DNA of 33,197 nucleotides, from positions 1 through 33,197 of IMG/VR virus record IMGVR_UViG_3300030430_003038. The stretch is one strand, 5' to 3'. The translations under genes and the position numbers were made by a program. This DNA is from a virus. Under the pieces are notes generated by a model, which saw nothing but the letters and a program-made list of their open reading frames with translations, did not search any database and had not been told where the DNA came from. Below are positions 1 to 33,197 of the stretch, piece by piece (within the stretch, counting starts at the first letter, position 1; every line of letters starts with the position of its first letter).

Positions 1-2
1 CT

Positions 3-395
3 ATGAGCGAATTACCAGCAACCGCAGGAAAACAAGGTAGAGTAACAGGAAATGCAGAACAGATTTATTTCTTCATTAGTGCTCTCAATAGTCAATATCC
101 ACCAGTTCATTCTCTTGTAAATGCTGAAAACCAAGCAGATGCCTACTTAGATGATTTTGATTCTTTAAATAATACTACACTTAATGTAAATGGTATTGCT
201 GTTGACTACTCTTATGGCTTCAGAGGTTTTAGCGTACCAATGGTAAATAACTTATTACAGATTAATCCTGAAAGTTCTGTATTAACTAATGATGCTATTG
301 TTGTAACAGGAACTAGAGATCAAACCCAAACACAAAACGCTTTTATTGAATATGATGCAAGTCTTCAATATCAAGGAATGCAAGTTACTCAATAA
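3..395 (+). CDS. Unrecognised protein, possibly the C-terminal part of a structural protein
   Basis: An open frame runs from the window edge to TAA at 393-395 (130 residues from the first ATG). Only two bases lie upstream, so I cannot tell whether that ATG is the start or an internal Met. The protein is rich in Asn, Gln, Thr and Ser, has no Cys, and shows no obvious membrane segment or catalytic motif. Such composition is common in phage virion proteins such as tail or fibre parts, but I recognise no family. It is followed by a very AT-rich stretch and is not visibly coupled to the polymerase gene downstream. Its function is unknown. Confidence 0.55.
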   Translation: MSELPATAGKQGRVTGNAEQIYFFISALNSQYPPVHSLVNAENQADAYLDDFDSLNNTTLNVNGIAVDYSYGFRGFSVPMVNNLLQINPESSVLTNDAIVVTGTRDQTQTQNAFIEYDASLQYQGMQVTQ

Positions 396-480
396 AATAT
401 TTAAATAATATAAATAATATTAAATATAATAATATATTCTATAATAATCTATATATAGAGTTTAGAAATATTGAAGAATA
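396..480. other. AT-rich spacer
   Basis: About 85 bp almost entirely of A and T, built from variations on TAAATAATA and ending near CTATATATAGAG. It separates the first gene from an open frame that leads into the polymerase gene. No terminator hairpin with a T-tract and no TTGACA-type promoter is visible. It may mark a recombination or deletion junction, or be a degenerate regulatory spacer. Confidence 0.5.
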
Positions 481-661
481 TAACCTACTAACCGATGCCG
501 ATATAGCCCGTGCCAAACAAAAAGCAGATTTTTTTGCAAAAGAGCTTGACAATTCAGTGGCAACAGATTATATTAATACACAGTTTAAAGATTCTTACTT
601 CAACCGACCCGGAGGGGTCAACAGTATAATCGAAAAACAAAAGAAAGCATCGGAGGAATAA
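434..661 (+). pseudogene. Orphan open frame without a start codon; possible remnant of a gene C-terminus
   Basis: The frame is open to TAA at 659-661, and that stop overlaps the ATG of the polymerase gene (TAATG), as in many junctions of this genome. The last 60 or so residues look like a real protein: mixed charged and hydrophobic, with an ending such as GGVNSIIEKQKKASEE. No ATG is in frame back into the preceding gene, and the only GTG is near 557. Either the N-terminal part was lost near the AT-rich spacer, or an unusual start is used. I do not recognise the family. Confidence 0.35.
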
Positions 662-1848
662 TGATATTTCAAATAATTGATAACAAAAAGGAATGTATAG
701 GATGGTTCGCAAATGGACAATTAATGCAGGGTTCCCTTCCCAAAAATATGACAGCAACATGGGACTGGTCTCCAAGACTCGGAGACGAAAGGGTCAACAT
801 AGCGAAGATTTACGCTCAAGGCAAAGAATTAAGTAGTGTTTGTCCAGACCATCTATCAACCAGATGGGCTGTGCATGAAAACAAAATTAAGTCACACATC
901 AAGTCTTTCGTTTCGGCGAAGGTCAACATGGGTGATATTTGCTTTTATGATCTTGTGCCACCACAACATATCAAGCACTATTATCAAACTGTAAATGAGA
1001 TAACCGAGTGGGTGATCGAAAATATTGACCGTCCACAGAACTATTCTTTCTTACATGAATTAATGGTAACATGTCGAGAAATCGCAGAACAAGAGGTCAA
1101 AATTAATTGGCCCCTGTTAAAGAAATTTGCTAAGAAAGATCAGAAAGCCATGTACCTAGCAAAAGCTTGTTGGGATCGTAAAAATGTTGTTAATTACAAC
1201 GTATTTGGTACTGTAACGGGACGTTTGGGATTGCTTGAAGGGTCGTTTCCTATCCTAAATCTTAAAAAAGAGATAAGATCCTGTGTTTTGCCTCAAAACG
1301 ACCTATTTGTTGAGCTAGATTTCAACGGTGCTGAGTTGAGAACCCTACTACACCTCTCCGGGCACCCACAACCACAGGAGGATATACATGATTGGAATCA
1401 AAGGAATCTGTTTTCTGGTGATATTACTAGAGATGATGCGAAGACAGCAATATTTGCATGGTTATATAACCCAACTTCAAAGAAGATTAGATCTGACTAC
1501 TATGACAAGACAAGAGTGTTGGATAAATATTACAGCGACGGAGTTGTCACAACTCCATTTAGAAGAACAATGGCGTCTGACGACTTCCATGCACTTAATT
1601 ACCTTATACAGTCGACATCCTCCGACAACTTCCTTACGAATGCCAACAAGATCCACAGATATCTTAGAGGAATGAGATCAAATGTTGCTTTTATGGTTCA
1701 TGACTCATTGGTTATAGACCTTCACGGCTCGGAGAAACATGAGTTATCGAACATCATTCGGCTTTTTCAAGATACTAAACTTGGCCACTTCAAAACAAAC
1801 GTAAAAGTGGGAAAAAACCTTGGAGAAATGGAGAGTGTACAATGGTAG
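661..1848 (+). CDS. Compact family A (PolA/T7-type) DNA polymerase
   Basis: This is a template-directed DNA polymerase of 395 residues, much shorter than T7 gp5 (704) or E. coli Pol I (928). Motif A is DFNGAELR with catalytic Asp220 and the usual Glu225. Motif B is R257-DDA-K261-TAI-F265-AWL-Y269, matching the O-helix Arg/Lys/Phe-or-Tyr/Tyr pattern and carrying Phe at the position of E. coli F762. Motif C is VHDS with Asp348; the Glu that normally follows is Ser. I see no 3'-5' exonuclease motifs in the N-terminal 200 residues. A GGAGG lies six bases before the ATG, and the gene overlaps the next by seven bases. A separate 5'-3' exonuclease gene lies at 7261 and a second, family C, polymerase at 26473. 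It may act in primer removal, gap filling or recombination rather than bulk replication; that is inference. Confidence 0.85.
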   Translation: MIFQIIDNKKECIGWFANGQLMQGSLPKNMTATWDWSPRLGDERVNIAKIYAQGKELSSVCPDHLSTRWAVHENKIKSHIKSFVSAKVNMGDICFYDLVPPQHIKHYYQTVNEITEWVIENIDRPQNYSFLHELMVTCREIAEQEVKINWPLLKKFAKKDQKAMYLAKACWDRKNVVNYNVFGTVTGRLGLLEGSFPILNLKKEIRSCVLPQNDLFVELDFNGAELRTLLHLSGHPQPQEDIHDWNQRNLFSGDITRDDAKTAIFAWLYNPTSKKIRSDYYDKTRVLDKYYSDGVVTTPFRRTMASDDFHALNYLIQSTSSDNFLTNANKIHRYLRGMRSNVAFMVHDSLVIDLHGSEKHELSNIIRLFQDTKLGHFKTNVKVGKNLGEMESVQW

Positions 1849-2660
1849 TAATAGGATTAGGCCAAGCAGGTCAAAATATATGTGAAAGTATTGATAATAT
1901 GTCAAATATTAGGACTATAGTTCTTGATGAGGGTAAAGGTATACCAAAGAGCCTTTCCCATGAAACTTATGAACAGAACGTACCCAAATTAGGTAAGAAA
2001 TTGAAGCTAGGAAACGAGCAAGACATCTGGTTTGTTGTGTGTGGAGCAGGCATGATTGCTTCTGCAACTTTAGCAATCCTAGAACAAATTCAAGATAGGA
2101 ATGTAAGAGTAGCGTTGATTTCACCAGACCCGTTCCTTTTGTCCAAGACCCAAACTAAACACAACAGAATGGTTTGGAATGTCCTACAAGAGTACACAAG
2201 GTCAGGACTTCTAAGCTCAGTCTATTTGTTTTCAAATCGCCAGATGGAAAGTTTCATAGGTCAAGGGACGATAGATGATCTATACAGTAATATAAACAAT
2301 GGCATAGCAAACTTTATAGTGACCAACCATTGGTTTGAAAAGACGCAACCAATGATTGGTAGTCTGTACGAACCACAGATAAACTCTGTTATTCGCACAG
2401 TTTCACTTGGAAAAATTGAAGATCATGAAGAAAATTTATATTTTCCACTTGACAACATAACAGAAATATGTTATTATTATAGTATCAATGAAGAGAGAAT
2501 AAAAAATGAAAAAAATCTCTTGACAAAGATTAAAGAACATGTTATATTAGAAAGAGAAGGAGGGAAAGAAACATCTTTTGCTATTTGGCAAAACGATACA
2601 GAATACTCTTACTTCTATTCTATAAAACATACACACTATATTCAAACGGAGGAAAAATGA
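1842..2660 (+). CDS. Divergent tubulin/FtsZ-like protein (candidate phage cytoskeletal GTPase)
   Basis: The N-terminus reads MVVIGLGQAGQN, close to the GxGxxGxN start of FtsZ and the AGQ-type loop of tubulin. A strand-loop-helix near residues 65-85 (FVVCGAGMIASATLAILEQI) sits where FtsZ has its GGGTGTG signature loop, but the glycines are largely replaced. Near residues 125-165 the pattern SSVYLFSNRQ followed by GQGTIDDLYSNINNGIANFI resembles the FtsZ stretch with the nucleotide-contacting Asn and the following helix. At 272 residues it is shorter than FtsZ. Phage tubulins such as PhuZ position DNA or replication centres. A plain Rossmann-fold protein is the main alternative. It overlaps the polymerase gene by seven bases, so the two are probably co-translated. 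Confidence 0.5.
   Translation: MVVIGLGQAGQNICESIDNMSNIRTIVLDEGKGIPKSLSHETYEQNVPKLGKKLKLGNEQDIWFVVCGAGMIASATLAILEQIQDRNVRVALISPDPFLLSKTQTKHNRMVWNVLQEYTRSGLLSSVYLFSNRQMESFIGQGTIDDLYSNINNGIANFIVTNHWFEKTQPMIGSLYEPQINSVIRTVSLGKIEDHEENLYFPLDNITEICYYYSINEERIKNEKNLLTKIKEHVILEREGGKETSFAIWQNDTEYSYFYSIKHTHYIQTEEK
2449..2477 (+). promoter_or_regulatory. Sigma-70-type promoter with extended -10
   Basis: TTGACA at 2449-2454, a 17-bp spacer, and TATTAT at 2472-2477 preceded by TGT. It lies inside the 3' part of the tubulin-like gene and would transcribe the small membrane-protein genes. The spacer holds the inverted repeat ATAACA/TGTTAT with six bases between the arms. Confidence 0.6.
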
Positions 2661-2839
2661 ATAGCGAAAACAAATTATCAAACTTTTGCTTTATAGCATC
2701 ACTAGTTTCTGTTGCTGTATCAATAGCAACTTGGGTAACTGTCGGTGACGGTGATCCTGCACATGCTGAAAGATTCGGCATTTTTATTGGCCTTTGGGCT
2801 CCAACTCTAATGGGTCTTGCGAACTACTACAAGGAGTAA
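2657..2839 (+). CDS. Small membrane protein, 60 residues
   Basis: The ATG at 2657 overlaps the preceding stop as ATGA and follows a GGAGG seven bases upstream, so I prefer it to an in-frame ATG farther upstream. Two hydrophobic stretches, residues 9-27 and about 39-55, are separated by a short acidic loop, giving a likely two-pass helical hairpin in the inner membrane. A GGAG within its last codons is the ribosome site of the next small gene. Function unknown; its place after the tubulin-like gene gives no firm clue. Confidence 0.6.
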   Translation: MNSENKLSNFCFIASLVSVAVSIATWVTVGDGDPAHAERFGIFIGLWAPTLMGLANYYKE

Positions 2840-2841
2840 GC

Positions 2842-2991
2842 ATGAATTTGTTTGAGTTCACATTCGCTGTATCCCTTGTGTTCTTTGTCAGCGGATTTAT
2901 TACATGGATCAGATACATGGTTTATACCATTGTTGAAGAAGCAAAAGAACAAAATAATATTTTTATTGAAGAAAATGAAAAAATAATTTGA
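2842..2991 (+). CDS. Small single-pass membrane protein, 49 residues
   Basis: Starts at the ATG two bases after the previous stop, with AGGAG across that stop as ribosome site. Residues 5-27 form one hydrophobic segment with aromatic residues, followed by a charged tail rich in Glu, Asn and Lys. Its TGA overlaps the TTGACA of the next promoter. Likely membrane-anchored with a short soluble tail. Family and function are not recognised. Confidence 0.55.
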   Translation: MNLFEFTFAVSLVFFVSGFITWIRYMVYTIVEEAKEQNNIFIEENEKII

Positions 2992-3016
2992 CAAATATAA
3001 CACAACATGTTATATT
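2988..3016 (+). promoter_or_regulatory. Sigma-70-type promoter with a palindrome in the spacer
   Basis: TTGACA at 2988-2993, 17-bp spacer, TATATT at 3011-3016 with TGT before it. A perfect inverted repeat, ATATAACA (2995-3002) and TGTTATAT (3008-3015), fills the spacer and covers part of the -10. That is a plausible repressor site. The transcript would begin just before the first candidate pseudoknot. Confidence 0.7.
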
Positions 3017-3027
3017 GTATATATCTT

Positions 3028-3059
3028 AGTTGATCGAGATAACAACTTAAAAAAATCTC
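3028..3059 (+). promoter_or_regulatory. Candidate H-type RNA pseudoknot in a leader
   Basis: AGTTG (3028-3032) can pair with CAACT (3043-3047). GAGAT inside that loop (3036-3040) can pair with ATCTC (3055-3059). Loops are 3, 2 and 7 bases, the last A-rich, which fits a classical H-type pseudoknot. It lies a few bases after the predicted start of the 2988 promoter and before a second promoter for the 83-residue gene. Found by eye; no energy was computed. Confidence 0.4.
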
Positions 3060-3069
3060 AAAAAAATAT

Positions 3070-3098
3070 TTGACAAACTTTCTAAAGTATGTTATAAT
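3070..3098 (+). promoter_or_regulatory. Strong sigma-70-type promoter with extended -10
   Basis: TTGACA at 3070-3075, 17-bp spacer, perfect TATAAT at 3093-3098 preceded by TGT. It drives the gene starting at 3133 with a leader of about 28 bases and a GGAGG ribosome site at 3123-3127. Confidence 0.8.
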
Positions 3099-3132
3099 AT
3101 AAATACTCAAATACAAAACAACGGAGGTAATT

Positions 3133-3384
3133 ATGAGTAATATTCAATCTAACGTAACAGTTCACACAGGAACTTTCACCAAGCTTAACGGTCAAAAGCG
3201 CACTATGCGTTTCGTAAAGTACGAAGATGTACCATCTTCAATTAAAGGCAAGAGCGTTCGTGCAATGTCTTCTGGCTTTGAAACTGTATACGATATTGAA
3301 TCAAAGGGTTTTCGAACCTTCAACAACGCTACCGTTATCGGTGAAGTGACCTCTAAAGTAGAATCAGTAAACTTCTCACGATAA
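3133..3384 (+). CDS. Small SH3-like beta-barrel protein, 83 residues
   Basis: The ATG follows GGAGG by five bases. The pattern of short beta strands, with KLNGQKRTMRFVKYEDVP near residues 18-35 and a FRTFNNATVIGEV segment near 60-72, resembles small phage proteins annotated as SH3 beta-barrel fold proteins. I base that on remembered family character, not a search. It is basic, has no Cys, and has its own strong promoter directly upstream of the gp32 gene, implying high early expression. It might bind nucleic acid or protein; the function is not established. Confidence 0.6.
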   Translation: MSNIQSNVTVHTGTFTKLNGQKRTMRFVKYEDVPSSIKGKSVRAMSSGFETVYDIESKGFRTFNNATVIGEVTSKVESVNFSR

Positions 3385-3594
3385 ATTAAGCAAAAAAAAA
3401 CACATAAAACTATATAACTCTATAATTTGATTATTAAGTGGTTGTTTGCCGAGGTTAACCAACCCAAGTAAAAAACTCGGTTACCTTTTTCAAATCGTTC
3501 CTAAGAGGTAAAGGAAGGATTACTACTTTTGGCCCTTCACATGTGTTGGGACCTTAGACAATTAAGTCAAAAAAATATAACAATGGAGATAACT
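3385..3594 (+). promoter_or_regulatory. Structured leader of the gp32-like gene
   Basis: About 210 bp without a convincing gene. A TATAAT at 3421-3426 has no good -35. A candidate H-type pseudoknot lies at 3440-3480: GGTTG (3440-3444) with CAACC (3460-3464), and CCGAG in its loop (3449-3453) with CTCGG (3476-3480). Downstream are further possible pairings, TTACCT (3481-3486) with AGGTAA (3506-3511), and a hairpin built on CCC...CACATGTG...GGG near 3532-3552. An in-frame TTG at 3529 could extend the coding region, but the ATG at 3595 has GGAG seven bases before it and starts the conserved protein. T4 gene 32 is translationally self-regulated through a leader pseudoknot, so the same may hold here. 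Confidence 0.5.
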
Positions 3595-4356
3595 ATGGCT
3601 ATAAATATTGAAGCAATGCGAGCGAAGCTCGAAGCCTCTAAAAACGGAGGCAACAAAAAATCTGATAATACAAAGTGGAAGCCTCAACAAGGCGATCAAA
3701 CAATCCGTATTCTCCCTACAGAAGACGGTGATCCCTTCAAGCAGTTTCACTTTCATTACAATGTAGGTAAGAATCCCGGTATTCTTTGTCCAAAGAAAAA
3801 TCACGGTGAAGATTGTCCTATTTGTAACTTTGCTTCCGAACTCTGGAGAGCTGGAGTTGATGAAAATGACGATGATATGAAACGAGAGGCAAAAAAGCTT
3901 TTTGTACGTAAACGTTTCTTTTCACCAATTTTAGTTCGAGGTGAGGAAGATTTGGGTGTTCGAGTGTGGTCTTATGGTAAGACTGCATATGAGAACCTCC
4001 TAGGATTAGTTCTCGATCCAGACTATGGAGACATCACCGATCCTGAAACTGGAACTGATATAGTCTTGAATTATACCGTTCCCGGTACACCCGGCTCTTT
4101 TCCTAAGACGCAACTTAAACCACGCCGACGTCCTTCGCCACTTTGTGACGATCAAGTCGCAGATTGCCAAACTCTTTTGGACTCCGTTCCTGATATCTCT
4201 AAGATCTTTGAACGCAAAACCTCCGATGAAGTTCAAGCAATCCTAGATGATTTTCTTTCCACAGATTCCTCCTCCGAAGCGAGTAGTTCTGAGAGAGTAA
4301 AATATGGCAACGTAAGTGCGGTTGACGACGCTGTCAATAGGTTGTTGCCTAACTAG
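3595..4356 (+). CDS. Single-stranded DNA-binding protein, T4 gp32 type
   Basis: It should coat single-stranded DNA during replication and recombination and assist UvsX, the helicase and the polymerases. The 253-residue protein has a basic, flexible N-terminus where gp32 has its cooperativity region. A zinc site follows, C65-x4-H70-x3-C74-x2-C77, within a stretch reading GILCPKK...CPICNFASELW that parallels the gp32 zinc knuckle. The KRFFSPILV region matches the gp32 OB-fold core. The C-terminal part is Asp/Ser-rich, as in the acidic protein-interaction tail of gp32, although the final residues are not strongly acidic. T4 gp32 is 301 residues. The start at 3595 removes 22 unlikely upstream residues. 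Confidence 0.85.
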   Translation: MAINIEAMRAKLEASKNGGNKKSDNTKWKPQQGDQTIRILPTEDGDPFKQFHFHYNVGKNPGILCPKKNHGEDCPICNFASELWRAGVDENDDDMKREAKKLFVRKRFFSPILVRGEEDLGVRVWSYGKTAYENLLGLVLDPDYGDITDPETGTDIVLNYTVPGTPGSFPKTQLKPRRRPSPLCDDQVADCQTLLDSVPDISKIFERKTSDEVQAILDDFLSTDSSSEASSSERVKYGNVSAVDDAVNRLLPN

Positions 4357-4362
4357 GGTCAT

Positions 4363-4392
4363 AAGCCACGTCCTCCGGCTTTGTAGGAGGGC
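4363..4392 (+). promoter_or_regulatory. Candidate GC-rich pseudoknot just after the gp32 stop
   Basis: AAGCC (4363-4367) pairs with GGCTT (4377-4381). GTCCTCC (4370-4376) pairs with GGAGGGC (4386-4392), seven base pairs with one G-U. The two helices interlock with no base between them, so they could stack as a pseudoknot or exist as alternative hairpins. No T-tract follows, so it is not a classical terminator. It precedes the small lipoprotein gene by 23 bases. Confidence 0.45.
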
Positions 4393-4415
4393 ATATCATT
4401 AACACAGGAGACGTA

Positions 4416-4559
4416 ATGATTTTATTTTCAGCATTAATGTTCGCATGTAGCGACGAAGAAGAAGCACCAGCAGAAGAACCAGCGGAAGTTGTCGACTCTG
4501 CTCAAGAAGAAGCAGAACCCGAAGATTCAGCAGAAGAATCTGAAGAAGCTGAGGAATAA
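4416..4559 (+). CDS. Small acidic lipoprotein, 47 residues
   Basis: The ATG at 4416 follows AGGAG by five bases. The protein starts MILFSALMFAC, a very short hydrophobic signal ending in a plausible lipobox (MFA-Cys11), then continues as a tail almost wholly of Glu, Asp, Ala and Ser. After lipid attachment at Cys11 this would be a 37-residue acidic peptide on a membrane. The usual Lys or Arg of a signal N-region is absent. It sits between the gp32 gene and a membrane hydroxylase gene. Phage lipoproteins often act in superinfection exclusion, but nothing here proves that. Confidence 0.55.
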   Translation: MILFSALMFACSDEEEAPAEEPAEVVDSAQEEAEPEDSAEESEEAEE

Positions 4560-4599
4560 CGCTTCAAGACCTCATAGTTACTAAAAAGAGGTTTAAAAT

Positions 4600-5127
4600 A
4601 TGAATGTTTTACTAGTTTGTGGTTTGTTTTATTTAGGGTTTGTTTATGCCCAATTGCTTGAGTGGTTGATCCATAAACATCTTTTACACAGACTGGGTAA
4701 GGATAGAAAAAATAAGTTTTTTTCTTATCACTTTCACGAACATCACAGGTCATCAAGAAATAACCTTTTTCACGATGAACCATCAATAAAAGAAACCCTA
4801 TCCATTTTATTTTTATTAATATTACATTTACCAACCATAGCACTCTCCTTTGCTCTATACGGCGGTCTACTCGTCGGTGCCCTTCGATACTATTATGTAC
4901 ACCGGAGGGCACATTTAGAGCCAGAGTGGTGTAAAGAACATTATCCTTGGCATTATGATCACCATATGGCAACAACACAGGAAATGAACTGGGGCGTAAC
5001 AACTGATAAATTTGATAGATTATTTGGAACCCGGCTAGTGTATGTCGGCACTGATAAAGAAATAAAAGATACACAAAGAAGAATCAATAGACTAACTAAA
5101 AGGAGAAACAATGGGAGAAGTAATTAA
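4600..5127 (+). CDS. Membrane di-iron fatty acid hydroxylase superfamily protein
   Basis: The protein (175 residues) carries the histidine clusters of the fatty acid hydroxylase/sterol desaturase superfamily: EWLIHKHLLH near residues 21-30, HFHEHHR near 44-50, HRRAH near 101-105 and HYDHH near 116-120. Hydrophobic segments at about 3-20 and 65-95 flank them, giving the usual membrane-embedded di-iron site. Such enzymes hydroxylate or desaturate lipids or carotenoids using oxygen. The substrate cannot be read from sequence. The ribosome site GAGG lies in a possible hairpin, AGACCTC (4567-4573) with GAGGTTT (4588-4594), that could hide it. The gene overlaps the uvsX gene by 17 bases. It is a likely host-derived auxiliary gene. 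Confidence 0.75.
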   Translation: MNVLLVCGLFYLGFVYAQLLEWLIHKHLLHRLGKDRKNKFFSYHFHEHHRSSRNNLFHDEPSIKETLSILFLLILHLPTIALSFALYGGLLVGALRYYYVHRRAHLEPEWCKEHYPWHYDHHMATTQEMNWGVTTDKFDRLFGTRLVYVGTDKEIKDTQRRINRLTKRRNNGRSN

Positions 5128-6205
5128 AATGAAACCCGGCAAGATTGATATAAACGAAATGAAAAAGAAACTAAACAAGAAGGCGGGACTTGAAGTCGCC
5201 CACTCTCTTGGTAACGGCAACGATCCCTCGTCTGTCGTCGACTGGATACCAACTGGCTCACGCTGGTTAGACTCTATCATCTCTATTAAAGGAATGGCAG
5301 GAATACCAGTCGGAAAAATAACGGAACTCGCAGGACTATCTGGAACAGGAAAGTCTTACATGGCAGCACAGATCGCAGCTAACGCTCAAAACAAAGGCAT
5401 CTTTGTTGTTTATTTTGATGCAGAATCTGCTGTTGACCCAGAGTTTCTTCAGCAATCAGGTTGCAACGTAGAAGAAAATTTCTTATACTATCAAGCGATC
5501 TCGGTTGAAAAAGTTCTCGAATCTATCGAGATGCTTATGGATAACTACCCAACACAAAGGTTTTTATTCATCTGGGACTCTATCGCTGCAACTTCTTCTG
5601 AGAAGGAGTTAGAGTCTGACTTCAACCCTCAAAGCACGATGGCTGTAAAGCCAAGGATCTTTTCAAAAGCTTTCCCTAAACTAACCATTCCATTAGCGAA
5701 CAATCAGTGTACATTGCTTTTGATCAACCAACTAAAAACCAACATTACCACGAATGTCGCAGAAGCCATGACAACACCTTACATGGCTCCCGGTGGAAAA
5801 GCCATTGAATACTTTTCCTCTCTGCGTATATGGCTCACAGGACGTAAGTCCAAAGCCTCTTATCTTTACGACGACGTCGGCAGAGTAGTCGGATCTGAAG
5901 TAAAGGCAACCCTCCAGAAGTCTCGATTTGGGTCTTTAAAGGCTAACTGTACTTTTAAGATTATGTGGGGTGAGGGTGTTGGTATTCAAGACAAAGAATC
6001 TTGGTTTACAGCCATCAAGCTTTCTGGGACAGATAAACTTAAACAGTCTGGTGCTTGGTACACCATTGAACTTAAAAATGGTAAAAGTAAAAAGTTTCAA
6101 GCGGCACATTGGTCTAAATTATTAGAAGACAAACTATTTAAAGAGTCGGTACTAGAGATCATGGATGATGCTGTGATCAAGGGTATCAAACTCGAACAAG
6201 AATAA
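5111..6205 (+). CDS. uvsX: UvsX/RecA-like recombinase
   Basis: A DNA strand-exchange ATPase of 364 residues, close to T4 UvsX (391). Walker A is GLSGTGKS at residues 75-82. The Walker B strand is FLFIWDS near 151-157, followed by SIAATS. A basic N-terminal region precedes the core, and the LLLINQLK segment near 205 fits the RecA-fold strand ending in Asn-Gln. It should load on gp32-coated DNA and drive recombination-dependent replication and repair. AAGGAG lies upstream of the ATG at 5111, inside the end of the hydroxylase gene. A strong terminator follows at 6242. Confidence 0.9.
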   Translation: MGEVIKMKPGKIDINEMKKKLNKKAGLEVAHSLGNGNDPSSVVDWIPTGSRWLDSIISIKGMAGIPVGKITELAGLSGTGKSYMAAQIAANAQNKGIFVVYFDAESAVDPEFLQQSGCNVEENFLYYQAISVEKVLESIEMLMDNYPTQRFLFIWDSIAATSSEKELESDFNPQSTMAVKPRIFSKAFPKLTIPLANNQCTLLLINQLKTNITTNVAEAMTTPYMAPGGKAIEYFSSLRIWLTGRKSKASYLYDDVGRVVGSEVKATLQKSRFGSLKANCTFKIMWGEGVGIQDKESWFTAIKLSGTDKLKQSGAWYTIELKNGKSKKFQAAHWSKLLEDKLFKESVLEIMDDAVIKGIKLEQE

Positions 6206-6241
6206 CAAATCATGTTTTTTCTCCTTTAAATTATGTGGTTG

Positions 6242-6271
6242 CCCCCAACCTTTCGGTTGGGGGTTTTTTTT
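6242..6271 (+). terminator. Rho-independent terminator after uvsX
   Basis: Perfect hairpin CCCCCAACC (6242-6250), loop TTTC, GGTTGGGGG (6255-6263), followed by eight T. It ends the transcript through uvsX, and a new promoter begins 12 bases later. Confidence 0.95.
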
Positions 6272-6282
6272 ATATATTTAGC

Positions 6283-6310
6283 TTGACAAAAGGAGTAAAC
6301 GTGTTATAAT
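6283..6310 (+). promoter_or_regulatory. Strong sigma-70-type promoter for the UV endonuclease gene
   Basis: TTGACA at 6283-6288, 16-bp spacer, TATAAT at 6305-6310 preceded by TGT. It lies just after the uvsX terminator and about 20 bases before the start codon, with a GGAGG ribosome site between. Confidence 0.85.
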
Positions 6311-6331
6311 ACATATACATTCGGAGGTAAT

Positions 6332-7264
6332 ATGAATAACTACAACTTAGGTTATGCCTGTATCAACAAAGGTCTTTCGGAGAGACCAAAGAACCAACGC
6401 ATAACAACAAACCGCAGTATGATAAAACGAACGTTTCAAGAGAAAGGTTTAACATACGCATCAGAACTCGCACTTCAAAACTGCAAAGATTTACTTGAGA
6501 TTCTCAAGTGGAATGACCAAAATGACATTCGATTCTTTCGCTTGTCTTCGAACTTGTTCCCGTGGGCATCTGAATATCAGCTCGCAGACTTGCCAGACTA
6601 TGATGCTATTTCTGAAGCCCTATATGAAGCAGGCTTGTTCGCAGCAGAACATAATATTCGTATCACCAGTCACCCCGGACCTTTCAATAAGTTGACTAGT
6701 CCAAAAGAATCTGTGATACTAAATACTATCCGTGATCTTGAAATTCATGGTGAGGTTTTTGACCTCATGTTTCTTCCAAGAACACCGTACGCTAAAATTA
6801 ACATTCACGTAGGAGCAGCATATGATGACAAATCTATGGCCCTTGGTAACTTTTGCAAGAATTTTCAAAGGTTATCGGAAGCCGTCAAAACAAGACTAAC
6901 TGTCGAGAACGATGACAAACCATCGTTATACACAACGAGGGAACTATATGATAATATCTATAAAAACATTGGCATTCCTGTGGTATTTGACTATCATCAC
7001 CACGATCTTCATGATGGAGGTCAAGCCGAGAAAGAAGCTCTTGACATGGCTCTTTCTACTTGGCCTGTGGGTATTCGTCCTGTTGTCCACTACTCAGAAT
7101 CTAGAGCAGATGAACATAACGATCCTAAGATCAAGCCACAAGCCCACTCAGACTCCTACGTCCGAGCAATAAATACTTACGGACGTGAAATGGATATCAT
7201 GCTTGAAGCAAAGCACAAGGAATTGGCTTTGTTCAAGATGCGAGAACTTATGGAGGCAGTGTGA
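6332..7264 (+). CDS. uvsE: UV damage endonuclease (UvdE/UvsE family)
   Basis: This enzyme nicks DNA immediately 5' of UV photoproducts and other lesions, starting excision repair without UvrABC. Diagnostic segments include NYNLGYACINKGL at the N-terminus, LLEILKWNDQNDIRFFRLSS followed by NLFPW near residues 50-76, ITSHPGPF near 110, NIHVGAAYDDK near 150, and a metal-site stretch VVFDYHHHDLHDGG near 215-228, all typical of this TIM-barrel family. The length of 310 residues fits the bacterial enzyme. Its stop overlaps the GTG start of the exonuclease gene, so the two are probably translated together as a repair/replication pair. Confidence 0.9.
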   Translation: MNNYNLGYACINKGLSERPKNQRITTNRSMIKRTFQEKGLTYASELALQNCKDLLEILKWNDQNDIRFFRLSSNLFPWASEYQLADLPDYDAISEALYEAGLFAAEHNIRITSHPGPFNKLTSPKESVILNTIRDLEIHGEVFDLMFLPRTPYAKINIHVGAAYDDKSMALGNFCKNFQRLSEAVKTRLTVENDDKPSLYTTRELYDNIYKNIGIPVVFDYHHHDLHDGGQAEKEALDMALSTWPVGIRPVVHYSESRADEHNDPKIKPQAHSDSYVRAINTYGREMDIMLEAKHKELALFKMRELMEAV

Positions 7265-8211
7265 AAAAAGTCGTTATAATAGACGGTCTCAACATGTTCT
7301 TGAGATCGTATATCATAAACCCAACAATGGATCCAAAGGGTAACTTGATCGGAGGCTCTATCGGCTTTCTTAAGTCACTACAGAAGGTGTGTAAAGACTT
7401 CAAACCAGATGAAGTTATCATTGCTTGGGATGGACAAGGAGGCTCTCAAAAGCGTAAGGAAATGAACAAAGACTATAAAGCTGGTCGAAAGCCCGTTCGT
7501 TTCAACAGAAGAATGTTTGAACTCTCAGATGTAGAGCAAGAACACAATAAGGCTTATCAACACGTTAGACTCATGGAGTACTTAAATGAATTACCAATCA
7601 TTCAAATCGTTATTGACTATGTCGAAGCCGATGATATTATCGCTGTTCTTAATGGACACCCTAAATATCGAGACTGGCACAAGTATATTATTTCAAGCGA
7701 TAGAGATTTCTTCCAACTCGTCGGAGAACGAACAAGCCTTTATCGACCAATTCAGAAAAAGCTTGTTACCCAAGATCATCTTCTGGATGAATATGGTATT
7801 CATCCCAATAATTTTGCCCTTGCTCGCGCTGTGGCAGGAGACAAGTCAGATAATCTGGAAGGAGTGCCCCGCGTTGGTCTTGGCACAATTAAAAGTCGCT
7901 TTACTTTTATGGCTGGGGAAGACGTTCAGACCGTTGAAACACTTGCCGAATATTGCGGAAAAGTGGACAAACAGCTTAGCTGTCATCGAAAGATCCTTGA
8001 GCATCTTGACGTAGTTGAAAAAAATTATGAGATTATGCAACTCTATGAGCCACAAATATCTGGCGTAAACAAGCGTTCAATTGACTACATTGTGGAAAAT
8101 TTTGAACCAGAGTTCAATAAACTAAACTTTACGAAGTTATTGATGCAAGATGGTCAAATAACCATCAAACTAGACAATCTTTACATAGCATGCAGAAAAA
8201 TTATTTCTTGA
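7261..8211 (+). CDS. 5'-3' exonuclease / flap endonuclease (FEN family)
   Basis: The protein (316 residues) has the order of acidic motifs of the Pol I 5'-nuclease domain and T4 RNase H: IIDGLNMFLRSY at the N-terminus, AWDGQGGSQKRKEM...YKAGRK near 60-80, YVEADDIIA near 120, SSDRDFFQL near 148-156, and the helix-hairpin-helix segment GDKSDNLEGVPRVGLGT near 196-212. It should remove RNA primers and flaps. The start is GTG at 7261 with GGAGG five bases upstream, overlapping the previous stop. The separate gene complements the compact PolA at 661, which lacks a nuclease domain. The TGA overlaps the next promoter's -35. Confidence 0.9.
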   Translation: MKKVVIIDGLNMFLRSYIINPTMDPKGNLIGGSIGFLKSLQKVCKDFKPDEVIIAWDGQGGSQKRKEMNKDYKAGRKPVRFNRRMFELSDVEQEHNKAYQHVRLMEYLNELPIIQIVIDYVEADDIIAVLNGHPKYRDWHKYIISSDRDFFQLVGERTSLYRPIQKKLVTQDHLLDEYGIHPNNFALARAVAGDKSDNLEGVPRVGLGTIKSRFTFMAGEDVQTVETLAEYCGKVDKQLSCHRKILEHLDVVEKNYEIMQLYEPQISGVNKRSIDYIVENFEPEFNKLNFTKLLMQDGQITIKLDNLYIACRKIIS

Positions 8212-8235
8212 CATTTGAGAAAAGCATGTTATATT
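8208..8235 (+). promoter_or_regulatory. Sigma-70-type promoter for the helicase gene
   Basis: TTGACA at 8208-8213 overlapping the exonuclease stop, 16-bp spacer, TATATT at 8230-8235 preceded by TGT. The helicase ATG at 8258 follows with a GGAGG ribosome site. Confidence 0.8.
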
Positions 8236-8257
8236 TATCTTATAAACGGAGGACACG

Positions 8258-9622
8258 ATGGATAATAAACAAGAAAATTTTTCAAGATATGGTAAAACTT
8301 TTCAAGAGAAGCTTTGCCACTTAATGGTTGAAGATCGCGGTTTCTGTGATCAAATGGAAGAAGTCCTATCATTGGACTTTTTTGAGCTTGCGTATATCAG
8401 AGGTTTTGCAGAGATACTACTTGACTATAGACAAGAGTATGGAGTACATCCTAGATATGATACTTTAGAGACAATATTAAAGGGTGATCTCGATAAGTAT
8501 GACGCAGCAGTACAAACACAAATGAGACAGTTCTATGGTCGAATAAAATCTACCTATAAAGAATTATCAGACTCAGAATATGTCAAAACTAAAGCGATAG
8601 ATTTTTGTAAAAAGCAAGTTCTTAAAAAAGCAATAATGGAGTCAGTAAATCTTATAAAGACCTCATCATTTGATGAAATAGAAAAGGTCATACAGAACGC
8701 TCTATCACTTGGTGCTGATAGCAATTTTGGCCATGATTGGCTTAAAGATATTGAAGAGAGGTTTATCGTTAAATCAAGAAACCCTATAAGCACTGGCTGG
8801 CCAGAGATCGACCAGATTACCAAAGGTGGCTTGGGCACAAGGGAACTTGGTGTCGTTATAGCACCGACTGGCGCTGGTAAGTCTATGGTAATGGTTCACC
8901 TAGGATCAGAGGCACTTAAACTTGGAAAGACTGTTGTTCATTACACTCTAGAGCTTTCCGACACTGTGACTGGATCTAGGTATGACTCTTGTATAACAAG
9001 GGTGCCACTTGGTGATTTGATTTATTCTAAAGAAATTGTCATAGATAAAATTAAAGACGTAGCAGGGAAGCTAATTATTAAGGAATATCCTACCAAGTCT
9101 GCTTCAACACAGACCATAAAAAGTCACATTGAAAAGTTGAAAAAGAAAGGGATATATCCAGACATGATCATAGTTGATTACGCAGATCTTCTAAGGCCAG
9201 TTAGGAACACTTCAGAAAAAAGGCACGATCTTGAAAACATCTATGAAGAACTTAGAGGCATTGCACAAATTAACAACTGCGTTGTTGTTACCGCTTCGCA
9301 AACAAATAGAAGCGGCTTAAATGCAGAAGTAATCACGATGGAATCAATATCAGAAGCGTTTAATAAATGCTTTGTGGCAGACTTTATTTTTTCCTTATCA
9401 CGAACTGCCACGGACAAACAGTCAAACAAGGGTCGGATCTTCATAGCAAAAAACAGGAATGGCCCAGATGGAATGGTGTATCATACTTTTGTTGATTGGT
9501 CTAGTATAGATATAAAAATTATAGACAGCCCAACAAATGATGATGAAGAAACCATCGAAACTAGCTCAAGCGAAAAACTTAATAAACTAAGGCAAAAGTA
9601 TCTAAAACACAGAGGAGGATAA
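8258..9622 (+). CDS. Replicative DNA helicase, DnaB/T4 gp41 type
   Basis: A hexameric 5'-3' helicase of 454 residues. The N-terminal 150 residues are helical, as in DnaB and gp41. The RecA-like motor follows: linker segment STGWPEIDQITKGGLG, Walker A APTGAGKS at 202-209, Walker B MIIVDYADLL near 305, sensor VVVTASQTNR near 345, and an arginine-bearing FSLSRTATDK stretch near 380. It should unwind the fork for the phage polymerases. No primase gene is visible in this window. It has its own promoter at 8208, and the AGGAGG at its 3' end serves the reductase gene three bases later. Confidence 0.9.
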   Translation: MDNKQENFSRYGKTFQEKLCHLMVEDRGFCDQMEEVLSLDFFELAYIRGFAEILLDYRQEYGVHPRYDTLETILKGDLDKYDAAVQTQMRQFYGRIKSTYKELSDSEYVKTKAIDFCKKQVLKKAIMESVNLIKTSSFDEIEKVIQNALSLGADSNFGHDWLKDIEERFIVKSRNPISTGWPEIDQITKGGLGTRELGVVIAPTGAGKSMVMVHLGSEALKLGKTVVHYTLELSDTVTGSRYDSCITRVPLGDLIYSKEIVIDKIKDVAGKLIIKEYPTKSASTQTIKSHIEKLKKKGIYPDMIIVDYADLLRPVRNTSEKRHDLENIYEELRGIAQINNCVVVTASQTNRSGLNAEVITMESISEAFNKCFVADFIFSLSRTATDKQSNKGRIFIAKNRNGPDGMVYHTFVDWSSIDIKIIDSPTNDDEETIETSSSEKLNKLRQKYLKHRGG

Positions 9623-9625
9623 GAT

Positions 9626-11482
9626 ATGGCAATAGAAAACAAAATACTTTCAGATATAACCGTACACATGAAATACGCTAGGTATCTACCAGAAAAACAA
9701 AGAAGAGAAAACTGGCAAGAATTAGTCACTAGAAACAAAGAGATGCATTTAAAAAAGTTTCCACATTTAAAAGAAGACATTGAATGGGCTTACCAGTATG
9801 TGTACGATAAAGACATATTACCATCAATGCGCTCAATGCAGTTTGGAGGAAAACCTATAGAGGTATCGCCAAATCGTGTATTTAATTGTGCGTATGCCCC
9901 TATTGATGACATGCGAGTTTTTGGTGAAATCATGTTTCTTCTTCTCGGAGGAACAGGGGTTGGATATTCTGTTCAAACAAATCACATTGAGAAACTACCT
10001 GCTATCAACAAGCCAAATCCAAAGAGAACACGACGTTATTTGATTGGCGACTCCATTGAAGGCTGGGCTGACGCTGTAAATATTCTCATAAAGTCTTACT
10101 TCAAGGGGACTAGTCGCATAAGATTTGACTTCTCTGATATCCGTCCGAAAGGAGCGAGACTAGTTACATCCGGCGGAAAGGCTCCGGGCCCACAACCATT
10201 GAGGGAATGTCTTGTTAAAGTTGAGGGAATATTGGACTCAAAAGATGAGGGAGATCAACTTTCATCTATCGAGGTTCACGATATTGTTTGTCACATCGCA
10301 GATGCCGTTCTTGCTGGTGGGATTCGTCGTGCTGCTCTTATCTCTCTTTTTTCTGCTGACGATCAAGATATGTTATCTGCCAAGAGCGGTCTGTGGTATG
10401 AAACCAACCCACAGAGAGGTCGTGCAAATAACTCTGTGGTTATTATGCGTCATAGAATTGACAAGCCCACTTTCATGGACCTTTGGGATAGAGTTAAGCA
10501 GTCTGGCGCTGGTGAGCCGGGATTTTATTTTACTAATGACAAAGACTATGGCTGTAATCCTTGCTGTGAGATTGCTCTCCGTCCTTTTCAATTCTGCAAC
10601 CTCACCGAGATTAACGTCTCTGATGTTGATACGCAAATTGACTTTGACAACAGAGCAAGAGCCGCATCAATTATCGGCACCCTACAAGCAAGCTACACAG
10701 ATTTCCACTACCTCAGACCAGTGTGGCAACGTAATACAGAGAAAGATTATCTGATCGGTGTTTCCATGACAGGTATTGCATCGGGAAAAGTTTTGGAACT
10801 TGATATGAACCAAGCGGCTGTAAATGTGAGACTGGCCAACGCAGAGATAGCAGAAAAGATAGGTATAAAGCCAGCTGCTCGTTGCACGACAGTCAAACCA
10901 GCCGGTACAACTTCGTTAACGTTAGGCACAAGCTCAGGGATCCATGCGTGGCATAACGACTACTATATACGCAGAATTCGCGTAGGAAAGAATGAAGCCA
11001 TTTATGACTACTTGATGATAAACCACCCAGAGATGATCGAAGATGATTACTTTAGACCACATGATACAGCGATCATTTCAGTCCCACAGAAAGCACCAGA
11101 GGGCTCAATAACACGCCATGAATCTGCGTTAGATCTTTTAGAAAGAGTAAAGCATGTTCATTTGAATTGGGTTAAGAAAGGTCACCGAAACGGACAAAAC
11201 ACAAATAACGTTTCGGCAACTATTACAATTAAACCAGATGAGTGGGAGCCTGTAGGAGAGTGGATGTGGGAGAATAAAAATAACTATAACGGTCTTTCTG
11301 TGCTTCCATACGACGGTGGTACGTACGTTCAAGCACCTTTTGAAGATTGTGATGAAGACACTTACAACAAGCTACTTCCAAGTTTAAAACTAGTTAATTT
11401 AGATAACGTCATCGAACTTGAAGACAACACAGATCTAAAAGGCGAAGCCGCTTGTGCCGGTGGAGCTTGTGAAATTACATAG
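9626..11482 (+). CDS. nrdJ: Class II (adenosylcobalamin-dependent) ribonucleotide reductase
   Basis: It reduces ribonucleotides to deoxyribonucleotides using vitamin B12, needing neither oxygen nor a second subunit. The 618 residues resemble the monomeric triphosphate reductase: NPCCE at 311-315 with the radical Cys313 and Glu315, Cys88 (FNCAYAP) and Cys324 (FCNLTEIN) as the substrate-side redox pair, GGTGVGYS near 110, a TVKPAGTTS loop near 425, and a C-terminal swinging pair Cys610/Cys615 (CAGGAC). It is smaller than the 739-residue Lactobacillus enzyme, as phage versions often are. With ThyX and dUTPase it supplies dNTPs. It follows the helicase gene by three bases. Confidence 0.93.
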   Translation: MAIENKILSDITVHMKYARYLPEKQRRENWQELVTRNKEMHLKKFPHLKEDIEWAYQYVYDKDILPSMRSMQFGGKPIEVSPNRVFNCAYAPIDDMRVFGEIMFLLLGGTGVGYSVQTNHIEKLPAINKPNPKRTRRYLIGDSIEGWADAVNILIKSYFKGTSRIRFDFSDIRPKGARLVTSGGKAPGPQPLRECLVKVEGILDSKDEGDQLSSIEVHDIVCHIADAVLAGGIRRAALISLFSADDQDMLSAKSGLWYETNPQRGRANNSVVIMRHRIDKPTFMDLWDRVKQSGAGEPGFYFTNDKDYGCNPCCEIALRPFQFCNLTEINVSDVDTQIDFDNRARAASIIGTLQASYTDFHYLRPVWQRNTEKDYLIGVSMTGIASGKVLELDMNQAAVNVRLANAEIAEKIGIKPAARCTTVKPAGTTSLTLGTSSGIHAWHNDYYIRRIRVGKNEAIYDYLMINHPEMIEDDYFRPHDTAIISVPQKAPEGSITRHESALDLLERVKHVHLNWVKKGHRNGQNTNNVSATITIKPDEWEPVGEWMWENKNNYNGLSVLPYDGGTYVQAPFEDCDEDTYNKLLPSLKLVNLDNVIELEDNTDLKGEAACAGGACEIT

Positions 11483-11491
11483 GAGTAAATC

Positions 11492-11677
11492 ATGCGAGAA
11501 CAACTAAAAGAAATGATCGAAAAACTCGAAGGAATACTTGTAGAGTTGGACAAAGTTGAATCCCATCTTTACGGATATAAATCAGCAGCCGTCCGAGCCA
11601 GAAAAGTTATGCAGGAATGTAGGAATGAACTGGCAGATCTCAGAAGAGAAGTTCAAGATAAGAAAAATAATCCCTAA
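11492..11677 (+). CDS. Short coiled-coil protein resembling phage H1-like proteins, 61 residues
   Basis: Entirely helical and highly charged, with heptad-like spacing through residues 4-55. The stretch YKSAAVRARKVMQECRNELADL resembles a small family in phages that is sometimes labelled histone H1-like, with alternating basic and acidic residues; that likeness is from memory. AGGAG lies in front of the ATG, nine bases after the reductase stop. It may bind nucleic acid or oligomerise. No enzyme motif is present. Transcription into it continues from the reductase gene, and a new promoter starts just after it. Confidence 0.55.
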   Translation: MREQLKEMIEKLEGILVELDKVESHLYGYKSAAVRARKVMQECRNELADLRREVQDKKNNP

Positions 11678-11684
11678 ACAAAGC

Positions 11685-11713
11685 TTGACAAATAGTCCGT
11701 TATGTGTTATAAT
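11685..11713 (+). promoter_or_regulatory. Strong promoter flanked by an inverted repeat
   Basis: TTGACA at 11685-11690, 17-bp spacer, TATAAT at 11708-11713 preceded by TGT. TCCGTTAT (11696-11703) and ATAACGGA (11721-11728) form a perfect 8-bp inverted repeat around the -10, a candidate repressor site. Confidence 0.85.
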
Positions 11714-11719
11714 ATAGCA

Positions 11720-11794
11720 TATAACGGATTTCCTGTTTCTTGAAGGTTAGAAGCAGTGCCCGTAGTAACTTTATTTACGTGACGGGCTTTTTTT
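11720..11794 (+). ncRNA. Candidate short structured RNA or attenuated leader, about 75 nt
   Basis: Between the predicted start of the 11685 promoter and a terminator lie only about 75 bases, with no plausible reading frame. Hairpin 1 is CTGTTTCT (11733-11740) with AGAAGCAG (11749-11756), eight pairs including one G-U, and loop TGAAGGTT. Hairpin 2 is the terminator, GCCCGT with ACGGGC and then seven T. This looks like a complete transcription unit for a small RNA. It could instead be an attenuator controlling the GroES-like gene, which starts 13 bases after the terminator. No known RNA family is recognised. Confidence 0.5.
11758..11794 (+). terminator. Intrinsic terminator or attenuator before the GroES-like gene
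   Basis: GCCCGT (11758-11763) pairs with ACGGGC (11782-11787), inner GTAA can pair with TTAC, and seven T follow at 11788-11794. It lies between a strong promoter and the next ribosome site, so downstream expression needs read-through. Confidence 0.8.
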
Positions 11795-11806
11795 ATTGGA
11801 GGTAAC

Positions 11807-12097
11807 ATGAGCAACTTTACACCGTTTAACAGACATATCCTTGTTGATATATTAGAGGAGGATGAGCAAGAGCAAAAACATTCTTTCCTACTCCCTGAAG
11901 ACTATAAGAAACAAAAATCACCATACGTGCTATGCAAAGTCAGAGATTTTTCTTGCGACTGCAAGATAGACATTGCAACAAACATGCACATCGTGGTTCA
12001 AAGATCTATGATAGAACAAATAGAAATTGTAGATAAAACTTACTATTTAGTCTTAGAAAACTACGTTTATGGGAGTATTGAAAATGAAGTTGAATAA
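11807..12097 (+). CDS. GroES-like co-chaperonin, T4 gp31 type (tentative)
   Basis: The 96-residue protein has the size and strand order of GroES: FTPFNRHILVDIL at the start parallels the GroES opening, a polar stretch EEDEQEQKHSFLLPEDYKK at residues 17-35 sits where the mobile loop binds GroEL, and YYLVLENYVYGSI at the end parallels the GroES C-terminal strand. The glycines of the barrel are poorly kept, so the match is structural rather than clear sequence identity. Phage co-chaperonins such as gp31 help fold the capsid protein. GGAGG precedes the ATG, behind an attenuator-like terminator. Another small beta-barrel protein is the alternative. Confidence 0.5.
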   Translation: MSNFTPFNRHILVDILEEDEQEQKHSFLLPEDYKKQKSPYVLCKVRDFSCDCKIDIATNMHIVVQRSMIEQIEIVDKTYYLVLENYVYGSIENEVE

Positions 12098-12773
12098 AGA
12101 TGCGTTAAAGTCTCTTATAGTTGAGGTCCTAAAAGAAGACGAAATAATCCTCGAAGCACCTGAAGAATCTAAGTACGACAGGGTAATGGGTATACTTAGG
12201 AATGCACCGTATGGATCTGTGGCGATGATGTCCGGACAATATCCTATGGGTAAGAGTTCTGATCTTTCGCCAAAGACACTTAAACAATTTAATGCTAGAA
12301 TGAAAAAAGATTTAGAGCGAAGAATTACAGAGATGGGATTAGAGTTTGAAAGAATAGGCGGCAGCTTTGGTCCAAACATAGAGCAATCTGTGATGATCTG
12401 GGACCCAAACCAAATGGGTTCAATTTCGGAAGCAGAGCACATGCGTTTTTTGGAAAAAATAGAAATACTAAACAGAGAGCATACACAATGGGGGTTTGTT
12501 GGTGGTAAAAAAGTCACTGCCGGTCCTGAAGGAAACGCTGAATATGTGTTTACGATGTACAAGATTGATTATGACAACGAAATGGGCTTTAAACAAGATA
12601 AGGATTCAAAAACCACATCAGTAGTGCTTGGAGACGAAGACTTGCAAGACAGAGAGTCTGGCTTTTCATTTATACCTGCATCTGGCCCTGATGTCAAAAA
12701 AGGCGCACGACCAATTGGAAAAAGATTTGGCATGGACTTATACGAAAGAATGTACGAGGTGACCAATGAGTGA
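12084..12773 (+). CDS. Unrecognised protein with a candidate capsid-targeting N-terminus
   Basis: The start at 12084 has GGGAG eight bases upstream and overlaps the preceding gene by 14 bases; an in-frame ATG at 12069 is less well placed. The 229-residue product begins with an amphipathic helix, MKLNKDALKSLIVEVLKEDE, then I-L-E-A at 22-25, matching the T4 prohead-protease rule (Leu/Ile-x-Glu before Ala/Gly/Ser). The rest is a soluble mixed alpha/beta protein with no motif I recognise; it mentions neither nucleotide-binding loops nor membrane segments. It overlaps thyX. By analogy with T4 internal proteins it may be packed in the head and injected; that is inference. Confidence 0.65.
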   Translation: MKLNKDALKSLIVEVLKEDEIILEAPEESKYDRVMGILRNAPYGSVAMMSGQYPMGKSSDLSPKTLKQFNARMKKDLERRITEMGLEFERIGGSFGPNIEQSVMIWDPNQMGSISEAEHMRFLEKIEILNREHTQWGFVGGKKVTAGPEGNAEYVFTMYKIDYDNEMGFKQDKDSKTTSVVLGDEDLQDRESGFSFIPASGPDVKKGARPIGKRFGMDLYERMYEVTNE

Positions 12774-13491
12774 GGAAAGCAATAGAACTATATATCTATA
12801 CGACGATAAGATTGGCTCGGTTAGTCTTGTTGCTCACATGGGTACTGACCTTACCATCGTCAATAGTGCTCGTGTCAGCTTTGGTAATAAGAAGACTGAA
12901 CTTGATGATAAAGATAGAAGACTTATTAAGTTTCTCGTTAAGCACAAGCACACTTCAACATTTGAGCATAACGTCGTCACTTTTAAGTTTGTCGTGCCTC
13001 TTTTTGTTCGTTCTCAGCATCATCGTCACAGAACGTGGTCTTATAACGAAATATCTAGACGGTATACAGAAAAGAATATGGATTTCTACTTACCGAGCCG
13101 CTTCAGAACACAGCACAAATCCAACAGACAAGCCTCAAATCCGGAGGAACTTATAGATCCGAAAGTCTGGCCGGAAGATAGTGTCTTAGCGAAAAGCTCG
13201 ATGACCATGTCAGAGCTTCTACAAATCAGAACAAGAGACTGTCTTGGAACATATAAGGATATGATAGAAAGGGGAGTTTGTCGAGAACAGGCAAGAATGG
13301 TGCTTCCACAAAACTTATACACAGAGTATTATGGAACTTGTAACCTTTCAAACTTGCTAAAATTTATTGACCTACGATCACATGAAGGAGCACAGTGGGA
13401 AATACAAAAAGTAGCAAACGCATGCTTAGATATAGCATCAGAGCTTTGGCCAATTGCAGTTGCATCATTTAGGGAACAAAAAAATGAGTGA
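12766..13491 (+). CDS. thyX: Flavin-dependent thymidylate synthase ThyX
   Basis: It makes dTMP from dUMP using methylene-tetrahydrofolate and FAD. The ThyX signature is complete: R87-H-R-T-W-S-Y-N-E-I-S-R-R-Y100. The second conserved region appears as ERGVCREQARMVLPQNLYTEYYGTCN, with the usual Arg that binds substrate. At 241 residues it is typical of the family. The start overlaps the previous gene by eight bases and the end overlaps the next by eight. With the class II reductase and dUTPase it completes a route to dTTP. Confidence 0.95.
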   Translation: MSEESNRTIYLYDDKIGSVSLVAHMGTDLTIVNSARVSFGNKKTELDDKDRRLIKFLVKHKHTSTFEHNVVTFKFVVPLFVRSQHHRHRTWSYNEISRRYTEKNMDFYLPSRFRTQHKSNRQASNPEELIDPKVWPEDSVLAKSSMTMSELLQIRTRDCLGTYKDMIERGVCREQARMVLPQNLYTEYYGTCNLSNLLKFIDLRSHEGAQWEIQKVANACLDIASELWPIAVASFREQKNE

Positions 13492-14209
13492 TATGAAAAC
13501 AATCATGGAAAACTGGGATAGATTCTCCAAAAAATCCGATAAAGAAATCCTACGAGAAGGATTCAGAGAAATACTGATAGGTCTGTCAATTTTGGTTGGT
13601 GGAGCAGTGTATCATCAAATGAGCCAAGATGAAGAAGTTTCAATTGTTGACATACAAGATGAATATGATGCAAAAAAAGAAAAGTTTAAAAAGCTGATTG
13701 ATTATTCTTCATATGGCTTGGGTCCAAAGAGTGTAGATTCTAAAGAAAAGACCATAAGACTATTGGAAACTGATTTTAAAGACTCTTTGATTCCTGCTCC
13801 TTCGTACGAAGGGTACTCTTACGTATTTCCTACCGAGATCCCAGATAATATGATGTTGCCCATGACTCAAGTTTCTGCCGGTGACTATAGAAGCTATTGT
13901 GAACAGTACGAAATCATAGAACTAAGGGATATGTTATACGGCCCAGCAGCACGTTGGGGATACAACATAGAACCCGGAATAAGACAAGCCTTTCACACAA
14001 TAGATGGCCTTCAAGTCTTGCCACTGTCTTGGTCAATAATGTTTGATGTTTTTCAAAGTAAAACATTTGATGCTATAGAGGATTTCAACAATGCAGTTAA
14101 TAACCCTGATGAGCTTGAAAAGGTTGCCACGGTATTTGGCTTTGACGACGCTCAACATCTTGAAACAGAGTTACAACAATTAAAACTTATGATACAATAT
14201 GAGGACTAA
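13484..14209 (+). CDS. Candidate capsid-targeted internal protein with a hydrophobic segment
   Basis: ATG at 13484 overlaps the thyX end. The 241-residue product begins MSDMKTIMENWDRF, very like the T4 capsid-targeting sequence MKTYQEFIAE, and then has L23-R-E25 followed by Gly26, a good prohead-protease site. A hydrophobic stretch, ILIGLSILVGGAVY at about 30-43, directly follows. If cleaved, this would be the new N-terminus, possibly membrane-active after injection. The remainder is acidic and rich in aromatic residues, without a recognised enzyme motif. Two neighbours (12084 and 14682) have the same N-terminal design. Confidence 0.65.
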   Translation: MSDMKTIMENWDRFSKKSDKEILREGFREILIGLSILVGGAVYHQMSQDEEVSIVDIQDEYDAKKEKFKKLIDYSSYGLGPKSVDSKEKTIRLLETDFKDSLIPAPSYEGYSYVFPTEIPDNMMLPMTQVSAGDYRSYCEQYEIIELRDMLYGPAARWGYNIEPGIRQAFHTIDGLQVLPLSWSIMFDVFQSKTFDAIEDFNNAVNNPDELEKVATVFGFDDAQHLETELQQLKLMIQYED

Positions 14210-14213
14210 TAAA

Positions 14214-14357
14214 ATGAAAAAAATAATATATTATGCGGCTTGTTTTGCAATTGGATATTCATGTAGTTATTTACTAGAGAGCAAGGAAGAACAACAGATA
14301 ACACCAAACTTTGATGCTCGATTGATCGAAGTGCTAAGTGAGTATGAAGAAAATTGA
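14214..14357 (+). CDS. Small membrane-anchored or lipid-anchored protein, 47 residues
   Basis: The ATG lies four bases after the previous stop; only a weak GAGG is upstream. The product begins MKKIIYYAACFAIGYSCSYLL, basic then hydrophobic, with Cys at 10 and 17 that could serve as lipid anchors, followed by an acidic polar tail. A simple membrane anchor is as likely as a lipoprotein. The family is not recognised. Confidence 0.45.
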   Translation: MKKIIYYAACFAIGYSCSYLLESKEEQQITPNFDARLIEVLSEYEEN

Positions 14358-14445
14358 TTATAAACATATGGAGGTTGATGCTTTTGTGCATCTTGTGGCT
14401 TCTTGCGAAAGCAGGAGGTTTGCACGTGAAAAGGCCACCTCTTGA
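14344..14445 (+). CDS. Possible very small protein, 33 residues
   Basis: An ATG at 14344 opens a frame to TGA at 14443-14445 that covers the short space between its neighbours, overlapping the previous gene by 14 bases and the next by 20. It has a mixed charged sequence with one Cys. No good ribosome site precedes it, and the GAGG of the alternative ATG at 14378 lies inside it. It could be an accident of frame. Confidence 0.25.
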   Translation: MKKIDYKHMEVDAFVHLVASCESRRFAREKATS

Positions 14446-14698
14446 TGAAGCAAAATTTGCTGTCGGTGATCTAGTTAAAGTCAACAACTTTGGCTTGCTG
14501 CTAGTAGAATCAGGATCTGATCTAGGACTTGTTATGGATGGTCCTTATATTTTTAAAACCACAACACACTCACATACGATAGATGACTTATTCTATTTTG
14601 AGTACTGGACTTATGATATTTTTGTAGACGGAAAGCTAATTAAAATGATGCCTGAAACATTTTTAGAAGAGGTAAAAACAGATGAAAAAGATGCTTAA
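14426..14698 (+). CDS. Small GDLV-type beta-barrel protein, 90 residues
   Basis: I choose GTG at 14426 because AGGAGG ends seven bases upstream and the protein then begins close to AKFAVGDLVKVNNFG, matching its relatives. An ATG at 14378, with GGAGG three bases ahead, would add a short hydrophobic leader. After the GDLV strand come LLLVESG, LGLVMDGPYIF and YDIFVDGKLIKM, an alternation of short strands suggesting an SH3/KOW-like barrel. At least five other proteins in this window share the pattern. Function unknown; such barrels often bind nucleic acid or ribosomes. Confidence 0.55.
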   Translation: MKRPPLDEAKFAVGDLVKVNNFGLLLVESGSDLGLVMDGPYIFKTTTHSHTIDDLFYFEYWTYDIFVDGKLIKMMPETFLEEVKTDEKDA

Positions 14699-15623
14699 TG
14701 AATGGAAGCAATACCTGAGAGAATCATTAAACCTTTCAGAAAAAGATCTTGAACATCGGCGGATGATGATCGCAGAAAGGTTGTTTCAAACAATCCAAAA
14801 ACCTTCCAGACAAAGAGCAGCATTTAAGCAAGAGCTTCCTTTTTTGTACTACCTTTACAAGGGTGTTGAGCCAAAAGTAAATAAAGCCGGTAAGACAATC
14901 GGATACAGCATTGGTAACGACCAGAACGTCGATGCAGTAATGGAAGAAATAAAAAAGAGAGCAAAAGCATTCGTTGTGTCTTTAGACCCACCAGAAGATA
15001 AGATATTTGCCGCTGATGCCTTGATGATTGGATACTACATGCACATGAACAAACGACGCGATGCAATGGGATTATCCAGCGCTTATGGTGTAGCATCACC
15101 CGGACAGTTTGATACAGTTATGTTCGGTAAATCCCGTAGAGAAGTATTTCAACCATTTAAAAAAGACCTTGATTTTATGTTAAAGAACTCACCAGAGTTA
15201 GCAAACATACCGGAAGAAGATAAATCTTTATTTGAGATTGAAACGATAATTGGTGAGATACTGAAGATGCTACCGAGAGATCCAAGCTTTCAGATACCCC
15301 AGCTTACAGAAGATCAATTTAAAGCAAATTATCTTGAAGGCATGCCACTACAAACTTGGCAAAAAGTTCAAGACCAAATTGTCGATGACCCAACTCCAGA
15401 TCAACAGATAGGAGAGGCTTTGTTAAACTCAATGAATATGATGATTCAGAACTTACAAGCGATTCAATCTGGTAATATCACTGGTGAAGAAGCTATGGAA
15501 GATAAAAGAAACGTCAAGACTGCTCTTATGAGTCAAACCTTCATGACGCCTGCTGTAATGGAGCATCCTAAATACAAAGAACTAATCGGTCTAGCCGGAT
15601 TGGTGGGTGTGTGGAACTCCTAA
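14682..15623 (+). CDS. Candidate capsid-targeted internal protein, 313 residues
   Basis: The N-terminus MKKMLNEWKQYLRES holds L12-R-E14 followed by Ser15, fitting the prohead-protease rule and preceded by the short helix seen in T4 capsid-targeting sequences. The body is largely helical, with LPFLYYLYKG, FAADALMIGYYMHM and long amphipathic helices to the end, and no enzyme motif I can name. The start overlaps the GDLV gene by 17 bases. An internal Met at 14691 is an alternative start. It ends 13 bases inside the next gene. A virion-packaged role is inferred only from the N-terminus and its neighbours. Confidence 0.6.
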   Translation: MKKMLNEWKQYLRESLNLSEKDLEHRRMMIAERLFQTIQKPSRQRAAFKQELPFLYYLYKGVEPKVNKAGKTIGYSIGNDQNVDAVMEEIKKRAKAFVVSLDPPEDKIFAADALMIGYYMHMNKRRDAMGLSSAYGVASPGQFDTVMFGKSRREVFQPFKKDLDFMLKNSPELANIPEEDKSLFEIETIIGEILKMLPRDPSFQIPQLTEDQFKANYLEGMPLQTWQKVQDQIVDDPTPDQQIGEALLNSMNMMIQNLQAIQSGNITGEEAMEDKRNVKTALMSQTFMTPAVMEHPKYKELIGLAGLVGVWNS

Positions 15624-16426
15624 ATTTTGACAAGGTTGTTGTTGGAGGATCACTCACTGCATTGCTTTATGCGTACAAGCACAACCTGCCTATAATCATA
15701 GATCAAGCACATATTCCCTTTGCATTGGATGAGTGTCCAAAACACTGGGATTTTAGTTTTATTGGATTTTCTTCCAAATTGACACATAAAAAGAGTCAAA
15801 TATGGGATAGACTAGTATTCCTACTCTCAATGGCTGGTATGGTGATTTTTCCTAACAATATACAAAGTTTTAGACAAGAAGAGGGCGTTTTGTCTATTAT
15901 AATGAACAATAACCAGAGGTTTAAAATCTCGTACAACGAAATTGTTGAGTTTGATAGAGATAAGAATGAGGCGATGATCGTGTATGATTGGTTTGCTGTT
16001 CGTTCCGGTGCTAGACATGACCATGAGCTGATCAAAATACCAGACACAAACTTTGTTCATACTTTGATGTTTCATCCGTCCACAAGAGCCAAGACTAGAA
16101 ATGATGTCAAGGACGTTTGCGCAGTATCGGAAATACCAGAGTCCGAAATCAATGATCTAGAGTGGTCGGAGTCGTATGTTCGTATGAGAGTATTGCAGCT
16201 TATGAAGCAGCAAGGAATCAGAGGCCAATCTAACGGATATAATAAAAAAGGCCTACAGTTACACTATGCAATAAAGATTGAACACATGTATCGTGAGACG
16301 AGATACAAATATGACAACAGCATACAAATATCAGATCTACTAAAACTCAAATTAAATCAGGACAGTGACTTATGGAAATTAACGACAAACCTTTTAAGGG
16401 GCATGGCTTCCACCTTGCTGGAATAA
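15611..16426 (+). CDS. Protein with an N-terminal dinucleotide-binding-like motif
   Basis: The start is GTG at 15611, overlapping the previous gene by 13 bases. The N-terminus reads FDKVVVGGSLTALLYAYKHNLPIIID, a strand-glycine loop-helix-strand as in FAD- or NAD-binding Rossmann folds, though the GxGxxG glycines are only partly present. The rest (271 residues in all) is not recognised: it has LVFLLSMAGMVIFP near 70, a charged middle and a helical C-terminus. It overlaps the nucleotidyltransferase-like gene by 55 bases, so the two are probably made together and may share a pathway. I cannot name the substrate. Confidence 0.5.
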   Translation: MELLNFDKVVVGGSLTALLYAYKHNLPIIIDQAHIPFALDECPKHWDFSFIGFSSKLTHKKSQIWDRLVFLLSMAGMVIFPNNIQSFRQEEGVLSIIMNNNQRFKISYNEIVEFDRDKNEAMIVYDWFAVRSGARHDHELIKIPDTNFVHTLMFHPSTRAKTRNDVKDVCAVSEIPESEINDLEWSESYVRMRVLQLMKQQGIRGQSNGYNKKGLQLHYAIKIEHMYRETRYKYDNSIQISDLLKLKLNQDSDLWKLTTNLLRGMASTLLE

Positions 16427-17277
16427 TACCTTGCGCAGGTCAACCCCTCGATTACGGAATGGAGTGGCCCGACTTTATGATGCCAGTTGCTCCGAACTAC
16501 ACCATGTTAGAGGCGGCAATACTTGAGTGTGCGTATGCTGGGTGCGATACGATCTGGCTGTGCATGCACCATGAGACTGCTAGGTTTGTTAGACAACGCA
16601 TAGGAGACTTCGTTCAAGATCCTGTGTGGATCCATCGTAAACACGAAGCGTTCCCATCAGAACACAAGATCAGAATACCAATTTACTATGTGCCTGTGCA
16701 TCCTAAAGACAGAGATAGAAGAGATTGTCTGAGCTGGTCTGTAATATACGGTGCCCTAAACGCTTTCAAGGTTTCCGCCAATATATCTAAGTGGTTGATA
16801 CCTGATAAGTACTATGTTTCATTCCCGTATGGTATATACAACCCAATGGTATTGCGAGAGTACAGAAGAAAGATATCGTCGGCCCAAAACTTTTATGTAA
16901 CTCACAACGGACTATCCCCAGAGGACAACTTGCCAATATCATTTACCTTTGGTAAGAACGAGTTTGTAAGATTTCGTAGAGAGATTAGAAAAGGGACAGG
17001 AGAGTTCATAAACGAGGTTGAGGAGGGTAAGCTCGCCCCAACTAAAAGACTACCACTGGAAGAAAGATACTCAGCCCGTTGGTTTGACATCAAAGATGTA
17101 TTTACGGACCTAGACATCAATGAACACAACTCAGTAAATATAGATGAGTTTTACGATTTGAGATCTTGGGATCAATATAAAAACTATTTATCTTCTGGAC
17201 TGTCCAACTTCATCAAGCGACCAAAACACATGAAATATTCAGAATTTCACAGAATTGGGCTTGACATTTCCAAATAA
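16372..17277 (+). CDS. Nucleotidyltransferase-like protein (GT-A fold, tentative)
   Basis: The N-terminal pattern AGIIPCAGQPL...FMMPVAPNYTMLEAAILECAYAGCDTIWL resembles sugar-nucleotide transferases of the NTP_transferase family: strand, glycine loop, a ProVal before the start of a helix, then an Ala-Gly-Cys turn. The usual Arg/Lys residues of the signature are not clearly in place. At 301 residues it is of ordinary size. A charged middle and the YSARWFDIKDVFTDLD segment follow. It overlaps the preceding gene by 55 bases. A role in sugar or nucleotide activation for DNA or lipopolysaccharide modification is possible. The last codons contain the next promoter. Confidence 0.5.
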   Translation: MEINDKPFKGHGFHLAGIIPCAGQPLDYGMEWPDFMMPVAPNYTMLEAAILECAYAGCDTIWLCMHHETARFVRQRIGDFVQDPVWIHRKHEAFPSEHKIRIPIYYVPVHPKDRDRRDCLSWSVIYGALNAFKVSANISKWLIPDKYYVSFPYGIYNPMVLREYRRKISSAQNFYVTHNGLSPEDNLPISFTFGKNEFVRFRREIRKGTGEFINEVEEGKLAPTKRLPLEERYSARWFDIKDVFTDLDINEHNSVNIDEFYDLRSWDQYKNYLSSGLSNFIKRPKHMKYSEFHRIGLDISK

Positions 17278-17289
17278 GTGTGTTATAAT
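17261..17289 (+). promoter_or_regulatory. Strong sigma-70-type promoter overlapping the next gene's first ATG
   Basis: TTGACA at 17261-17266 inside the end of the nucleotidyltransferase-like gene, 17-bp spacer, TATAAT at 17284-17289 preceded by TGT. The ATG at 17288 lies within the -10 box, so transcripts from here begin after it. Confidence 0.8.
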
Positions 17290-17902
17290 GTCTTATAAGA
17301 TAAATCTTAGAAAATATCAAAAACTGCTAAAAGAGGTGAACTATCTTAGGTCTGAATTGGAATATCAAAATGAGGTGCTTAAATCAGCACACCATGAATT
17401 TGAATCATATTATAGAGAATGGTGTGCAAATAATGATATTGACATTGATACACTAAATAAAAAACATAGCCAATCTATCACCACGCTTATGCCAAAAACT
17501 AAGACACAAGTGCATGACGAAAATGATGCGATCATACCTATAAAAGATATTGAAATCAAAAGAAAAGCAAATAAATTTTCAAAGATATACAGAACACTAG
17601 CCAGAGAGCTACACCCAGACAAGGAGCAAGGAAATGAAGAAAAGTTTAGTAGAATATCTGATGCGTATAGTAATGGAGAGTGGTCAGTCCTGCTCGACGC
17701 AGCATCTGATCTTGGCATCCTCCCGGACAATTTCAAGGATATATTTCCCCTCATGAGGGAAGAAGCTGACAATCTTAGAAAAAAGATAGCAGTAAACGAA
17801 TCTACTTATAGTTGGTTGTTGTTTGAATGTGAAGGTAATCACAAATGCAAAGAAAGGATTGTAAAAAAGTTTTTAAAACATTTATTTAAATTGGAGTTAT
17901 AA
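17288..17902 (+). CDS. J-domain (DnaJ-like) protein with an N-terminal coiled coil
   Basis: An HPD motif at 109-111 lies in FSKIYRTLARELHPDKEQGN followed by FSRISDAYSNGEW, the helix II-loop-helix III pattern of J-domains, which stimulate Hsp70 ATPase. Residues 1-50 are predicted coiled coil. The C-terminus is helical and has two Cys. No Hsp70 gene is visible, so it would act on the host DnaK. The start is uncertain: ATG 17288 lies in the -10 of the promoter and has no ribosome site. If that promoter is used, translation would begin later, for example at an internal GTG or TTG, without touching the J-domain. It ends one base into the next gene. Confidence 0.7.
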   Translation: MSYKINLRKYQKLLKEVNYLRSELEYQNEVLKSAHHEFESYYREWCANNDIDIDTLNKKHSQSITTLMPKTKTQVHDENDAIIPIKDIEIKRKANKFSKIYRTLARELHPDKEQGNEEKFSRISDAYSNGEWSVLLDAASDLGILPDNFKDIFPLMREEADNLRKKIAVNESTYSWLLFECEGNHKCKERIVKKFLKHLFKLEL

Positions 17903-18774
17903 TGTTACTATTAATGTTACTAGCATGTCGCCAAGGAGACATAGGAATTGTTAAGGTCTACGAAAACCAAAGAGACTCAGCAGTACAAGACACACAGGTC
18001 GTACCCACAGAACCATCTGAACCAGCATCTGAGCCAGAAAGAACCGGGATTACAGGGTACACTAGCTTACACCTTAGACAGGTTGCGTGCCCGGCTTGTG
18101 TTGGAGAACCTCAAGAGATTAAAATTACCTTTTCAGCAGAGTTTCACCAACCGATATCAGACAATCACACGAGCTGGATACCAACGAGTGATCAATGTAC
18201 AACAAATCTCATAAGCATGAGCCCCTCAACAAACCCAATCAATGTAGGACCCAGCATTGTTATTGACTCTGGTGTTCATAATTTTGGAGCAGAGCAAGTA
18301 GCCACCGGACTTTATGAGACCACTAGCATATGGGAATCTCAACTGCAAAGGGACGCTGTCTATACTGTTGAGTCCCAAGAGGGAAGTTATGATTTTGTAT
18401 CTTCTCATGGGTTCGACTTCATTGAGCCATATAATATGTTGTGGGTTGATCCATCATATGCTTTCGAGGCACCAATATACAGATCAGGTGCCACGTTCAC
18501 TTGGGCACCAACTAGTACAGACTCTACGTTCATGATAACGGTTGCAGTTTATTCTTGGGACGGCAGTCAGTTTTTGGGCTACGTTACATGCTCAGGCCCT
18601 GATAATGGAATGATGACAATCCCAGCTCAATATCTACAGGCATATCAAGCAGGTTCTCTTGTTGCAATCCACCTAGAAAGACACAAAGTAAGTCTGGTTG
18701 AGACAGATATAAATAATTCATATATCGAAACGCATATGAGCTGGGAAGTCGTTGGTACGGGGACTATTTATTAA
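17902..18774 (+). CDS. Predicted lipoprotein, 290 residues
   Basis: Begins MLLLMLLACRQ, a very short signal with an excellent lipobox (LLA-Cys9) but no basic residue. A low-complexity linker rich in Glu, Pro, Ser and Thr follows (about residues 27-50), then a beta-rich domain with paired Cys near residues 65-70 (CPAC) and many aromatic residues, ending WEVVGTGTIY. GGAG lies just upstream. Once anchored it would be periplasmic or surface-exposed. Its style resembles host-derived bacterial lipoproteins. Phage lipoproteins can block receptors or DNA entry, but no direct evidence supports that here. The domain is not recognised. Confidence 0.65.
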   Translation: MLLLMLLACRQGDIGIVKVYENQRDSAVQDTQVVPTEPSEPASEPERTGITGYTSLHLRQVACPACVGEPQEIKITFSAEFHQPISDNHTSWIPTSDQCTTNLISMSPSTNPINVGPSIVIDSGVHNFGAEQVATGLYETTSIWESQLQRDAVYTVESQEGSYDFVSSHGFDFIEPYNMLWVDPSYAFEAPIYRSGATFTWAPTSTDSTFMITVAVYSWDGSQFLGYVTCSGPDNGMMTIPAQYLQAYQAGSLVAIHLERHKVSLVETDINNSYIETHMSWEVVGTGTIY

Positions 18775-18793
18775 TGAAAGATAGGAGAACCCC

Positions 18794-18871
18794 ATGTCAA
18801 ACGAAAAAAGATGCCCATGTTGCGGATGCAACCCAGAGCAGTGTGGATGCGACTGTTGCAGCCATGATTGA
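18794..18871 (+). CDS. Cysteine-rich mini-protein A, 25 residues
   Basis: The ATG at 18794 has AGGAG six bases upstream, the best ribosome site in the region. The product is MSNEKRCPCCGCNPEQCGCD plus CCSHD, with eight Cys in 25 residues. I prefer it to a 66-residue frame that begins at 18774, overlaps the previous stop and lacks a good ribosome site. The pattern suggests a metal-binding or disulfide-rich peptide. Its stop overlaps the ATG of a second Cys-rich peptide. Confidence 0.45.
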   Translation: MSNEKRCPCCGCNPEQCGCDCCSHD

Positions 18872-18974
18872 AAAGTCAAAGAAAGTAACAGGCCAAGAAC
18901 CCAAAAATGAGCGATGTTGTGTATGCGAATGTGACCCATGTGATTGTGGCTGGGGGTCGTACCTTGCCGATTAA
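18864..18974 (+). CDS. Cysteine-rich mini-protein B, 36 residues
   Basis: ATG at 18864 overlaps the stop of mini-protein A by eight bases. The C-terminal half reads KNERCCVCECDPCDCGWGSY, similar in spacing to mini-protein A (both have basic/Glu-Arg-Cys, then a Pro, then Cys-Gly or Asp-Cys). Alternatively this is the end of a longer protein in the same frame starting at ATG 18774. Six Cys in about ten residues suggest zinc or copper binding. It overlaps the next gene by 11 bases. Confidence 0.4.
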   Translation: MIEKSKKVTGQEPKNERCCVCECDPCDCGWGSYLAD

Positions 18975-19143
18975 AATAGGAGATCTAATTGATTTTAGAT
19001 GCCCCTATACCGGCAGGATAAGACTTGGTATGATCTTAACTTGCAATCAAGCACTATTATTTTACATTGTGGTTTACGATGTATCAGAAGGAAGGAAATA
19101 TTGGATAAGAAGTCAGAACATATTAAGGCTAAGAACCATTTGA
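18964..19143 (+). CDS. Small GDLI-type beta-barrel protein, about 59 residues
   Basis: I choose the TTG at 18964 because it places PIKIGDLIDF at the N-terminus, as in the related GDLV proteins, and a GGGGG lies seven to eight bases ahead. An ATG at 18907 is in frame but lacks a ribosome site and would overlap mini-protein B almost fully. The product has alternating strands, RLGMILTC and LFYIVVYDV, then YWIRSQNI. The stop TGA overlaps a TTG of the next member (TTGA). Confidence 0.5.
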   Translation: MPIKIGDLIDFRCPYTGRIRLGMILTCNQALLFYIVVYDVSEGRKYWIRSQNILRLRTI

Positions 19144-19355
19144 TATATAACATTGGCGACCTAGTTTACTTTAAGAAAGATGTAAAAGACATACTACAAA
19201 GAGACAGGATAAAAGCGTGGCTAATAAAAGACTACGTAAACAAAGACCCCGAAGAATGTAGTGTTTACGACTACGTCTTAACAGATGGTGAGGAGGATCT
19301 TGTCGCCATTGAATTTGAGCTTATGAAAGGAGATAACGCATGTCTAGAAAAATGA
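19101..19355 (+). CDS. Small GDLV-type beta-barrel protein, about 84 residues
   Basis: The start is uncertain. TTG at 19101 has GGAAGG five bases upstream. TTG at 19140 would place IYNIGDLVYFKK at the very N-terminus and overlaps the previous stop. The body continues with KAWLIKDYV, VYDYVLTDGEEDLVAIEFELM, the strand alternation of the GDLV group. It overlaps the next gene by 16 bases, and AAGGAG in its end is that gene's ribosome site. Function unknown. Confidence 0.5.
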   Translation: MDKKSEHIKAKNHLIYNIGDLVYFKKDVKDILQRDRIKAWLIKDYVNKDPEECSVYDYVLTDGEEDLVAIEFELMKGDNACLEK

Positions 19356-19735
19356 ATGAGTATGCTTGGGAGTGTTTATCAGAACATCTCGATGCAGAAT
19401 TTAAAGATTATGTTTTACTAAAGTTTTCGGATTGCTTTGATTATTCACCAGATGTATTTTGGGCACCGATGATAGCAGACATAGTAAAACTTATGAAACG
19501 TCGAGAGGACTACGACAATAACATAGATTATAAAGTCGTGCAAGTTAAGAGAAAGTTTGGGCTTCTTAGATTCTACGTTAATGGGTGCGATGATTATCTT
19601 AGAGGTGTTATAGCACTTGCAGAGTGGCAATGTACACAGCTTTGTAAAAAATGTGGATCCTATGGCAAAGAAAAAATAACCCTAGGTAGTTATAATGGAG
19701 GACATTGTGTAGATTGTTGTAATTTACACTATTGA
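19340..19735 (+). CDS. Protein with a C-terminal zinc ribbon, 131 residues
   Basis: AGGAG lies seven bases before the ATG. The N-terminal part is helical. The middle has KRKFGLLRFYVNG, a segment I associate with a small phage protein family. The end has CxxC...CxxCC spacing (CKKCGSYGKEKITLGSYNGG followed by HCVDCC) that should bind zinc. Likely nucleic acid or protein binding; no catalytic residues are evident. Its stop lies one base before the next GDLV gene. Confidence 0.6.
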   Translation: MSRKMNEYAWECLSEHLDAEFKDYVLLKFSDCFDYSPDVFWAPMIADIVKLMKRREDYDNNIDYKVVQVKRKFGLLRFYVNGCDDYLRGVIALAEWQCTQLCKKCGSYGKEKITLGSYNGGHCVDCCNLHY

Positions 19736-19736
19736 T

Positions 19737-20018
19737 ATGCATACATTCAGGTACATAGAGGTTGAAGAAGCCCCAGATAGTATAAAGCCAATATACAATA
19801 TAGGTGACCTTGTGCAGGTTTCAACATATAGTGACTGGGAAAAGTATAATTTTACCAGCGTTGGAGGTATAGGCTTAATAGCAGGAATAAGGTTTTTCAT
19901 AAGAGAAAGCTTTGACCCAGCCGAATCTCTCAGGTATGTTGTTGAGTATAAAGTAAATTGGGTAGGCTCTGACGAATTCTCATATCTAGATGAAAGCATG
20001 CTGGCAAGAGTTAAATAA
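19737..20018 (+). CDS. GDLV-type beta-barrel protein, 93 residues
   Basis: The ATG follows the previous stop by one base, without a clear ribosome site, so translation is probably coupled. After a short lead the IYNIGDLVQVSTYSDW segment begins, with the same IYNIGDLV octet as the protein at 19101. Further strands are VGGIGLIAGIRFFI, RYVVEYKVNWVG and a closing YLDESMLARVK. This is one of the longest members of the group and may show the full barrel. Confidence 0.6.
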   Translation: MHTFRYIEVEEAPDSIKPIYNIGDLVQVSTYSDWEKYNFTSVGGIGLIAGIRFFIRESFDPAESLRYVVEYKVNWVGSDEFSYLDESMLARVK

Positions 20019-20029
20019 AGGAGATCAAT

Positions 20030-20122
20030 ATGATAACAGCACACGGAATTTTATTTACAATAGCAGGATACTCTCTTGTATTAATGATGGCCGGGTACAT
20101 TATAGATAAAGTACGAAATTAA
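20030..20122 (+). CDS. Very small membrane protein, 30 residues
   Basis: AAGGAG lies six bases before the ATG at 20030. The product is one hydrophobic helix (residues 6-24) with a short basic end, DKVRN, which would face the cytoplasm. Its stop lies immediately before the ATG of the next gene. Confidence 0.5.
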   Translation: MITAHGILFTIAGYSLVLMMAGYIIDKVRN

Positions 20123-20311
20123 ATGAGCTATGTCGGTAAACATTTTGTTGTAAGTAACGATCTTGGCATATTAAAAACCGGTATGCGCTGCTACTGTATG
20201 TCAGAGACAGATCACTATGTGTACATGTTTTTTGAATATGCATTGGTTGCCGACGTTCATCAGGTCAAAATAGCAAAAAAAGACTTGACAAACTTTAGAA
20301 TTGTGTTATAA
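20123..20311 (+). CDS. Small beta-rich protein, possible distant GDLV relative, 62 residues
   Basis: The ATG at 20123 directly follows the previous stop and has no own ribosome site, so it is probably coupled. The pattern YVGKHFVVSNDLGILKTGMRCYCMS, then short strands, recalls the barrel proteins nearby, though the GDLV core is replaced by VGKHFVV. A promoter overlaps its last codons. Function unknown. Confidence 0.45.
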   Translation: MSYVGKHFVVSNDLGILKTGMRCYCMSETDHYVYMFFEYALVADVHQVKIAKKDLTNFRIVL

Positions 20312-20312
20312 T
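20285..20312 (+). promoter_or_regulatory. Strong promoter for the DNA methyltransferase gene
   Basis: TTGACA at 20285-20290, 16-bp spacer, TATAAT at 20307-20312 preceded by TGT. It lies in the end of the preceding gene and about 23 bases before the methyltransferase ATG, which has GGAGG. Confidence 0.85.
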
Positions 20313-20335
20313 ATATTTACAAAATCGGAGGAAAA

Positions 20336-21376
20336 ATGAATATCACAACAGAATCAATTAAGGGTTCCAAAAGAAAACTCTTAAACAAAATTTTAAAACT
20401 AACAAATGAAGTGCAAGATGCAGAGACTTTTTATGATGGCTTTAGTGGCTCCGGAATTGTATCGGCCTATATGAGATCAAACGGGTTTGAAGTTTTTGCA
20501 AACGACAAGATGCCGTCTGCATCTTTGTTTGCTAGAGTGTTTTTGAATGGATTTGATGAAGATATTGTCAAAGATGAGATAGCAAGACTAAACAAGCTCT
20601 CTGGGATTCAAGGCTGGCTTTACAAAAACTACTCCGGTATGTACCTCAGACAAGTAAGAGGACAATTGAAACCACAATGGAGACCAAGAGCATTTAAGGA
20701 CTTCAACGCTATGAAGCTCGACGCTATATTCGAAGACATACACAGCATGCCTAATTCTAACGAGAAGGATGCGTTATTATTCTCCGCAGTTATTGCGATG
20801 AACAAAGTCTTTAATGGCACTAATGATCAAAAAAGCTCACTAAAGGAGTGGTCAAAAGCGTCAAATAAGGCTGTTTGCTTAGAGATACCAACCAATATAT
20901 CTGGTGTAACAGGAACAGTTGAAAACTGTGATATATTTGAGTCTAAAAGTACTACTGTTGATGTTGTGTACTTGGATCCTCCTTATACAACTGGTGTTCT
21001 GTACGATGCATGTTATCATCTTAATGACTCCGTAGTGCTTTGGGATAAGCCCCCGGTTGACACCTCATATGCACTGCCAAGACCAGATCGAGTATGCTTT
21101 CGGAAAAATGCCAAGTGCGCTGGTGCCTTCTATATGAAAGATACAGTACACGACGACTTTGATAATCTGTTATCACAATTCGACTGCAAAAGAATAATTC
21201 TATCTTATAGTAACGGCGTCAGGAATGCTATATCATTTGCGGACCTTTTGATGATTTGTCAAAAACACGGTAATGTTGTTGTTTATGATGAAAACCACAA
21301 GATCTGCATGCAACCTAAGTTGATGAAAAAAAGACAGAAAAACTTAGTAGAATATTTTTTCGTAATAGACAAGTAG
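20336..21376 (+). CDS. D12-class DNA N6-adenine methyltransferase
   Basis: It transfers a methyl group from S-adenosylmethionine to adenine in DNA. The cofactor loop FYDGFSGSGIVSAYM lies near residues 32-46 and the catalytic DPPYT at about 215, in the order of D12-class (Dam-like) enzymes. At 346 residues it is somewhat longer than Dam (278), with an inserted region in the middle (YKNYSGMYLRQVRGQLKP and GTNDQKSSLKEW) likely to recognise the target. The target sequence cannot be read. It has its own strong promoter and no restriction partner nearby, so it probably protects phage DNA from host nucleases. Confidence 0.88.
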   Translation: MNITTESIKGSKRKLLNKILKLTNEVQDAETFYDGFSGSGIVSAYMRSNGFEVFANDKMPSASLFARVFLNGFDEDIVKDEIARLNKLSGIQGWLYKNYSGMYLRQVRGQLKPQWRPRAFKDFNAMKLDAIFEDIHSMPNSNEKDALLFSAVIAMNKVFNGTNDQKSSLKEWSKASNKAVCLEIPTNISGVTGTVENCDIFESKSTTVDVVYLDPPYTTGVLYDACYHLNDSVVLWDKPPVDTSYALPRPDRVCFRKNAKCAGAFYMKDTVHDDFDNLLSQFDCKRIILSYSNGVRNAISFADLLMICQKHGNVVVYDENHKICMQPKLMKKRQKNLVEYFFVIDK

Positions 21377-21385
21377 GAGGTAATT

Positions 21386-21547
21386 ATGAAGAATGAATAC
21401 TCAAAACAATGGCTTTTGCTAGATTCTTGTCTAAAGAAACTAAAGAAAGGTAGGTTCTGGATGACATCATTGGACCCTCAAACTAAAGATGTTGATGAAG
21501 CAATAAAAGCCTTAGAGAATGCATTAAAGAAAATAGAGGAAACCTAA
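21386..21547 (+). CDS. Short helical protein, 53 residues
   Basis: AGGAGG lies before the ATG at 21386. The product is charged, with a basic KKLKKGRFWM stretch and a C-terminal amphipathic helix ALENALKKIEE. The next gene starts one base after its stop. The family is not recognised. Confidence 0.5.
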   Translation: MKNEYSKQWLLLDSCLKKLKKGRFWMTSLDPQTKDVDEAIKALENALKKIEET

Positions 21548-21548
21548 T

Positions 21549-21812
21549 ATGTTTAAAGAACTGTTTGTAAAACACTACAAGTCCAAAGGAAAGCTAACCA
21601 CAGAGGAGGCTGAAATACTGGAAACAAAAAGACAGTTGCTTATAAATGAAAACAAACAAAGGTTGGAGTCTATTTTCAAGCTTAAACAACTAATAATTGA
21701 TGATCCTGAGAACAAGGATATCTACAATCTACACATCAGAAGAAACAGAGATTGGATCAACAAAGTCAAGAAAGAGATTGATGTTATTGACATAAAATTA
21801 TTAGAAAAGTAA
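21549..21812 (+). CDS. Helical, coiled-coil-like protein, 87 residues
   Basis: Starts one base after the previous stop; GAGG in the preceding gene's end serves as ribosome site. It is almost wholly alpha-helical and highly charged, with Leu/Ile at heptad-like intervals from residue 20 to the end. A short Gly-Lys turn lies near residue 14. There is no enzyme motif. It may be a structural or partner-binding protein. A promoter follows within 11 bases. Confidence 0.5.
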   Translation: MFKELFVKHYKSKGKLTTEEAEILETKRQLLINENKQRLESIFKLKQLIIDDPENKDIYNLHIRRNRDWINKVKKEIDVIDIKLLEK

Positions 21813-21822
21813 CACTTTTTAC

Positions 21823-21851
21823 TTGACAAATGTCTCTATATGTGTTATGTT
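21823..21851 (+). promoter_or_regulatory. Sigma-70-type promoter for the lipoprotein gene
   Basis: TTGACA at 21823-21828, 17-bp spacer, TATGTT at 21846-21851 preceded by TGT. The -10 is weaker than in most others of the set. It serves the lipoprotein and adenosine deaminase genes. Confidence 0.65.
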
Positions 21852-21876
21852 AATAGTATGAAAAGAGGAGGTAACT

Positions 21877-22281
21877 ATGTTACTATTTATGTTAATTTTT
21901 GCGTGTACGCACGACTTTGTAATTCTTGACCCACTGGCAAGACAAAACGAACTTGACATCGCTAAGATGAAGGTAGAGATGAAATATCTCAATAAAGAAG
22001 ATATCGCTGTGTTGAAGAATGATGTTAATCACAACAAAACACAAATTTCTCGTAATAGATCGCGATCACTAGAAAACCAAAAAGCCACACTTAAACTCCA
22101 TGGTTCAATTGGATCGGTTGCAAACAAGGCTGAGATGAACAGGCTTGAGTTTGGTGATGTCTATACAAGAATCTACCAGAACGATGAAAAGCATCGTAAA
22201 GCAACTGAGCGTATGAACATGCACGAACGATGTAGAACACGTCAAGCAAGGCGAAGAATACCAGCGTGTAGAGGGAGGTAG
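21877..22281 (+). CDS. Predicted lipoprotein with a helical, basic tail, 134 residues
   Basis: Begins MLLFMLIFACTHD, a short hydrophobic signal with lipobox-like IFA-Cys10 and no basic residue. The rest is a long helical region, residues 22-110, probably coiled coil, ending in a strongly basic Arg-rich tail with two Cys. GGAGG precedes the ATG. Anchored at a membrane, the rod and its basic end could bind nucleic acid or envelope polymers; that is inference. The ATG of the deaminase gene follows one base after the stop. Confidence 0.55.
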   Translation: MLLFMLIFACTHDFVILDPLARQNELDIAKMKVEMKYLNKEDIAVLKNDVNHNKTQISRNRSRSLENQKATLKLHGSIGSVANKAEMNRLEFGDVYTRIYQNDEKHRKATERMNMHERCRTRQARRRIPACRGR

Positions 22282-22282
22282 T

Positions 22283-23176
22283 ATGGTTGAATTACACTGT
22301 CACCTTGACGGTTCACTGCGATTCAGCACATTGCAAAAACTCGCAGTCCGTCAAGGCTTACCTGCGCCCATTCCAAGAGAAGTTGGTTTTCACAAAGGCA
22401 TGAGCTTACAAACAGCCCTGAGCAAATTCAGACTAACCCTGTCAGTTTTGCAACAACCTAAAGCCGTTACAAGAGTTACTCGTGAAATATGTGAAGATGC
22501 TGAGGCAACAGGGGTACACAGCTTAGAAATAAGATTTGCACCCCAGCTTCACAGCGGAGCCTCTATAGACAGAATAGTCGATGCTGCGATTGACGGATTA
22601 GATTGGAATGCAAATCTGATCCTTTGCGGTCTCTACGGAGAACCACCAGAGATATTAAGCAACCTTGTTGATATTGCTAAGACAAGACCAAGAGTCGTTG
22701 GTATAGATCTGGCCGGTGGTCCACTTCCAACTCATAAGTGGAGTTTGTTTGACTACGTCCAGCCCTTCAGCGAAGCTAAGCGTTATGGCATAGGTCGCAC
22801 TGTTCATGCTGCTGAGGGCAGATCTCCAAAAGAGATTGAGGTGGCAATAAACTTTCTTCACGCTCAGAGGATTGGACATGGAACAACAATACTTGAAGAT
22901 CAGAGGGTTGTTGACCTCGTTAGAGAAAAGAACGTGGTTCTAGAAGCGTGCATAACTTCCAACGTTCATACTGGCGTTATTGATAGTTTTGGCGCACATC
23001 CCATCAAAGAGTGGATAGAACAAGATATACCCGTTTCGATCTGTGCTGATAATACGCTTATGTCTAATACTGATCTATCAATCGAGATCATGAACACAAA
23101 GTACTTGTGTGGTCTCACTGACGAACACTTACAAAAAACTTATGACTGGGGTTTTCAAGGTCTATTTAGGAGGTAA
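22283..23176 (+). CDS. add: Adenosine deaminase family enzyme
   Basis: It hydrolyses the amino group of adenosine or a related adenine compound, giving inosine. All family motifs are present: metal-binding HCHLDGSLR at 5-13, AGG loop near 148, TVHAAE near 172 with its metal His and catalytic Glu, RIGHGT near 196, and ADNTLMSNTDLS near 253 with the metal-binding Asp. In the last motif the usual Asp-Asp-Pro is Asp-Asn-Thr, like the Asp-Asn form seen in actinobacterial enzymes. At 297 residues it is slightly shorter than bacterial Add (333). It could salvage purines from degraded host nucleic acid. GGAGG lies eight bases upstream. Confidence 0.85.
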   Translation: MVELHCHLDGSLRFSTLQKLAVRQGLPAPIPREVGFHKGMSLQTALSKFRLTLSVLQQPKAVTRVTREICEDAEATGVHSLEIRFAPQLHSGASIDRIVDAAIDGLDWNANLILCGLYGEPPEILSNLVDIAKTRPRVVGIDLAGGPLPTHKWSLFDYVQPFSEAKRYGIGRTVHAAEGRSPKEIEVAINFLHAQRIGHGTTILEDQRVVDLVREKNVVLEACITSNVHTGVIDSFGAHPIKEWIEQDIPVSICADNTLMSNTDLSIEIMNTKYLCGLTDEHLQKTYDWGFQGLFRR

Positions 23177-23177
23177 T

Positions 23178-23663
23178 ATGAAACAACCAAGTTACGTTGA
23201 CTTTGATCAAAAGTCATATAAATGGAAAGCAGGTGTGGACTATCGAAAGAATCCACACCTTTATCATATCGGCAGAGGACAACAGGGTGTTTTGACCTGC
23301 GAGCCTTACAAGTCAGAGATATGCCAGCATTGGCGGTTTAAAACACCTGAGCTTGCTCAAGAGTCGTCCAAAACTATCTTGTCTATGTTCTATGATTATG
23401 TTGACAAAGGCGACTTTGTTGGCGCCGACATGGCCAAGAAGTTCTTACACATGGGCTTTACACGTTCCCGACGTTACGCTAATCACCGTAGCGGTCGCAA
23501 ATGGACAAAGGAGTCCGGAAGTTGGGAAGTTCTCCCACAAGAGGCAGATGCAATGACTTGCGAGAAAGCCAAGTCTGCTGAGATATTCAAGACGGCTTGG
23601 GTCGAAGCGAGAACAAACGAGGCTTATTTAAAAATGAAGAAGGAGTGGAAGAATGAAGATTGA
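23178..23663 (+). CDS. DUF4385-family protein
   Basis: I choose ATG 23178 because AGGAGG lies six bases upstream. The 161-residue product begins YVDFDQKSYKWKAGVDYRKN and continues GRGQQGVLTCEPYKSEI, HWRFKTPELA, GDFVGADMAKKF and FTRSRRYANHRSGRKW. This combination is characteristic, as I remember it, of DUF4385, a family of unknown function shared by phages and bacteria. The rich His/Arg/Lys content hints at nucleic acid or nucleotide binding. It overlaps the VOC gene by 11 bases. Confidence 0.75.
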   Translation: MKQPSYVDFDQKSYKWKAGVDYRKNPHLYHIGRGQQGVLTCEPYKSEICQHWRFKTPELAQESSKTILSMFYDYVDKGDFVGADMAKKFLHMGFTRSRRYANHRSGRKWTKESGSWEVLPQEADAMTCEKAKSAEIFKTAWVEARTNEAYLKMKKEWKNED

Positions 23664-23952
23664 TCACATAGCACTACAAGTTGAAAACCCAAAACAAGCA
23701 GCAGAATGGTATCGTGATGAGTTTGAAGGCGAGATACTCTATGCCGATGAGACTTGGAGCTTTGTTCAAATGGACAATATAAAGTTAGCTTTCGTTGTAA
23801 AATCACAACACCCTGAACACATAGCATTTGAAGTGGATGGCTTTGAAGAAGGGGAGCGCGCTAAAGAACACAGAGATGGAACCATCTCAGTATACAAACG
23901 AGACCCGTTTGGAAATATATACGAATTAATAAAATATCCACTTGACAAATAA
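23653..23952 (+). CDS. VOC (glyoxalase/bleomycin-resistance) superfamily protein, 99 residues
   Basis: One vicinal oxygen chelate module: MKIDHIALQVENPKQAAEWY at the start, VKSQHPEHIAFEV in the middle and KRDPFGNIYELIKY at the end, the usual beta-alpha-beta-beta-beta order. Metal-ligand-type residues are His5, the His in PEHIAFEV and the Glu in IYELI. At 99 residues it has one module and would need to dimerise. The family includes glyoxalase I and antibiotic-resistance binding proteins; the substrate is unknown. AGGAG lies upstream, inside the previous gene. A promoter overlaps its end. Confidence 0.75.
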   Translation: MKIDHIALQVENPKQAAEWYRDEFEGEILYADETWSFVQMDNIKLAFVVKSQHPEHIAFEVDGFEEGERAKEHRDGTISVYKRDPFGNIYELIKYPLDK

Positions 23953-23969
23953 CACAAACGTGTTATATT
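23942..23969 (+). promoter_or_regulatory. Promoter with palindromic spacer before the GHKL ATPase
   Basis: TTGACA at 23942-23947, 16-bp spacer, TATATT at 23964-23969 preceded by TGT. ATAACAC (23949-23955) and GTGTTAT (23960-23966) form a perfect 7-bp inverted repeat with four bases between, a candidate repressor site. Confidence 0.75.
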
Positions 23970-24000
23970 AACATTACCAATAACAAAAAAGGAGTCTACT

Positions 24001-25779
24001 ATGACATGGTTTATTACAGCACCTACAAAGGAAGCAACAACTACAATTATTCAACAATATGCGCTAGGTGTGCCACCAGCACTAGCCATTAGAGAATTGG
24101 TTGTAAATGGCATCGAAGCATGCTTAAGAAACAAAGAAGAGCCCGGTGGAGAGGTTCTAGTAACTAGAGATCACAAAGATATCAACAAACTATCTGTTCA
24201 GAACTTTGGAGGAGATTACTTAAGTGAGGACGTTTTTAAAGAGCACCTTGCTAGTATGTGCCAATCAGGGAATATCGTAAACGGTAAAACCACTTTCCTA
24301 GATGTAAATAAAGGCATTGGTGCTAAAGTAGCAATATTACCCAAAAACAGACACGGGATTGTATACAGAAGCATTATGAAAGGTGAACAAATCGGAATAC
24401 AGGCACAGATGCGGGAAAATGACAATGGTCTTTTTTGCTGCCCTACGCAATACTGTGAAATTCAACAAATAGAAACTGAGTGGCCGGCCTGCGTTGAGTT
24501 TTCCGCTGCGGCATACGACGTACAGTCAATGAAGGCAAAGCGCAGTATCACCGAAGCAGTAATTATGGGTGATACGCTAGAACAAGATACGTTCGCATTG
24601 TACGATGATGCTTGTGCCACAAAGAGTAAAAAAAATTCGGATGAGGCGACAGGCTATGGCATCTTAAGGTATCTGACTCAAAGGTTTTGGGATGAGCCCG
24701 GAGGTGGAAAGGTAAAAGTCAGAGTCAAAAGATTTTCTAAAGACCCCAAGGATCAAGTAAATGATACCAATGTAGTCTATGGTATGAAAAAATATATGAA
24801 AGACCAACATAAACAACATGGGGAATTCACAATATCTTACGATGAAAAATTTGATGTTACCGCACATTGGTGCATTCTCCCGAAGACAGGCGAAAAAGGC
24901 CGAAACACCAACTACGTACACAGAGGTTTTACAGCTTTAGCCTATAAGGGAGAGATGTATCATGACCATAAAAAACATCATGCGACCTGTAAGAAGGAGA
25001 TAAGTGATTGCGGAGTGATCTGGAACCAATCCCAGTTTCTAGTAGTTTTTGAAATTCCCAGAACAGTTGAAAATATACAAGTTGACGCTGGCAGAACAAA
25101 ATTAATCTATGACGATAGGGAGATAGACCAGTCCCTATTAAGAGATGCTTTTCGAGAAAACCTACCTGAAGAGGTCATAGAATGGCTAGAAGATCATCAA
25201 GTGAAAGATTATGACCCAGATAAATTTGATAAAATTCTTGATAAAGATGTTAAAGATCTAGGCTTCTCTAAAGTTACCGCCTCAAAGCCAAAAACTAAAA
25301 AGTGGTACACAAGCACCCCAACTTATTTAATTGGCAAGTTAAGGGAATCTGGCATCGCACAGAAATTTATGAATACACCTGCGAAGCAGTTAAAATCTTA
25401 CCAAAGGCCAAAATGTGTCGTAATTGATCAGGAACAAGCACCACTTTGTGAGTTTCATTTTAAAAGTTACACCATGGTTATCAACAAAGCTTCCGAACTG
25501 TACAAGTTTAGAAGGAAAAAAATCTTAGATATGCTTGACGAGGTGTGTGTAGTGCAAGACCAGCTAGAACTTCAATTAAATAGGTATATCTATATTCAAG
25601 CAACACATAGAGTGTTTGAGTCGCAATCACTTGGTTCCTCAAAGACACCACAAGAGCTAAGTGAAGAATGGACACCCAGTAGTTTGCAATGTTGGAATCA
25701 ACATTTTGATGAAAATATTATCAAGGTGGTCAAAAAGGCACAGAAAAACCAAGCTGTCTTAAAAAATAAAATAGCATAA
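24001..25779 (+). CDS. GHKL-type ATPase (histidine kinase-like fold), 592 residues
   Basis: The N-terminal domain has GHKL boxes: ALAIRELVVNGIEACLRNKE near residues 28-47 with the N-box Glu and Asn, SVQNFGGDYLSE near 65-76 in the place of the G1 box (its Asp appears replaced by Asn), and NKGIGAKVAILP near 103-114 as the glycine loop. MutL, Hsp90, topoisomerase VI-B, MORC and T4 rIIA share this fold; none is clearly the closest. The remaining 450 residues include a beta-rich middle and a helical C-terminus with many Lys, which I do not recognise. It has its own regulated-looking promoter. An HNH-type nuclease gene follows, so a two-component DNA-acting system is possible. Confidence 0.7.
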   Translation: MTWFITAPTKEATTTIIQQYALGVPPALAIRELVVNGIEACLRNKEEPGGEVLVTRDHKDINKLSVQNFGGDYLSEDVFKEHLASMCQSGNIVNGKTTFLDVNKGIGAKVAILPKNRHGIVYRSIMKGEQIGIQAQMRENDNGLFCCPTQYCEIQQIETEWPACVEFSAAAYDVQSMKAKRSITEAVIMGDTLEQDTFALYDDACATKSKKNSDEATGYGILRYLTQRFWDEPGGGKVKVRVKRFSKDPKDQVNDTNVVYGMKKYMKDQHKQHGEFTISYDEKFDVTAHWCILPKTGEKGRNTNYVHRGFTALAYKGEMYHDHKKHHATCKKEISDCGVIWNQSQFLVVFEIPRTVENIQVDAGRTKLIYDDREIDQSLLRDAFRENLPEEVIEWLEDHQVKDYDPDKFDKILDKDVKDLGFSKVTASKPKTKKWYTSTPTYLIGKLRESGIAQKFMNTPAKQLKSYQRPKCVVIDQEQAPLCEFHFKSYTMVINKASELYKFRRKKILDMLDEVCVVQDQLELQLNRYIYIQATHRVFESQSLGSSKTPQELSEEWTPSSLQCWNQHFDENIIKVVKKAQKNQAVLKNKIA

Positions 25780-25785
25780 AAAATG

Positions 25786-25816
25786 ATAAACCCCCTTGAC
25801 AAACAAGGGGGTTTAT
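25786..25816 (+). terminator. Perfect hairpin with a promoter -35 at its apex
   Basis: ATAAACCCCCTTG (25786-25798) and CAAGGGGGTTTAT (25804-25816) are a perfect 13-bp inverted repeat with loop ACAAA. It directly follows the ATPase stop and should end that transcript, although only three T follow the G run. The TTGACA of the next promoter spans the stem end and loop. Confidence 0.7.
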
Positions 25817-25824
25817 GTTATATT
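25796..25824 (+). promoter_or_regulatory. Promoter for the HNH gene, fused with the hairpin
   Basis: TTGACA at 25796-25801, 17-bp spacer, TATATT at 25819-25824 preceded by TGT. The -35 and most of the spacer lie within the hairpin of 25786-25816, so one stretch of DNA can end one transcript and begin the next. Confidence 0.8.
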
Positions 25825-25849
25825 ATTAATATCAAAAAAGGAGATAACT

Positions 25850-26407
25850 ATGAATAAAAGAACAATAACAGAACACTTAAAACAAATAAATCAGAATGCA
25901 AAGGCCAACAGTAATAACGTTGATTCTTTGGCCTACAGGTTGTCCAACAAGGGTAATGAAAGATACGGTAGATATTTCAAAAAAGCCGGATACCCAATCT
26001 GTGGTGGAAGACTTGACATTATCAAAGAGTTTGTTGAAATGATCTTTGAAACACAGGACAACCACTGTAGCATGTATGTGCCTACAAAAGAAGGACAGAT
26101 TGGAACTCACTGGAATCGTCCGGGTAAAGCATGGTATCAAGATCAACTAAAGTATGAGATTGATCATGTAGAACCTACAAACGCCGGTGGAAAAGATTCA
26201 TTAGAAAACATACAGTTTTTGTCACCAAATGCAAACCAGTTTCTTAAGAACTCATTAACATGTGATCTATTCTTTAGATGCGTGCATATATCAGATGTGA
26301 CAAAACAAAGATTCAAACAGGTTTTAGTAAACAGAGAGAAGCTTTTCAAATCAAAAAAATGGAAAGATTTCATACATAAATGCGAGGTAATTGAAGGTCG
26401 AGCATAA
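25850..26407 (+). CDS. HNH-type endonuclease
   Basis: ATG 25850 has AGGAG seven bases upstream; an in-frame start at 25796 lies in the promoter and is rejected. The 185-residue product has an HNH core: EIDHVEPTNAGGKDSLENIQ followed by FLSPNANQF, giving the Asp-His pair, the Asn and the later His/Asn positions of the beta-beta-alpha metal fold. CGGRLDI upstream may contribute. Such proteins cut DNA, as homing enzymes, restriction enzymes or repair nucleases. It is not inside a recognisable intron. Its position right after the GHKL ATPase suggests a partnership, but it has its own promoter. Confidence 0.75.
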   Translation: MNKRTITEHLKQINQNAKANSNNVDSLAYRLSNKGNERYGRYFKKAGYPICGGRLDIIKEFVEMIFETQDNHCSMYVPTKEGQIGTHWNRPGKAWYQDQLKYEIDHVEPTNAGGKDSLENIQFLSPNANQFLKNSLTCDLFFRCVHISDVTKQRFKQVLVNREKLFKSKKWKDFIHKCEVIEGRA

Positions 26408-26412
26408 ATTTA

Positions 26413-26440
26413 AAAAACCCCTTGACAACAAGGGGTTTTT
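26413..26440 (+). terminator. Second perfect hairpin with a promoter -35 at its apex
   Basis: AAAAACCCCTTG (26413-26424) and CAAGGGGTTTTT (26429-26440) form a perfect 12-bp inverted repeat with loop ACAA and end in five T. It follows the HNH gene by six bases. TTGACA of the DnaE promoter spans the apex. Confidence 0.8.
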
Positions 26441-26450
26441 ATGTTATAGT
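26422..26450 (+). promoter_or_regulatory. Promoter for the DnaE gene, fused with the hairpin
   Basis: TTGACA at 26422-26427, 17-bp spacer, TATAGT at 26445-26450 preceded by TGT. The ATG at 26473 follows with GGAGG. The design is the same as at 25796. Confidence 0.85.
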
Positions 26451-26472
26451 ATAAATACAAATCGGAGGAAAA

Positions 26473-29400
26473 ATGAAATCAGGATACGTAGTATTAAATA
26501 TCAAGCCATTGCATAGCAACTATGATGGCATCGTCAAGAAACAAGGCGAAACAATCGCAACTTTTCCTGTCAAACATCTGGACAAGCTTGGCTTCCCAGA
26601 GAGAGACATAGAGGAAATCACAACTGATTGGCAAATAAACGCACACAGACATAGAGATGGCTGTTTTGAATATACGATAAGTGCCAAATCAACCAGAGAA
26701 CCAACACCAGAAGACCTTACTCGCACTGTTGAGGTTATACAAGAGGTTATCGAATGTAACAAGCCAGTGCAGAGAAGTGAAAGTACGCTTAGGTTTGTAA
26801 ACCTACATGCTCACAGTGGTGTTGGCTCGCCATTTGATGGGTTCGGATATCCGCAGGAGCACATGGACTTTGCATATAACAATGGCTGTGAAGCACTTGC
26901 ATTGACCGATCATGGCAACATGAACGGCTTTGCTTATCAAGTCCTGCATGCTAGAAAGATGAAAGCAGCAGGCAAGAAGTTCAAGCCCATATTCGGAGTT
27001 GAGGCTTACTTCATCCCATCAGTTGATGAGTGGAAGGTCAAGATCGAAGAATATCGACAGGATAAAAAGAAAGCTAAACAAATTGATGCTGGTCGCTCCG
27101 GCACAAACATCGAAGCAGATGGTGAGTCTAAAGGTATGTCTAAGTCTGACATTAACAGAACTCGCCACATGGTTCTCATTGCTATGAATCAAACAGGACT
27201 CAACAACATCTTCAAGATGGTTTCAGAGTCTTACAACGGAGATTATTTCTATCGCAAGCCACGCGTTGATTACGACCTTTTGTCTAAGTACAACGAGGGT
27301 GTGATCGCTATGTCTGCTTGTCTTGGTGGTGTCTATGCTGGATGCTACTGGCAGGAAAGAGAGAACGGTGATGAGGCTGTGATGGAATGTATGCGAGAAC
27401 AAACTCGCAAGATGCAAGCGATCTTCGGTGATCGTTGGTATGGCGAGCTCCAGTGGAACGCCGTGCCTGAACAACACGAACTCAACCAATATATTATTCG
27501 TATTGCGAAAGAATTCGATCTCAAGCTTGTGTCAACCGCCGACTCTCACTATCCAAACCCTGATGCTTGGAAAGACAGAGAGTTATACAAGCGACTTGGT
27601 TGGATTGGCAAGGGAAAGCCTGAATGGCTGGACATGAACATTCCAACTGACGTTCAAGAGATGGAGTATGAACTATACCCTAAGAACGGATTTCAAATGT
27701 GGGATGCCTACTGTGAGTATTCTGAAGCATGCGATCAAGAGTATGACGATGCTTTGATTGAGCAGTCCATTGAGGAGTCATATCACATTGCCATGGAGCG
27801 ATGCGAGGACTTCTTACCGGACACCACAGTTCGGCTCCCTGACTTTGTTGTACCGGCAGGGTACGAGGAAGACTCCTATCTTGAGCGTCTTGCATCAGCC
27901 GGTTTGTTCTCTATCCTCAAGGAGCAGGGACTAACACAGAAGCGAACCAAGTCTAAGTCGTTGATCTATGAATACGAACAGAGACTACAACACGAGCTCA
28001 AGGTAATCGCAGATCGTGGTTTCTCAAAATACTTTCTAACTATGAAAGCAATATCGGATAAAACAAATGAAGTACAACTCTCAGGGCCCGGTCGAGGATC
28101 TGCGGCAGGTTCTCTTGTTGCTTATGCTCTTGGCATTACTCAAATCGATCCAATTAAGTATGGACTTTTGTTCTCTCGTTTCCTTAGATCAGATGCGACT
28201 GATTACCCTGATATTGATTATGATGTATCCGATCCTATGGTTCTTAAAGATATTCTGATCGACCAGTGGGGCGACTCAACGGTTGTGCCTATTTCTAACT
28301 GGAATACGCTTCAGCTTCGCTCGCTGCTCAAAGATATCTCTAAGTTCTATGATATACCTTTCCAAGAGGTCAACTCTGTTACAGGCAAGATGTTAGCGGA
28401 AGCAACACCCATAGCAAAAAAGAAGCATGGTATCAAGGCTGGTGTGTATACTCCGACCTTTGAAGAAGTTGTTGAGTTCTCAGAGACACTACAGGACTTC
28501 TTCAAAAAATATCCTCATGTCAAGACTCACGTCGAGGCACTTCACGGATCTTACAGGTCATGCTCTAGACACGCCGGTGGAGTTGTAATCGGTGAACAAT
28601 TAGACAAGTTTATGCCTTTGATCTCTTCCAAAGGGGTAAGACAAACCCCTTGGTCCGAAGGTCAAAATGTTCGTCAATTAGAGCCTATGGGGTTTATTAA
28701 GTTTGATATTCTTGGGTTGTCCACGTTGCGAATGATTGAGGACTGTATAGGTAAAATCCTACAAAGACACCATGACATCGATAAGCCAAGCTTTGAAGAT
28801 GTAAAGAGCTTCTACGATGAGAACCTACATCCTGACAAGATTGATTTAAATAATCAAGCCGTATACAAACACATATTCAATGAAGGTAAGTGGGTTGGCA
28901 TCTTTCAGTTCACCGAGAGTGGAGCACAGACCTTTGCCCAACAGGTAAAGCCCAAGTCTATTATCGATCTTGCCGCTATCACATCAATCTATCGTCCCGG
29001 TCCTTTATCTGCTGGTGTAGACAGAGACTATGTCGATGCATCCAATGACCCGATTAACATTAAGTATCTTCATCCGATAGTTGAAGAAGTTACATCAGAG
29101 ACCTATGGGTTCCTTATTTTCCAAGAACAGATCGCCATGTTGGCCTATCGTCTTGGCGATGGTATCACAATGGATGAGGCCAACTTGCTTCGTAAGATCT
29201 TAACTAAGAAAGGAACTGGTAAGGGTCACGAGGTAAAAGATGCGCTGTATGATAAGTTTGTTAAAGGCTGCATCGAGAAGGGTATCAAAGAGCACGAAGC
29301 AAGAAAGCTTTGGCAAACGTTTGAGTATTTCTCTGGCTATGGGTTCAACAAGTCCCACGCTGTTTCCTACTCGGTGATATCCTATCAGTGTGCTTGGTTG

Positions 29401-30234
29401 TGTCACAACTATCCCGTTGAGTGGATGGCTTCGTTCTTAGACAAGGAACCAGAGTCTCGCAAAGAAAAGGCTATCAACCTTGCCAAGCAGCATGGATATG
29501 AGATCAAACCCTTGAACATAAATTATTCCGAGGACACTTGGAAGATACAGGACAACACAACCTTAGTTGCTCCTCTAACAACTATCAAGGGTTTAGGAAC
29601 GTCAGCCTATGAGCAGATCATTATGCATCGTCCATTCAACACAGCGGAAGAAATGTTATTCCATCCAGATGTAAAGTACAACAAGCTTAACAAAAAGGCT
29701 TTCGATGTGTTGTGTCGTGCTGGTGCGATGAATGATCTGATTGATGAGAGGTTCACTGGAGACAAGCACTTTTGGTCTGCTGTCTGTCTAGATAAACCTA
29801 GGACTAAAAAGAAACTCGATGAGAACATTGAAACCTACAGACCAGAGGGATCGTTCAGCGAAGAAGAAAAGATTGAATTCATAGCAGATCTCACAGGTAT
29901 ATTCCCAATGTCCATGGTTATCTCGTCCGATGTTCAAAGGCGACTAGATGAAAAGTGCTTACCACCAATATCTGAGTATGATAGAGACTTGCAACTATGT
30001 TGGTGTATTCCGAGATCTGTAACTAAAAAGAAAACAAGAACTGGTAAAACATTCTATGTAATTAAGGTTATTGATTCGAACTCAATCGAAACACAGATTC
30101 GTTGTTGGGGTGTAAACTCAAACAAGGACAAGGTACATATCAACAGACCGTACCTTCTGAAGCCTAGATACGATGAAACTTGGGGCTTCTCAACCTACGG
30201 TAACGTTGACAACTGCTGGGCTTTGCTCGGCTAA
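26473..30234 (+). CDS. dnaE: DNA polymerase III alpha subunit (family C, DnaE-like)
   Basis: A complete replicase of 1253 residues. Residues 1-105 are an N-terminal extension I do not recognise. The PHP domain follows: HAHS at 112-115, LTDHGNMNG, GVEAYF, SACLGG and STADSHYP, so the metal-binding residues for PHP proofreading appear intact. The polymerase core has GPGRGSAAGSLVAYALGIT near 538, YPDIDYD near 578-584 with the catalytic Asp pair, RHAGGVVI, and FDILGL near 744-749 with the third Asp. The helix-hairpin-helix (TIKGLG) and a C-terminal OB-like domain follow. No clamp, clamp loader or DnaQ lies in the window, so it may borrow host factors. It is likely the main replicase beside the compact PolA. 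Confidence 0.95.
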   Translation: MKSGYVVLNIKPLHSNYDGIVKKQGETIATFPVKHLDKLGFPERDIEEITTDWQINAHRHRDGCFEYTISAKSTREPTPEDLTRTVEVIQEVIECNKPVQRSESTLRFVNLHAHSGVGSPFDGFGYPQEHMDFAYNNGCEALALTDHGNMNGFAYQVLHARKMKAAGKKFKPIFGVEAYFIPSVDEWKVKIEEYRQDKKKAKQIDAGRSGTNIEADGESKGMSKSDINRTRHMVLIAMNQTGLNNIFKMVSESYNGDYFYRKPRVDYDLLSKYNEGVIAMSACLGGVYAGCYWQERENGDEAVMECMREQTRKMQAIFGDRWYGELQWNAVPEQHELNQYIIRIAKEFDLKLVSTADSHYPNPDAWKDRELYKRLGWIGKGKPEWLDMNIPTDVQEMEYELYPKNGFQMWDAYCEYSEACDQEYDDALIEQSIEESYHIAMERCEDFLPDTTVRLPDFVVPAGYEEDSYLERLASAGLFSILKEQGLTQKRTKSKSLIYEYEQRLQHELKVIADRGFSKYFLTMKAISDKTNEVQLSGPGRGSAAGSLVAYALGITQIDPIKYGLLFSRFLRSDATDYPDIDYDVSDPMVLKDILIDQWGDSTVVPISNWNTLQLRSLLKDISKFYDIPFQEVNSVTGKMLAEATPIAKKKHGIKAGVYTPTFEEVVEFSETLQDFFKKYPHVKTHVEALHGSYRSCSRHAGGVVIGEQLDKFMPLISSKGVRQTPWSEGQNVRQLEPMGFIKFDILGLSTLRMIEDCIGKILQRHHDIDKPSFEDVKSFYDENLHPDKIDLNNQAVYKHIFNEGKWVGIFQFTESGAQTFAQQVKPKSIIDLAAITSIYRPGPLSAGVDRDYVDASNDPINIKYLHPIVEEVTSETYGFLIFQEQIAMLAYRLGDGITMDEANLLRKILTKKGTGKGHEVKDALYDKFVKGCIEKGIKEHEARKLWQTFEYFSGYGFNKSHAVSYSVISYQCAWLCHNYPVEWMASFLDKEPESRKEKAINLAKQHGYEIKPLNINYSEDTWKIQDNTTLVAPLTTIKGLGTSAYEQIIMHRPFNTAEEMLFHPDVKYNKLNKKAFDVLCRAGAMNDLIDERFTGDKHFWSAVCLDKPRTKKKLDENIETYRPEGSFSEEEKIEFIADLTGIFPMSMVISSDVQRRLDEKCLPPISEYDRDLQLCWCIPRSVTKKKTRTGKTFYVIKVIDSNSIETQIRCWGVNSNKDKVHINRPYLLKPRYDETWGFSTYGNVDNCWALLG

Positions 30235-30261
30235 ACATTTATTAACAACAAGGAGTATTAT

Positions 30262-30507
30262 ATGAATGTAACAAATGAAAAACAAGAGGACACACCTCTA
30301 TTGACACAAGGCGACCTAGCCATAGCAGCGTATTCGATATCAGAAGTGTTCAACTCATATCTTGAGCGATATGAAGAAGAGGACTATGGCGAGCTTACGA
30401 AAGAACAGATGGAAGCATCCATGAATAATTTAAGGCTAGCATTTACCAAGTTTGACTCACTAATTAAAACGATTGTCGAGCGAGAACAAATCAATGAAGG
30501 TGGGTGA
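30262..30507 (+). CDS. Small acidic helical protein, 81 residues
   Basis: AAGGAG lies eight bases before the ATG. The product is acidic, mainly helical (residues 15-75), with Glu/Asp-rich runs such as YEEEDYGELTKEQ and no Cys. I do not recognise the family. It overlaps the next GDLV gene by 14 bases and shares its transcript with DnaE. Confidence 0.5.
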   Translation: MNVTNEKQEDTPLLTQGDLAIAAYSISEVFNSYLERYEEEDYGELTKEQMEASMNNLRLAFTKFDSLIKTIVEREQINEGG

Positions 30508-30670
30508 TTTGGTGCGTATAGTCGGATATCCCGGATACTTCACAAATAATATGGTTGGACTGGTAACGGCTATTATACCTTTGAAGCATGGAAACCAAGT
30601 GCAGTTTCTATTACAAGGTAAATATATTATAATGCACGAGTCAGACTTGGAGGTGTTACGTGAAGTTTGA
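30494..30670 (+). CDS. Small GDLV-type beta-barrel protein, 58 residues
   Basis: ATG 30494 puts MKVGDLVRIVGYPGYF at the N-terminus, the cleanest form of the group; a TTG at 30473 would add seven residues. Strands NMVGLVTAIIPL and VQFLLQGKYIIM and a closing ESDLEVL follow, as in an SH3/KOW barrel. It lies inside the end of the preceding gene, so translation is coupled. The next family member overlaps its end by 11 bases. Confidence 0.6.
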   Translation: MKVGDLVRIVGYPGYFTNNMVGLVTAIIPLKHGNQVQFLLQGKYIIMHESDLEVLREV

Positions 30671-30905
30671 TATAGGAGATCTTGTATCTTACAATAACAT
30701 AGCACCGGAACAACAATTAGGTAGTTTCTTTCTAGGTTCAAAACCCCACATTGTTGATAACGGTATAGGAGTTGTGTTAGAACAACAAGGAAGCATGCAG
30801 TCATACGACGGCAGATACAAAGTCCACTGGCCCAAGTTGGGTGTTACAAAGTGGCACGAATCTTACGAATTAAAAAAGGAGAAAACAAATGAAAGTGAAG
30901 ATTAA
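30660..30905 (+). CDS. GDLV-type beta-barrel protein, 81 residues
   Basis: GTG start at 30660 with GGAGG seven bases upstream. It begins MKFDIGDLVSYNNI, then GIGVVLEQQG, YKVHWPKLGVTKW and a charged, Lys/Glu-rich end. Adjacent and overlapping family members at 30494 and 30660 look like a tandem duplication that has diverged strongly. It overlaps the dUTPase gene by 17 bases; AAAAGGAG in its tail is that gene's ribosome site. Confidence 0.6.
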   Translation: MKFDIGDLVSYNNIAPEQQLGSFFLGSKPHIVDNGIGVVLEQQGSMQSYDGRYKVHWPKLGVTKWHESYELKKEKTNESED

Positions 30906-31305
30906 AAAGCTTAGCCCTGATGCTAAGGTACCAAGATATGCAAAGCCCGGCGATGCTTGTATGGATCTCTATGCTGTAAGTCACACAATAGACCAATATG
31001 GCAATCAAGTATATGACACGCAGATAGCTATGGAGATTCCTAAAGGATATGTTGGTCTTATTTTTCCAAGATCATCCGTATCCAAAACGGGCTTGTCTCT
31101 TAGAAACTCAGTTGGAGTCATCGACTCTGGATACAGAGGTCCGATAATGCTAAAGTTCAGTGGTGAAGCTGGGAGCTACTTGGCCGGAGACAGAGTAGGA
31201 CAAATAATGATCCTACCTTACCCAGAGATAGAATATGTCGAGGTTAATCAATTGTCAGATTCGGAACGAGGCTCTGGTGGTTTCGGATCAACAGGAACTA
31301 ATTAA
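30889..31305 (+). CDS. dut: Trimeric dUTPase
   Basis: It hydrolyses dUTP to dUMP and pyrophosphate, feeding ThyX and keeping uracil out of DNA. The five family motifs are present: AKPGDACMDLYA, FPRSSVSKTGLSL near 65, the NSVGVIDSGYRGPI stretch with the catalytic Asp near 84, GDRVGQIMIL near 104, and the C-terminal P-loop-like RGSGGFGSTG. At 138 residues it is typical. AGGAG precedes the ATG. It ends three bases before the RHH-like gene. Confidence 0.95.
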   Translation: MKVKIKKLSPDAKVPRYAKPGDACMDLYAVSHTIDQYGNQVYDTQIAMEIPKGYVGLIFPRSSVSKTGLSLRNSVGVIDSGYRGPIMLKFSGEAGSYLAGDRVGQIMILPYPEIEYVEVNQLSDSERGSGGFGSTGTN

Positions 31306-31308
31306 ATT

Positions 31309-31632
31309 ATGTCTGAGTCAATTAAGAAAAAGGTTCAATTTGTCGACACTGACGTAAGACATGCTCAGTTAAAAATTAAGCTAGAAAGAGAGTCAATCTC
31401 ACAAGCTGAGTTCTTCAGAGCATGTCTTACGGGCATGATCGATGAAGATCCTGATTTTTTAAGATACGTCAGAAAATACAAAGACAATAAAAACATAGGT
31501 AGAAAAAGAGACGCCAAGATATTAAACAAAGAGGATAAAGCCAGCGATGATCTTATGCAAAGGTTCGGAATCAAAGACACAGAATTAGATAATATTTTCG
31601 ATTTAATTGCAGAAGAACATCCAGATTTATAA
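31309..31632 (+). CDS. Ribbon-helix-helix-like protein (tentative), 107 residues
   Basis: Residues 12-40, reading VDTDVRHAQLKIKLERESIS followed by QAEFFRACLTGMI, fit a strand then two helices as in MetJ/Arc DNA-binding proteins. A charged, Lys-rich middle and an acidic helical end follow. It may repress phage genes through sites such as the palindromes in the promoter spacers; that link is speculation. No clear ribosome site lies before the ATG, so coupling with the dUTPase gene is likely. Confidence 0.5.
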   Translation: MSESIKKKVQFVDTDVRHAQLKIKLERESISQAEFFRACLTGMIDEDPDFLRYVRKYKDNKNIGRKRDAKILNKEDKASDDLMQRFGIKDTELDNIFDLIAEEHPDL

Positions 31633-31641
31633 ACTTTTTAC

Positions 31642-31670
31642 TTTCTTGGTTCTATTTATTGTGTTATAAC
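31642..31670 (+). promoter_or_regulatory. Weak promoter candidate before the scaffold-like gene
   Basis: TATAAC at 31665-31670 preceded by TGT matches the set's extended -10, but the -35 (TTTCTT, 17 bp upstream) is poor. It may be activated or used late. GGAG and the start codon follow. Confidence 0.4.
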
Positions 31671-31689
31671 ATTTTAAGGAGATTATATA

Positions 31690-32310
31690 ATGTCTAAAAA
31701 ACTTTTATCAGAGGCTCAAATTCGCCGCTTCCAAAGCCTCGCTAGTATCACACCTCTTCAGGAGATGTACAACGAAGAAGAGCACAACGAAATGATGCAC
31801 AAGGAAAAAATGCACAATGAGATGGGTCACAACGAAATGATGCAAAGCAAAATGGAAGGTGAATACAACGAAGGTGAATACAACGAAGGTGAATACAAAG
31901 AGGAGATGCACGAGCAGGAAGAAGATCCAATGGCTGATGAAGAAGGTATGGATGATGCTGGTGACTCTGATGTAGAACTTGACGAAGAATTGGTAGAGAG
32001 ATTTATGGATGCTGCTAAGGCCGTACAAGAAATGGCTGATGCTCTTGGTGGAGCAGCTGGTGGCGATATGGATATGGGTGACGAGGAACCTATGGATGAC
32101 ATGGGTGGTGACGAACCAGAAGCAGCAGCTGAACCCGAAGGAGAAGAAGGGGGTGAAGGTGAAGAAGAACTTTTAGAACTCGCTCTTGAAGGTATCCAGT
32201 ACCAAGCATCACAAAAGGAAATTGTTGACGAGGTTGCTAAGCGAGTTGCAAGACGAATCATGGAAGCTAAAAAAGCACATGCCAAGATGAATAAAGCATT
32301 GGGGAAGTAA
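31690..32310 (+). CDS. Acidic scaffold/prohead-core-like protein with His/Met-rich repeats
   Basis: The 206-residue protein begins MSKKLLSEAQ, where L6-S-E8 before Ala9 matches the prohead-protease rule. Residues 28-78 hold degenerate repeats of HNEM and EYNEG, giving a Met/His-rich then acidic stretch. A very acidic middle rich in Glu, Asp, Gly and Ala follows, with AELVERFMDAAKAVQEM-type helices, and a basic C-terminal helix VDEVAKRVARRIMEAKKAHAKM. This acidic layout with a basic helix at the end recalls T4 scaffold and core proteins (gp22, gp67, gp68) rather than an enzyme. GGAG precedes the ATG. It ends one base before the next gene. Confidence 0.55.
   Translation: MSKKLLSEAQIRRFQSLASITPLQEMYNEEEHNEMMHKEKMHNEMGHNEMMQSKMEGEYNEGEYNEGEYKEEMHEQEEDPMADEEGMDDAGDSDVELDEELVERFMDAAKAVQEMADALGGAAGGDMDMGDEEPMDDMGGDEPEAAAEPEGEEGGEGEEELLELALEGIQYQASQKEIVDEVAKRVARRIMEAKKAHAKMNKALGK
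31861..31905 (+). repeat. Three 15-bp in-frame repeats
   Basis: The unit GAATACAACGAAGGT appears twice exactly (31861-31875 and 31876-31890) and once diverged (31891-31905), coding EYNEG, EYNEG and EYKEE. The length of this tract may vary among relatives by slippage. Confidence 0.85.
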
Positions 32311-32311
32311 A

Positions 32312-32635
32312 ATGAAACTTACTAGAGAATCCTTAATTAGAATTATCAAGGAAGAAATGGATTCAATGCCCGGACCCAGAGGTGTATATGCATCAGAGCA
32401 AAGTTTTTCCAGCGCGCCTCAAGCAGATCTTCCTAGACAGGATTTAGATGCTATAGCCGGACAGGCCATACAGCTTATGAAAGATGGTGAAGGTTTTGGT
32501 CGAGCTCTCCAAATGGCAGTTTACAACAAGACAGGAAGAGAAGATCAGCCAACCGAAAACGCTGTTGCAAATCATATAGCAGAGATGTATGATGGAAGTA
32601 TCATGAACTTTTTCATGGCCATGAGAAATAACTAA
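32312..32635 (+). CDS. Candidate capsid-associated protein, 107 residues
   Basis: It begins MKLTRESLIRIIKEEMDS, an amphipathic helix with I12-K-E14 and then Glu15, close to the prohead-protease rule though Glu at the position after the cut is unusual. The rest has a proline-rich segment, then helices rich in Met and Ala (AIQLMKDGEGFGRALQMAVY, IMNFFMAMRNN). No ribosome site other than the preceding gene's end is evident, so the two are coupled. It probably joins the same particle or assembly step as the scaffold-like protein; that is inference. Confidence 0.5.
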   Translation: MKLTRESLIRIIKEEMDSMPGPRGVYASEQSFSSAPQADLPRQDLDAIAGQAIQLMKDGEGFGRALQMAVYNKTGREDQPTENAVANHIAEMYDGSIMNFFMAMRNN

Positions 32636-32645
32636 GATTATAATC

Positions 32646-32674
32646 TTGACAAAACTCAAATTTTATGATATAAT
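32646..32674 (+). promoter_or_regulatory. Strong promoter before a 5' hairpin
   Basis: TTGACA at 32646-32651, 17-bp spacer, TATAAT at 32669-32674 preceded by TGA rather than TGT. The predicted transcript starts near 32681, right at the hairpin of 32682-32700. Confidence 0.85.
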
Positions 32675-32681
32675 GGAGGAT

Positions 32682-32711
32682 GGGCGGCTATAGTCCGTCC
32701 TTTATTTTTTT
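32682..32711 (+). terminator. Terminator-like hairpin at the very start of a transcript
   Basis: GGGCGG (32682-32687) pairs with CCGTCC (32695-32700) with one G-U; the loop is CTATAGT. TTTATTTTTTT follows, then the GGAGG ribosome site. It may be an attenuator or a 5' hairpin that stabilises the mRNA. No peptide is encoded between promoter and hairpin. Confidence 0.65.
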
Positions 32712-32720
32712 GGAGGTAAT

Positions 32721-33101
32721 TTGACATTTTTATTATACATTTGCATTTTTGCAATCGGCTGGTTTAGCCACACACTATTCATCTATATGTTCAACTTAGG
32801 GTCTTCAGTCCTGCTCTTGAAAAGGGTATTGGCTGAGACTCTTTTGTTTATAGCCAACTTGGTTCAGGACATATACGAACTACAAGAACTTAAGCGATAT
32901 GAACTTGAGAAGGCTGGAAAGTCGGAAAAGCAAATAGAGCTTCAGAAAAGAATAGATGACAAAGAGATCAACATATTCAAGAGAAAGATTGTAAAGACAA
33001 TCAAAACAAACTTCCCATCATCATTTTCTCATTTAATAAACTTTGATGATTGGGACACACTATTAAAAAGCATTGAACAACACGTCAAAAAAGGAGGCTA
33101 A
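32721..33101 (+). CDS. Membrane-anchored helical protein, 126 residues
   Basis: The start is TTG at 32721 with GGAGG four bases upstream; by chance its first two codons read TTGACA. Residues 2-32 are strongly hydrophobic with aromatic residues, giving one or two membrane helices. Residues 55-95 are a charged, coiled-coil-like helix rich in Lys and Glu. The C-terminal part (residues 100-126) is mixed. No domain is recognised. The next gene starts one base after the stop. Confidence 0.6.
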   Translation: MTFLLYICIFAIGWFSHTLFIYMFNLGSSVLLLKRVLAETLLFIANLVQDIYELQELKRYELEKAGKSEKQIELQKRIDDKEINIFKRKIVKTIKTNFPSSFSHLINFDDWDTLLKSIEQHVKKGG

Positions 33102-33197
33102 ATGTTTACTGTACTAGATAAAAAAAAGGCAAAGCCTGTGCCTATCAAAGAGGCCCAAGAAGAGGCCCAAGATCAGGCCCAAGAGCAAGTGTCTGAT
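33102..33197 (+). CDS. Start of an unrecognised gene, cut by the window end
   Basis: ATG 33102 has GGAGG six bases upstream. The 32 visible codons give MFTVLDKKKAKPVP and then a Glu/Gln/Ala-rich repeat. Three 12-bp units beginning GAGGCCCAAGA (33150-33161, 33162-33173, 33174-33185) encode EAQE, EAQD and QAQE. The rest lies outside the window. Confidence 0.55.
   Translation, partial: MFTVLDKKKAKPVPIKEAQEEAQDQAQEQVSD

Follow-up and report, generated by a model that had tools for sequence, protein, structure and literature searches.

Five genes with an early L/I-x-E site

The window, by which we mean the whole stretch of DNA analysed here, is the 33,197-base IMG/VR record IMGVR_UViG_3300030430_003038. 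Its replication genes are T4-like and specify a UvsX-like recombinase, a DnaB-like helicase, DnaE-type and PolA-type polymerases, an RNR, ThyX and a dUTPase. No head gene or S77 protease was recognised in the 33,197 bases. Relatives were sought via the DNA polymerase of the window, which returned G001 only; head genes were not found in this close relative either, and both the window and G001 are fragments.

Five ORFs, named here by their start positions, had been singled out in a preliminary description as encoding an L/I-x-E site close to the N-terminus, and all five were located in the window as described (Table 1), with the sites I22-L-E24/A (12084), L23-R-E25/G (13484), L12-R-E14/S (14682), L6-S-E8/A (31690) and I12-K-E14/E (32312). 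The 12084 leader has earlier L/I-x-E sites at residues 12-14 and 16-18, and an ATG at 12069 is in frame with it; for 13484, the leader proper (MKTIMENWDRF) possibly starts at the inner ATG at 13493. By itself, the L/I-x-E site is weak and proves nothing. It lies within the first 27 residues of 17 of the 47 window genes (11.5 expected from shuffles) and of 22 of the 72 genes in a stretch of T4 (15.3 expected), and the raw site was rejected as evidence because it is too common.

Table 1 Leader genes, the conserved acidic protein and the intervening thymidylate synthase gene in the window
Feature	Position	Strand	Remark
Class A leader of 12084, MKLNKDALKSLIVEVLKEDEIILE	12084..12155	+	Possible cut after E24 (ILE/A)
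Body of 12084, putatively SAM-lyase-like / DUF3293-like	12156..12773	+	Fold search; Pfam matches in the family
ThyX-type thymidylate synthase, without leader, between two leader genes	12766..13491	+	phrog_85, E=3.6e-65
Class B leader of 13484, MSD-MKTIMENWDRFSKKSDKEILRE	13484..13558	+	W-x-x-F pair; possible cut after E25 (LRE/G)
Body of 13484, hydrophobic stretch and domain	13559..14209	+	Relatives of the domain bear class A or B leaders
Class B leader of 14682, MKKMLNEWKQYLRE	14682..14723	+	Predicted cut after E14 (LRE/S)
Body of 14682	14724..15623	+	69% identical homologue, in G001 only
31690, conserved acidic protein with fixed start LLSEAQIRRFQSLASI	31690..32310	+	12-member family
Class A leader of 32312, MKLTRESLIRIIKEE	32312..32353	+	29.6 bits; possible cut after E14 (IKE/E)
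Body of 32312	32354..32635	+	Single-member family

Two leader families

Four of the five proteins begin with one of two leaders, class A (MKITKxxLxxIIKEE) in 12084 and 32312, and class B (MKLLLENWRKYLNE) in 13484 and 14682. Position-specific models were trained on contigs other than those scored, with a hit threshold of at least 10 bits. The class A model gave 15.2 bits for 12084 and 29.6 bits for 32312, the class B model gave 23.3 bits for 13484 and 17.7 bits for 14682, and no other window gene came near these scores. Among 1,671 ORFs from the window and eight fetched sequences there were 49 class A and 55 class B hits, against a shuffle expectation of 0.00 and 0.10, respectively, for the same ORFs. 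The leaders on 12084, 13484, 14682 and 32312 are real and far beyond chance. Of the two elements for which the preliminary description had proposed a scan, the leader and the prohead protease, the window thus holds the first, in these four genes, and no recognised S77 protease.

The claim of similar leaders on all five proteins stands for four, which divide between two families instead of sharing one leader; a single leader for all five was rejected. Protein 31690 has neither leader; it is one of a family of 12 among the fetched sequences (with members in G001, G003, G005, G022, G025, G035, G038 and G042), in which the N-terminus is fixed (LL[S/N]E-xx-[I/V]R[R/K][F/W]xxLAxI) and the middle is acidic, and it may be a prohead core protein. 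That the leaders are only short amphipathic helices which happen to carry an L/I-x-E site has the commonness of this site in its favour, but the models part hits from shuffles by tens of bits. Moreover, a degenerate DNA pattern for either class matched at least 120 stretches in the viral collection, where a codon-permuted class A pattern had zero matches. Chance is refuted for the four leader proteins, leaving it a negligible probability, and 31690 is without a mobile leader.

The same leaders recur outside the window. The 14682 leader MKKMLNEWKQYLRE is found again, identical at 14 of 14 residues, in the 100-kb contig G002, where it precedes an unrelated protein; that contig also encodes a gp21-like protease and numerous other leader proteins. 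In GTDB genomes, the class A pattern matched nine stretches only, every one on MAG contigs; one MAG contig of 306 kb encodes 31 leader proteins, each with a body of its own and 26 of them inside a 40-kb stretch, and an S77 protease lies on a contig of equal length in that MAG. No leader turned up in 581 kb of viral sequence from three random contigs, in 99 kb of T4 or in 40 kb from a Flavobacterium phage. Neither leaders nor near matches were found in the cultured phages searched, using short queries of limited sensitivity, and the leader strings were in no paper when searched for in the open literature.

Leader exchange and the bodies behind the leaders

Unrelated bodies behind similar leaders, as first suspected from the window, proved to be the rule among the 964 leader proteins fetched, which have approximately 690 distinct bodies (411 among 502 class A proteins and 283 among 462 class B proteins); 964 is the number of matches listed, and the true total is at least that. 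When 98 class B proteins were aligned, the only conserved positions were leader residues K2, E6, W8 and E14. Related bodies carry class A in some phages and class B in others in four strictly defined families and in two of the window's own, those of 12084 and 13484. In the 12084 family the leader is class A in the window, G001 and L166, and class B in G005 and G022. In the eight-member 13484 family, leaders of class B type occur in the window, G001 and G042, and those of class A type in G038, L035, L100 and L093; three of these leaders (G042, L035 and L100) fall below the model threshold and were assigned by eye. Within this family, 13484 and its G001 homologue are identical at 13 of 13 residues in MKTIMENWDRFSK and 45% identical over the whole protein. 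Since two peptides unrelated to each other interchange on related bodies, sequence comparison indicates that classes A and B most likely perform the same job.

Most bodies had no Pfam or PHROG match. Those that did match included protein kinases (7 of 98), NUDIX proteins, zeta-toxin-like and other P-loop kinases, nucleotidyltransferases, a deoxyribonucleotidase, an exonuclease, GNAT, L,D-transpeptidase and sigma-70 region 2. In the window, the body of 14682 had no Pfam match, a fold search with 13484 returned no match, and no homologue of 32312 was present at the corresponding place in the G001 gene order.

The body of 12084 is, as a best guess from its predicted structure and the annotation of its relatives, a SAM lyase or a relative of one, which is a lead and not an assignment to the family. 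The model consists of a helix at residues 5-18, a low-confidence linker at residues 19-26 that holds the predicted cut, and then the body. Its best Foldseek hits were phage SAM lyases (6zm9, 6znb), a group that includes T3 SAMase and Svi3-3, with a probability of 0.99-1.00 but E values of about 1e-3, low TM-scores and a mean pLDDT of 59 for the model. Members of the 12084 family score above the cut-off for PF23780 or DUF3293 (PF23780 at 4.9e-13 in L412 and at 1e-7 in L233 and L423), and PF23780 is matched by T3 SAMase as well. The window protein itself matched no Pfam family and had no significant sequence match, hhalign found no match between it and T3 SAMase, and a sequence-profile search of the PDB gave nothing convincing. 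Residue E100 of 12084 aligns at the position of T3 E67/E68, within one column of E68. Phage T3 produces its SAMase early in infection (PMC7877911), whereas the 12084-family proteins bear packaging-type leaders.

Likeness to T4 capsid targeting and a proposed role in head loading

In T4, ten residues suffice for packaging of internal proteins; targeting depends on leader residues 4 and 7, processing involves residues 8 and 10, and L/I-x-E is the motif after which gp21 cleaves (PMC9026906). The T4 IPIII leader reads Y4xxF7-I8-x-E10, and class B reads W8xx[Y/F]11-[L/I]12-x-E14, a spacing identical to that of T4 residues 4, 7, 8 and 10. Among class B sequences picked by residues 1-9 alone, from loci that had not been fetched with the class B pattern, the motif [FWY]8xx[FWY]11[LIV]12xE14 was present in 62% at this position and in none at other positions; the motif is incomplete in 38% of class B leaders and in many of those of class A. 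Class A has aliphatic residues where T4 has aromatic ones, and shows an [L/I]xE peak at residues 20-22 (28% versus a 1% baseline) that is separate from its core I12-x-E14; 32312 lacks the 20-22 site. All four window leaders have an L/I-x-E at or just after the leader. The set of aromatic determinants and processing site is complete in 14682, the predicted cut of which (LRE/S) has the same residues as the T4 gp24 cut LRE10/S; the other T4 cuts considered were LTE65/A (gp23) and LIE9/T (gp21), all with positions from reviews and read in the T4 record.

The likeness to the T4 leader that had been claimed from the window is therefore borne out for class B in determinants and spacing and does not extend to the sequence, as T4 stretches scored at most 2.4 bits on the leader models. 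Homology is not supported by this score; the leaders are described here as functionally T4-like and not as homologues. For 13484, the resemblance holds through the W-x-x-F pair, and the possible cut (ILRE/G) comes later than in T4. As with the capsid-targeting sequences of IPI-IPIII and the Alt propeptide, a short N-terminal leader stands on otherwise unrelated non-essential proteins, and leader-bearing phages share with T4 the L/I-x-E site, in class B the equally spaced aromatic-x-x-aromatic-[L/I]-x-E core and, in most near-complete contigs, a gp21-type S77 protease. The differences are that there are two leader families of other sequence, that large contigs encode 7-31 leader genes each with hundreds of bodies overall where T4 has three IPs and Alt, and that the search of cultured phages turned up no such leader. 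Since finding T4 internal proteins by their leader is established practice (PMC12373910), the leaders described here are a variation on a known theme, not a new kind. Giant phiKZ-like phages (SPN3US, 201phi2-1) likewise package several proteins whose N-terminal propeptides are removed by a gp21-like protease that cleaves after Glu (PMC5694885, PMC9026906); the SPN3US propeptides are mostly longer than 100 residues with S/A-x-E type sites, whereas the leaders here have 14-25 residues and L/I-x-E.

A signal in the DNA or RNA at the gene start, acting in translation or recombination, could also leave shared first codons, and some codons are indeed biased beyond body usage (at class B E6, GAA makes up 96% in the leader against 68% in the bodies), which fits leader copying between genes. 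Synonymous codons nevertheless vary at most conserved positions, with CTT, TTA, CTA and CTC all used at class A L8, the amino-acid determinants match those of T4, and two unrelated leaders interchange; we regard a nucleic-acid signal as very improbable.

An S77 (T4 gp21-like) protease was found in 32 of 50 large leader contigs, including 22 of the 24 of at least 130 kb, and in 1 of 27 random contigs; a length-matched comparison gave p=0.011 at 130 kb and above, with few control contigs. Six leader contigs without S77 are also without gp23, so these contigs look like fragments lacking the head module. All nine T4-type capsid proteins found in leader phages have LL[R/Q/K]E or VLRE at residues 58-62, and LLRE and LLTE occur early in most of their gp21 homologues. 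At 13 of 33 loci, leader genes are no more than 1.5 kb away from gp21, some of them inside the gp21 operon; the roughly twofold excess over genome density beside gp21 comes from a biased sample and was not used as proof. No late promoter TATAAATA was found upstream of leader genes. Co-occurrence on leader contigs suggests that the phage of the window also encodes gp21.

The leaders of 12084, 13484, 14682 and 32312 are thus probably capsid-targeting sequences that gp21 cuts and that bring proteins into the head for injection, a reading based on the unrelated bodies, the A/B swap, the co-occurrence with gp21, the shared L-x-E cut, the T4 spacing of class B and analogy with T4. We infer the packaging, cleavage and injection steps, together with the body functions, as follows. 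During head assembly the leader would join each protein to the prohead core, and a T4 gp21-type protease would cut after the Glu of the [L/I]-x-E at or just after the leader. The freed body would stay in the head and be injected with the DNA. Exchange of class A (aliphatic) and class B (aromatic, closely T4-like) between bodies would allow many different proteins to become packaged, and in the case of 12084 a SAM-lyase-like body could blunt restriction from the moment of DNA entry.

It is unlikely that the leader proteins instead serve in the prohead core or as scaffold and are lost from the head after cleavage. Some leader genes are indeed neighbours of gp21, a place occupied in T4 by core genes 67 and 68, and many class A bodies are short, but a set of approximately 690 distinct bodies, many of which have enzyme domains, with as many as 31 on one contig, is unlike a scaffold, and 32312 is absent from the close relative G001. 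Slightly less probable still is that the leaders address another phage machine, such as a replication compartment, a phage-modified RNA polymerase, a chaperone or the membrane, with an incidental L-x-E. Several bodies are enzymes that could act late in the cell and the class A I12-x-E14 belongs to the helix core itself; against this, the L/I-x-E position is fixed and matches the cut of the leader phages' capsid proteins, class B has the four T4 determinants at T4 spacing, and some leader genes are in the gp21 operon.

On the capsid-targeting reading, it is reasonably likely that uncultured, largely marine T4-like phages are widespread carriers of an open cargo system, in which two interchangeable leaders would load some 7-31 host-directed proteins per phage, so that takeover and anti-restriction would start with injected proteins. 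Injected phage proteins are usually learned phage by phage, via virion mass spectrometry; if the leaders are head addresses, a model of 15-22 residues predicts the injected set from metagenomes. A packaged SAM-lyase-like protein acting before phage gene expression would then be predicted, and the leaders would provide two new tags with which to load phage heads.

Candidate cargo in such a system comprises SAM-lyase-like proteins, protein kinases, zeta-toxin-like kinases, nucleotide hydrolases and a sigma-factor domain. A conserved head-operon protein, MKKSELKKxIKPLVKEC, was considered as a class A member and rejected, as it fails the ungapped model (approximately -50 bits); a shift of two residues would align it with class A.

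Probable leader-gene island on NHDW01000006.1

The 306-kb sequence NHDW01000006.1 (fetched as L529-L544) encodes 31 leader proteins, 26 of these inside 40 kb, and an S77 protease is also present in the genome set that contains it. It is binned with a Methylococcaceae MAG, and is probably a misbinned giant T4-like phage in which tandem leader genes form an island.

Leader proteins and their relatives

A conserved C-terminal stretch, DACYHKVKxRYxVWPSAYASGALVKCRKVGAANWG, was recurrent in one cluster of 66 leader proteins, spanning class A and class B. The relative of 13484 in the fetched sequence G002 has a long N-terminal extension that weakly matches ADP-ribosyltransferases (PF01129, E=0.044), a likeness that recalls T4 Alt. 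The phage nearest by gp21, a Flavobacterium phage, encodes a deoxyribonucleotidase whose relatives bear class B leaders; its own N-terminus, MKKVMGNLADLLLEESDFMPKYQIYCDMDG, scores 2.8 bits and is perhaps a diverged leader containing an LLLE site.

Other genes of the gp21 loci and the window

Downstream of gp21, most loci encode a conserved protein starting MKKSELKKxIKPLVKECIxE together with a small basic protein resembling ribosomal protein S21 by eye. The window encodes an adenosine deaminase-family protein (PF00962, E=8e-56), unusual in phage, which is kept in its close relative G001. Two types of polymerase occur together in this phage, the DnaE-type one in full and the PolA-type one as a portion.

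Coordinates of the features described
Feature	Location
C-terminal stretch (examples)	L435:10293-10562; L018:2359-3159; L141:790-1896; others
13484 relative, G002	L006:4945-6474
Deoxyribonucleotidase, Flavobacterium phage	L485:5122-5721
gp21-downstream genes (examples)	L461:2032-2670; L465:2576-3217
Adenosine deaminase-family protein	window 22283-23176
PolA-type polymerase portion	window 661-1848
DnaE-type polymerase	window 26473-30234
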